Assembly: GCA_946699065.1 (NCBI GenBank)
Contig: CAMPDV010000120.1
Location: 62,001 to 126,000 of the forward strand
Direction of reading: 5' to 3'
Source of the DNA: Loxodes magnus
Taxonomy: Eukaryota > Ciliophora > Karyorelictea > Loxodida > Loxodidae
DNA: 64,000 bases
The translations under genes were made by a program, and so were the position numbers. Below are positions 1-64,000 of the stretch, piece after piece; the stretch's first letter is position 1, and the number at the start of each line of letters is the position of its first letter. A model generated the notes under the pieces. It was not told the DNA's origin. It saw only the letters and a program-made list of their open reading frames with translations, and searched no databases.

Positions 1-2040
1 GCGTTTTGAGTTAAAATAATCACTGAAAAGTTATTGATTTACTGATTAAATAACTATGGTAAACTATTTAAATTATTTATTTAAACTTATTTTATTTTAA
101 ACTTAAAGAAATTATAAATAATTTAAATTAAATGCTTTCCTTTTAGTCATTATATTATATTATATTATATTAGAATTTGCATAATATTAAACCTAGCAAG
201 CAGCTTATTTAAGAAATATAAAATTTAAATATTTTTTAACTAGTAAATAATAAATTAAAATAATAACTTAAAGCATAACAAATAATTTAGTTTTATATAA
301 TTTAAGCATACAAATTAAGCCTAAAATTTAAATAAGAACATTTCATTTATGCCTCTCTTTAAAATGTTTTAGTAATAAAACTATTAAATTAGATAAAATG
401 CTTAAATAAATTTATCATCTTAAGAAAGCATTTAAATTAAAGTTCCTAAATATTTAAATTTATTAAATTAAAATAAATATAGTGTTTGCTTAATAGTTAA
501 ATTAAATATTTTATTTAACTTTTTCAAGAAATTCTTATTATGTACAGACTTACATTAGATAATAAACAAGCAAGAAAAAGTTAATAATAGATATTTAATT
601 TCAATACATTTAGGAAAACTTTAAGATTCTAGTTAAAATTAAGTTGCATGCTTCAAAATTTAAAAGAAATTAAATTGAAAAATTAAGTTAATAAGTTTGG
701 ATAAACTTTACTCTTTGTAACTTTAAACAGTGACTCTGTAGGTATTATTTAGTTTTTGGTATCTGGTTAAAATAGAAACCAATCATTTTAAAATAAGTAA
801 TAATCCCATATGGTAATATTTTTAGTTTCAAAGAAAATTGCTTAAAAATCAGCATTGTTTCTTTAAAGAAAGAGAAAGAATATATTTAAGCATTATAAAT
901 TTATATGGACTATAAATAAAAAAATAAATCACTTTAGTTATTTAAATAATATATTTGATTTCTTTAAAAATTTCTTTTTTTTTAATAATTTCATTAAAGA
1001 ATAATTTTAATTAAATAATTTAAATATTTAGTTTAAAATGATTAATAAATAAAAATTTAAATAAGTTTTGATGGAATCTTTAAGAGATATTTAATTTAAT
1101 ATTCTAAATTATATATTTTTATGCAAATGTAGTTTAGTTATTTTACAAATTATAAAAGATTTTTAATAATTTTAATGAAGAAAAAATATTTTTATTTGAA
1201 TATTAATATTCAGAAATATAATGTTTATGCTAAGTATTTTTATCTTAAATTAATTTTGATTTATAATTTTAAACATTTTTAGTAAAAGGATTATATTAAA
1301 AATAGCTTAGCTAAGATTTTTTTTAATTTAAAAAACATAAAAAATGATTGAATAATCAAATGTATACAAACTTTGATTCAATTTTAATAAAGGAAAAATA
1401 AATTATTAATCTAATTTATAGTAAATTTAAATAAATAGTAATTGTAAATTTATTTAATTAAATTTATTTAAATATAAAGTAAATAAATTTAGAATCTTCA
1501 TTTTTCAATAAATAGAAAATAAGTCTTAAAATATTTAGTATTCTTATTCTATAATTATAAATTAAATTAAATTTTATATATAATAATATAATTTTCTAAA
1601 AATTTAATTAATGATAGATGAATATTAACTTAATTTATATTTTAAATTAGTTAGTTGTTTATATTATATTAATTAATATAAATAAATTATAGTAACTTTA
1701 GTTAAGTATATATTATAATTAAACCATAATTTTAATTTATTATTTATCTAAAAGATTAAGTTAAACTTTATTTGTTATATAAATAGAAAATAGAAATAAT
1801 TTAATGCAAGAATATTTTAAACCTTTTGTTTTTAAACTTTTTAAAATAGTTCATGTAATTCTTCAACTATTTTATACCTTCTTTATTATTATGGAGCTAC
1901 TTATTTATCCTATCTAAATGATTTAACCGATTAAAACGTAGAAAGTATTGGAATATAACCTCTTTAGTTATAATTGTAAAAGTAAAATTTTATAAATGTT
2001 TAATCAGCATAATCACAAGAAAAATCTATATTCAATGAAG
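1..2040. other. AT-rich stretch, no gene recognised
   Basis: The sequence is almost entirely A/T with long homopolymeric runs. I saw no protein-like frame on either strand under the UAR=Gln/UGA=Trp code, no tRNA-like fold and no copy of the repeats found elsewhere in the window. Confidence 0.5.
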
Positions 2041-2074
2041 TGAAATTAATTTTTCCGAACCAACATAGATAGGA

Positions 2075-2724
2075 CGAGAATTAAAACTCTTTATAGCAAA
2101 GCATCTTTTTAATAGATTCACTCTCTTTAAGCAAAAACAAAATTTAGAAGCAGTTAAAAAAAACAGAATAACTAGAACTTATAAAAATATGACAAAATTA
2201 TAAAAGCTAATATTTGCATTAATCCATACTTATCAAAAGAATAAATATAATTATTTGAATTGGATTCTAAAATATTATCAGTCATTTAAGAGCATCATAC
2301 AGAATAAACTTAAATTAAGATTAAGCAGGATAAAGATAATAAATCATAATACATTATAAAGAAAAACTAGAGTAAGAGTTAATTTAAGTATGTGAAGAAA
2401 TTATATATATAGTAGATAATTTTTTAATAAAGAACGCTATTTCAAGTTGAGAAAAAGTTTATTATCTAAAAACAAAGGGAGATTACTAAAGATGACTTGC
2501 TGAGTTGTTAACTTCTGAAGAGAGTAAAATAAAATATAAAGAATTTGAATTTGCTGAAAAGATATTGAAGTTTTATTATTAGGCGACAGTAATAGCTACA
2601 GCAAACATACCATAATATGATAGTCTTCGTTTAGGTCTTGTCTTAAACTTTTCGGTATTTTACTATGAAGTAATGAAAGATTTCGAAAAAGCAAGCAGAT
2701 TAGCAAGGAATGCGTATGTTGAAA
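2075..2724 (+). pseudogene. 14-3-3 protein pseudogene, 3'-truncated
   Basis: With TAA/TAG read as Gln, the stretch gives a recognisable 14-3-3 core in order: a helix-3/4 segment ending HLRASYR (family GxRRASWR), YKEKLEQEL, IVDNFLIKNAIS, then VYYLKTKGDY, and the hallmark helix-7/8 block [18 protein letters not shown] followed by [11 protein letters not shown]. In-frame TGA codons fall at places where the family has Ser, Glu/Ala or Tyr, not Trp, and the N-terminal part (before about 2290) needs a frameshift to align. The gene stops inside helix 8 exactly where U2 snRNA homology begins, so the last helix is missing. Intact 14-3-3 proteins are phosphoserine-binding dimers; this copy is not expected to work. 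Confidence 0.8.
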
Positions 2725-2725
2725 T

Positions 2726-2846
2726 ACCCTTCGTCCCCAAAGAAAAATAGACTGCGAAAAAAATCAACTTCATGAGTGGATACCAGTTTTCACACTGATA
2801 TGATCAGATACTACACTTGAGTTTAGCCAAAAGGGTGAGAAGATAT
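2726..2846 (-). pseudogene. U2 snRNA pseudogene, 3'-truncated
   Basis: This matches the 5' 120 nt or so of the four intact U2 genes in the window. It is damaged: the 5' stem reads CACCC instead of CGGCC, and the branch-site region reads TGATCATATC instead of TGTTCTTATC. The 3' stem-loops are absent, replaced by the 14-3-3 relic. It retains the Sm-site neighbourhood and the upstream promoter block. Confidence 0.85.
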
Positions 2847-2905
2847 GCTTATATTTCCCTTTTTCCTATTTAAACTTCATTCCACTTATTTTATTAAGGT
2901 TTTTA
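2847..2905 (-). promoter_or_regulatory. relic of the U2 upstream promoter block
   Basis: The bases upstream of the U2 pseudogene (read on the minus strand) keep the block found before all intact U2 genes, containing AAGTGGAATGAAGTTTAAAT and GGAAAAAGGGAAATATAA. Conservation across all copies fits an snRNA proximal element; the role is inferred from position. Confidence 0.55.
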
Positions 2906-4435
2906 CCATTTTTTATCTCAAAATTTGAAAGGTAAGCACATTATATTTATTTAGCGTAAAAAATATAAAATAAAATACATTTAAGATAATTTAAAATAAT
3001 TAAATATTTGTTATTTTAAAAATAATATTAAAATCTTAAATAACTTATTTTCTAGATTTAATAGGTAAGCAAAACTTATTTAAATTTTGCTAGACAGAAA
3101 GCTTTTATTCTATTGGATTGTATCTTAAAGTTATTTATATAGTTGAAATAAATTAAGATAAATATAATATTCTAACTCTTATTGCAGATTTAATACTAAA
3201 CTCACTTTATTAAATATTCTTATGAAGTTTACTAAATTTAAACAATTAAAATTTTATTTAATAAAATAAAAAGAGATAAAGAAACTAAAAATTAACTTTA
3301 ATAAAAACTTCAGGTATGAATATTATTGTAAATTATACACTATTAATTAGTTTATATTTAATATACCTTTACTTTTTATCTTTTCTCATACAACTGTCTT
3401 TATTATAAATGAAAGACATTAGTAATAAATTTTAATTTTATTTCTGAACTGATTTATATAAATTAATTTTTAGAGTTGAGAGTTTTAATATTTATATTAA
3501 AATTACTATAATTTACTTTGAGTAAAAAAACTGAGAATGTTTATTCATTTAATTAATAATATTTCATAATCAAATAACTATTTTTCTATTGTGCTTTAGT
3601 GTTATAGATTAAATTTTTTAGAATTTTATCTTTAAGTATAATTCAATTATTCAGATTCCCTTTAATTCACTCTAAAAATTCCTTTATAATTTTTTATAAT
3701 TAAAATTTATGATAAACATATTTATAGATCTTATTTATATTAAGAGTAATTAATCTTTCAAGGAAATTTGCGTATATTTTTAACAAAACAAATATTTGAA
3801 AGAAATGCTTTTTTCTTTAATAAATTTAAGTAAGAAATTATTTATTTAGTTAATAAGTTTTTACTATCTTATTATGATTACTAATGATGAGCTATATTTA
3901 TCTATATATTTTTTATAAATTGCTTAAAATTAGATAACTAAAGAGTAAAACTAATTTAAAATTTGTTTATAAGCTGATAAACAAAAGAAAATACATTTTT
4001 TAATTATTTTAGCTTGTTTAGCTTAAATAAGCATTTGCAACATTTTTCATAAATTCTTAAGTTTAAAATATTTTTATTTATTTGCATTTGATTACGTCTT
4101 TATCTAGTTCTTTCTTTTTTCAATTGATTTGCTAAGATGAATTATTAAGGTTTGTTTAGTTATCAAATAGATGCAAATATTTAAACTTTAGTATTAATAA
4201 AATTTATTTTTCTTAAATTATTTTAATATTTTTAATTATATTCTTATTACAAAAAATTTCTATAAATCTGATTGTTACATTTCTATCAATTATATTTCTC
4301 TTCTAACTAAATTTAATATTTTCAATAATATCTAAATTTTAAATGAGAATTTGGAATATTATAATTAATTGATGATCTATAAAAATATAAGTGTATGCTT
4401 GAATATACAGTATTATATTTATTATAATTTATAAG
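2906..4435. other. AT-rich stretch, no gene recognised
   Basis: Very low-complexity A/T sequence. I see no supportable coding frame, RNA or repeat shared with the rest of the window. Confidence 0.4.
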
Positions 4436-4799
4436 AGTTGTATAGTTTTCATAATACATTTAATTTCTTCTTTTCATAATATTTAATTAAACTACCCCCT
4501 TAATTAGATAGCATTTTCAACCTAATTTATCTTATGAAATAACTAGTTATTAAGGGCAATTTCTATAACACCAAAAGTTAATCTATTTATTAATATCACT
4601 CTAAATTTCATTAGCAGCAAAGCTTATTGTATTTTTTAGATATTTTCTTAAATTTTAAAAACAATTTAGCTTTATCTCAATAATTTCCTGCTACTATACT
4701 AATAGGCTCCTGTAAATTATCGTTTAAGCAAAATTGTCATAAGATTCTAGCTGCTTTAAAAAAATTAATAGTTAATAAGTAATCAAAACTTTCCTTCAT
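4436..4799 (-). CDS. possible small gene or fragment, unknown function
   Basis: From ATG at 4799 the minus strand gives a protein-like frame under the UAR=Gln/UGA=Trp code: MKESFDYLLTINFFKAARIL, then a mixed stretch with Trp at TGA codons, including IVAGNYWDKAKLF. It is richer in Gly, Ala, Cys and acidic residues than the surrounding A/T-derived translations. After about 55 codons an alternative frame looks equally good, so an intron or frameshift may exist. No family is recognised, and the 3' limit is a guess. Confidence 0.3.
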
Positions 4800-5924
4800 A
4801 TTAATAGATTATTTTATTAAAAGGAGCAAAAAAATAATTAAGAAAGAAAATCAGATTTAGTAATTATCTCTATCTAAATTTATACAAATCAGTGTAATAC
4901 AATTTTATGTTTTAAGTTTTATTACTAGTAATGATTATAACACTTACTGTTATTTTCATTAATTTATAATTAAATCTTAAATGTTTATTCTTCTAGATTA
5001 AATAAAATTTTATTTTTAGTAATTAGATGATAGAATATTAACAATTTTTTTCATTTGTGTTATTAAAATTTGATAAAATAGCTTTTAAGTGTATTCTGAC
5101 AAACTAAGATTCTTTAATTTATTTTAATTTAGTTTTATATACAAAAGAAGTTTTATATCTCTTATTTCATAAAACTTATAAGAACTTATTCATATTTTTT
5201 TATATTTAATGTAAATTGATATACCAAATTAAGCAATATTTTTTTAATTTTTAATTTAATTGTATGAAGCATCTGTATACTCTAAGATGTAATATATAGA
5301 AAATATATTTAATAAGTTATTTGAATAATTAACTTTTAACTTGCTCTTATCTTAAATTTAATGATAATTTATTACTAAAGCTATTTATACACTACTAAGG
5401 TATTTTTATTAGTTTTAATATATTTATATTCTCTTAAGAAATGCTTTATAGATTTTAAATTTTGTTTTTTATTTCAAAAATTTTATTAACTTTGCATGTT
5501 TAGTATTTATAAAGATATTAAAAAGATTTTAGGCTAAATTTTCTTTTATATCTATTAAAAATTAGTAATTGTAATGAAAATAAAGTAATTAATTACTTCT
5601 ATAATAGAATAGATTCTTTATCCTAAAATAGTTATGAATTTAATTATTATATCCTTACATCAAACTAGGTAAATAATTTGGTTTGCTAATATTAAAGTAA
5701 GCTATTGTTTCCTTTATTTAATTATTAATGCTAATAATTTATCTAAAAATGTGATTTTAAGTATTGTTTTTAAGCAATATTCAACTATAAAATAATTATA
5801 ATTTAAATACATACTTTTGACTGCTTAATTCCTTATAAAAGAGATTTAATTATTATATTTAAATAGAATATATTGAGAATCACAAGCTTTAGCATATCTC
5901 AAAATTATTACATTAAAAATCACG
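4800..5924. other. AT-rich stretch, no gene recognised
   Basis: A/T-rich sequence without a convincing frame or RNA structure. Confidence 0.4.
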
Positions 5925-6350
5925 ATGAAGCTTCATAAACAAGAAGCCTCTTTTTAGTATAATCTAAAATTTAATTGAAATGTGTTTTCATTTTTGTAAA
6001 TTATAACAAAAAACCTAAATCTAATAAGTCTAGAAATTTAAAATAAAAGAGAAATTAGTTGGAAATCTATAAAATTATTATTACTCTTTACTATTTCAAA
6101 TTTTTTAAATTTAGGTTTATGTGATATTTATTTTTTAAATATCATATACAAATATACTTCAGATGAAGTCAATTATATTCCTTAAGCTCCTTATTATTAT
6201 TATATTTATATATTTTAGATATTTAAATTAACATTGAAAGAAATAAGCTTGGCAATATTTTATATATCTACTTTAACTTTTAAACTAAGGTATAAAAACT
6301 TTCCAAAATTAAAAAATTAAATTTTCAATTTTTAGCAAAAAAATAAATAT
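5925..6350 (+). CDS. possible gene, unknown function
   Basis: From ATG at 5925 a frame of about 140 codons stays protein-like, starting MKLHKQEASFQYNLKFNWNV and including REISWKSIKLLLL and YKYTSDEVNYIPQAP. One Trp is TGA-encoded. It resembles no family I can name with confidence. It lies just outside the left arm of the inverted repeat beginning near 6395. The stop is not resolved. A chance frame cannot be excluded in DNA where only TGA may terminate. Confidence 0.25.
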
Positions 6351-6394
6351 AAACTTTAACTTTATGATTAGATAGTTCATTTACCATTTTTCAT

Positions 6395-7665
6395 AGATGA
6401 TTAAATTTAGATAAGTAACTACTATTTTCATGGTACTTAAATAAAAATAGCTTTGCTTATCATTTTTATTTATTTTATTAAATTTTATTAAATTTTATTA
6501 TCAAACCATTTATTTAAATATACTTAGTTCTTTCATTTTACTTAGGAAATTATAGTTATTTCTTTGCTTAATCCTTTAATTCCTTTTTCATTAATACCAT
6601 TTAAATTCAATTATTACGTGCTTAATATAAAATATGAGTCTTCGTGTCCCCAACGTGTTTACTCAAATGCCAAGTCTTATTATTTCTCCTTCCAAACTTT
6701 ACTTCGGAAGTGAATGACCTTTAAATCTCGTCCTACCTCCTTTATAGATAAATTCTTCTTCAGGAATTGCCGAAGAATTGGCGGGCACTAGCAAGAAATA
6801 GTTTAAAAAGAATTCTCAAGTTCGAGCTTGTCCTCATACTAATAAAAAAGCTTTCGCTAAGTCCATGTGTCATAGTTGCTATCAAATTAGAGGAAGAAAC
6901 AAAAAAGCGTGGAAATGTGAACATAAATAAAAACCTCATTATGCAAAAGGAAAGTGCTAAGTGTGCTACTTACAGAACTATTATAAAAGTAGAAAGGAAG
7001 TATAAATAGACGAAGATCAAGTGATAAAAGAAATTAGTAACGGAAGATAAGATTAAGGGAATATGAGTTCCAAAGGCAACTGTATTAATGAAAATGCAAT
7101 GTAAGAATTACAGAGTAAAAATTTCAAAGAAGCATACTGAGTATGTTTAAAGACAATATGTTAAAATTTGATTATCATAAACACTTCAATCTTGATTGAT
7201 CATTTAACTTTTACTCATTAATATGTTTTAAAATATTTTATAAAGTTAAACATATTTTTAATACTGATTAAGAGGTTTCTGTATTAACATTAGTAATTAT
7301 CTTATGAAAGATAGGATAAAGTTAAGTTATATAATAACTTTATCTAGTTAATTTATAATAAAATAGTTAACTTAGAAATAACCAATAACACTTAAGAATT
7401 TAATTGAGGAAATACTTAATCGAACAAATTAAAGGATATATTTACGTAGAAGCATAATATGAAGTAACTATGAAAGATAATTAATATTTTAAAATAACTG
7501 GAAGAAAGAGATTATATTTATAAAAATAAAAGAGAATTTTATAAGTTTAGCGTAAAAATAAACTAATAATGATAAAATTAAGTATATAGATATATATAAA
7601 AATTTAAAATAATATAGATGCTTAAAAGTAAAATATATAAAATATTAATTTTATTTATTTAATAT
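6395..7665. repeat. left arm of inverted repeat (partner 13395-14625)
   Basis: The reverse complement of this block recurs at 13395-14625 with high identity, including the Cys-rich gene and flanking A/T sequence on both sides (for example the TATTTTCATGGTACTTAAAT segment near 6424 and 14581). The arm has extra material near 7480-7530 absent from the partner. About 5.7 kb separates the arms. Confidence 0.85.
6634..7560 (+). pseudogene. broken copy of the Cys-rich gene
   Basis: It aligns with the intact minus-strand gene at 13487-14383. The N-terminal half, including both Cys motifs (CPHTNKKAFAKSMCHSCY and HYAKGKCQVCY), is preserved. At 7138 it has TGA where the intact copy has TAA (Gln). A one-base deletion near 7365 (GTTAACTT versus GTTAAACTT) then shifts the frame, and an insertion of about 45 bases near 7480-7530 disrupts the C-terminal coding. 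The reading frame before 7138 would allow a truncated product of about 168 residues if that TGA acts as stop. Confidence 0.7.
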
Positions 7666-9973
7666 ATAAGAGTAACTAACTAAATATTATAATTTGTTAA
7701 TATCTTTATTTTTTAAATTTTAATTTAAAATATATTATAAATTTAATGTATAAATCAAGCAGAACATCATAAAATGATTAAATTTAATCTAAAATATTGA
7801 ATTATTATTAGTTTCCTAATAAATATTAAATAATTAATTTTATTTTGCTTGTTTATAATATTTTTGCTAGGTAATACATTAATAAATTATTAAAATAAGA
7901 AATATACACAAAATTTAATTCAAGCATAAGATACTCCTTAGATATCTTGAAGACCCTTATATCAAGAACTTTCTAATCTTATAATAAAGTATTAAATCAG
8001 ATGTAATTTTAAAATTTTATAATTATTCCCATTTGATACTGTATAGCAAAAATATTTTTAAAGATAAAAACTTTCTTTCAGTTGATTTAGAAACATTTAA
8101 ATTTTCAAAACTGTAAATAGATAATTTTGGCTAAGGTATTTTATTCTGAATTTACATTAATACATTTCATTGTATTTATACTTTAATATTATAATTTTTC
8201 ATGTTTAATATTTAAATTACATTAGCTATAAACTTAACGGTAAAAGGTTAGCTTTAAGATAGAATTATAGATATTAAAAATTTTTAGATTCATTTGACAC
8301 AATCTAGAATTTTCTATTAATTTAAGATAAATTTATGTTTCATTCTAAAAGAATGTTTTATCATGAATTTTCTAAATGAAAGCAAATTTAGATTTTACGA
8401 CTTTAAAAATGTAAATTATTTTATTTTTAATTTAATCACTTTCGGAGTTATTAAGATAAGAAAAAGCTATATCTCTTATTTATATTTATTTCAGTTAAAA
8501 CATTATGCATATTAAAGGAGTTATTCTAAATTTATAAATGCATTTTAATTTTTAAAATTGATAAAAAAACTGAAAAATATTCCTAATTTTGCAAAAGCTA
8601 TATCATGCTTATTTAAAAGAAGGAATATTACACCTATTCTTAAATGTTCTTTCTTAAAGTATAAATATATAGAAGTTATTTATGTATATCGAATATGCAA
8701 ACATGAAACATTTTGAAAAAATATTAATTATTTAATTTTATCACATTTATTTCAAATTTAACCTTTTTATAATATCCCAAATGATTTAGATTTAAATAAA
8801 TAATTTAAAGATTTTATATTATATTCAATCTTATATTCATACTTTTAAATTTTTTGATTTATTTTATCATTCTAATTTTCTTTTCTTTTTTCAAAAAAAC
8901 ACCTTTATTTTAAGTTCTACCATATAAATTTTACCATATACTTGAAATGATTTTTTACAGCTTTATTTATAAATTTAGCTTATTTATTTGATATTTTTCT
9001 AAATTTTACCTTGCTATTTTTTTAAATATTGTTGATTTTCAATTTATTTTATGAATTTTACAATCTACTTTTTCAGGTTTATTACATAAAAATATTTAAT
9101 AAATCTACTTCTTTTAAAAATAATCAAATTAAATTTACTATAATTGTAAGTTCTTATCCTTTTAATTTTAGTTGATAAAAGTAAATCTATTCCTACTAAA
9201 TTTATTAAAAACTCTAGATAATAATTATGTCTTATTTATTTTTATATTATTCATTTTTATAAATTTGTTGATTTTTTTATTTCCTAGCAAATTAATAAAT
9301 TTATACAAATAATTTGTCTAATTTTGAATCTTTATTCAAATAAGGAGACTTTATATTCTTATAATTTAATTTTAATTCTCTTTAAATAATAACTTTTCTA
9401 TTAAATACCTACTATCTTTTCTTATTTTTAAATATCTTTTTATTATAAAATTGTTTAATTCATAATATTTTGCTATTTATCCTTATCTTTTTCATTATTT
9501 TAATCAACAATCTTTCTATTTTTAATTTTTTTTATATGAGTATATTTTAAATTTAGTTTGATCTAAAATTTTTAAAAAGTAGTTAACACTAAAATATCTT
9601 CTAATATACATATCTCTTCTTCTATAATTTTTAAGTTTATTCTGTTTTTCGTTTTATTTAAATATGAATCATTTTCTTAATTTTCATATTTTGAATTTAT
9701 CTAAAAACATTAGAGTTATTAAAAATGTTTTTTTATTTTTTATTTATTAAATACTTTAGTGAAATTATAACTACATAAGGTATAAAGATAAATTTTATAT
9801 TAAGATAACTATCTAAATTTAAACCTTTTAATTATTATAAAATAAGATGCATAATATATTTAAAAAATACATGCTATTACTTAAAAGAATATTTTAGATT
9901 GGTATTAAATAGATAAATCTTTGATGGTTTATTTAAAACATTTAAAATATAACAGAATATTTTATAATTATAT
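7666..9973. other. AT-rich stretch, no gene established
   Basis: Mostly A/T-rich sequence. One weak plus-strand frame from an ATG near 8505 contains the protein-like stretch LQKLYHAYLKEGILHLFLNV, but it is not supported strongly enough to call a gene. The rest shows no recognisable feature. Confidence 0.35.
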
Positions 9974-11487
9974 TCATTAAGAGTAATATTAAGCTTACAT
10001 AAATTATTAAGCTATGTAAGTTGTACTTCTGAAATTATTCCATCCTGCAATTAAAAACTTACTATCATTCATTAACTAAAAGGCTTTATGTTTACTTTCT
10101 TCCCAATTTTCAAAAGTATTTATTTCTATTATATCCTTGTTTTTTTCCCACATTTAGTTCCAGGAAAATTATTAAAATTTTTGGGAATTGTCTTTTACAT
10201 TTTTTTTCTTCTTCTTCTGCTTTTTTTGTTTACTCTTTGCTTCTTGTTAATCCAAAAGAGAAGATATATCGACAACTTCTTGACCTTTCTACTTTATAAT
10301 TTACTCTCTTTAATCATTTCAATCCTAAATATTCTGACTTAAAGACTTACCTTAGCTAACGCTTTTATTTTTTTTTTGAACATTGTACTATGCTTTTAAC
10401 TTTTTAATAGTTATATTTGATAAACTTCTATTTCTTGTTTTGCCTTCTTTATATTTTCGTTCATATAAGAGAGTTTACTTTATTCTTCTTTTGAAAAATT
10501 TTGAATCTCTTATGCATCTAAGCTTTCAGATATTTTCTGAGCTTTTTCAATGAAAGGCTTTAAATTATTCTAAAAGGATGCTAATTTTTCGTATCCTTTA
10601 AGAATTATACCTTAATTTCCTGCTTGTAAAGTTTGATAAACGTAGATTTCTAACATCTTTCTGTTAATATCATCAGAATATTTTTATTTTCTTTCCTTTT
10701 ACTTCTCTTCTTATTAATCCTTTAACTTCTATTATCTTTGCTCAAGCTTCATTTTACTTTTGCTTAACTTTTATTCTTCTTAGTTAGGCTTTTAATTTTC
10801 TTACGTTTTGAAACCTTCAATTTCAAAATCAGAAAACAATGTCTGAGGGTTATCTTGGAAAATATTTTATTATAATTCGCAACTTTAAGGTTCATTTGGA
10901 TTTTCAATAAAGTTTTCTGCTTAAGTTCAATCTTAAAATGCTTAACTACCTTAATACTCTTTATCATAATTATCTTGATATTTTTACGTATCTTCAGGAC
11001 AAATACCTTCAAAATCTATGTAGAAATTATCCTATTGAGAAAGGCATGTAGAGAGATTTTCAGAAAAGGAATCTGTATTCTCACTAAGCTTGCTTAATTT
11101 TCTTTTTACATTGCTGAGTCCTTTTTAGACTTCTTAATTGATAGAAGGAGATTAATCTTACTCTTCTTAAGGAATAAGATTATCAGTTACAGAAATAACT
11201 CCACAAACATTTGGATTGAAAGTACATTAATATCTATATATTCCTGGCTTTTCAAATATCCACGATATTTGATTTTCTTAATTCAGAAAACTTTCAAAAA
11301 TTACTTGATTTGACTTAAGTTCTGATTCTTCTTCACATCTTAATTAAAACTCTTAAGGCTAATTTTAATTTATCTACTTCTAAACAATCCAAGTCACTTT
11401 TGTATTTACGGTCACATTTATCTAAACTTGGTAATTTTATTGTAGTTGTATACAAATATTTGTGTTCTTTCCTTAGTTTCTTTTCAT
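9974..11487 (-). CDS. cupredoxin-like domain/coiled-coil protein
   Basis: Under UAR=Gln/UGA=Trp this reads as 498 residues in two exons: 11487-10351 and 10333-9974, joined across a 17-nt intron. Residues about 10-105 resemble a plastocyanin/azurin-type cupredoxin domain: VTVNTKVTWIV, then FESFL, then PGIYRYQC (81-88) leading to CGVISVTDN. The usual copper ligands after the Cys (His and Met) are not visible, so metal binding is doubtful. Residues about 150-400 are charged, Gln-rich and likely coiled coil (KSKMKLEQRQQKLKDQQEEK), followed by a Lys-rich tract and a C-terminal segment containing GWNNFRSTTY. Residue 187 is a TGA codon (10929-10927) in good context for Trp. No signal peptide is evident. 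It sits inside the spacer of the Cys-rich inverted repeat. The domain assignment rests on pattern recognition only. Confidence 0.7.
10334..10350 (-). other. 17-nt intron GTAAGTCTTTAAGTCAG
   Basis: Removing these 17 bases joins ...IKALAK to NIQDWNDQREQIIKQKGQEV in frame. It begins GTAAGT and ends CAG. A 59-nt alternative (10292-10350) also restores frame, but it discards the protein-like segment with its TGA-encoded Trp, so the short intron is preferred. Confidence 0.65.
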
Positions 11488-13394
11488 ATTATTTAGTTTA
11501 TATTAAAAAGTATTTTTCTTCAAAAGTATAATCTTTTATGACAAAACATTTAGATTTTTAGTAATTTACAAGAAAAGAATCGTAAATGGTGTCTTATTTA
11601 AGAAGGCATGTAAATTAAGTTGATTTACTAATTTCTCTGCTATAATTTATATTTGCTAAATTTAAGTTACTTAAATATTAACAGAATAGTTTCTATGCTT
11701 TATAAGTTTTGATTATTTTAATAGTTTTAAGTTATTTATACTAGAATTTTAGAATATTTAGAGAAGCCTTTATAAAAATATAGTTGAGTGTTCCAAGTTA
11801 CTCTATAATTGTATTTATTTTATAAATATCTATTTAATATTTAATGGATATAAAGGGAAATATACTTAAGATACTTTTACTAGTTATTAATATAGAGTAA
11901 ATTTGATTTATATTTATATTATATTTTTATAATTTTTTGATTATTTAGAACTATTAATAATTAACTTAAGATAGAAAAATTAAAAGTTTACTAAAAATTA
12001 TATAATTACATTGTATAAATAAGATAAATAGCAAAATAAATTAGCTCTATAAGAAACTTAATCATTATCCATCCTACATAGATCTTTATTTAGTTACAAT
12101 TTACCTTTTCTTCTATTTATAAAATGTATCAAATTATTAAAACTTCATAAAGACTAAAAAATTAATATAATTGTAAACAAATTTATTCATTTAGCTTAAC
12201 AATCACATATGAAGAAAAATCTAAAAAAACTATTAAGGATGCTAAATTTCCTAATTTATAAAGATTGTTGCTAGCTAAAAATTAAACATTTCATTTTTTA
12301 ACCTTAAAGCATCTTTTTGATTTAAATAATTATATCAAATTTTTCATTCTTTGTTTAATTTAAAATTAAAGACAGAGAAATTTTAAATATTCTCTAAACT
12401 TAGTAAAATATTTTTAATTTAAAATTTAATTATACAGAATTATATAATATATACTAAACAAATTTATTAATTTAATATCCAGTTTTAATTTGGCTGATGC
12501 CAAAACTTAAAAATTTTTTTTGGAAAATGTTTGGATATTTTAGAATATTTTTTGTATCATTTTAATTCTCTAAAATAAATAAAAATTCCTATTTCTAAAA
12601 TTTAAATTAGAAATAATATAGCAATATTTTTAAGATTTAACTATATGATTTATTACTTTTATTCTTTTTAAATAAGTAGATTTATCATTTATTTTTAATA
12701 AATTCATTATATTTACTTTGCATATACAGATATACAAATAAATATTTATAATTACTTATATAATAGAGTATATAATAACTTTTTATACAAAACAATTTTT
12801 ATAAAAAGGAAAAATTTGAGAAAAAGGAGAAAATTTATATATAAAAGCATCAAATATGAAAGGCATTTTAGCTTTATAAAAATATTAAAAAACAATTTAG
12901 TCAAAAATTGATAATATTTGCTATAAAACTTTAAAATCATCTAAACTTAAAAATTTCTACAAAGTAGAGTGATATATTTTTCTAAAAATTTGATTTTTTC
13001 CTCTTAGTAAAAAATTAAAAACTTTTCTAAATCTTGGAAATAAATTTAGTTTTTTAATAATTTAGAATATCTTTTATGAAATTAAAAAAATAGTGACATT
13101 TATATTTTTTTCTTAAAGGATATGAAATTAAATTTTTATTAATTTAAAATACTTTAATATATTTAAATTGTAATATATTTATAAATTAATAAATTTAATT
13201 ATGTGGAATCATTAATAAATTAAATTTTATAAATTTTGCTTTAATTGTTAAATTTTTATATTAAAAATTAAATAATTTTAAAGGATAGACAAATTTATTT
13301 TAGTTAAATTTACCCATTAGCTTTTTAGATTTTTTTAAATTATTTATTAATTTTATATAAAGCATTTATAAAATATTTTATTAATTAAGATAAA
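11488..13394. other. AT-rich stretch, no gene recognised
   Basis: Extremely A/T-rich intergenic sequence. No frame on either strand stands out from random A/T translation, and no RNA fold was noticed. Confidence 0.45.
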
Positions 13395-14625
13395 ACTAAA
13401 ACAAATAAAATTAATATTTTATATATTTTACTTTTAAGCATCTATATTATTTTAAATTTTTATATATATCTATACAAAAAATTTTATCATTATCCGTCTC
13501 TTTTACGCGAAACTTATAAAATTCTCATATTTTAATTATCTTTCATAGTTACTTCATACTATGCTTCTACGTAAATATATCCTTTAATTTGTTCGATTAA
13601 GTATTTCCTCAGATAAAATCTTAAGTGTTATTGGTTATTTCTAAGTTTAACTATTTTATTATAAATTAACTAGATAAAGTTATTATATAACTTAACTTTA
13701 TCCTATCTTTCATAAGATAATTACTAATGTTAATACAGAAACCTCTTAATCAGTATTAAAAATATGTTTAACTTTATAAAATATTTTAAAACATATTAAT
13801 GAGCAAAAGTTAAATGATCAATCAAGATTGAAGTGTTTATGATAATCAAATTTTAACATATTGTCTTTAAACATACTTAGTATGCTTCTTTGAAATTTTT
13901 ACTCTGTAACTCTTGCATTATATTTTCATTAATACAGTTGCCTTTGGAACTCATATTCCCTTAATCTTATCTTCCGTTACTAATTTCTTTTATCACTTGA
14001 TCTTCGTTTATTTATACTTCCTTTCTACTTTTATAATAGTTCTGTAAGTAGCACACTTAGCACATTCCTTTTGCATAATGAGGTTTTTATTTATGTTCAC
14101 ATTTCCACGCTTTTTTATTTCTTCCTCTATTTTGATAGCAACTATGACACATGGACTTAGCGAAAGCCTTTTTATTAGTATGAGGACAAGCTCGGACTTG
14201 AGAATTCTTTTTAAACTATTTCTTGCTAGTGCCCGCCAGTTCTTCGACAAGTCCTGAAGAAGAATTGATCTATAAAGGAGGTAGGACGAGATTTAAAGGT
14301 CATTCACTTCCGAAGTAAAGTTTGGAAGGAGAAATAATAAGACTTGGCATTTGAGTAAACACGTTGGGGACACGAAGACTCATATTTTATATTAAGCACG
14401 TAATAATTGAATTTAAATGGTATTAATGAAAAAGGAATTAAAGGATTAAGCAAAGAAATAACTATAATTTCCTAAGTAAAATGAAAGAACTAAGTATATT
14501 TAAATAAATGGTTTGATAATAAAATTTAGTTTATAAAATTTAATAAAATAAATAAAAATGATAAGCAAAGCTATTTTTATTTAAGTACCATGAAAATAGT
14601 AATTACTTATCTAAATTTAATATTA
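13395..14625. repeat. right arm of inverted repeat (partner 6395-7665)
   Basis: This is the reverse complement of 6395-7665 and carries the intact Cys-rich gene. Homology extends about 240 bases upstream of the gene's ATG and about 90 bases past its stop, so this is a genomic duplication rather than a retrocopy. Confidence 0.85.
13487..14383 (-). CDS. Cys-rich protein with two CxxCY motifs
   Basis: A single frame of 298 residues from ATG at 14383 to TGA at 13489-13487, preceded by TAA (Gln). It needs TAA/TAG=Gln and one TGA=Trp near residue 28 (FGSEWPLNLVLPP). Residues about 68-120 hold two similar units, CPHTNKKAFAKSMCHSCY and CEH...KPHYAKG.CQVCY, each with an upstream Cys/His pair and a CxxCY, suggesting a small zinc-binding module. 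The C-terminal half is basic and hydrophobic (QHQQLSYERQDKVKLYNNFI, RKYLIEQIKGYIYVEA). I do not know a function. The left copy at 6634 is broken, which supports this one as the functional member. A 54-nt intron could replace the Trp codon segment, but read-through is simpler because 54 is a multiple of three. Confidence 0.7.
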
Positions 14626-15323
14626 GATTGAGGAATAAATAAAAGAATTCTGATTATAGTTATACGAATTATTAGCTAGACTCAGTGAATTAAAAGCTAG
14701 TATCCACTAGAGTGGTTGATGATTATATATATTTAAAAGTATTTAATTTGGTAGAAAAATAATGAAATAAAATCTAAAATTTATTGAGTTATAATGATTG
14801 TGTTTATTTATTTAATTTTAAAGAATATTAATTATAAAAATATTTGATAAAGCTTAATTAAGAAAATAAAAGAACAACAGAATAATTAATTTTAGAAAAT
14901 ATTAAAAAAATAAAATTAAAAGAAAAGATAATTTTAAGATACTTTACATGCAAGGAATCATTATAATAGCAACGAAGTATATTACTTTTTACAGTGGTAT
15001 TTATTTCTAAGATATTACAATTTTAACTACTATTGTAATTATTTTTAGTAATTGTTTCATATTTCATTTAGTTAATAAATTATGCTTCTTATTTTATTAC
15101 TAAACTCTTATATTTGTATAAATTAAAAAATTATAATTCAGTTCCTGAAAAAGATGATGGTTTTTATAAATTATAATAAAGCATATTTGATAAATTAAGT
15201 ATATAGATAGATTTAAAATTAATTAGTTATAATGATAGAGATAAAGCATTATATAGCAAGAAACGATATAACATGGAATAAGATACTAAAATTAAATTTA
15301 ATATAAGGAAAATATTTAATTAA
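14626..15323. other. AT-rich stretch, possible upstream coding
   Basis: No independent gene is recognised. The frame of the following candidate gene stays open upstream to about 15140 and reads protein-like there (NSVPEKDDGFYKLQQSIFDK), so its true start may lie here. Confidence 0.35.
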
Positions 15324-16052
15324 ATGTATGAAATTTGTAAATTATAGTGATTAATAAATTTTATTGCATCTACCTACATTAATCTAAAAGTAATTGAAGC
15401 AAATAATTCAGATCATGTTTATCCAAATCAATTTGAATTTGATAGAGAAATAATTTTACTTGAAGCAAAAAACAATTATTAATAAATCTTTATTAAATAT
15501 AAGAGTTTATAAGAAGAGATAATATCAAATTTACATTAAATCAATTATTATCAAATTAAGTCTTATTCAGTCTATTTGTCTGCAAATTTTTTTTAAGTTA
15601 AGTTAAAAAATTTCAAATATAGTATTTATAAAATAAGATATTGGATGGTTTCTTCATTTAACTTTAAAGAAATTGAAAATAAATAGCTATTTTCAGTATA
15701 AAAAATCTAATTATTTGATTAAATAAAAATAATTTATCAACTCTAGCAAATAAATTATCTTATATAAGTTAAAATCTATTTAAGTTGTTCAAAGATAATT
15801 TTAATCTTAAAAAATAAACTAAATTATAAAATATAAGCACAATTATTAAAAAAATCTATAAATACAGATAAATTAGTAGATCAATATAAAAAATTGAATG
15901 CTGTAGATAATTAAAATAGATAAAAACTATCATTAGAAAAAATGCTAAATCATGAAATATAAATTTAGTTTTTAAATTTATTTAAAAATAAACGGAAGCA
16001 TATATGCATAGGAATATTATATCAGAATCTTTTATAATTTAAGAATAAATGA
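15324..16052 (+). CDS. candidate gene, unknown function
   Basis: From ATG at 15324 to TGA at 16050 the frame gives 242 residues under UAR=Gln/UGA=Trp. It includes QWLINFIASTYINLKVIEAN, SDHVYPNQFEFDREI and DKLVDQYKKLNAVDNQNRQK, a more balanced composition than background. The upstream in-frame stretch is also protein-like, so the start could be earlier. No family is assigned; a faint resemblance of the N-terminal part to OTU-type proteases is too weak to use. Confidence 0.4.
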
Positions 16053-16714
16053 GTGATTAAAGATATTTATGATTTTATAATCTGATTATTTAATGATAAT
16101 TTTATAAAATTTTTATTTTGAAATTTTTTTGAAAAAGAGATTCTAAGAATTTTTTCATTAAACTTACAACTTCAATCAAACATAAAAAATGTGTAAAAAT
16201 CTTTAATTATTTTCAATCAATAAATTTGTATTATCTTAAAATGAATTTATCAAAATTAAAGTAGAAACAATTTGAATGCTTTAAATTAAAAAAGAATAAA
16301 TATAATAGCTTTTATTAATGTAAAGTAATGAATGTCAATAACTACACTAATAATTTATAAATGCTTTAATAAATTATTTCTTTAAATTTTAAATTTTTAA
16401 ATTTTCTATTAAAGTTAAATTAATTTTTACTAAAATCCACATCAATTTATTTAAAAAATAACAATTTAAAAAGATAAAATTTTATAGTACAAAAAAGCAT
16501 TGTATTTTGTATTAAAATTTAATAATCTATATCTATTTTAATTTAAAACATAAAGCTATTAAATATATAATAATTATTATAAAATAATTATAATATAAAT
16601 AAAGAGATTATTTTCATTTTCAAAAACAATATTAAAAAGGGAAAATATGCAAATAATTTATTATAGAGTTATTTTTATTAAATAGATATTTGTAAGAAAA
16701 ATATTTTAATAATA

Positions 16715-16990
16715 ATGAGAAGTCTCCTCTTAATCTTTTGAAATATGATATATGAAATTATGATTTTTTGTCTAACAATTTACTTTGCAATTAAAAAATA
16801 TATTCTTAAGAAATAGGAACTCTGAAAATAATTTTCATTATTGCTACTTGTTTCTAGGAAATTTTTCTTTTGAAAAATATGAAATAGCTTTAGATTTAAT
16901 AATTAGGGTATTAAATAATTCTATTATTCTTAATACTAAATACATAATTTAAATTTAACTAAAATTATGATCTTATTAATTACTTTAAAG
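16715..16990 (+). CDS. possible small membrane protein
   Basis: From ATG at 16715 the frame reads MRSLLLIFWNMIYEIMIFCL, a strongly hydrophobic segment, followed by a basic Trp-containing region (KQELWKQFSLLLLVSRKFFF). Trp residues come from TGA codons. The end is not resolved, and a chance A/T frame is possible. Confidence 0.25.
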
Positions 16991-17469
16991 AATATAATTT
17001 AATTTAAAATTTAATTGATATTATAAATAATTATAATTATCAAATAAGAAAGATTTACCTAATAAATAATTTATATAGCTTAATTAAGCTTATATATACT
17101 TATTCTTGTTAGAAAAATCTAAAGCACAGTTTTAAAATAAATGTTTTTATGCAAAATTTTAAAATTATTATTAAGTAAAAATCTTAAAAAAAGACAACTA
17201 CAGAATACTCAAAATAATTTTTCGCTTGTAATATACATAAAATTATATAATCAAGATTCATTTAAATATTCTAAAGAGAAATTATTTATATTTTTCAATT
17301 AGTTTTACAATTTTAATTTAGAGATATTTCTAAGAGTGTTTCATAACTCTTATTATCTTGTAAATAATATTTAAAAATTAATTATATCTAGCTATTATAA
17401 TATAAACTACTGTTATATCTTGTATTTTAAAAACATTTCTAAATTTATAAAGTTTAATAATTTTATAAA

Positions 17470-17543
17470 TTTAAATATTTAAAGGAAAAACCTTAATAAA
17501 ATAAGTGGAATGAAGTTTAAATAGGAAAAAGGGAAATATAAAC
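17470..17543 (+). promoter_or_regulatory. U2 snRNA upstream promoter block
   Basis: The stretch directly before U2 copy A, with AAGTGGAATGAAGTTTAAAT and AGGAAAAAGGGAAATATAAA, is conserved before all four intact copies and the pseudogene. Its fixed distance from the RNA start fits an snRNA proximal element. The factor is unknown. Confidence 0.6.
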
Positions 17544-17750
17544 ATACCTTCTCGGCCTTTTGGCTAAGATCAAGTGTAGTATCTGTTCTTATCAGTGTGA
17601 AAACTGGTATCCACTCATGAAGTGGGTTGTTTTCGCAGTCCAATTTTTCTTTGGGGACGAAGGGTAGCTCGGCATGCCGAGTCCTTTGTCGAAGGTCGCC
17701 TTAGCATTACACTCAAGCTTTGTGTGGCCTACCCAATCCCCTCCGGGGAT
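17544..17750 (+). ncRNA. U2 snRNA, copy A
   Basis: The RNA begins ATACCTTCTCGGCCTTTTGG and contains the universally conserved U2 5' domain: CTAAGATCAAGTGTAGTATC, which includes the GTAGTA branch-point recognition sequence, then TGTTCTTATCAG. A stem-loop II region (CCACTCATGAAGTGGG) precedes a U-rich Sm-site region, AATTTTTCTTTGG (near 17642). Downstream are GC-rich stem-loops, including the perfect palindrome CTCGGCATGCCGAG. The length is about 207 nt by comparison of the copies; the 3' end is estimated. It base-pairs with the intron branch site in the spliceosome. The gene faces copy B in a palindrome. Confidence 0.95.
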
Positions 17751-18994
17751 ATAATTTAAACGGAATAAAATTTAATTAAAATTAAATTAAGAAAATTAAT
17801 ACATAATTTTAATAAAAATAATGATATTTAACTTTAATTATTTATATCAGCTATAACTATATTAAATCTAAAAGTTATAATAAATTAAAGTGAAACGAAA
17901 ATTTTCTTAAATGCTTCAATTTTTAGATTTTTGGCTTTTGAGATATAAAAATTACTTTCTTATCTTTTTATCTTAAACATTTTTATCTTATACAATTCCA
18001 TTGATAAATGCAAATCTCCAATATTTAGAAACAAAATGAATACATCCGTCTAAATTTTTATTAAAAAAAGAACTACATTACAAATACTTGTTTGAGAGAA
18101 ATTTATTTAGAGATTAAGTAATTATTATTTGGATAATAATATAATTTCTTAAAATGGAAAAACTTTTAAATGCTAGTAAAATAAAAAAATGATCTCTTTA
18201 TTTTAAATAATAAAGTATAATAAACCCATATTATAAAATAATAATTATAAACTTTAAAAATTAAAAATTATAAAACTTAGTATCATAATTATTAAATTCA
18301 TATTAATGATGTTAGTTATGTAATTTTTAACTTTCCTACAATTTTTATTTATCTCTCATAGATAATTTTAATTATCTGATTTATTTATTTTTCCATTTAA
18401 ATATTTTAGTTATATTACTAAATTTGAAAATTTTACATCTTACTAACATATTATTATGAAATAATTTAATGGAAATCTCTACCTAAGAGTATTATCTAAC
18501 TAAAAGTAAATGTCTTCCTACAGTTATAGTATAAGGATTTTATTAATTATATTTATTGTCAAAAATTTATAAATTTATATTTCAACAATTCTATTTTATA
18601 TATTAGATGCTTATTTAACTACGAACTAGCTCATATGATTCTTACCGTATTAAGCTTATTTGTATTAAGATTGAAAGATATACTTATAAATTAAGTAATT
18701 GACCAAAACATCAAGGCTGTTTTGAATTTATAGAAAAATCTTTAAAAACCATCTTAATTCATATAATAAATAATTTTAATATTTAATAAATTTAAAAATT
18801 AATTATTTCATCTGAAAGGTTTTATAGAATCTTTTTTATAACTTTTCAAACATTCTAAAATATTAACATTCAAGTAATTTGATTGAATTATATTTTCCAG
18901 CTTTCCAAATTAAAAAATTTCTATTCTTTTTATTAAAATTATGTATTAATTTTCTTAATTTAATTTTAATTAAATTTTATTCCGTTTAAATTAT
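17751..18994. other. spacer of U2 palindrome I
   Basis: A/T-rich spacer between convergently oriented U2 genes. Its sequence is the reverse complement of the spacer at 59639-60915, although both flanks are in the same orientation, so the loop has been inverted. A frame around 18500-18690 is shared by both spacers, but nothing suggests it is translated. Confidence 0.75.
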
Positions 18995-19201
18995 ATCCCC
19001 GGAGGGGATTGGGTAGGCCACACAAAGCTTGAGTGTAATGCTAAGGCGACCTTCGACAAAGGACTCGGCATGCCGAGCTACCCTTCGTCCCCAAAGAAAA
19101 ATTGAACTGCGAAAACAACCCACTTCATGAGTGGATACCAGTTTTCACACTGATAAGAACAGATACTACACTTGATCTTAGCCAAAAGGCCGAGAAGGTA
19201 T
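18995..19201 (-). ncRNA. U2 snRNA, copy B
   Basis: Nearly identical to copy A on the opposite strand; I noticed one difference, next to the Sm-site region (GCAGTTC versus GCAGTCC). It shares with A the bases that distinguish A/B from C/D. It has the same promoter block and 3' flank as A. Confidence 0.95.
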
Positions 19202-19275
19202 GTTTATATTTCCCTTTTTCCTATTTAAACTTCATTCCACTTATTTTATTAAGGTTTTTCCTTTAAATGTTTAAA
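19202..19275 (-). promoter_or_regulatory. U2 snRNA upstream promoter block
   Basis: Mirror image of the block at 17470-17543, forming the outer part of the palindrome arm for copy B. Confidence 0.6.
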
Positions 19276-20560
19276 TTTATAAAATTATTTAAACTTTATA
19301 AATTAGAAATGTTTTTAATAAATTAATTGTTATTAAAAATATTTTAATAAAAAGTGAAATTAAAAATAAAATTAAGCTTAATCACTTAAATTAATCATTT
19401 TAGTACAAATAAATTTACAAAAGTACATTATAATTAATATTAATTTGAATTTAATTATAACATTATTTAAGATAAATTATTTATTAAAAGTTATTTTAAC
19501 TTTATAGATTATAAATTTAATCGTAATGCATAAGTATTTTAATAAAATTTATATAGATGTTAGATAATTATCTGAAATTTTAACCTATGATTGATTAGTA
19601 ACTATTCAATTGTCTTTGTGGAAAAAGAATTTTAAATTTAAAGAAATAAAAATAAAAATAAGAAAAAAGAATAAAAGAGACTGTTTATTTTAATTCAAAT
19701 ATTATAACTGTATTTAAATTTTAATTAATTTAACTTAAAAATGTTTATTTTTCTGATTTCATGAGATGATTGATTATTTTATAGTAGATTTTTTTTTAAT
19801 TATTTTATTAAACTTTAGTTTCAAATTATTTCCAAGATGAATTAATTATCTTTTATGAATTTATCTGAATTGCTTCAATAATAGCTTCTGATGATAATTT
19901 AAACGTTAAAATTTAAGCTATTTATGAATTTGGATTTTTCGATTTTATAATAAAATAAATAAAAATTTATTAAATAAAAAATATCTAGTTTTTAGATATT
20001 TTATTTTCATTTTAAATCCAAAAATTTTAGACTTACAGTTCTATCTAAGTATTTCTACCTAATTTTATTATAATTACTAATAAAAGGAAGAAAAATAAAA
20101 ATTTGATTAACTATTTACTTTTTAAAAATTTTTCTTAAATTTAAAAGATTCAAAATAGAATAATCTAAAAACGTATTATTCAAATTGTATTATAAAAGAG
20201 CTGCACACCATTGAGGTGCTACGCGCTATAATCCATTTTTTTTCAAAATAAATATCTAAAAAACCAAATGTCTTTAAATTATTCTTAACTAAGATTAGTT
20301 AGTCTGAAATTAAAAAAATTTATTGTTCTAAACTAACTAAAATACAAGAAATGTTTACTAAAAATAATTCTATTTTAACTTTAACTATTCACTATTTTAA
20401 TTTTTAATGATAAATTTTTATAAAATAGAATCTAATTCATACTTTTTATTTATTTTTTAAATCTAATTTAAAATAAAATATATAAAATTTGAACGAGATA
20501 TCATTTCTCTTGATTGAGCAAATTTGATCAATAAATTTTAATTTCATTCAAAATTATAAA
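19276..20560. other. AT-rich duplicated flank
   Basis: A/T-rich sequence, near-identical to 61198-62480. Apart from the GC-rich hairpin at 20203-20226 I see no gene or RNA. Confidence 0.5.
20203..20226 (+). other. conserved hairpin motif (copy 1)
   Basis: In otherwise A/T-rich DNA the bases GCACACCATTGAGGTGCTAC form a CACC/GGTG stem with loop ATTGA, followed by GCGC. The same motif is at 62118 (duplication) and, with a G-T replacing an A-T pair, at 40537. Function unknown. Confidence 0.5.
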
Positions 20561-20599
20561 GCTTTCAAATTTAGCTGCACCTTAAATAATATCAAATAA

Positions 20600-20965
20600 T
20601 TATCTTGCCTATCACTTTACAATTATTTCTTTTAGATTAATTATGCATCTTACTCTTTCTTTCTTGTATTCTTTCATTTTTCTATTATATGAATTTCATC
20701 TTCCTTTATGTTATTACATAGTGGACATCCACTCTTTGTTACCAATGTCTTTCTTTTAAACAGTCCTAGCTTCCATTACATCTTGTTCTTATCCTAAAGA
20801 TGTAGCAAATTTCTACTTTCTGGTCTAGTTATATCTCAGATAGTTTGGGAGCCTTTTAAAGATTCATCAAATCAATAAATTCTGTATAAACAAATTATTT
20901 CCAATTATTCCATTCTTCATCTATCTTCCTCAAGACTCTATGTTCTCAAATTGCTCGACAGATGT
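20600..20965 (-). mobile_element. LINE ORF2 C-terminal fragment
   Basis: The minus strand encodes the end of a non-LTR retrotransposon polyprotein: a conserved FRIRTRCNGS region, then, after a frame change, LFKRKTLVTKSGCPLC and KEDEIHII. This is the CxxC...H zinc motif typical of LINE C-termini, with its last Cys missing. The frame change and abrupt end mark it as a dead fragment. Duplicated at 62535-62895. Confidence 0.65.
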
Positions 20966-21349
20966 ACAATAATTTAAGTAATGTTTTTTAACTGATTATT
21001 TAGCTTCTTATTTTTCATTCTGTAAAATGCTCGATAATTTATTTACTGAAATATAAAGTATTAAAATTAATATTATTCAGTTCATAAAGCTTAATTCTTA
21101 TTTTAAAAGTCTATTAGTTAAAAAATTATCAGAAAATATAAGAAATTTAAAAAAATCAAATTGCTAAAGCTTTTATAATAATCGATATTTAGAAATATAC
21201 ATTAAAATTATGCAGTTAAAAAAAGTTTAATAATCATAGTAAGTCAAACTCTAAAATTATTTTATCTATAATGCCATTTTTTAATATATTTATATATTGC
21301 CTTTAATTTATTTTTTTATTTTTAAATTCAAATCTTTAATAAAAGGAAT

Positions 21350-22180
21350 TTTTATGCTTTTTTCTTTCAAAAGTAGGAGTAAATGGCATCCTTAAATCTC
21401 TAGACTAGGAAATTTGGTAAGAAGATCGCCTACCAAATCTAGACTCTACCTCTGAAGAGGAGCTTATGGAATAGGCTGAAAATATGTAGTACTCAAAAAT
21501 CTCTGATTTTACTACAAAGAAATAAATGATCCGTGATTAGTTGATAAAAATATTGCAGAGTTTCAAGGAAGAGATCAAGAAATTTAAAAAGATAAAAAGA
21601 AGTTAATGGAAAGACTAAATATTACGGATGAAATAAAGTCGATATTTTTTACCTAAGTTAGAGAACTAAAAACCTTCTGAAGCATATCACAAGATTATTG
21701 CAATTAATCATAAAAATAGCAATAGAAGCATACAGAATTAAATTATATTAGAAAAAATAGAAGAAAATCAGCAAAATTTCAATGAAACTCTAAAATGTAC
21801 AGCATGAAGAAAATGAAATTCGAGTTAAAGTGAAGTTAGAACTCGGAGAAATTGTTAAGTCAATTGTGAAAAAATACTATTAATGTGGAAGTGTAAAACA
21901 ACTGTATCAACAGTGTTAACTATTCAAGAAAAAGGAAAAAGATATCTTGGCAAAGGAGATACAGGCGAAAAAGTAAGAGAACATAATAATTTAGAAAAAT
22001 GTTCTTTATCTTTCAAGGAAAAATGTATAAGAAGAAGTTGAATACCCGATCGGAATTTGAATATTAAAGAGTGGAGTGTACAATAGAGTTATTCCCAATC
22101 ATTAGAGGGAAATAAGCAGCTCCGATTTGATTGAAATACTTAGGAAAAGAACAAACAATATTAAACAATTAGTTTAGTTC
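21350..22180 (+). mobile_element. LINE ORF1-like fragment (coiled coil)
   Basis: Plus-strand frames encode a charged, coiled-coil protein (QSFKEEIKKFKKIKRSQ, then NQIILEKIEENQQNFNETLK) with frame changes. The same protein family is encoded on the minus strand at 25990-26640 and 42490-43060, so it is a repeated element. Its association with endonuclease/reverse transcriptase pieces suggests the ORF1 of the same LINE. Duplicated at 63265-64000. Confidence 0.6.
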
Positions 22181-22429
22181 TATAATAATAAAAAACGAAT
22201 TTAAAATAATTGATAAAAAAATAAATGTAAATACAATATAAATTATAATCAAAGTAAATAATTAAATAATATGCTTAGAGAAGTAAACTAGGTTCAGTTA
22301 TAATTGAAAATAGATAATTAATAAAAGGCAATATTTTAAACCAAAAAGTGTTTTATTTTTTTTAGACAAATATATTAATGAAGAAATTTTCAAACTATTA
22401 CAAATTTTTAATAAATGAGAAATTTAGAA

Positions 22430-23640
22430 AGGAGAAAATAACATAAAATTTTTTATAATTTAATCATCTACATGACAAATTAATGGATAAGAAAGACATT
22501 AGTAAATGTTTTTAATTTTTTTGAATTATAATATTGATTTTCATTAATTTTTAATTGATCTTGCTATAATCTAATCTTTTATTCCTTCTATTTCGCTTTT
22601 TCCATTTCTAATAATTCTAGTCTTCTTAACATAAGTTTCTTGTGAATTATTTTTATTTATAAATCTAAATATCCTAAATAAAATTTCAGAAAGGAGTTTA
22701 TAAGTCCTTAATCATATAAAATAAGACGTCTTAAGTCAAAATTCTCAATCTTTTACGGTGGTCAACCCCTTATATTAGAATAATATATACATTTTAAAAT
22801 GTGCTCGAATGTATCATACTCTCCATACATACAATAGGGATCATTAATAGACAATGACAATCTTAATTATCTTTTCGAAAGTTATAATTGGGTTCTAAGT
22901 TCATATATACTGATAATTTCTTATCTAAATTATTTGCTTAACTTAGTGTAAGTAATTAGTGGAAATTGGTTAAGATTACTAAACTGCTCAGTATATATTT
23001 TAGCTGTTTTCATTCTCTTAAACTTTTAAGTAGCTGTATTATAGAAATATTATTGTATTTTGTCTCTTATATATTTAGTAAATGTTTTTTAATTTGTACT
23101 AATCTAGGAATTCAACAGGTTGATACTATAGAAGTCTGATAATTGTTAAACTTTATCATAGTATTGAAATTCTTTTTATCAAATTGGTAATGAAAAGAGA
23201 GCTTATTTTCGATCTTGGAAAATCAATTCTTTCTTATTTCATTTTATAATATAATTTAAAAACTTTATTGCCATAATGTGCTTAAAAGTTGTACAGTTTA
23301 AATCTATATAGCATGATTCGTTAAATGTTGAAATTGCTGCTTAAAATGCTTTCTTGAAATTAATCTAATTCTTGACTTAATCCTATTCAAAACTCCAGTT
23401 ACTTCTTTTTGAATAATTCATGTTACTAAGTCTCCCCTATATTTTGCTTTAGGTATGATAAAAGTCCGCATAAAGTTGTAAAATGTCAAGGAATTAATTC
23501 TCATATCTCATTAGTTAAAAAGCAGCTTTTGCATTGCAGCTAAATACTTGAACGCTACTTCTCTACAATGGGGTAAAATTCTTCTTCTGATGAGATTAAC
23601 TCCTAGTTATGTGATTTTTTCTTTTTAAACAATCAGTTAA
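22430..23640 (-). mobile_element. LINE reverse transcriptase C-terminal fragment
   Basis: Read on the minus strand this gives the region downstream of the RT domain, ending with a zinc motif PYCMYGEYDTFEHILKC (CxxC-like, H, C) and a basic tail (LELLEMEKAKQKEQKIR). Several frame changes are needed, so the fragment is decayed. It meets an oppositely oriented RT fragment at about 23.65 kb, and that inverted junction is duplicated at 36.1-37.0 kb. Confidence 0.55.
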
Positions 23641-23769
23641 TTTCTAATCATAAATTTTAGATTTAAAATAAAGAAGAGATTGAAAATTCAAATAGAAGCA
23701 TTATTACAATATAAATAAAATAAAGCTTTTATTATTAGTTTTAATCTTTTTAACTTGTAAGAAACGCCT

Positions 23770-25060
23770 CTTTTTAAATCAATTAAAAAATAAAAAAGCC
23801 TCAGGTAGTGATTACTTAAAACAGAATTAATTAAATATGGAGGATAGGAATTACATATTATAATTACAAGTTTTAGTAGCAATATGCTAAGAACATTCAC
23901 TATACAAAATTAGTTGAAAAGAATTAATATTTTACTATTTAAAAAAAAGGAAGTAAAAGTGTCTGACGTAATTAAAGACTAATAGCCCTATTGAATTGCT
24001 TACTTAAAATATATGATAAAGCATTAACTTAAAAACTATATAATTATATATATGAAAGAAATATCATTCAGCAAGCTTAATTTGAATTTTTTCGGAAAAG
24101 ATCTACATTATAACGAAATTGAACAATTTAACTTGCATCGTAGATGGTCTTAAAAAATATAGTTAATTGATACTCTAATAGATAATGAAAAAATATTTGG
24201 CAGCATACTAAGGAAATTGCTATTTGACTATCAAAGAAGACTTAGATTACCTCTTAGATTGATAATGGCACTTGAATCTTTTAATGAAAATATTGATGTG
24301 AAGTTTCTTATTGATGGTAATATTACTAAATCAAGTAAATAACGGAGAATATAAGGAAGCAGCCATGGATTTGTACTTGGAATACTTTACTATGATATTG
24401 TTATTAGATATTTAGAAGAAAAATTTCATAAATATAGATATGATATCTGTTAGAGAAATTTTGTGGTTCGTGGCTTTGCTGACGACTTAATTGAGCTTTT
24501 TAATTCATAGTAAAATGCCTTAAAATTACTCAAAGCCACTAAAAAATATTCTCTTGAGTAAAACTAAATATAAATGTGGAAAAATGTGAAGTAATTTAGT
24601 TCTTAAAAAAGAAAGAAAAGAGAGATTAAATAAATTTAAATATTAATGGATTTCCTATTGTTCAAAAGGACGAAATTACATATCTTGGATAAATATTGGG
24701 AAATAAATTAAATTATAAACTACACTGTACAAGCAAAGTATCCGACTTCAGAGTGGCAGTTTTGAAAGCATCAGCAATTCTTTCTAAGTACGGAGTAGTA
24801 TCACCATTCAATTTTAAAACACTTTGCAAAACGTTTGTTTGACTAAAATAGAGTATGGAAGTGATATAATTCCTTGAAGTATCATGTCAGGATTTAAAAG
24901 AATTAAAACTTAAATAACTAAATTACAAAGACTCACTTCATCGAAAGCATTTAAATCTCCTTAATCGGCATTCAATTAATCTTGCTTCATTGATCTTAAT
25001 TGACTTCCGTTTACACACTTTATAATATTAAAATTCATCCATTTTTTATTTTAAAATAGA
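23770..25060 (+). mobile_element. LINE reverse transcriptase fragment
   Basis: The plus strand encodes an RT core in family order: KKASGSDYLKTELIKYGG (the NK.xGxDxxxxELLK motif), ILPIFKKGSKSVSDV, GSSHGFVLGILYYDIV, the catalytic box VVRGFADDLIELF, then ITYLGQILGNKLNY and FKTLCKTFV. Frame changes separate the blocks, so it is inactive. TGA codons within the thumb region (IIPWSIMSGF, DLNWLPFTHF) suit Trp, as in the host genes. A/T-rich remnants continue to about 25.7 kb. Confidence 0.75.
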
Positions 25061-25989
25061 ATAAAACAGTAGAAAAAATCTGAAATCTGATATTTCATTC
25101 TTGTTTTCTAAAGGCAAGCAATACAATTTACTGTTTATGAAATTCATAAATAAAAGCCTTGAAAAATATAAAATTAATATTGAAAGTATGAAAAATCTAA
25201 AAGATTTTAATTAGCATACTAAAAGTGAAAAAAAAATTTAAGAATGATTTTAAAGGAATACAAAAATACTTACAGCTTAAAGATATTTGTAATATATTTA
25301 AAATAATCAAAGTGTATTTCCTGAAATAACTTACAGTAAGTTTAACATACATCGAATATAAGACATAATTTCTATTTTCAAACTGAGGACATTCACCTAT
25401 AATTTCTAATACGAACTTAGTATGCGTAACATAAACACGAAAAATAGAATTTTGCATGTGGTTTAGCTTATGATGAACTTGAAAATATATTTAAATGTAC
25501 TTTCTATAAAGATGTCTTTAAGGAATTATCTAATCGAAAAATATTTTATGACAAATATTATAAAAAGCTAATTCTGTACGACTAAAACTTTATTAATTCA
25601 AACTTTACAAAATGTAAAATCCCTAAGATTGACAAATACATTAAAAATTTTCATCAAAAATTGCTTAAAAAAGGATAAAAATTTTAAATATTTAATTTTT
25701 GAAGCAAAAAGATAAACTGATGTGAGAAAAAAATATATTTAAGAAAGAAACTTAAGTAATAGTTGTGCAAAAAATAAATAAGATGAAAATTGAAAATAAG
25801 ACGAGAGAGAGGAAAATGCGAGAACACTATTTAGAACTAATATAGAAGAAGCAAAAGAGCAGGAGAATTAACTAGAGGTTGATTATAAACTTACATAAAT
25901 TCTTATACTTAGCATAATTCGCATTAAATATAAATATAAGCTGTACAATGTCCCAATACTCAAAGTATTGAAACTTTTTATTTTATTAT
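25061..25989 (+). mobile_element. probable 3' part of the LINE fragment
   Basis: The sequence continues the RT fragment without a clear frame and ends in a TTA-rich tail (TTATTATTATTATTATTCTC, about 25980) beside an oppositely oriented ORF1 piece. Assignment is by position only. Confidence 0.35.
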
Positions 25990-26640
25990 TATTATTATTC
26001 TCCAACTTCTTCTAGTAGTTTTAGTATTCTTATTTAAAGTTTTGAAATTTCTAATATCTTTTCCATAGATGCACTCGAGAGTTAAAATAATAGCATCTTT
26101 TTGATTCTCTTTTAGGTTTAAATCTATAGTTCTTTTCTCCTTCGATTATCATTGGTCATTTCCTTATTTTTGTAGTTCTATTTAATACTGCAATTTTTGC
26201 TGGTTTTCTTCTATTTTTTCTATTTTATTGGCCAGTTCTTTTTGCTTCTATTGTTAGTGTTATGATTAATTTTTCTAGTTTTTTGAAATGTTTCAAAATG
26301 CATTAAGGTCTCTTACTTTTGTCATGAGTCTCAATTCTATTTACTCTGCAATTTCAAGTTTTTCCATTAACTTCTTATTGTCTTTCATCAACTTTTAACC
26401 TCTTCCTTGAGGAACAGCACCACTTTAATCAGCTAATATTAACTTATTTACTATTATGTGGTTAAGTTCGAGACTTCCGAGTGCATTATATTTATAGCCT
26501 ATTTCATAGGTTTTTCCTCAGAAGTGGGAGACTCAACCTAATAGGTGACCTTTTGGTACCTTTTTCCTGGTCCTAATGTTTCTAGGATGTCGTTAAATCC
26601 TGCTTTTTGAAGCCGCGAAGAATCCTGTTTTGAATCCTTA
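25990..26640 (-). mobile_element. LINE ORF1-like fragment, minus strand
   Basis: The minus strand repeats the coiled-coil family of 21350-22180, including a shared EKIEENQQ-type segment and a shared 5' region with an EEK/EEL-then-M(N/E)QA pattern. Its 5' end abuts the conserved block at 26650. Frameshifts are present. Confidence 0.55.
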
Positions 26641-26649
26641 CATATTTTT

Positions 26650-27713
26650 TTAAATAATTCTTACGTTGCATTAAATTTCAATTTTTATTAGGTATTCTGA
26701 TTTTGTTTGATTAGAATGTTTTATATTATGTCTTAGAAAATATTATTTTGTTTGTCACTTTAACATTTAATTCTCTTATACATTTATAGAATCAAGAAAT
26801 ATAATCTTTTGTATCTTTTATCTTTTACTGCATTCAAATTTGTGGAATTTTATGGATTCTTGAAAATTGGCGTCTTTATTTTATAAAAATGTTTAGCGCA
26901 TAATATTATAAAAATGATAAATTATTTCTATCATAATATTTGTAAGAAATATCACATATTAAATCAAAGATTCAATATTGCTTTCTTTGTTAAAAAGGAG
27001 ATTTTATTTTAAATTTTAATAAAAGAAAATATAAAATATACAAAAGTTACTTTAGCAAATAAATTCAAATGTTTGACAACTATATTCCTCTCTTAAAGTT
27101 AATTCTATTATTTTTCTAAAGGAATTGTAAAATAGTTTTGCTTTAAATAAAAAATTAAAGTAAAAACATTAATCTATTATTATAATGTAACTCTTTCAAT
27201 AATTTAAATTATAATTTTTATCTAATTAATGTTTTTATTTTAAATTAAAACTTGATATAATTAAACCTATACATAATAAATCTTATTAAAAATATATTAA
27301 ATATTAGAGAGCTTAATGTTTAATGTTTTCACTTAAAGTATCTTGTTTTTAATTTCAATCATAATTAGGAAAAGAGAGACTATAAAGGATTAAACTTTAC
27401 TATGCGAATAAATATCATAATTTATTATTATTATTTAAAAGAAAAATTATTAAAAGCATTTCTAAATAATAGCTATATTTTAAATTTTATAAGCTTAAAA
27501 AGATTAAAAAACAAAGTAATTCAATTTTTTAAATAATGCAATAAATAAATTATCTTCTTTATTTAGTAAAAACTTAATTAAATAAAGCATTACAATAAAA
27601 TAAATTAATACTAAAACTTTCAATATCACATTAAATGTGATTAAACATAATTAAACAAAAAATTAAACTTTCCATTTAACTTTTTGAGCTTTATTTAATC
27701 ATGAAATTAATAA
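26650..27713 (+). repeat. conserved block upstream of giant GTPase gene 1
   Basis: Sequence from about 26650 to 27350 recurs in inverted orientation at about 57100-57830, before gene 2, and a shorter version lies at 46240-46690. Shared landmarks include ATGGATTCTTGAAAATTGGC (26850 region) and GATAAATTATTTCTATCATA. It lies 0.4-1 kb before the ATG and may hold the promoter; the last 350 bases before the ATG are A/T-rich without recognised elements. Confidence 0.6.
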
Positions 27714-30700
27714 ATGGTAGAATAAGATCTAAAAGCATTTTTAGAAAATGCTATATAAGATTTAGAAAAAGTTTAATAAATCCTTGTTCTACTGGATGAT
27801 TGAGGAGTTACCAAAATGTCTGAATTAAATTTGATATCAGATCAAGATGTCAAAGAAATAGGAATCAAGCCTCTTTAATGGAAATTAATAAGGTAGAAAT
27901 TAAAATAATGTCAAGGTGAAAATTCAACCTAAACTTTAGTTAGTCAAAAATAGTAAGAGATAAAAAAAGATATGATTTAAGTTTAAGAAAATAAATAAGA
28001 AATAAAAATTTAATAACAAGGAGATTAAACATTAGCACAGTAAGTAAAAGAAGAATAGTATTAATCAGCAAAAGAGAAAGCATCTGAAGATTATAATAAA
28101 CAAAAGTAAACGAAAATTTCCAATTAACAAAATGAAGAAGTACCTAAAGATTTAAAATCCTCCTAATAATCTGACTAAATTGAAATTTCTGACAATTAAA
28201 ATCAATCGAATGAAGAAAATAAGCATTAAACTTAAAAAGTGAATAAAAATAAAAATTAATAATAATATGACGGAGAATCACCCTAAAAATTAATGGTAGG
28301 AAAAAAAATATAATAAAAGGAATCAGAAGAAATGATAAATTACAAAAGTCAAAATTAATAAAGTATCTCATAGTTTTAAAATATAGAAAAATAAGAAACC
28401 TTTCAATAAATAAATGAATACAACGTTACTTAATGCAATATTTAATAATTTAATTCTTATTTTATTTCCTTGTCTTAAGATTAAAAAGAAAGAGTTTTGG
28501 AATATTTAGTAAAGAACAAAGAATAAATATTTTTATAATACTGTACTGAGTAATAGTATTTTGAGCAATAATTATTATTTGTAAAAACGAAAAAAATTTT
28601 GGAATTACTCATTTAATAGAAAAAGTTTGATAAATGTAACGAAGAATTATAAAAATTGACTCAAAAGAGTTTATCTTGCGGCATGTATCTTTATTTTATA
28701 TTTCACAAAAATTATTCTGAATTTAAAATTCCATTTAGTAATAAAGAGTAAGAATTAGAAAATATTATTTAAAGATTAGAAGCACTTCAAGAGTAATGTC
28801 CTTCTGAATGCTTATAATAATTTAAAGAGTTAATAAGTTTTTACGAATTCGGAATTGACGAATCAGCAGTTGAAAAATTTAGTGATGTTTATCTCAAATC
28901 AATCCCCTTTCATTCAATTATTTCAGAAATTATTTTATAAGATAAGCCTAAATTAATTAAATAATCAAAAATAATTGCTCTTTAGAAATAAATAAGTCTG
29001 AATAGAGAATAATAGCCTTTTTCAAGCCTTTCTAGCAACGAAGAAAGTAAATTAAATTAATTTTTTATTAAAATAAAGGAAGAAAATTATAAGTAAGCTT
29101 CTTAAGATCTTGCGTCTTTAATCAGTGGCATTTAATTATCTAAAATAGCTATATAAATTTATAATGACTTGATAGTAATTGATCCTTAGTTTGAAGAATT
29201 CTTAAAAAGAGAGGAAATCTTTGTTTTAACTTCTCCAGAGGAAATAAAAAATTAAATAAAAAAAGTTAAAAAAATTTTGCACTTACAAATTAATCAATTA
29301 ACAGAATAATAACTAAAAGTAAAAATATTTTAGTTTAAAGAACTTTGCCAAGCAATTTTCTTTGAAGATGAGAAACTATTTTAAGAGTTCCATTAGAAAT
29401 TTATTTAATAACATAATATTTTTTCTTAAATTGAAAAACCCTTAAGTTGCATATAGCAAAATCAATAGAGTTTGGATGAAGTTTAAAAAGTGCTACAAGT
29501 TAATGAAAATAAACTTTCAATTACTGATTTTATGAGTTTAGATGTATCACTATAAATGGAAAAATTAGAAAATTAATTAACTGAAAATTATGGGAAATAA
29601 AATGCATTTGAATCTTAATTACTATTAGCTTTACTTTTCGATTATGTTAAAAGAAGACTAAATTTTTCAAAACTTATAACTTCTTTTTCCAAACAAAACA
29701 AAATAACTCCTTTGACTAGAATATAATTATTTTAATTTCTAATGAGAAATGCGGATTAAAAATTAAGAATCTTACTTTACGTAGCTTGCTCTCTTTTTAT
29801 GCCTATGCCTTTGCTATCTTGAGAATTAGATACCACAACAAATGAATGAAAGAAGATAATATATAAAGAGCTTTTCTATGTATTTGAAAAATATAAAGCA
29901 GTTTTAACTTTTAAACTTCAATCAAATCCAAATAAGGGTCCTTAAGGATGTACTTCATTAATAAATTCTATTTTTAACAGAGATTTTGAAAAGCATAACA
30001 GTAGATTAACTAATTATGGAAGCATTGAAATTTAATTTGATATGAATTTTGCTTCTCCAATGTGTATACCGGTAGCAGATGTTCATGGATATCTAAATTT
30101 AGAACAGCTAGAAAAATTTTATAGTTTATTTGATATTTTCATTATTCATATTCTAAACAAAAAAGAAGATAAAAGCATACTTAACTCTTAAATAGAGAAA
30201 ATAAAATAGGTTAAGCAAGATTTTTTAATAATAATAGTAGAACATAATTAAAATTTTAGTAGAGAAAATATTGAATACTAGCTAACTGAAGAAAATGTTC
30301 ATTATTTCTAAATTTGCTAGTTTGAAAAGATAGAAGAGCAAGCAAAAATAAACTTAAAGGATAAAATTTACTAATTTGTGTAAGTAAAAATAAAAGACTA
30401 CTATTAGTTTATAGGAGATTATAATATGAGGTTAAACTCTATGCAAGCATTTTATAATATTATTTAAGATACTAATTAAATATTAGTAGATATAGTAAAC
30501 AGTTCTAGATTAGTTAATAATTTTTTATTTGAAGTAAAAAACTATATTGGAAATCTCAAAGATGTAGGATTTCTTCCTTGTAACTAGATAATGGATGATA
30601 TATGCAAGTACTAAATTTAGCTTTATATAGAAAGTGAGATAGATTAGTCTGCTAGAGACTAACTTTTATAAAATCTTGAAGATTCTAAGCGCTTATTATA

Positions 30701-33700
30701 AAAGTAAGACTAAACATCAATTGTGAAAATTCTAATAGAAATAATAGATTCAGAAAACTTTATTGGAATTGCTTCCATTATTTCTAAATTGTTGAAAGGG
30801 TTGCTAGATAAGGAACTAGCACCTTTATATTAAAAAAGAACATAATACAGAGCTGATTTATAATAAGAAGGTATATCTAACGAAAATAAAAATGATATTA
30901 TTTTACAGATGAAGGAAGTTACTAAATAAGTAGAATAAAAGCTTTTTAGTATGGAATTTGTTATTAGAGAGTTATATTACTTAGGATAAAATTCTTAAAT
31001 TAATTCTTAAATTAACAAATGAACTATTGGATAAGAGTCAAAGAACTCTTATTTCGAACTAGCAAAACTTTAAATAGACTAAGGGTAGCCTTTTGAGATT
31101 ATTGATGGAAATAACTTATAATTCATTTCAGAAATTTATGATATAATCCACAAAAATGATAATGATCAAGTTCTAATAGTAAGTGTTATAGGACCTTAAT
31201 CTTCAGGAAAGTCTCTTTTACTTAACTTTTTATTTGGAACTTAATTTCTATCTGCTGCAGGTAGATGCACTAAAGGAATTTATACTTCATTATTACAAAT
31301 AAATAATAAAAACTCTAATTATAAGAAAATATTATTACTAGATACTGAAGGAATCTAAGCTTCAGAAGGAAGAGATGATTAATTTGACAGAAGGATAGTT
31401 TTTTACATAATGTGTGTATCTCATGTAGTTCTAATATGTAATAAAGGAGAAATGAATAAGTAAATGGCTGAAGTTCTTAAGCTTGCTATAGATGCAATAT
31501 CCAATCTGAAAGAAAATATAGTTTAATAACCTAGTGTTAATATAATTATGAATATGCAGGCTTAAATAAATGAATAAGCAATGGAAGAAAGTATTAAAGG
31601 AATTAGTTAAGCTATATTAGAAATAGAAAAGAATATCAACAGTAATTTAGAAGAATAAAAAGAAGTTTAAAAATAAGTATTTAAAATTACAAGAGATAAT
31701 GTATTTATACTTCCGTTTGCCTTCGATAGATCAGGTGAAGGAAATTTGGTTATTAATTAACCCTCGTAAGAATTCGCTAAATCTCTAGAACCATTAAAAT
31801 CATAAATTTTGCAAAGAGCTATATAATTTGATGAAAGACAAGGTGGTCATTTCACTTTATCAGAATGATACTAATTTGCCTCTAGTCATTGAGCATTTAC
31901 TTAAACTTTTAAAGGTATTACTGAGTTCACCAGCTTAGATGAAAAAAAATAAGATAAGAAAGTAAATGAAAAAATGAATGAATTAATTTCAGAAAACTTA
32001 TAATAAAAATTTAAAGAACACAAAGCCGAAATTTCAGAATTAATTAAGGAAGGATTAAAAAAGTTTTAAGGAGCAGCTTTTGTAAAGATTGAGATAGTAA
32101 GCAATGAAATTAAGCAATAAATTATTAATAAATTTGAATGTTTAAAATAAATTTTATTAGAAGAATTTAAAAAATACTGTGGGGATTAAAACATTAGTTT
32201 GTCTTTAAGAGATAGTAAAAAAATATAGTTCATTCGATAACTTATTTACTGAGAATAATAATGAAGTTCTTGTGCTAACGAAGACATTGCTTTATTTGCA
32301 GAAAAAAAATCAAGAAATGTAGGAGATGCTAGACTAGGAACTTTTATTTAAAATGCTTTAAAAGAAAAAAAAGGATACACAAAATAAGAAGCCGAATAAA
32401 AATTTTAAGATGCTTGGGAACAAATAGTAGCCGAAGTAAATTAAATGTTAAAATCAAAGAAAATAGTTTCCTAAGATGTTTTTTTGCTAATTCATAATTT
32501 ATATTAAAATGAGATAGTTGAGAATAAATTTTAAAATATTTAAGAAGAAAAAGAATATCTCTAAAAATATAAAAAGTCTTGTTTAAGTTTCTTTTTAGAT
32601 AAATTCAAAGACTAAAAATTAAGTGGGAGCTTTTTCTATTTTACAGGAAATTAAATAAAGCCTAAAATTACAAATATACTAGCATTTTAGAAGAAAAATA
32701 AAATATATATTTAAGGTTTTTCTTAAAATATTTTAGATGAGATAATTGTTTAAACTCAATTTGATTGAGAAAAATTTATTCAAGAAAGATTTAACTTTTT
32801 ATTATTACAGGAATAGTTAGAAGAAATTTTAAATGTTTCTTATAAAATATGAAGGTCTACAAAATATGATAATCTAAATTTATTAATTAATTTATTATAA
32901 TAAGAATTTCAAACATTGGACATAAATTGTGCTGTTTTAGTCTCTGAATTATAAGATATCGAATAAACATTAGTCTAGTTCGATTAAAAAGTAAAAAAGT
33001 TAGACTCCATTTAACAAATTATAACTTTGATTTAAATATTCGTGGCAAATGTATACGATAATGTTGGCAAATATTTTTAATGGTAATCTAGTAATGTTGC
33101 AAATAATTTTAACTCTATTTAAATTTTTAAATATTTTAACTTTTATGATATAAATTATAAAAGAATAACTTAAGACTAAATTTAGTGATCAAAAATTAAA
33201 AAATAGTATTAACCAATTGATTATTGCACATAGTAAACTTATAAAAAAACTTAATAATTTAATCATAATCCCTAAAATTCCAAAATAAAATATTACTTTA
33301 CTGAATATTTCCAAATCACACTAGACAAGAATATGAAAAGATATTTTTAATTTATTGAAGCTCCTCATTAAGTTCTAATACAAGAGCAAGGATAAGAATG
33401 TAAAAGTGCTTTTAGATATTTTCATTAGAAGTTAAATTGAGATAAAATATTACATGAAATAGAAATGTGTGTTTTATAAAATTACAAATCAGATGGAGAA
33501 GTTTAAGAAAACGAAAACATTTATGATTGAATAAAAAATTTAAAAAGTAAAGATAAAAATTAGTACAAAAATAAATTTGTTTAAGTTACTTAAAAGTTAA
33601 CTTAAAATATAGCTAAAAGTGTTTAATAATTAGTTTAAAAAATTAATGATGAATTAGAATATTTTTGTTTAGGAACTTCAGAAATTGGAACCCATTTTTT

Positions 33701-35690
33701 ACATTTAATTGCTAGAACTTATATAACAGTACTTGCCGAATAACTTGAACTAATTAAAGAATAATCTCCACTTGAAATATAAAAAAATTAAATGGAAATT
33801 CAAAAAGAAAAGTTTATAGCAATATTAACAAGTAATGATTAGTTAATAGATTCCTCTCTTGCTGGAGAAGTATTCCTAAAAGTAAAATAAGATTTGGTTG
33901 GGAGAGCAAAATTAGAAATAATTACTGATTTCAATAACAAGATGAATGTGCTGAAAACTCGTTCGTTTAAGAAATCTTAAGTTGTAAAAAAAATAGAAGA
34001 ATTTATACTATCGAGAGCTGGAAATTAAATAATCTAATAATAGGAAGAAGGAAAAGAGTTAAAGCAAAAGGAACAAGAAGCAGAGATAGAAATTACAGAA
34101 GAAGATGCTATTATATTTTACGTGGATCCTAAGAATTTATTCTAATCTATGTTTCAAAAATACTGGAAAGCCTATACTACCTCAATTATTGAAGAAACAA
34201 TGAAAACTTATATGACAAGAATTTAAGAAAAAGTATAAAATCTAATTACTTACTTTAAGCAATTTTGCTTACAAATGGAATAAAAATGTAATATTCCTTC
34301 CTTTTAACTTTTTATTGAAAAGTAGAAAAATGAAAATCTTTATTAATGAAATAATGAAAACGAATAAGAAAATAAAAATTTCTAAAGTTAATTATCAATT
34401 TTTAGCTAAAAAGCAGCAGGGCAATATTTGGAAAAATTTATTGAGTAAAAATGGTAACAAAAAGAAACAATTACAGTAGATGGAATATAATTTATAGAAA
34501 ATTTCAGATATGTTTTACCACTACCTTAAGATATCTAAGCAGGTCTTGAACTTGATTAAGATATAGTTAATGCTATAGTTGCTTAAATAAAAAACTAACG
34601 TATTACTAATTTATATAATTTTCTAACTGAACTCTAGAAAAGAATTGAAGATTAAAACTTTGAGGAATCAATGAAAAGTAGCATATAAAAGGAAGAATTA
34701 GTTGGACAGCATCTTTAAGATTTTAAAGCTGATTTAACAGGATGTGATGAATATTGTAAACTATGTAGAAGATAATGTGATGTTGTTCATCCAAGTAATG
34801 AACCTTTGCCAGACAGAAAGCATGCATGTAATGAAGGTCATTAAATTTAAGCTTTTGGAGGAAATATGCATTTTACAAGTAAAAAAGCTATAACTATTTG
34901 TTGCAATGAACTTAGAGATTCGGATGAAGTTATTTATAAAAACGAAACTTTGAAATGAATTAAATTCAAATAAAGATTTAAAAACTGATCATTCGAAACT
35001 TAAAGTAAAACTTAATCTATTCGTATTAAAGATAAAAATGTTGTAATTTGGAATTATCTAGGTAAAAGGATTTGTGAGTATTATTAATAATAGAATGGAA
35101 TTTAAATTAACTTTGTAGAGGCAAACAAATAATTACCATAAGGAATTCTACAGATTCACTATATTTTAATGTTGGATAGAAGTGGATCTATGAGAGGATA
35201 GAAATGATATAGTTTAATGAAAGCAATTAATTAATTTATAAGCTAATTGTAATCAAATTTACAACTGCAAAATAATTCTAAAATAACGTTAATTGCTTAT
35301 GATAATGAGGCAGAAGAAATATGTAGCTGCTAAATTCCAAATACTGAAATAATTAAAAAAATTAAATTTACAGAAGGTGGAACCAATTTTGAAAAACCAT
35401 TAAATATAGCTTATAATAGAATTCAAAATAAACTATTAAGTTATGATAGACATATAATGTGCATGATGTCAGATGGTAGAGCCGTTTTTCCTAATTTAAT
35501 AGTTTAGAAATTTAAAAAGAATGCAGAAATCATGTAAAAACTTTAATTTGTAGCTATTTCGTATGGAAACAATGAATCTAATATATTAAAGTCAATTGTT
35601 CAAGACCTGAAAGGAAAGATGAAAGAATGTCTTGAACCTCAAGAACTTACTTCTGCGTTCATAAAACTTATACCAAACACTTACGATTGA
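27714..35690 (+). CDS. giant dynamin-superfamily (VLIG/GBP-like) GTPase with VWA domain, copy 1
   Basis: One uninterrupted frame of 2658 residues from ATG 27714 to TGA 35688-35690, reading UAR=Gln and at least 15 internal TGA as Trp. Residues about 1-70 look like a SAM-type helical domain (GVTKMSELNLISDQDVKEIG). A Gln-rich linker follows. The G domain holds the P-loop GPQSSGKSLLLNFLFG (about 1160), GRCTKG (switch I, about 1182) and LLLDTEG (G3, about 1207); this is the arrangement of very large inducible and guanylate-binding GTPases. A long helical middle follows, then a Cys/His cluster (GCDEYCKLCRRQCDVVH, HACNEGHQ, about 2343-2390) and a C-terminal VWA domain with the MIDAS start MLDRSGSMRGQKW (about 2486) and MSDGRA (about 2583). 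It probably hydrolyses GTP and self-assembles; its cellular role is unknown. Gene 2 (48144-56753) is its inverted paralogue. No intron is required. Confidence 0.92.
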
Positions 35691-36104
35691 TATTGAAATT
35701 AAATTATATATTAATTAAATTGAATTATGAATAGATATATTTACTAAAAAGCTTTAACAGATTTTTTATTTCTTTCAATTTCTTATTTCATCCCTATTTT
35801 ATAAAAATTTTCTTTTATCTTTTATCTTTTGTCATTTTTTTCTTATCTGTACGAATTTAAATAATATAAATCTTTATTTATTGAAAAGATAAAAAAGCAA
35901 GGAATGCTTTAAATCTTTATGACTCTTTCTTTTTATAAAAAAATAATTTTATACAAGTTTTCTGATTTTTTGTCTTGCAATGAATAGACTCAAACGTTTC
36001 CGAATCAGTATTTTTCTTCATAATTATTGATTTTCTACCTACTTCCATTTTCATATCATCTTATATCTATTCACTACATAATAAATTGAACCACATCGAC
36101 TCTA
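35691..36104. other. intergenic, A/T-rich, convergent to gene 1
   Basis: Holds the 3' flank of the giant gene, which shows no homology to the 3' flank of gene 2, and a weak minus-strand frame listed separately. Confidence 0.4.
35860..36096 (-). CDS. possible small gene or fragment
   Basis: From ATG at 36096 the minus strand reads MWFNLLCSEQIQDDMKMEVG and then IHCKTKNQKTCIKLFF, a reasonably mixed composition. Its 5' side is cut directly by the LINE segment starting at about 36105, so it may be a remnant. No family is recognised, and the 3' end is arbitrary. Confidence 0.25.
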
Positions 36105-36986
36105 TCCTAATCAAAACTCCAGTTACTCCTTTTAGAATACTTCATGTTACTAAGACTCCCCTATATTCTGCTTTAGCATAAAGTTTTAAAATGTCAGGAT
36201 TTAATTCTTATATCTCATTAGTTAAAAAACAGCTTTTTCATTGCAGCTAAATACTTGAACGCTACTTCTCTATAATGGGGATTAAAATTCTTCTTCTGAT
36301 GTAGATTAACTCCTATGTGATTGTTCTTTTTAAACAATCATTAATTTCTAATCATAAATTTTAGATTTAAAATAAAGAAGAAATTGAAAGTTCAAATAGA
36401 AACATTAATAAAATATATAAAAATAAACCTTTTATTATTAATTTTGATCATTGTCCCTTATAAGAAACGCCTCTTTTTAAAGAATCTGAAATTAAAAAAT
36501 AATAAATCAATTAGCAAATAAAAAAGCCTCAGATAGTGATGACTTAAAAGAATTAATTAAATATGGAGGATAGGAATTACATATTTTAATTACAAGCTTT
36601 AGTAACAATATGCTAAGAACACTCACTATACAAAATTAGTTGAAAATAATTAATATTTTACCTATTTTCAAAAAGGAAGTAAAAGTGTCTGACGTAATTA
36701 AAGACTAATAGCCTATTGAATTGCTTACTTAAAATATATGATAAAGCATTAACTTAAAAACTATATAATTATATATATGAAAGGAATATCAATCATCAAG
36801 CTTAATTTGGATTTTTTCAGAAAAGATCTACATCAAAACAAAATTGAACAATTTAATAGATTATTGATTTGCATCTTAGATGGTCATAAAAAATATAGTT
36901 AATTGCTACTCTAATAGATGTGGGGAAAATGTTTGAAAATATATTAAGGAAATTGCTATTTGACCATCAAAGAAGACTTAGATTAC
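36105..36986. mobile_element. duplicate of composite LINE segment (partner 23386-24256)
   Basis: This repeats 23386-24256 in the same orientation, including the inverted junction between a minus-strand RT tail and a plus-strand RT start, and the KKGSKSVSDV region. Small deletions distinguish the copies (for example 13 bases missing near 36178). Both copies share the internal junction, so the composite was duplicated as a unit. It ends abruptly at TTAGATTACT. Confidence 0.75.
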
Positions 36987-38786
36987 TAAAGAAAATATTT
37001 AAAAAAAGCAAAAATATATCTCACAAAAAAATTAGAAAATATGAAAAAAGTGTTTAAAATGTTAAAGAAAGTAATAAAATAAATAGAAAATAACTACAAA
37101 AAATCTAAACTTATTAACTTTTAGCTAAAAATTATGTAAAACTAAATTTAGAAGCACATATAATTAAAATTTATTAAACAGAAGATTAATATATAATTGT
37201 ATTACATTTTCTTTCATTTTTTTTCTAAATATTCTTTTAAGATAAATGCTTAATTTTTTTTGATTTAACTTAATTAATATTTAAATTATTAGATGAAATA
37301 TTTTAAATTTAGATTAAAATTTATATGAGAATTAGAAAAAGAAAAATTTAAATTTAGCTTTGTAATTTTGCTTAATTTATAAAATAATTAAATATTAACT
37401 TTCTTGCTTATTAATAAGCATTTTTATATAAATTAAATGTTTATTATAAATTTCAATCGTATTTTATATTTCAAAAATATAATAGATGACTGATTGTGAA
37501 ATGGTGTAAAATTTTGAATAATACATTATTTTTTAAATTTAATTTTATCTTTTATTAATTATAAATAAAAGAAGTTAAGCAAAATTTAAAAAATAAAGTT
37601 AGATTTTTTATTAAAATTCATGCAAATCTGAACATATAATTAAAGAGATTTATTTCATCGAAATTTTGTTTTACGAAGCTTATATTTAAGAATAGAGTTA
37701 GATCATGTTTGTTATAACTTCATAATTATTTTAAAGTACATTCTATATATATTTCGCGATTTTTACTTTTTTATTTCTTTTTTCCTTATGTTTTAATTTA
37801 AGTTTAATCACGTTTTAATACTATTTTTATTTTTTAAATAATTTATAAAATTTTAATTTGAAGAATGAATAATTATAATTTCATTGAATTTATATTTTTC
37901 TTATTGCATTAAATAATTTTTTACGTTATTTTTGTTGTATTAACGCTACTTTATTATTTTATTTAAAGTCGATTTTGTTAAAATTTATGCTTCATATTTT
38001 CTTTTTACTTTTTTAAATTGATTACCCTTGTCATTTTTATATGTTTATTGCTTATATAAATGTTATTTTATTTTAAAAATTATGGATTTATTTGCTTTAT
38101 CTTTTAATCCTTAATTTTTATTTGCGAATTTTCATTTATTTTTTAACTCTTTTAAATCTTTGAAATTAATCTATTTTGAAACTTTTATTGACATAAATTA
38201 AACTAAAAATAATAAGTTTACTTTATATTCTCCATAATCAGTATTATAATTAAACGAGAAGCTTGCTATAATTTTAAATTATTATAAGAATTATTTAATA
38301 ATATTTAAAATATAAAAATATTTTTATTAAGATTTAGACATTTAATTACTAAGATGAATCTTTTTGTTGGAATAGCCATAGAATTTTTAAATCATTCAAA
38401 TTTAAACCTTTCTTATAACTGGAAAATATTATATTAAGCCAATTTATTATTAAAAATTCCTAATAAGTCAAATGTAATTATTGCAAAGCAATGTTTCTTT
38501 ATTTTTAAGTTATTTTTTTATTTAATTACTTAAAATTGGTTGTTTATGATTCTTTCTTTTATTTGTCAACTCTTTAGAATACTTAGAAGATTATTTTCTT
38601 CAGATTAAGTATTTTTTTATTTTTTTATTTCACCACTTAATGCTTTTTTGCTTAAATCATTTAACTATTTAATATATAGAATTTAATTTAATTTTAAATA
38701 TATTTCTTATTATTGATAATCAAATCTTAGTATATTCATGATTAAATATATATCAATCAAATGCTTTTATTATATTAAATAAATTG
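36987..38786. other. AT-rich stretch, no gene recognised
   Basis: A/T-rich with many T-runs. I saw no supportable frame, RNA or repeat. Confidence 0.45.
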
Positions 38787-39540
38787 ACTCATAAGAAACA
38801 ATTAAACTAAAACCAATCTTCTAATTAACGATAAGACACCTAAATTGAAATTTTATCTTTGTAGGCTGAAAATAAAATTCTTTAGGAGAAGTGCACCAAC
38901 TAATTTAGCAAATAAGTAACTTAGATTTAAAAATCAACTAACTTCAGAATGATAATGAAATATTGAATACAAAATTGAGCTTAAAAGCCTCAATACATCT
39001 ATTTAATCAAGAAATTTAAAGGACAGAAAAAAATACAAGAATTCAATATATAAATAAAATAAACCACGAGTAAGTTATGATTAAAGCTATACACGATTCA
39101 ATGGAGATTGAGCAATCAAACTAAAATATTATTCGAACATAAAAATAATATATAATTAATCAAGAAATAAAAATCAAACCAATTAAGTGTTTATTTAAGA
39201 AATATAGGTCACATAAAAATGAACTGTTGGAGAGATCATAAATTTCAAAGTTAAAAAATAAAAATCCTGAAAAACACAACCAAAGTTTATTGTACATCTA
39301 AATGTGAGCTATATAGAAGTAAAATGATATGTGGAGAAAAATTAATAGAAAGTAGATACTCAAAGAAGAAGATCCAAGCAAATTTATGGAAAGGAATGAG
39401 ATTGGACTAAATTATTAATGTAAAGAAAGGATATATTTGCAGCAGCAGATAGGCTATTAAAATATGAACCTGGAGAAGAAATGGACGATTTCAACGGGTC
39501 TTATGATGCTTTTTGAGTCTTTTTATAAACTAATACATGA
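38787..39540 (+). CDS. coiled-coil protein, unknown function
   Basis: Three exons joined by tiny introns (38916-38947, 32 nt, GTAACT...TTCAG; 39420-39442, 23 nt, GTAAAG...TGCAG) give about 230 residues ending at TGA 39538. The sequence has a strong coiled-coil pattern (DTQIEILSLQAENKILQEKC, then NDNEILNTKLSLKASIHLFN), a basic middle (KCLFKKYRSHKNELLERSQI) and an acidic C-terminus (LLKYEPGEEMDDFNGSYDAF followed by TGA-encoded Trp). The exon phases fit exactly. The start is not resolved: the frame is open upstream of 38787 without a clear ATG, so a further 5' exon is likely. No family is recognised. Confidence 0.6.
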
Positions 39541-39917
39541 CAAACCAAATATATAATTATTATAAAATTTTTAAATAAAATTAGGAGAAAATGAATATTT
39601 TTATATTAATTGATAAAATTTGATAAGCATTGCCTTTCCTTATATTTCTAAAATCATTTTAGGTAATTAAGTAATTCAAGATTGGTGGTCATTAAACTAT
39701 TTTTATTTTTCTTTATAATTAGAAAGAAACATTTGTCTTATGCTATATATCTAAGTTTCTCTTGTTTAAAAGTCAATTAAAGATATATAAAAATTTCTCT
39801 AGATTTTAAATCTTTATTCGTTAATTAGAATTATTTCAATGAAATTATACTAAAAATTTGTTCATATATATAATTAATTAAGGTGGGTCTACTATCATTA
39901 GATTAGCCATTGTTTAA
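39541..39917. other. intergenic, A/T-rich
   Basis: No coding frame stands out between the stop at 39540 and the ATG at 39918. It presumably holds a 3' end and a promoter, but no motif is visible. Confidence 0.4.
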
Positions 39918-40223
39918 ATGTTCAATACTGATAAATAAATATCTCTTGAAGTGGAGTCATGGCAGGTTGTATCTATTGATACTACTAAGGCAGTATTCAC
40001 AAGTCACCCCAAGTCATATTTCAGGTCGCCACAGCCGAAGATCATTCCGTTCCAAGTTTCCGAGGATAAGCCAAAGTAGTGGAAGACATAGTCGATCACA
40101 GGTACTTAATTCCCAAACTTCTGATGAAACTATCCTTTTATTCACCATTCGATTATGGCTCTAGTTCCTTCGGAGGTTTCACCCACTAAAGCAAGTTAAA
40201 GTTTGGGAACCTCCATTTTAAAA
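39918..40223 (+). CDS. Pro/Ser-rich protein or 5' exon, unknown function
   Basis: From ATG 39918 a GC-richer frame reads MFNTDKQISLEVESWQVVSI, then TSHPKSYFRSPQPKIIPFQV, then, through two consecutive TGA codons read as Trp, GTQFPNFWWNYPFIHHSIMA and VPSEVSPTKASQSLG. Base composition and amino-acid balance make this clearly coding. No TGA stop appears before the sequence turns A/T-rich at about 40223, so either an intron joins it to the exon at 40280 or the stop lies just beyond. The domain is unknown. Confidence 0.65.
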
Positions 40224-40279
40224 TTATATAATAAGAGATTTGACTATTAAAATTAGATTTTATTAAATATAATTTAAAT

Positions 40280-40548
40280 ATGGAGAAGTAATTCTCACAC
40301 TTAAATAACAAGAACTTTGCTGCCAAATCCTTTGTGATGCGAGGAACCGCTAAAGAATCTTGGCAGGAGCTGAAAATAAATTCAAAAATGTGACATCAAG
40401 TAACAACAGATCGAAGGATACTAAGACTCTAAGATCCTTAAGAGAAAATCCGATTAAAGCCCTTTAGAATGCATGGTTGTTCAAGGAATTCGAGTAAAGG
40501 ACAAATTTTCGAAAAATAATAAAAATAAAAAAAAATGTACGCCATTGA
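40280..40548 (+). CDS. small basic protein or downstream exons
   Basis: Exons 40280-40389 and 40410-40548 are joined across a 20-nt intron, giving 82 residues from an ATG to TGA 40546. The product reads MEKQFSHLNNKNFAAKSFVM, then RGTAKESWQELKINSK, then after the intron ISKDTKTLRSLRENPIKALQ and NAWLFKEFEQRTNF. The phases agree. The stop codon falls in the loop of the conserved hairpin at 40537-40559. It could be the 3' part of the 39918 gene. No family is recognised. Confidence 0.6.
40390..40409 (+). other. 20-nt intron GTGACATCAAGTAACAACAG
   Basis: Without its removal the protein-like frame switches midway. Removing it joins ELKINSK to ISKDTKTLRS in frame. The 5' GTGACA is less typical than GTAA, so confidence is moderate. 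Confidence 0.55.
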
Positions 40549-40559
40549 GGTGGTACGCG
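40537..40559 (+). other. conserved hairpin motif (copy 3), overlaps a TGA stop
   Basis: GTACGCCATTGAGGTGGTAC can form CGCC/GGTG around loop ATTGA and is followed by GCG. It matches the motifs at 20203 and 62118, with a G-T pair in place of A-T. The loop contains the TGA that ends the 40280 frame. Confidence 0.45.
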
Positions 40560-41003
40560 TTCTATAATAAAAAAAAATTTTAAATCAAATTACAATTTTT
40601 TATGTATTTTCTTATCATAAGAATAGGAATAATTGGAACTAATTAAGAAAGTATTTGGTATTACTCTTATATAAGAAGGTAAATTTTTTGGCTTATTGAT
40701 TAAACATAAAGTTAAAAAGTAAAATTATAGAAAATATTTAAATGTGTACATGAAGAAATCAAATAAAAATTATAAAAGGAAATATTTATTGGTCATAGAA
40801 ATTGAGAAATTAATTTTTTAGCTAAATCTTAAATTTAAACATATAATGAAAAATTATTCACCTTTAGAATCAATTGTTATATCCTGTAGAATCATTAAAT
40901 TCTATTTTAATTTAAAAAATAATAAAAATTAAATTATTAAAAAAGCCAGATAAATAAATAAAATTTAATACTTAATTTTTTGCAATTATTATAAAATAAT
41001 AAT
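40560..41003. other. intergenic, A/T-rich
   Basis: No gene is seen between the hairpin and the ATG at 41004. Confidence 0.4.
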
Positions 41004-41416
41004 ATGTATGATGGTCATATTCGAGAGAATTTATAGATTATCTGTTTAGATGTATTGTTCTTTATCGCGAGTAATCTCACCCTAGATGTCACCATGGATA
41101 AGGATTTGATAAACTCGGGAGAGACATACCTAACTTATCCAAGGTTTTTCATTAACTGTATGAGAGACTGGATGACGGTATACTCTAATACAAGTTTTCT
41201 ATTAATCTGAAAAGAATTTTGCTTATGTTATTGGTAGAAACACTTATTTATCTATTTATTCAATTTTTTAATTCTTGCTTAATATTTATTTAAGAAAAAT
41301 GATGCATCTGCAATAAAATTCGAGAAAATGTGAATAAGAAGATTCGCCATTTGGAGAAACATACTAATTTCATTTGATGGACATATTACGACAAGTTAAA
41401 AAATGAGAGCATATAA
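41004..41416 (+). CDS. hypothetical protein with 17-nt intron
   Basis: Exon 1 (41004-41177) reads MYDGHIRENLQIICLDVLFF, then LTLDVTMDKDLINSGETYLT and PRFFINCMRDWMT. A 17-nt intron (41178-41194) leads to exon 2, FSINLKRILLMLLVETLIYL, QEKWCICNKIREN and HLEKHTNFIWWTYYDKLKN, with Trp at TGA codons including one next to TGG. The second exon contains a hydrophobic, possibly membrane-spanning stretch. The end is unresolved: I stop at TAA 41414 where the protein-like composition ends, though TAA normally means Gln here; the next in-frame TGA is near 41720. No family is recognised. Confidence 0.6.
41178..41194 (+). other. 17-nt intron GTATACTCTAATACAAG
   Basis: Same length as the intron of the cupredoxin-like gene. 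Removal preserves frame between MRDWMT and FSINLKR. Retention gives a shift away from the Trp-rich exon 2 frame. Confidence 0.55.
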
Positions 41417-41780
41417 ATTAATATTAATAATTATCTAGTGAAATACCTATTAATAAAGAAATCAGTTAATTAATTTATTATTTTTGAAAATAATTTTTTA
41501 CTCACATTAAGAATATTTTTTAATAAAAATATTTTAATAAGAAAAATATTTTAATCATTTTAAGATAGATTAAATTTCATCTTATATTGTACCAAGATTA
41601 TTAGAGAGCTTAATAATTAAAATAATATATAAATATTAATAAGACTTTTTAATTATTAATCTTTTCTTTTGCATATTAAATTTAATTTTATTATTTTTAA
41701 TTCTACCTATTCCTCTAGTTGAATCATTAATAAACATAATTTAATTAAAAGACTCGTTCAATTATATAATAAAAAGGTAG
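41417..41780. other. intergenic, A/T-rich
   Basis: A/T-rich sequence before the next ATG. It may contain the unresolved 3' end of the preceding gene. Confidence 0.4.
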
Positions 41781-42455
41781 ATGTCTTCAGGAAAAACTTA
41801 TTTACAACCTCCTAAAATTAATGTAAAAGGGGAAAAGTGTAAAATCTTAACCATATGTATTTTACTAATAATTCTATTTCTTAAAAAACTTTTAAGCAAC
41901 AACAAAAATAATGAAATCTAGAAATATACAGTAGAATAACTAGAACCTCCAAAAAAAAGATCCAAAATCTAGGAAATAGAAAAAAATTTATATATATGAA
42001 GCAATATGTAAGTTTAACTCTAAAAAAGAGCAAGTGAACGTTTTTTAATAAACACTGATGAATGCTAATCTCTAAAATAAGTTACATAAATTTAGTTAAA
42101 TCAATTAGAAAATTATGAAAATATTGAAAAATAGGAGAAAAGGGAAGAGTCCTGATTTATGCCCTAAATATTAGAGATGGCAGCTTTCTGGAATTTATGA
42201 AAAAATAAAATCAGTAAATTTAAAGCTAAAAAATAATTATTAAAACTAGAAAACTAATTTTATAAAATAAAAGCAGAATCAAAGGAAAATAGAATATTGA
42301 GAATAGATATTGACAAAATAAGATAAAATTAAATGTTTGACGCTCTTGGAGATATTTCGAACTCTTTCCCGCCAAACTCTAGATTGTTTTAAAGGCCAAT
42401 GTAAAAGATTGTAAATCACTAGAACTATTCTCCTTGCTATACATATGATTTTTGA
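41781..42455 (+). CDS. hypothetical protein, 224 residues
   Basis: A single frame from ATG 41781 to TGA 42453. It starts MSSGKTYLQPPKINVKGEKC, has a hydrophobic stretch at about 22-38 (ILTICILLIILFLKKLL, a possible membrane anchor or an unspliced intron), a basic patch (LEPPKKRSKIQEIEK), then a helical region (LINTDECQSLKQVTQIQLNQ) and MAAFWNLWKNKISKFKAKKQ, ending DALGDISNSFPPNSRLFQRP and YSPCYTYDF. Four internal TGA codons fit Trp or aromatic positions. The composition is clearly coding. No domain is assigned. It is followed at once by LINE sequence. Confidence 0.72.
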
Positions 42456-42489
42456 ATTCTTCTTTCACCTAGATAATGCTTTTTTTCTT

Positions 42490-43060
42490 TTTTCTTGTAA
42501 AATTTCCCAATTGCTACAAAGTAATCTTTCTCTTTTCAGTTATAGCGTATGTTGCTTCTTCTTTTTTCTCCATTTTTTCTAGTAGTTTCAGTATTCTAAT
42601 TTGAAGTTGTGAAAACTCATTCATCTTTTCCATAAATATTTTCGAGAGCTACAGTAATACCATCTTTTCATTTCTCGTTTAGGCTTAAAATTTGAGTTTT
42701 CCTCTTCTTCGATTATCATTGGCTCATTTCCTTATTTAGTTCCATTTAGCGCTGCAAATTTTTTTTAATTTCAATTCTATTTTTATATCCTATTGCTCAG
42801 CTTTTTCTAATTCTATCAAGAGTTGATTGGCTGTTTCGGTATTGCGAAATATTTCAAAAGTCGTTAAGATATCTTCTTACATTATGCGTCTCAATTCTAT
42901 TTCCTCTACTATTCCAAGATTTTATCATTCTCTTTTATCTTTCTTCAACTGTTTGGACTTTTTTTGAAGGTCCAAGAACACTTTTATCAGCTAATCATAT
43001 CTTATTTACTACTCTATGGTGAGATTCGATATTTCCTAGTGCATAGTATATCAAAATCAA
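42490..43060 (-). mobile_element. LINE ORF1-like fragment, minus strand
   Basis: The minus strand encodes the same coiled-coil family as 25990-26640, for example IVEEIELRRIM and NTETANQLLIELEKAEQQDI. It is diverged and frameshifted. Confidence 0.5.
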
Positions 43061-45000
43061 AATTTACCTCATAATAGTGATAAAAAATAGAAAACATGAA
43101 GAAGAGGATATAACAATTCCATTAGCAAAACATTTAAGAACATAATAATAAAAAAGAATGTGATTAAATCATTTTTTGCTGCAATCTAACTAGTCTCCAA
43201 ATTTAAAAATTCATTGAATCAGAATATTGAAGACGTCACTAAATTAAATGTGCAATATATAAAATAGATATGTTACAATTAATTAAGACTTAGAATAAGG
43301 AACGGTAGATAGTATGAAAAGTAAAATTTATATAGACAGAAAACTCCTTAAAAATATACGACTTTAGTAATATATATTTTGATATAATATTTTCATTAGA
43401 ATCCTGAACATGGAAAAAAACTAGTAAATATTTAAGTGAATCAATAAGGATTGAAGAATATCTGCATTTATGAAAATGGAATACCGGCAGGATCTGAGAA
43501 ATTTAGAAAATATCAATAAAGTAGAAAAATAAAGATGGACCATATAAACATTAATGGAATATCTAGTAAATGACTAAATGTGGAATACTTTATCAGAGAT
43601 AATTGTATAAGTTTTATCAATAAATGAAACTTGGTAAAAAGACGAATTTCCAACAATAATAAAAATTAAATGTAGCCCATATTTGAAAAACTCAGGAAAA
43701 GGAAGTGGTATATGTCTACTAGTAGTTGAAGAATTATATATTATAGAAGGGCAAATAGAGTATGAAAAATAATTAAATCGATTAGCTACAATTAAACTGG
43801 ATAATATTTTAATCACATCTCGTTACATGCTTGATAGTGGGAAAGATTGAGATATCAAAGATTAAGCTTATGAACTTCTTAAGGCATTGCTAAATAAATT
43901 TAATAAGAATTCACATATATTGATGGGAGATTTCAATACCCTGTTATAAAGCTTCGGAGACAATCCTGAAAATATTTATGATAATACATATAGATTATAA
44001 GAATTTCTATTACAAAATGATCTTGAAATAGTGAATTATAGTAATATTAATACATGTATACACAAAAGAACTGGATAATTGTATTATGATTATATTATTA
44101 TAAGCAACCATTTGAATATTAATTAATTTTCAAAATTCACTGCTCATAATAATAGTTTATTTTGACCATTTTCCAATCACTGTCTATTTTATTTGTAATA
44201 TTATAATCTATTGAGAAAATATAATTAAATGAAAATATAAATAAATAGGTTATAGATGAAAAGGTAGGCAAATATATTAAGAATCTTTCCCACAAACTTA
44301 ACTAAAATACTTTTAGAAAGATTAAGATAATCTTAAAGGTTAAAATGAATATTTCAAAAGCAACATTTAAGACGCTGCTGATTAAACATTGGGGTAGTTT
44401 ATTCTAAATTCAGATTTAACAAACCTTCTCAAGATCTTACTAAGAAATATATAGAGAGTAATAGAGCTAATTCTGTATATAAGGAAGCTCACATAAAATA
44501 TGGAGGAATAAACTATCAAGTAACTAATCTTCATGAGTTAGCAAAAGACTTTGGAAATAATTCAAGTATAATCTGTGAAAATAAATAAAAAAAATCAAAA
44601 AAGAAATTTCTTCTTAATGGAGATGCTAAGGAAATGTTTTCACAAGCAAATAAAATTCTAAATCATATGAAGAGAAACAATATGAACTTTAATTAAGAGA
44701 TCAAAAATAAATTAATTGGCTCATGGGAGAATTGTGTTTTTTACAAGTATTCTAGTCTAACTCAATAATAGATAAATTTTAGTATTTGAAAAATAGATAA
44801 ATATACGATAGTATTTAAGAAATTAAAGATTATCTACTCTCATATTTATAAGGATTTAATCTTTTTAACATACAAGAAATTTAAGAAATTATAAAAGAAA
44901 TTCCGAATGGAAAAACAGCTGGTCCAGACGGAATGAAAGGTGAACTTCTGAAATATTTTGAATAATTTCGATTAAAATTTTTTATTCTATTTGAAAGAAT
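43061..45000 (+). mobile_element. LINE ORF2 fragment: APE endonuclease and RT start
   Basis: From about 43529 the plus strand encodes an apurinic-type endonuclease: INGISSKWLNVEYFIRDNCI, then after one frameshift SINETWQKDEFPTIIKIKCS, GKGSGICLLVVEEL, SRYMLDSGKDWDI, the catalytic HILMGDFNTLL, RLQEFLLQNDLEIVN and DYIIISNHL. A linker and the start of the RT domain follow, with GKTAGPDGMKGELLKYF at about 44918. The element is cut near 45000, where an oppositely oriented endonuclease fragment begins. TGA read as Trp restores the invariant-looking Trp positions. The stretch 43061-43528 is probable upstream element sequence without a clear frame. Confidence 0.75.
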
Positions 45001-45039
45001 TCATTACAAGTTTGCATAAATGATTGTTAATATCTTTAT

Positions 45040-45650
45040 CTATCAATTGGATCTTACAAACGATTAATTTTATATTTTCTCTAAATTATTTTATCATCAT
45101 CATAATATTTTGTATTAAACAAAAATTTAACTGCAATTGGAATGTGATCAGTTTTTAAGCAGCCATTGTGAACCTAAAAATTTGCAAATTAATTATTATT
45201 TAAATGACTACTAGTTAAAATATAGTCGTTACAGTACAATTTTCCCGTTTCTTTGTGTATGCATGTATTACTAATCGTATTATTAACTATTTGAAGATCG
45301 TTTTATTGCAAGAATTCTTAAAATCTAGATGTGTTGTCATAATCGTTTTAAGTATTATTTCCGTAATTTTATAATAGAGCATTGAAGCCTCCTATAAATA
45401 TATAAGGATTATTTGGAAATTATCCAAAATATGTATTAATATAATCATAAACTTAATCTTTAATAAGACTACTTTTATTATTGTCTGGCATATAGCAAGA
45501 TGTGATTAATATATTTATATAATGTAAGCCTTTACTAATAATGCTAATTAAACCTTGGGTAAATTCATTAAAATATAAACCATAACAGATTACCATGAAA
45601 TATAATTAATAGTTTTAATTCTGCGAAATAAGAGTAAATTTCTTATTAAA
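45040..45650 (-). mobile_element. LINE endonuclease fragment, minus strand
   Basis: The minus strand encodes the C-terminal half of the same endonuclease type: FIGGFNALLQNYGNN, FQEFLQQNDLQIVNNTISNT, CIHKETGKLYCNDYILTSSH and the H-x-P motif KTDHIPIAVKF. It is closely related to, but distinct from, the copy at 43.9-44.2 kb, and it stands head to head with that element. Confidence 0.7.
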
Positions 45651-45665
45651 AAACACTAATACAGC

Positions 45666-45950
45666 ATGGAAAAGTCTATTAAATAGTTATTTAAAAAGTA
45701 TAAGAAAAAGCAAGAAAATTCAATAGATATAAACAGAAATACTGAAAATACAAGTAAAAAGAGGCAAAATTTAATAGAAAAGCATGAATAAATCTCAGCC
45801 TAAAATGTTTAAATAAGCAAAAAAGCTTCTAAATCGAGAAAAGGATTATATTAGAATTAAATTATTAGTAGATATATAAAATAAAAATTACTTAAAAATC
45901 TGTTAAATTCATAAGGAAAATAAGTAATAATTATAAAGATAAATATAAAT
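45666..45950 (+). CDS. possible small basic protein
   Basis: From ATG 45666 the frame reads MEKSIKQLFKKYKKKQENSI, then NRNTENTSKKRQNLIEKHEQ and ISKKASKSRKGLYQNQIISR. It is Lys/Gln-rich and probably disordered. The stop is not resolved. It sits directly next to the LINE endonuclease fragment and may be a gene truncated by it. Confidence 0.35.
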
Positions 45951-46239
45951 ATAAAAATTAAATAATTAAGATTTTTTTCTGTTTATTTTAGTCAAAGTTT
46001 AATTTACATTAAATAAGAATTTAGCAAAAATGTAAGCTTTATTTCAAAAATTAATTTAAAAAATTTTTCATATATTTTTTGGAAAAAATAACCAGATAAA
46101 TGAAGATATTTGAGGAACGTTGAAAATAAATAAAGGATATTGCTTAAAAAAAATTATTAATCATTAAAACAATTATTCGTCCTTTGGCTTAATTTAAGTT
46201 TTAAATGCATGTAATTTCTTTTACTACATGCCCTATCCT
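45951..46239. other. A/T-rich, nothing recognised
   Basis: No frame or repeat was noticed. Confidence 0.4.
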
Positions 46240-46690
46240 TGCATTTCTCTTCTTCGCTTTCTCTCATTTTTATAATCAGAGCTAAGAATTTTTTCAGATT
46301 TTTCCATTTTCCGAAGGGAAGAATTCTACAGCTCTATACTTTAGTAACTTTAAGAGAGGAATATAATTGTCAAATATTTGAATTTTTTTTTAAAAGTAAT
46401 TATTTTTTAACAAAACTTTTGTATATTTTATATTTTCTTTTATTAAAATTTAAAATAAAAGCTCCTTTTTAACAAAGAAAGTAATCTTGATTCTTTGATT
46501 TGATATATGATATATGATATTTCTTATAAATATTATGATAGAAATAATTTATCATTTTTATTATATTATGCGCTAAACATTTTTAATTCAATTATAAAAT
46601 TACTAACAGTTAACGTTTCTCCAAATATCCATCCTTATTTTTTTATTATGAACATTTCCATCACAATTTCAAATGCTCTTGAAAATTAGC
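46240..46690 (-). repeat. third copy of the giant-gene upstream block
   Basis: Contains GAATATAATTGTCAAATATT, ATTATGATAGAAATAATTTA and TTATGCGCTAAACATT, matching the upstream blocks of both giant genes, in the same orientation as the copy at 57.5 kb. No giant gene follows on the minus strand, so it may be an orphan promoter region or part of a wider repeat. Confidence 0.55.
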
Positions 46691-46699
46691 ATATTTTTC

Positions 46700-47420
46700 T
46701 TGCTCTAGGAAATGTATTTTCTTGTTTTTCTATTTTAATAGGAATTCCTCTATGAAAGTTTCTGCATATTTTTTCTTCTATTAATTTTAGTTTTGAATCT
46801 AATTATACTCAGTTTTTTCTCATCTTACTCTCTCATTATTCAAATTATCTTGTAATCCAGTTATTCTATCATGAACTCCGGCTTTAGCTTTTTGGTTTAT
46901 CATATGAACTTCATCATCATCAATGAAGTTCTGATTTATTTCAAATATTTCTTCCTTCAATAAATTTAAGTTCTCTTCGAAATTTTGTATTTTTTTCTGA
47001 GTTGATATATTAACTGTATCATCTATTAAGAGTCCATATGTTCTATTTCAATATTATCTAAATCAAAAGTATCAGAGTTAAAGTCGAATTACGTACTATG
47101 TCTTCTTCGTTATCTTTTATTTATTATTTTCAGAGATTCAGTTGAGTGGTCTCTTTTATTCGTTTTTGGCGTGGCGATAGGACTTTTTTTATTTCTCTGC
47201 TCTGAATTTTTCTTCAGCGTTTATTTGTCCGTTGAAAGAAGAAAGCCTCTTCACATTTTTATTATTTTAGATATATTTCTTAATTTTTTAAGTTTCCTCC
47301 CTGCTGGTCAATTGTTGGTCTTAAAAAGAATTGATTAATTAAAGCTGAGAAGTTGTAAAAGGAGATGCTCCTGGTTTTCTCTCCTGCTCTGAGGAAGTTC
47401 TAAAATAACCTTTTTGAAGC
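46700..47420 (-). mobile_element. diverged LINE ORF1-like fragment
   Basis: The minus strand encodes a coiled-coil region (KKIQNFEENLNLLKEEIFEI, then DDDEVHMINQKAKAGVHDRI) and at its 5' end shares the CTTTTTGAAGCC element with 26600. It is degraded; assignment to the LINE is by partial similarity. Confidence 0.45.
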
Positions 47421-47629
47421 CAGCCTTTTTATATTTTTGCTATAATAAAAATAAAATAAAATTTTTGGTAAATATTTCTATAATATTTATTTAGTCATTA
47501 TCTTGAATTTAATAATTAAAAAAAGTTATTTTTCGTCTCTTTATGTGCTAGTAAATTTTCTGGAATTTTAAGAGAATTTGAATAGATGAAATTTCTTTAT
47601 GCTATAAAAATACTTCTTTGTGAATAAAA

Positions 47630-47995
47630 ATGAAAGTTACAAAATTTTATGATCTATAAACGGATTTATTATAATTTCTAAACTTTATAGATTATTCCAT
47701 TCTTTTGAATAAAACTTGATTATACAGAAGGTTGGCTTCACTTTTTAATTTAAGAATAAAAAGATTGAAATTTACTTTAATCAAAATTTTTCTTTAGAAT
47801 CAAAAAATTTATTAATATTCAAAAATTTTCTAAAATTTGCCTTCACAGCAAACTTTATGCAAAGGATTACCCTATTCCAAAACTGAAAAATTGATATAAA
47901 TTCATAAAACTTTATATAAAGATAAGTGACACTTAATTTAAGCAAAATATCTTTGTCAAAAAAATGAATTAAAATCATTTAAACATTAGAAATAT
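47630..47995 (+). CDS. possible F-box-like protein fragment
   Basis: From ATG 47630 the frame reads MKVTKFYDLQTDLLQFLNFI and DYSILLNKTWLYRRLASLF, resembling the F-box pattern (LL..L.F.D......NK.W) with the Trp coded by TGA. It continues with NLPSQQTLCKGLPYSKTEKL and ends near LCQKNELKSFKH. F-box proteins recruit substrates to SCF ubiquitin ligases. The match is short and based on eye alone. The 3' end is not resolved, and the gene runs toward the end of giant gene 2. Confidence 0.35.
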
Positions 47996-48143
47996 ATATA
48001 AAAATTAATATATTAAAACAGTGAAGAATATTCTAAGAAAATCGTATAAATAAATTTAAATATATAAATAATTTTAATTTATTTTTACTTCTAATTACAT
48101 TAAATTTAATTTTTATATTATTAAAATTTAGTTTGCTTAAAGT

Positions 48144-51100
48144 TCACTAACAATCGTAAGTGTTTGGTATAAGTTTGATAAAAGCAGATGTAAGATCTGA
48201 AGGTTCGATACATGTTTTTATCTTTCCTTTTAAGTCATCTACCATTTTCACCAAAACAGGGAATGAATTTCCTCCATATCCAATAGCTACAAAATCAAGT
48301 CTATTTATGATTCCTTCATGCTATTTTATCTTTTATATTATATTCTAAGGATATTGAGCACCACCATCTGACATCATGCATAGTATATGTCTATCATAAC
48401 TTTATAGATTCTTTATAATACTATTATAAGCTATATTTAATGGATTTTCAAAATTGGTTCCACCTCCTGTAAATTTAATTTAATTTATTAAATCGAAACT
48501 CGGAGATTAATAACTACATATTTCTTTGCTCTTATTATCATAAGCTATTAGTGTTATTTTTGAACTACTTTCCAGAAGTGGATTTTATTATAATTAGTTT
48601 AAAAATTAATTTACTGCCATCATTAAATTTTTTCATTTCTATCCTCTCATAGATCCACTTCTATCCAACATTAAAATATAGTGACTCTGTAGAATTCCTT
48701 ATGGTAATTATTTGTTTGCCTCTACAAAGTTAATTTAAATTCCATTCTATTATTAATAATACTCACAAATCCTTTTACCTAGATAATTCCAAATTACAAC
48801 ATTTTTATCTTTAATACGAATAGATTAAGTTTTACTTTAAGTTTCGAAAGACCAATTTTTAAATGTTTATTTGAATTTAATTCATTTTAAAGTTTCTTTT
48901 TTGTAAAATACTTCATCTTAGTCTCTAAGTTCATTGCAACAAATAGTTATAGCATTGTTGCTTTAAAAATGCATATTTCCTCCAAAAGCTTAAATTTAAT
49001 GACCTTCATTACATGCATGCTTTCTGTCTGGCAAAGGTTCATTACTTAGATGAACTACATCGCATTATCTTCTGCAAAGTTTACAATATTCATCACAACC
49101 TGTTAAATCAGCTTTGAAATCTTAAAGATGCTGTCCAACTAATTCTTCTTTTTATATGCTACTTTTCATTGATTCCATAAAGTTTTAATCTTCAATTCTT
49201 TTATAGAGTTCAGTTAGAAAATTATATAAATTAGTGATACGTTAATTTTTTATTTAAGCAACTATAACTTTTACAATATCTTCATCAAGTTCGAGACCTA
49301 CTTGGATATCTTAAGGTAACGGTAAAACATATCTGAAATTTTCTATAAATTAAATTCCATCTACTGTAATTGTTTCTTTTTGGTACCATTTTTACTCGAT
49401 AAACTTGAGAAAATATTCCCCTGCTGCTTTTTAGCTAAAAATTGATAATTAACTTTAGAAATTTTTATTTTCTTATTCGTTTTCATTATTTAATTACTAA
49501 AGATTTTCGTTTTTCTATTTTTCAATAAAGAGTTAAAAAGAAGGAACATTACATTTTTGTTCAACTTACGAACAAAATTCCTAAAAGAAAGTAATTAGAT
49601 TTTATACTTTTCTTTAAATTCTAGTCATATAAGAATTCATAGTTTCTTCAATAATTGAAGTTGTATAAGCTTTCCAATATTTTTAAAACATAGATTAAAA
49701 TAAATTCTTAGGATCTACATAAAACATAATAGCGTCTTCTTCTGTAATTTCTATCTCAGCAGTTTATTAGTTTTGTTTAATCTCTTTTAATTCTTCCTGC
49801 TAATAATTTGTCTAATTTCCAGCCCTTGATATAATGAAATCTTCTATTTTTTGTATAACTAATGATTTCTTGAATGAACGTGTTTTCAGTACATTCATCT
49901 GGTTATTGAAATCAGAAATAATTTTTAATTTTGCTCTTCCAACCAAATCTTCCTTGACTTTATGAACTATTTCTCCTGCAAGAGAGGAATCTATTAACTA
50001 ATCATTACTTGTTAATATTGCTATAAACTTTTCTTTTTGAGTTTCCATTTAATTATTTTATATTTCAAGTGGAGATTATTCTTTAATTAACTCTAGCTGT
50101 TCAGCTAGTACTGTTAGATAAGTTCTAGCAACTAAGTGAAAAAAATGTGTTCCCTTCTCTGAAATCCCTAAGCAAAAAAACTCTAATTCGTCGTTTATTT
50201 TTTTAATTACTCATTAAACACTTTTAGCTATGCTCTGAGTTAATTTTTAAGTAACTTAAACAAATTTATTTTTATATTAGTTTTTATTTTTACTTTTTAA
50301 ATTTGTTATTCAGTCATCAATATTTTCATTTTCTTAAACTTCCCCATCAATTTTATAATTTTATAAAACACATATTTCTATTTCATGTAATATTTTAATT
50401 CAATTTAACTTCTAATGAAAATATTTAAAAGCACTTTTGCATTCTTATCCTTATTCTTGAATTGGAGTTTTATGAGGAGCTTCAATAAACTGAAAATATC
50501 TTTTCATATTATTATCTAATTTATTCAAAAATTATTGATTGAATTCGTACTTTATTTTGGAGACTGAAAAATCATATTTTTACTCTTCAGATTTAGAAAA
50601 AATGTTTATAACTTAATAATCAATTTCATAATATTTTTTATAAACTTTTTATCATTAAATTCGATTTTGAATTCATTTTATATCATTAATATCATCAAAA
50701 TTAAAAAATTCTCAAAACTAATTATAATGCAAGTTGTAATCAATATGAGTAGATTAGCATTTAAAAAACTAAGGAATATTATTGTATATATTATATACGA
50801 ATTTTTAAACTAAAGAGCTATTTCTTTTTTTTGTAAAAAAAGTTCAATTTTTTCTCTTTTTATTGAAATCGTTTAATGTTTATTCCATATTACTCAATAA
50901 ATTAACTAATATATCACAATTTATTTGCAAAATTTGAGATTCTCTTTATATTTTTCTAATTTATTGGTCTAATTTATCTTAATCTGCTCTAATTTAAAGA
51001 GTTAAAGAAACGTCTAAAAATTGTTCTATCGTTGTGACTAACTTATAAAAGATAAATCTTTCTTAAATAAATTTTTCTTAATTAAATCTAATGTGAATAA

Positions 51101-54100
51101 CTTTCACATCTAAAATGTTTTAAGAAAAATTTTCTGTATATATTTTTGTTTTTTTTTGAAAAGCAATTATATTCTCAATATTAGGTTTTACATAGTTTCC
51201 TGTAAAATATAAGAAGCTTTAACTAAATTTTTATTTCTTTATTTCGCTTAAAAAGGAATTAAGGTTAAGTTTTTTATAATTATAGAGATATTCTTTTTCT
51301 TCCTAAATATTTTAATAACTGTTTTCCACTATTTCATTTTGATATAAATTATGGATTAATTTGAAAACTTCTTCGTAAACTACATTTTACGGTTTTAACA
51401 TATATTCAACTTCATGCATTATTTAATCTCAAGCTTCTTTAAACTTTTATTCAGCCTCTTAATTTTAATATCCAATTTTTTCTTTTAAAGCATTGTGAAT
51501 AAAATATCCTAATCTAGCATCTCCTACATCTCTAGACTTTTTTTATGCAAATAGAGCAATATCTTCGTTAGTATGTGAATTTCATTATTATTCTCAATAT
51601 TAAATTTATCGAATAAATAACGATTTTTTACTATCTCTTAATGATAAACTAATGTTTTAATCTCCACAGTATTTTTTAAATTCTTCTAATAACATTTATT
51701 TTATTTATTCAAATTTATTAATAATTTATTGCTTAATTTCAATGCTTACTATCTCAATCTTTACTAAAGCTACTCCTTAAAATTTTAACAATTCTTATTT
51801 AATTAATTCTGAAATTTCTGCTTTGTGTTCTTAAAATTTTTATTCTAAGTTTTCTAAAATTAATTAATTCATTTTTTCATTTACTTTCTTATCTTATTTT
51901 TTTTCATCTAAGCTGGTGAACTCAGTAATACCTTTAAAAGTTTAAGTAAATGCTCAATGACCAGAGGCAAATTAGTATCATTCTGATAAAGTTAAATGAC
52001 TACCTTGTCTTACATCAAATTATATAGCTCTTTATAAAATTTTAGATCTTAATGGTTCTAGAGATTTAGCAAATTCTTACGAGGGTTAATTAATAACCAA
52101 ATTTCCTTCACCTGATCTATCGAAGGCAAATGGAAGTATAAATACATTTTCTCTGGTAATTTTAAATATTTATTTTTAAACTCCTTTTTACTCTTCTTAA
52201 TTACTGTTGATATTCTTTTCTATTTCTAATATAGCTTAACTAATTCCTTTAATACTTTCTTCCATAGCTGATTCATTTATTTAAGCCTGCATATTCATAA
52301 TTATATTAACACTAGGTTATTAAACTATATTTTCTTTCAGATTGGATATTGCATCTATAGCAAGCTTAATAATTTCAGCCATTTACTTATTCATTTCTCC
52401 TTTATTGCAAATTAGAACTACATGAGATACACACATTATATAAAAAACTATTCTTCTGTCAAATTAATCATCTCTTCCTTCTGAAGCTTAGATTCCTTCA
52501 GTATCTAGTAATAATATTTTCTTATAATTAGAGTTTTTATTATTTATTTGTAATAATGAAGCATAAACTCCTTTAGTGCATCTACCTGCAGCAGATAGAA
52601 ATTAAGTTCCAAATAAAAAGTTAAGTAAAAGAGACTTTCCTGAAGATTAAGGTCCTATAACACTTACTATTAGAACTTGATCATTATCATTTTTGTGGAT
52701 TATATCATAAATTTCTGAAATGAATTATAAGTTATTTCCATCAATAATCTCAAAAGGCTACCCTTAAATAATTTAAAGTTTTGCTAGTTCGAAATAAGAG
52801 TTCTTTGACTCTTATCCTATTAGTCTTTTGTTAATCTGTGATTAAACTTGAGAATTTTAACCTAAATAATATAATTCTCTAATAACAAATTCCATACTAA
52901 AAAGCTTTTATTCTATTTATTTGGTAACCAACTTCATTTTTTTAAGTATTTCATTCATATTTTCGTTAGATAATCCTTCTTGTTGTAAATCAGCTCTATA
53001 TTATGTTCTTTCTTAATACAAAGGCTCAAGCTCTTTATCTAATAATCCTTTTAATAATTTAGAAATAATGGAAGCAATTCCAATGAAGTTTTCTGAATCT
53101 ATTATTTCTATTAGAATTTTTACTATTCTTGCTTACTCTTATTTTTATAATAAGCGCTTAGAATTTTCAAGATATTATAAAAGTTATTCTCTAGCAGACT
53201 AATCTATCTCACTTTCTTTATAAAGTTAAATTTCATATTTGCATATTTCTTCCATTATCTAGTTACAAGGAAGAAATCCAATATCTTTAAGATCACCAAT
53301 ATAGTTTTTTACTTCAAATAAAAAATTATTAACTAATCTAGAACTGTTTTCTATATCTACTAATATTTAATTAGTATCTTAAATAATATTATAAAATGCT
53401 TGCATAGAGTTTAACCTCATATTATAATCTCCTATAAACTAATAGTAGTCTTTTATTTTTACTTACACAAATTAGTAAATTTTATCCTTTAAGTTTATTT
53501 TTGCTTGCTCTTCTATCTTTTCAAACTAGCAAATTTAGAAATAATGAACATTTTCTTCAGTTAGCTAGTATTCAATATTTTCTCTACTAAAATTTTAATT
53601 ATGTTCTACTATTATTATTAAAAAATCTTGCTTAACCTATTTTATTTTCTCTATTTAAGAGTTAAGTATGCTTTTATCTTCTTTTTTGTTTAGAATATGA
53701 ATAATGAAAATATCAAATAAACTATAAAATTTTTCTAGCTGTTCTAAATTTAGATATCCATGAACATCAGCCACTGGTATACACATTGGAGAAGCAAAAT
53801 TCAAATCAAACTATATTTCAATGCTTCCATAATTAGTTAATCTATTGCTATGCTTTTCAAAATCTCTGTTAAAAATAGAATTCATTAAGGAAGTACATCC
53901 TTAAGGACCCTTATTTGGATTTGATTGAAGTTTAAAAGTTAAAACTGCTTTATATTTTTCAAATACATAGAAAAGTTCTTTATATATTATCTTCTTTCAT
54001 TCATTTGTTGTGGTATCTAATTCTCAAGATAGCAAAGGCATAGGCATAAAAAGAGAGCAAGCTATACAAAGTAAGATCCTTAATTACTAATCAGCATTTC

Positions 54101-56753
54101 TCATAAGAAATTAAAATAATTATATTCTAGTCAAAGGAGTTATTTTGTTTTGTTTGGAAAAAGAAGTTATAAGTTTTGAAAAATTTAGTCTTCTTTTAAC
54201 ATAATCGAAAAGTAAAGCTAATAGTAATTAAGATTCAAATGCATTTTATTTCCCATAATTTTCAGTTAATTAATTTTCTAATTTTTCCATTTATAGTGAT
54301 ACATCTAAACTCATAAAATCAGTAATTGTAAGTTTATTTTCATTAACTTGTAGCACTTTTTAAACTTCAACTAAACTCTATTGACTTTACTATAAGCAAC
54401 TTAAGGGTTTTTCAATTTAAGAAAAAATATTATGTTATTAAATAAATTTCTAATGGAACTCTTAAAATAGTTTCTCATCTTCAAAGAAAATTGTTTGGCA
54501 AAGTTCTTTAAAAGCAAATTTTTTTTCTTTCAGTTCTTATTCTGTTAATTGATTAATTTGCAAGTGCAAAATTTCAATAGAATTTTATATTTCATTTTTT
54601 ATCTCTTCTGGAGAAGTTAAAATAAAAACTTCCTCTCTTTTTAAAGATTATTCAAACTGAGTATCAAATGTTATTAAATCATAATAGATTTATAAAGCAT
54701 AATTTGATATTTTAAAATTTTTAATTAAAGACGCAAGATCTTAAGAAGATTATAAATAATTTCCTTCCTTAAGTTAAATAAAAAATAAATCAAATTTACT
54801 TTTTTCATTTTTTTGAGAGATAGAGGTATTTTATTTTTCTCAATTCTGGTTGAAAATTTTCTAAAGAATGTCTATTTTTGATTTTTTTCTTAATTGAGGC
54901 TTTTAAAAAAAAAAAAGTCCTGAAATAATTGAATAAAATGAAATTGAAACAAGATAAATATCACTTAGCTTTTCAAGTATTAATTCATCAATTTCAAATT
55001 CACAATAACTAATTAGCTCTTTAAATTACGTTTAACACTCTGAAGGACATTACTCTTGTAAAGCTTCGAGTTTTTAAATAATGGAATATGATTCGCCCTC
55101 TTTATTGTCAAATGGAGAATTAATCTGTTAATAGCCTTTGCAAAGTATCAAATAAAGATACATACCACAAGGCAAACTCCTTCGAGTCATTTTTTATAAC
55201 TCTTCGTTACATTTATCAAACATTTGCTTTTAAATTAGTAAATCCAAAATTTTTTTAGTTTTTATAAATAATTAAGATTGCTCAAAAATTTTTTATTCAG
55301 TACAGTATTATAAAAATATTTATTCTTTATTCTAAACTAAATATTCCAAAATTTATTCTTATTTATTGTTAGGTAAAGAAATAAAATAAGAATGAAATTA
55401 TTATAAATTATGCTAAGCAACATTTTATTCAGTTATTTATTCTTTTATTTATTCAGTTATTTATTCAGTTATTTATTCAGTTATTTATTCAGTTATTTAT
55501 TCAGTTGTTTATTCAGTTATTTATTCAGTTGTTTATTCAGTTGTTTTTTCTAAATTTTATTCTTTATCTATATTTTATTCAGTTATTTATTCAGTTATTT
55601 ATTTAGTTATTTATTCAGTTGTTTATTCAGTTATTTATTCAGTTGTTTATTCAGTTGTTTATTCAGTTGTTTTTTTTAAATTTTATTCTTTATCTATATT
55701 TTATTAAGTTATTTATTCAGTTATTTATTCAGTTATTTATTCAGTTGTTTATTCAGTTGTTTTTTTTAAATTTTATTCTTTATCTATATTTTATTAAGTT
55801 ATTTATTCAGTTATTTATTCAGTTATTTATTCAGTTGTTTATTCAGTTGTTTTTTTTAAATTTTATTCTTTATCTATATTTTATTCAGTTATTTATTCAG
55901 TTGTTTTTTCTAAATTTTATTCTTTTTCTAAATTTTATTCAGTTATTTATTCTCTTTCTATATTTTATAATTATAATTCACTGGATCATTTTTGATTATA
56001 GTCATTTAATATCTCTTTACTTTTTTTTTCTGGCTAACTTGATTCAACCAATAACTGTTAAGACTAGTCATTTTCAGAATTGTATTAGTTTTATTTTTCT
56101 AAGCTTTAATTTTTTAATTAATCTTATATTTTCTCATTTTATTACTATTTTTTTAACTAAATATTTGTTTAGATTTGAATTTCTTGGTCACTTTCATTTT
56201 ATATTTTTGTCTCGATTTAAGTTACTGCGCAACTTTGTTCCTTTAGGTAATTTTACTGTCAAAAAATTTCATTTTAATTAGATTATTAGAAAGGTTTAAA
56301 TTCTTAAGGTGATTCTTACTTTTTTAAATCTATAACAATATTCATCTAATTTTTTTCATCGAAATTCTAAGATTTTTATTTTTAAGCTGGTTAATTTTTT
56401 TCTTCATTTGCTTATTGTTTTAAATTATAATTTTCTTTTTATTAAATTTATTCTACTTATTTAATTTCTTAAATTTTAATATTGTCTTATTTTAATTCTA
56501 TCTATTGAATATGCTCATTTGAAATATCTGGATTTTGGTTTGAATTTTCACCTTAAAGTTAAGTTAATTTTTACTTTATTAATTTCCATTACAGAGGTTT
56601 AATACCTATTTCTTTGATATCTTAAATTTATATTAAATCTAATTCAGATATTTTGGTGACTCCTCATTCATTTAGTAAAACAAGAATTTGTTACGCTTTT
56701 TCTTAGTCTTTTATAGCACTTTCCAAAAATTCCTTCAGATCTCTTTCTACCAT
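48144..56753 (-). CDS. giant dynamin-superfamily (VLIG/GBP-like) GTPase with VWA domain, copy 2
   Basis: One uninterrupted frame of 2869 residues from ATG 56753 to TGA 48146-48144; the 12-A run at 54905-54916 is in frame. The architecture matches copy 1: SAM-like N-terminus (GVTKISELDL...DIKEIGIKPLQW), Gln-rich region expanded by a Thr-Glu-Gln-Ile repeat (residues about 260-450), P-loop GPQSSGKS at about 1367, DTEG, Cys/His cluster, and VWA with LDRSGSMRGQKWKNLMMAVN. Most TGA codons are conserved as TGA with copy 1; others alternate with TGG, which shows they mean Trp. It ends ...PNTYDCQ where copy 1 ends ...PNTYD. Divergence is uneven: the G domain and C-terminus are nearly identical, while the N-terminal linker and a helical segment (51.1-50.5 kb) differ strongly. 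Both copies appear functional. Confidence 0.92.
55395..55975 (-). repeat. in-frame minisatellite coding Thr-Glu-Gln-Ile repeats
   Basis: On the plus strand the 12-bp unit TTATTCAGTTAT is tandemly repeated. It is arranged in a higher-order 90-bp (30-codon) unit seen about three times (starting points near 55681, 55771 and 55861), where runs of TEQI/TEQT alternate with QNIDKEQNLKK. Both unit lengths are multiples of three, so copy number can change without breaking giant gene 2. Gene 1 lacks it. The long Phe/Ile/Leu plus-strand frame here is its antisense shadow. Confidence 0.9.
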
Positions 56754-57830
56754 TATTAAATATATGATAGAGAGAACTCAAAAAGGGATTTGGAAAGTTT
56801 AATTTTTTGTTTAATTACGTTTAATCGCAAATTAATGAGATATAAAAAGTTTAAGTATTATTTTATTTTATTGTAATACTTTTATTTAATTAAGCTTTTA
56901 ATAAATATAATAGGCAATTTATTAATTTCCTTATTTAAAGGAGTTCGTACCAGTTTATTTTTTAATCTTTCTAAGCTTATAAAATTCCAAATGCAGGTAT
57001 TTTTTTAATAATTTTTTCTTTTATAAATAATAATAAATAACGATATTTAATCTCTTATAAATTCCCTTTTCCTAATTATTATTGAAATTAAAAAATAAGT
57101 TAATTTAAATGAAAACATTAGGCATTCTAATAAATTTAATGTATTTTTTAAACAATTTTTATAAGATTTATTATGTATATGTTTAGTTATGTCATAATTA
57201 ATTTAATAACAAAAATAAATTTAGTAAGTAATTTAAAATGATATAGCTTAAAGTAATGAAAAGAGTTACATTATAATACATAGATTGATGCTTTATCGTT
57301 AATTACTTATTTAAAGTAAAACTTAATTTTTTTATTCCTTTAGTAAAATAATAGAATTATCTCTAAGAAAGGGATATAGTTGTCAAATATTTGTATTTAA
57401 TTGCAAAAATACTTATTTTTTAATAGCAATTTTTTTATATTTTGTACTTCCTTATTAAACTTTAAAATAATAATCTCTTTTTATCAAAGAATGCTATATT
57501 AAATCTTTGATTTAATAAATAAATTTATTTATAGATATTATGATAGAAATAATTTATCATTATTTATAATATTATGAGTTAAACATTCGTAATTTTAATT
57601 ATCAAATATTGCTATAATTTATCCGCCAATTTTCAAGAATCCATAAATTTTCACAAATTTAAATGGCGGCAAAAGATAAAAGATGCCAAAGATTATAGTT
57701 AATAATTCTATAAATATATAAGAGAATTATGCTAAAATAGCAAATATAATAATATTTTCTAAGGAAAAAATATAAAAGCATTATAATCAAACAAAATCAA
57801 AATACTTAATAAAAATTGGAATTTAATAAT
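56754..57830 (-). repeat. conserved block upstream of giant GTPase gene 2
   Basis: Reverse complement of the 26650-27350 block, with shared CCAATTTTCAAGAATCCATA and TATTATGATAGAAATAATTT, plus A/T-rich sequence up to the ATG. The homology marks the outer limit of the 9-kb inverted repeat arms. Confidence 0.6.
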
Positions 57831-57907
57831 AATAATATATTTAAATGTTAATAAAATTTAAAAAAAAACACAAGACTTGAAATCTGGCAGCAGCAACCAC
57901 TATATTT

Positions 57908-58653
57908 TTACATGGTTGGGTTCCAGATTTTTTTGATTGAGAAGATAACTCTCATAAACTGACTCCGTTCTAAAATTCTAAAGTATCTTTCTTTTATAGA
58001 TCCCTTCGCTTGTCACAAAAAGTCTTGATAAAATTCTTAATGCAATTTATTATTCAATTTTTTGATTGGTTTAAATTCTTTTACATCTTCATAGAACATG
58101 TCATTATGATCATCAGTATCAGCATTTTTTTCTTTTTATTTTTAGTTCTTACACTCAAAAGTCTTTCAACGTTTTCAACTCTTTTGTTCACTTAAGCTGC
58201 TTCTTTTCTATTTTCATCTTCTGCTATTTTTCTTAGGATTGAGACATTATTAATTTATTTTGAGGATTTTCAATCTATATTGATACCACTGATGAAGGAG
58301 GCAGTTAAATAAGTCCAAATTTATTATCTTTTGATTTATTTATTATTTACTAATATTTTCTTGAGTTAATCTATTTAAAGGTCGAATTGTTCGTAGCTAG
58401 TAAGAATTTCTCGAATTTAATTTTTCAGATTATTAGATTGTTTCTTCTTGTTTGATTATAACTTTATTTAGTTTCTCAATTTATTCCTTTTCTATTCAAG
58501 AAGTTTCTGGATCAACCATTCGCTTTCCTTAGGAAGGAAATGAAGAGTTTGATTATTCTAATGGCCAACTTTTTACTTTTAAATGAGATTGACTTTTCTT
58601 CTAGCTTTCTTAATTTCGGCCTTTCTAAGATGCTGTCTGATATTAAACTCCAT
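57908..58653 (-). CDS. coiled-coil protein with a 23-nt intron, unknown function
   Basis: Exon 1 from ATG 58653 to 58155 reads MEFNIRQHLRKAEIKKARRK, then HFLPKESEWLIQKLLEQKRN and later SILRKIAEDENRKEAAQVNK. A 23-nt intron (58154-58132, GTGTAA...AAAAG) leads to exon 2, KKNADTDDHNDMFYEDVKEF, KPIKKLNNKLHQEFYQDFL and, after a TGA-encoded Trp, QAKGSIKERYFRILERSQFM. The phases fit. The protein is charged and helical, without a recognised domain. The 3' end is unresolved: I end at TAA 57908 after IKKIWNPTM, but TAA should be Gln and a further intron may exist. It is divergently arranged with the 58710 frame, 56 bases apart. Confidence 0.65.
58132..58154 (-). other. 23-nt intron GTGTAAGAAC...AAAAG
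   Basis: It connects ENVERLL to KKNADTDDHND with matching phase 1. Both flanking frames are strongly protein-like and lie in different frames without it. Confidence 0.6.
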
Positions 58654-58709
58654 CTTTTATTAATTGGAATTTAGTACAACTTAAGAATAATGCTAGATAG
58701 AATATTATA

Positions 58710-59024
58710 ATGATGGCTAATAAACTTAGTAGAAATCAAATCAAACTAGAATAAATACTAAAGTTAATGAACAATAGACTTTAATCATGGAGCAATAGGG
58801 TAGATGTGTATATAAATATTGTCTCAAATAAAAATTATAAAATATAGAATTATAATCTTAACGCTTTTAAATTAAAAACATATAAGAAGATTAAGTAAAT
58901 CTTAATAAGAATTAAATACTAGAGTTAGATTTAAGACGTTAGTAAGGTAGAAAGAACGAAACTTATAAAATTGTATTTTTGTGTAAATAATTACCCCTTA
59001 ACTCAAAGATAAAGAACACTTTTA
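58710..59024 (+). CDS. hypothetical basic protein, 3' end cut by duplication
   Basis: From ATG 58710 (a second ATG follows at once) the frame reads MMANKLSRNQIKLEQILKLM, NNRLQSWSNRVDVYINIVSN, then KIKQILIRIKYQSQIQDVSK and LYFCVNNYPLTQRQRTLL. It runs into the start of the U2 duplication at about 59010 without a TGA, so the original 3' end may have been lost. No family is recognised. It shares a short intergenic promoter region with the minus-strand gene at 58653. Confidence 0.5.
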
Positions 59025-59357
59025 GATTAAATATTTTTATTAAAAATATTTAAATTTATTATTTAGTAAAAATCTTAAAACAAGACAACTACAGAGTACT
59101 CAATATAATTTTGCTTGTGTAATATACATCAGATTCTATAATCAAGCTTCTTTTAAACAACCTAAAGAGAAATTATTTATTTTTCAATAAGTTTTACAAT
59201 TTTATTTTATAAATTTCTAAGAATATTTAATAAATCTTATTATCTTGTAAATAATATTTAAAAATTAATTATATCTTGCTATTATAATATAAACTACTGC
59301 TAAATTTTGTATTTCTAAAACATTTCTAAATTTAATAAAGTTTAAATAATTTTATAA

Positions 59358-59431
59358 ATTTAAATGTTTAAAGGAAAAACCTTAATAAAATAAGTGGAAT
59401 GAACTTTAAATAGGAAAAAGGGAATATAAAC
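59358..59431 (+). promoter_or_regulatory. U2 snRNA upstream promoter block
   Basis: Same block as at 17470, with AAGTGGAATGAACTTTAAAT and AGGAAAAAGGGAATATAAAC directly before the RNA. Confidence 0.6.
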
Positions 59432-59638
59432 ATACCTTCTCGGCCTTTTGGCTAAGATCAAGTGTAGTATCTGTTCTTATCAGTGTGAAAACTGGTATCC
59501 ACTCATGAAGTGGGTTGTTTTCGCAGTCCAATTTTTCTTTGGGGACGAAGGGTAACTCGGCATGCCGAGTCCTTTGTCGAAGGTCGCTTTAGCATCACAC
59601 TCAAGCTTTGTGTGGTCTACCCAATCTCCTCCGGGGAT
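59432..59638 (+). ncRNA. U2 snRNA, copy C
   Basis: Same 207-nt gene as copy A, differing at five positions in the 3' half (GTAACTC for GTAGCTC, GCTTTA for GCCTTA, GCATCA for GCATTA, GGTCTA for GGCCTA, ATCTCCT for ATCCCCT). All five are shared with its palindrome partner D. The 5' domain, branch-point recognition sequence and Sm-site region are unchanged. Confidence 0.95.
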
Positions 59639-60915
59639 ATAGTTCTAACAGAATAAAATTTAGATAAAATAATTAAAAAATTGAAATATAATGTAAATTA
59701 ATCCATATTTTTAATAAAAATAATAGAAATTTTTTAATTTGGAAAGCTGGAAAATATGATTCAATGAAATTACTTGAATGTTAATATTTTAGAATGTTTG
59801 AAAAGTTATAAAAAAGATTCTATAAAACCTTTCAAATGAAATAATTAATTTTTAAATTTATTAAACTTTTAAAATTCTTTATTATATGAATTAAGATGGT
59901 TTTTAAAGATTTTTCTATAAATTCAAAACAGACTTGATGTTTTGGTAAATTCTTAATTTATAAGAATATCTTTCAATCTTAATACAAATAAGCTTAATAC
60001 GGTAAGAATCATATGAGCTAGTTCGTAGTTAAATAAGCATCTAATATATAAACTATAATTGTTGAAGTATAAATTTATAAATTTTTGACAAATAAATATA
60101 ATTAATAAAATCCTTATACTATAACTGTAGGAAGACATTTACTTTTAGTTAGATAATACTCTTAGATGGAGACTTCCACAAAGCTATTCCATAACAATAT
60201 GTTAGTAAGATGAAAAATTTTACACATTTAGAAATATAACTAAAATATTTAAATGGAAAAATAAATAAATCAGATAATTAAAATTATCTATGAGAGATAA
60301 ATAAAATTGTAGGAAAGTTAAAAATTACATAACTAGCATCATTAATATGAATTTAATAATTATGATACAAAGTTTTATAATTTTAAATTCTTAAAGTTTA
60401 TAATTATTAAATTTTATAGAATGTGATTTAATATACTCTATTATTTAAAATAAGGAGGATACTTTTGTATTTTACTAACATTTAAAAGTTTTTCCATTTT
60501 AATAAATTATATTTTTATCCAAATAATAATTACTTAATCTCTAAATTAATTTCTCTCAATCAAGTATTTGTAATGTTTAGTTCTCTTTTAATAAAAGTTT
60601 AGACAGATGGATTCATTTTATTTCTAAATAATGGTGATTGGCATTTATCAATGGAATTGTACAAGATAAAAATGTTTAAGATAAAAGAATAAGAAAGTAA
60701 TTTTTGTATCTCGAAAGACAAAAATCCAAAAATTGAGACATTTAAGAAAATTTTCGTTTCACTTTAATTTATTATAACTTTTAGATTTAATATAGTTATA
60801 GCTGATATAAATAATTAAAGCTAAATATCATTATTTTTATTAAAAATATGGATTAATTTACATTATATTTCAATTTTTTAATTATTTTATCTAAATTTTA
60901 TTCTGTTAGAACTAT
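59639..60915. other. spacer of U2 palindrome II (inverted relative to palindrome I)
   Basis: A/T-rich spacer whose reverse complement matches 17751-18994. For example the segment around 60680-60840 corresponds to 17800-18000 read backward, while the outer flanks are collinear. No gene is supported. Confidence 0.75.
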
Positions 60916-61122
60916 ATCCCCGGAGGAGATTGGGTAGACCACACAAAGCTTGAGTGTGATGCTAAAGCGACCTTCGACAAAGGACTCGGCATGCCGAGTT
61001 ACCCTTCGTCCCCAAAGAAAAATTGGACTGCGAAAACAACCCACTTCATGAGTGGATACCAGTTTTCACACTGATAAGAACAGATACTACACTTGATCTT
61101 AGCCAAAAGGCCGAGAAGGTAT
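60916..61122 (-). ncRNA. U2 snRNA, copy D
   Basis: Identical to copy C by eye, on the opposite strand, carrying the same five diagnostic bases. Confidence 0.95.
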
Positions 61123-61197
61123 GTTTATATTCCCTTTTTCCTATTTAAAGTTCATTCCACTTATTTTATTAAGGTTTTTCCTTTAAACATTTAAATT
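61123..61197 (-). promoter_or_regulatory. U2 snRNA upstream promoter block
   Basis: Mirror of the 59358 block, for copy D. Confidence 0.6.
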
Positions 61198-62117
61198 TAT
61201 AAAATTATTTAAACTTTATTAAATTCATATTATTTTTAATAAATTAATTGTTATTAAAAATATTTTAATAAAAAGTGAAATTAAAAATAAAATTATGCTT
61301 AATCACTTAAGTTAATCATTTTAGTACAAATAAATTTAAAAAAGTACATTATAATTAATATTAATTTGAATTTAATTATAACATTATTTAAGATAAATTA
61401 TTTATTAAAAGTTATTTTAACTTTATAGATTATAAATTTAATCGTAATGTATAAGCATTTTAATAAAATTTATATAGATGCTAGATAATTATCTGAAATT
61501 TTAACCTAATATTGATTAGTAACTATTCAATTGTCTTTGTGGAAAAAGAATTTTAAATTTAAAGAAATAAAAATAAGAAAAAAGAATAAAAGAGACTGTT
61601 TATTTTAATTCAAATATTATAACTGTATTTAAATTTTAATTAATTTAACTTAAAAATGTTTATTTTTCTGATTTCATGAGATGATTGATTATTTTATAGT
61701 AGATTTTTTTTAAATTATTTTATTAAACTTTAGTTTCAAATTATTTCCAAGATGAATTAATTATCTTTTATGAATTTATCTGAATTGCTTCAATAATAGC
61801 TTCTGATGATAATTTAAACGTTAAAATTTAAGCTATTTATGAATTTGGATTTTTCGATTTTATAATAAAATAAATAAAAATTTATTAAATAAAAAATATC
61901 TAGTTTTTAGATATTTTATTTTCATTTTAAATCCAAAAATTTTAGACTTACAGTTCTATCTAAGTATTTCTACCTAATTTTATTATAATTACTAATAAAA
62001 GGAAGAAAAATAAAAATTTGATTAACTATTTACTTTTTAAAAATTTTTCTTAAATTTAAAAGATTCAAAATAGAATAATCTAAAAACGTATTATTCAAAT
62101 TGTATTATAAAAGAGCT

Positions 62118-62141
62118 GCACACCATTGAGGTGCTACGCGC
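62118..62141 (+). other. conserved hairpin motif (copy 2)
   Basis: Same sequence as 20203-20226, within the duplicated flank. Confidence 0.5.
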
Positions 62142-62534
62142 TATAATCCATTTTTTTTCAAAATAAATATCTAAAAAACCAAATGTCTTTAAATTATTCT
62201 TAACTAAGATTAGTTAGTCTGAAATTAAAAAAATTTATTGTTCTAAACTAACTAAAATACAAGAAATGTTTACTAAAAATAATTCTATTTTAACTTTAAC
62301 TATTCACTATTTTAATTTTTAATGATAAATTTTTATAAAATAGAATCTAATTCATACTTTTTATTTATTTTTTAAATCTAATTTAAAATAAAATATATAA
62401 AATTTGAACGAGATATCATTTCTCTTGATTGAGCAAATTTGATCAATAAATTTTAATTTCATTCAAAATTATAAAGCTTTCAAATTTAGCTGCACCTTAA
62501 ATAATATCAAATAATTATCTTGCCTATCACTTTA

Positions 62535-62895
62535 CAATTATTTCTTTTAGATTAATTATGCATCTTACTCTTTCTTTCTTGTGTTCTTTCATTTTTCTAT
62601 TATATGAATTTCATCTTCCTTTATGTTATTACATAGTGGACATCCACTCTTTGTTATCAATGTCTTTCTTTTAAACAGTCCTAGCTTCCATTACATCTTG
62701 TTCTTATCCTAAAGATGTAGCAAATTTCTACTTTCTGGTCTAGTTATATCTCAGATAGTTTGGGGGCCTTTTAAAGATCCATCAAATCAATAAATTCTGT
62801 ATAAACAAATTATTTCCAATTATTCCATTCTTCATCTATCTTCCTCAAGACTCTATGTTCTCAAATTGCTCGACAGATGTACAATAATTTAAGTA
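62535..62895 (-). mobile_element. LINE ORF2 C-terminal fragment (duplicate)
   Basis: Near-identical copy of 20600-20965 carried by the segmental duplication, with the same frame change and missing last Cys. Confidence 0.65.
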
Positions 62896-63264
62896 ATGTT
62901 TTTTAACTGATCATTTAGCTTCTTATTTTTCATTCTGTAAAATACTCGATAATTTATTTACTGAAATATAAAGTATTAAAATTAATATTATTCAGTTCAT
63001 AAAGCTTAATTCTTATTTTAAAAGTCTATTAGTTAAAAAATTATCAGAAAATATAAGAAATTAAAAAAAATCAAATTGCTAAAGCTTTTATAATAATCGA
63101 TATTTAGAAATATACATTAAAATTATGCAGTTAAAAAAAGTTTAATAATCATAGTAAGTCAAACTCTAAAATTATTTTATCTATAATGCCATTTTTTAAT
63201 ATATTTATATATTGCCTTTAATTTATTTTTTTATTTTTAATTTCAAATCTTTAATAAAAGGAAT

Positions 63265-64000
63265 TTTTATGCTTTTTTCTTTCAAAAGTAGGAGTAAATG
63301 GCATCCTTAAATCTCTAGACTAGGAAATTTGGTAAGAAGATCGCCTACCAAATCTAGACTCTACCTCTGAAGAGGAGCTTATGGAATAGGCTGAAAATAT
63401 GTAGTACTCAAAAATCTCTGATTTTACTACAAAGAAATAAATGATCCGTGATTAGTTGATAAAAATATTGCAGAGTTTCAAGGAAGAGATCAAGAAATTT
63501 AAAAAGATAAAAAGAAGTTAATGGAAAGACTAAATATTACGGATGAAATAAAGTCGATATTTTTTACCTAAGTTAGAGAACTAAAAACCTTCTGAAGCAT
63601 ATCACAAGATTATTGCAATTAATCATAAAAATAGCAATAGAAGCATGCAGAATTAAAGTATATTAGAAAAAATAGAAGAAAATCAGCAAAATTTCAATGA
63701 AACTCTAAAATGTACAGTATGAAGAAAATGAAATTCGAGTTAAAGTGAAGTTAGAACTCGGAGAAATTGTTAAGTCAATTGTGAAAAAATACTATTACTG
63801 TGGAAGTGTAAAACAACTGTATCAACAGTGTTAACTATTCAAGAAAAAGGAAAAAGGTATCTTGGCAAAAGAGATACAGGCGAAGTAGTAAGAGAACATA
63901 ATAGTTTAGAAAAATGTTCTTTATCTTTCAAGGAAAAATGTATAAGAAGAAGTGAATACCCGATCGGAATTTGAATATTAAAGAGTGGAGTGTATAATAA
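63265..64000 (+). mobile_element. LINE ORF1-like fragment (duplicate, cut by window end)
   Basis: Near-identical to 21350-22090, with a few substitutions (for example GAGATACAGGCGAAGTAGTA for GCGAAAAAGTA). Continues past the window. Confidence 0.6.

What the first reader, a model, noticed from the sequence alone, without database searches (positions are those of the whole stretch)
27714..56753. All three stop codons are sense: UAR=Gln and UGA=Trp, with UGA also terminating
Seen directly: the two giant genes each give one frame without frameshift (2658 and 2869 codons) only if TAA, TAG and TGA are all sense. Reciprocal evidence fixes TGA as Trp: copy 1 TGA at 34986-34988 (FKN-W-SFE) aligns with copy 2 TGG at 48854-48852, and copy 1 TGG at 32415-32417 (DA-W-EQI) aligns with copy 2 TGA at 51431-51429. 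Other TGA codons are conserved in both copies at places where Trp is natural, such as the VWA motif SGSMRGQKW. Both genes nevertheless end at TGA. Known precedent: karyorelictids and Condylostoma have such context-dependent codes.
Basis: partly seen in the sequence, partly recalled or inferred. Interest (0 to 1): 0.9.

Follow-up and report, generated by a model that had tools for sequence, protein, structure and literature searches.

The report
Known karyorelict ciliate genetic code
In this ciliate genome the three usual stop signals are read as amino acids (UAA and UAG as glutamine, UGA as tryptophan) while UGA also ends genes, which is real and striking but is the already published code of the group to which the organism almost certainly belongs.

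Summary
Two diverged, inverted paralogues (27714-35690 + and 48144-56753 -) read through 17 and 20 internal TGA and hundreds of TAA/TAG codons, and both end at TGA. Independent evidence supports the assignment. In a beta-tubulin gene of the same genome, 3 of 3 TGA lie on Trp and 15 of 15 TAA/TAG on Gln of a solved beta-tubulin. In the giant genes TGA faces Trp in 27 of 72 comparisons with two outside homologues, against 0.45% background. One homologue's last residue aligns with the codon just before copy 1's final TGA. The 705.7-Mb assembly matches the 706-Mbp macronuclear assembly of Loxodes magnus, whose paper states this code (NCBI table 27) and the dual role of UGA. A likely decoder, tRNA-Trp(CCA) with a short anticodon stem, is in print for Loxodes. 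Nothing here is a new code. The genes are VLIG/URGCP-type giant GTPases with a VWA domain. My tRNA and eRF1 searches got no answer.

The parts
27714..35690 (+). Giant gene copy 1: 2658 sense codons and TGA stop; URGCP/VLIG-type GTPase with C-terminal VWA domain; 17 internal TGA
48144..56753 (-). Giant gene copy 2: 2869 sense codons and TGA stop; same domains; 20 internal TGA
35688..35690 (+). TGA used as stop in copy 1; the last residue of homologue P0001 aligns with the codon just before it
48144..48146 (-). TGA used as stop in copy 2, two codons (TGT TAG) after the residue that aligns with the last one of copy 1; the last residue of Paramecium protein P0007 aligns with that TGT
34986..34988 (+). 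sense TGA (Trp) facing TGG in copy 2 and W in P0001 and P0002
51429..51431 (-). sense TGA (Trp) in copy 2 facing TGG at 32415-32417 in copy 1 and W in P0001 and P0002
35205..35207 (+). sense TGA of the VWA motif SGSMRGQKW (codon 2498), W in P0001 and P0002; followed by TAT, as is the stop TGA of the same gene
32415..32417 (+). TGG in copy 1 facing TGA in copy 2
48852..48854 (-). TGG in copy 2 facing TGA in copy 1

Best explanation
The window comes from the macronuclear genome assembly of the karyorelict ciliate Loxodes magnus (inferred). It uses the karyorelict nuclear code, NCBI table 27: UAA and UAG are glutamine, UGA is tryptophan inside genes and the stop at their ends. Shown here at sequence level: the three assignments and the double use of UGA. 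[quoted passage not shown] The two genes are diverged inverted paralogues of a giant VLIG/URGCP-type GTPase with a VWA domain, under purifying selection.
For: UGA=Trp, UAR=Gln: beta-tubulin L009 against PDB 6u0h_B, no gaps: TGA 3 of 3 on W, TAA/TAG 15 of 15 on Q, sense-codon identity 93%. Twenty-one tubulin-family loci: TGA on the four W positions in 47 of 77 cells, TGG on W in 11 of 19, W being 4 of 437 reference positions. Giant genes against P0001 and P0002: TGA opposite W 27 of 72, TGG opposite W 12 of 22, background W 0.45%; TAA opposite Q 148 of 841, CAA opposite Q 31 of 185, background Q 9.7%. UGA=stop: the last residue (3183) of P0001 aligns with the codon before the final TGA of copy 1, and the last residue (2775) of P0007 with the second codon before the final TGA of copy 2; alpha-tubulin L001 ends EEGYGEEGV-TGA. 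Context: no TGA for 160 and 162 codons and no TAA for 47 and 62 codons before the stops; G+C falls from 23% to 8-10% just after them. Selection: dN/dS 0.40 overall, 0.24-0.61 by segment, computed under this code. Organism: 705,730,643 bases against 706 Mbp for the MAC assembly; its authors state table 27, short 3'-UTRs and UGA/UAA depletion before stops.
Against: Between the two copies alone TGA pairs with TAA (4) more often than with TGG (2). Against the homologues 45 of 72 TGA comparisons are not W (TGG: 10 of 22 are not W), and TAG faces E (27) more often than Q (20 of 135); I did not measure how conserved those columns are. In the tubulin family 30 of 77 TGA cells are not W. Freedom from TGA before the stops is unremarkable (chance 0.35 and 0.31) and TAA depletion only suggestive: chance 0.016 and 0.0035, not independent, since the genes are paralogues. 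Of 16 automatically called tubulin ends 4 have a TAA within 20 codons, the clear beta-tubulin L009 among them. No tRNA, eRF1 or rRNA gene was examined: of the genome-search requests only one search was answered. No RNA data are on hand.
Confidence: 0.97

Rival explanations
1. The copies are decaying pseudogenes: internal TGA are true stops, the long frame an accident of a permissive code.
For: All frames are open under this code, so openness proves nothing. The first 550 codons evolve faster, dN/dS 0.61 and 0.53.
Against: One fixed reading frame of each copy aligns with the other from start to stop, 2659 columns; dN/dS is 0.24 and 0.28 in codons 551-1500 and 2001-2660; 12 of 25 internal TGA columns are shared; a beta-tubulin with 93% sense-codon identity to a PDB chain carries TGA at three Trp.
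Confidence: 0.02
2. UGA and UAR are sense in this genome, but termination uses a different signal, so the final TGA are not stops.
For: Internal and final TGA share local context: copy 1 has TGA-TAT both as sense (codon 2498) and at the end.
Against: Two homologues end there or within two codons; canonical alpha- and beta-tubulin tails (L001, L009) end at TGA; base composition drops at the TGA; the L. magnus paper gives UGA as the only stop, from transcripts.
Confidence: 0.02
3. Internal TGA are selenocysteine, or lie in short introns, rather than tryptophan.
For: A thioredoxin-reductase selenocysteine UGA is described for Parduczia and Condylostoma (passages of PMC4967479). Loxodes introns are short, mean 19.3 bp.
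Against: W is the commonest partner of TGA: in tubulins 47 of 77, in the giant genes 27 of 72. Residues around the TGA codons align between the copies without a gap at any TGA.
Confidence: 0.01

Closest known systems
Karyorelict nuclear code (NCBI translation table 27) in Loxodes magnus (PNAS 2024, PMC11441545; abstract, sections 6, 8, 9, 11, 25 and 30 and passages seen)
   Same: UAR=Gln (that table 27 reads UAR as Gln is recalled; the paper's text seen gives UGA as the only stop and also W), UGA=Trp or stop, low-GC sequence after the stop; assembly size equal
   Different: No difference found.
Parduczia and Condylostoma magnum codes (Cell 2016, PMC4967479, passages seen)
   Same: UAA=Q, UAG=Q, UGA=W with termination that depends on closeness to the transcript end; in the Parduczia transcripts inspected there, UGA is the stop
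   Different: Condylostoma is inferred there to stop at all three codons; here both giant genes end at UGA
Blastocrithidia nonstop code (abstract of PMC12153298 seen in a listing)
   Same: All three stops sense, UGA=Trp
   Different: UAR=Glu and UAA has the dual role with stop; a trypanosomatid, not a ciliate
VLIG/URGCP-type very large GTPases
   Same: URGCP_GTPase domain above the curated cut-off in both genes; four Paramecium hits are named VLIG-type
   Different: C-terminal VWA domain; VWA accessions (PF13519 or PF00092) are listed for 7 of the 50 hits, three of them Paramecium, and for none of the named animal hits

Membership tests
Karyorelict nuclear code (table 27) | UAA and UAG encode glutamine | tested here: met
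   15 of 15 in L009 beta-tubulin; in 21 tubulin-family loci TAA on Q 133 of 353, TAG on Q 49 of 126, CAA on Q 31 of 119
Karyorelict nuclear code (table 27) | UGA encodes tryptophan inside genes | tested here: met
   3 of 3 in L009, 47 of 77 in 21 tubulin-family loci; 27 of 72 against homologues of the giant genes
Karyorelict nuclear code (table 27) | UGA is the stop | tested here: met
   Both giant genes and tubulins with canonical tails. That UAA and UAG never stop was not tested
Karyorelict nuclear code (table 27) | coding UGA/UAA depleted just before stops | tested here: inconclusive
   Absent for 47 and 62 codons in the two giant genes, but paralogues, P 0.0115 and 0.0022 for UGA and UAA together; 4 of 16 tubulin ends have a TAA within 20 codons, some of these ends doubtful
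Karyorelict nuclear code (table 27) | organism is a karyorelict | tested here: inconclusive
   Assembly size equals that of the L. magnus MAC assembly; 18S search not answered
[quoted passage not shown]
   Reported for Loxodes in passages of PMC13092985 (its list of species without a UCA form does not name Loxodes). tRNA search not answered. No tRNA in the window or in the 34 loci held
VLIG/URGCP-type GTPases | URGCP-like GTPase domain | tested here: met
   PF25683 89 and 91.2 bits against cut-off 55

The most novel reading that the evidence does not exclude
One gene uses the same six-base string TGA-TAT once as tryptophan (codon 2498) and once, 161 codons on, as the stop (codon 2659). So neither the codon nor the triplet after it decides, and this natural gene can serve as a single-mRNA test of the rule that closeness to the 3' end decides.
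Probability: 0.85. Interest if true: 0.25.

Novelty: already known. Interest (0 to 1): 0.13.

Why it matters
Codes without a dedicated stop codon challenge the idea that sense and stop must be separate, and they were called surprising when reported in 2016 (abstract start in the listing). This locus adds two very long genes with 37 internal UGA-Trp codons and clear ends, useful as examples, but not a new code or a new mechanism.

Tried and rejected
Open reading frame length as evidence was rejected: under this code all six frames are open over 64 kb. The exchange count between the two copies was judged too thin alone. Comparison with the third, nearly identical copy downstream gave no TGA exchange: 36 of 2553 codons compared differ, none involving TGA. 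A first PDB search with L009 was out of frame and found nothing; redone in frame. Pfam scans of ten translations of six other stretches of the window found no family at E 0.01. ARAGORN found no tRNA in the window or in the 34 loci held (one search printed nothing, and its script did not show errors). A paper search for VLIG, ciliate and GTPase together found nothing. The codons printed 'after c2 stop' are out of frame by two bases; one search gives the right ones.

Three papers that I tried to read are not held: what I recall as the paper on karyorelict codes, the one on short anticodon stems and eRF1, and the eLife critique cited in PMC13092985. None of them was read.

Selection of loci: of the 150 tubulin matches listed, L001-L008 were returned by the tool and I chose 20 more (L009-L028), all from rows that listed at least one TGA. 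That fixes that TGA is present, not which residue it faces. One search dropped 7 near-identical alpha copies (L002-L008).

Full report
The check. The coordinates and codons in the finding are exact. Copy 1 runs 27714-35690 on the + strand, copy 2 56753-48144 on the - strand; they hold 17 and 20 internal TGA. Read in one fixed frame each and aligned with TGA masked, they share 2659 columns, the final TGA included, at 77% amino-acid identity outside the TGA columns, and no TGA faces a gap. Copy 2 has 211 residues more. Most of that is a 12-bp tandem array (55424-55910) that reads in frame as TTEQ/ITEQ repeats with TAA as Q.

Under the proposed code every frame is open, so a long open frame is not evidence. 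Of the 25 columns with an internal TGA, 12 are shared, 2 are TGA/TGG, 4 TGA/TAA and 7 others. From the TGG side the pair speaks better: of the 3 columns in which TGG has changed, 2 are TGA and one a Cys codon. The pair suggests Trp but does not settle it.

Independent tests. A search with residues 900-2658 of copy 1 found 50 proteins at E 0.001. With TAA, TAG and TGA masked, TGA faces W in 27 of 72 comparisons (TGG: 12 of 22; background 0.45%). In 8 of the 25 TGA columns both homologues have W. Q opposite TAA (148 of 841) and TAG (20 of 135) is about as frequent as opposite CAA (31 of 185), against a background of 9.7%; TAG faces E more often still (27). The clearest case is not in the window: a beta-tubulin of the same genome (L009), aligned without gaps to PDB 6u0h_B, has TGA at Trp 101, 344 and 397, TGG at Trp 21, and all 15 TAA/TAG at Gln. 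Over 21 tubulin-family loci (28 held, 7 near-identical alpha copies dropped; 20 of the 21 chosen by me from rows that list a TGA), 47 of 77 TGA fall on the four Trp positions. One search shows the same pile-up against the genome's own alpha-tubulin: 34 TGA on Trp 21, 346 and 407, and 13 on a Phe that is Trp 101 in beta-tubulin.

Termination. P0001 ends with the residues NVYE, and its last residue aligns with the last codon (of NTYD) before TGA in copy 1; the last residue of the Paramecium protein P0007 aligns with the second codon before the final TGA of copy 2. Copy 2 carries two more codons than copy 1, TGT TAG, and then TGA. After the stops G+C drops from 23% to 8-10% over 60 bases. Before the stops TGA is absent for 160 and 162 codons (not unusual for so rare a codon, P 0.35 and 0.31) and TAA for 47 and 62 codons (P 0.016 and 0.0035; with only the last 700 codons as background 0.023 and 0.012). 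The genes are paralogues, so these are not two independent tests. Of 18 tubulin loci whose end I looked for, 16 gave a TGA, called as the first one from 25 codons before the end of the alignment. In the 13 with a sense TGA the nearest one lies 32 or more codons upstream, which that rule partly imposes. Four of 16 have a TAA within 20 codons, L009 among them. Some of these ends (for example L011, L019, L022, L025) do not look like tubulin tails and may be wrong. The string TGA-TAT is sense at codon 2498 and stop at codon 2659 of copy 1, so the codon and the following triplet do not decide.

What the genes are. Both carry a URGCP-like GTPase domain and a VWA domain above Pfam's cut-offs. Four Paramecium proteins among the hits are named VLIG-type. 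dN/dS between the copies, computed under this code, is 0.40, lowest (0.24) in codons 551-1500. A third copy, 99% identical to copy 1 over 7.9 kb, lies just beyond the window at C120:132928-140831.

The organism and the literature. The window is C120:62001-126000 of an assembly of 705,730,643 bases in 7843 contigs. The Loxodes magnus MAC assembly is given as 706 Mbp. That paper states that karyorelicts including Loxodes use table 27, where UGA is the only stop and also Trp if far enough upstream of the poly-A tail, that 3'-UTRs have a median of 41 bp, and that coding UGA and UAA are depleted for about 20 codons before the stop (section read). The Cell 2016 paper (passages) reports UAA=Q, UAG=Q, UGA=W for Condylostoma and Parduczia, mass-spectrometric evidence of Trp at UGA, and the model of default translation overridden at transcript ends. 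[quoted passage not shown] The finding is therefore a correct rediscovery.

What is shown and what is inferred. Shown here: codon meanings and double use of UGA. Inferred: the organism's name (size match and code only; 18S search unanswered), the tRNA, the release factor and the positional rule. One search was the only genome search that was answered.

Noticed in passing
17544-17737 (+), 19008-19201 (-), 59432-59625 (+), 60929-61122 (-), 2686-2846 (-): Five U2 spliceosomal RNA matches in the window (146.7 to 56.1 bits; gathering score 46), four of them in two inverted pairs about 42 kb apart; three more upstream in L029 and L030. The fifth in the window is weak and may be a relic.
   Followed up: partly
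27714-35690 and 48144-56753: Divergence between the two copies is very uneven: dS 0.14 in codons 551-1500 but 0.69 in codons 1501-2000, which could mean gene conversion between the inverted copies.
   Followed up: partly
L032 and L033 (C120:132928-140831): A third copy, 99% identical to copy 1, just outside the window; it differs from copy 1 around the 5' end, where the nucleotide match is interrupted.
   Followed up: partly
55424-55910: 12-bp tandem array inside copy 2, in frame, coding for TTEQ/ITEQ repeats; no such array is listed in copy 1.
   Followed up: no
6465-7370 and 13647-14552: A 906-nt inverted repeat, 97% complementary, nature unknown.
   Followed up: no
about 45129-45404 (-): A stretch that by eye recalls the endonuclease part of a LINE element; Pfam found no match in three frames of 44100-46200.
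   Followed up: partly
L001-L008 (C64): Alpha-tubulin copies clustered on C64; none of the eight has a TGA in the aligned coding part. The other loci were chosen for having TGA, so whether such codons are avoided in abundant genes is only an idea.
   Followed up: no
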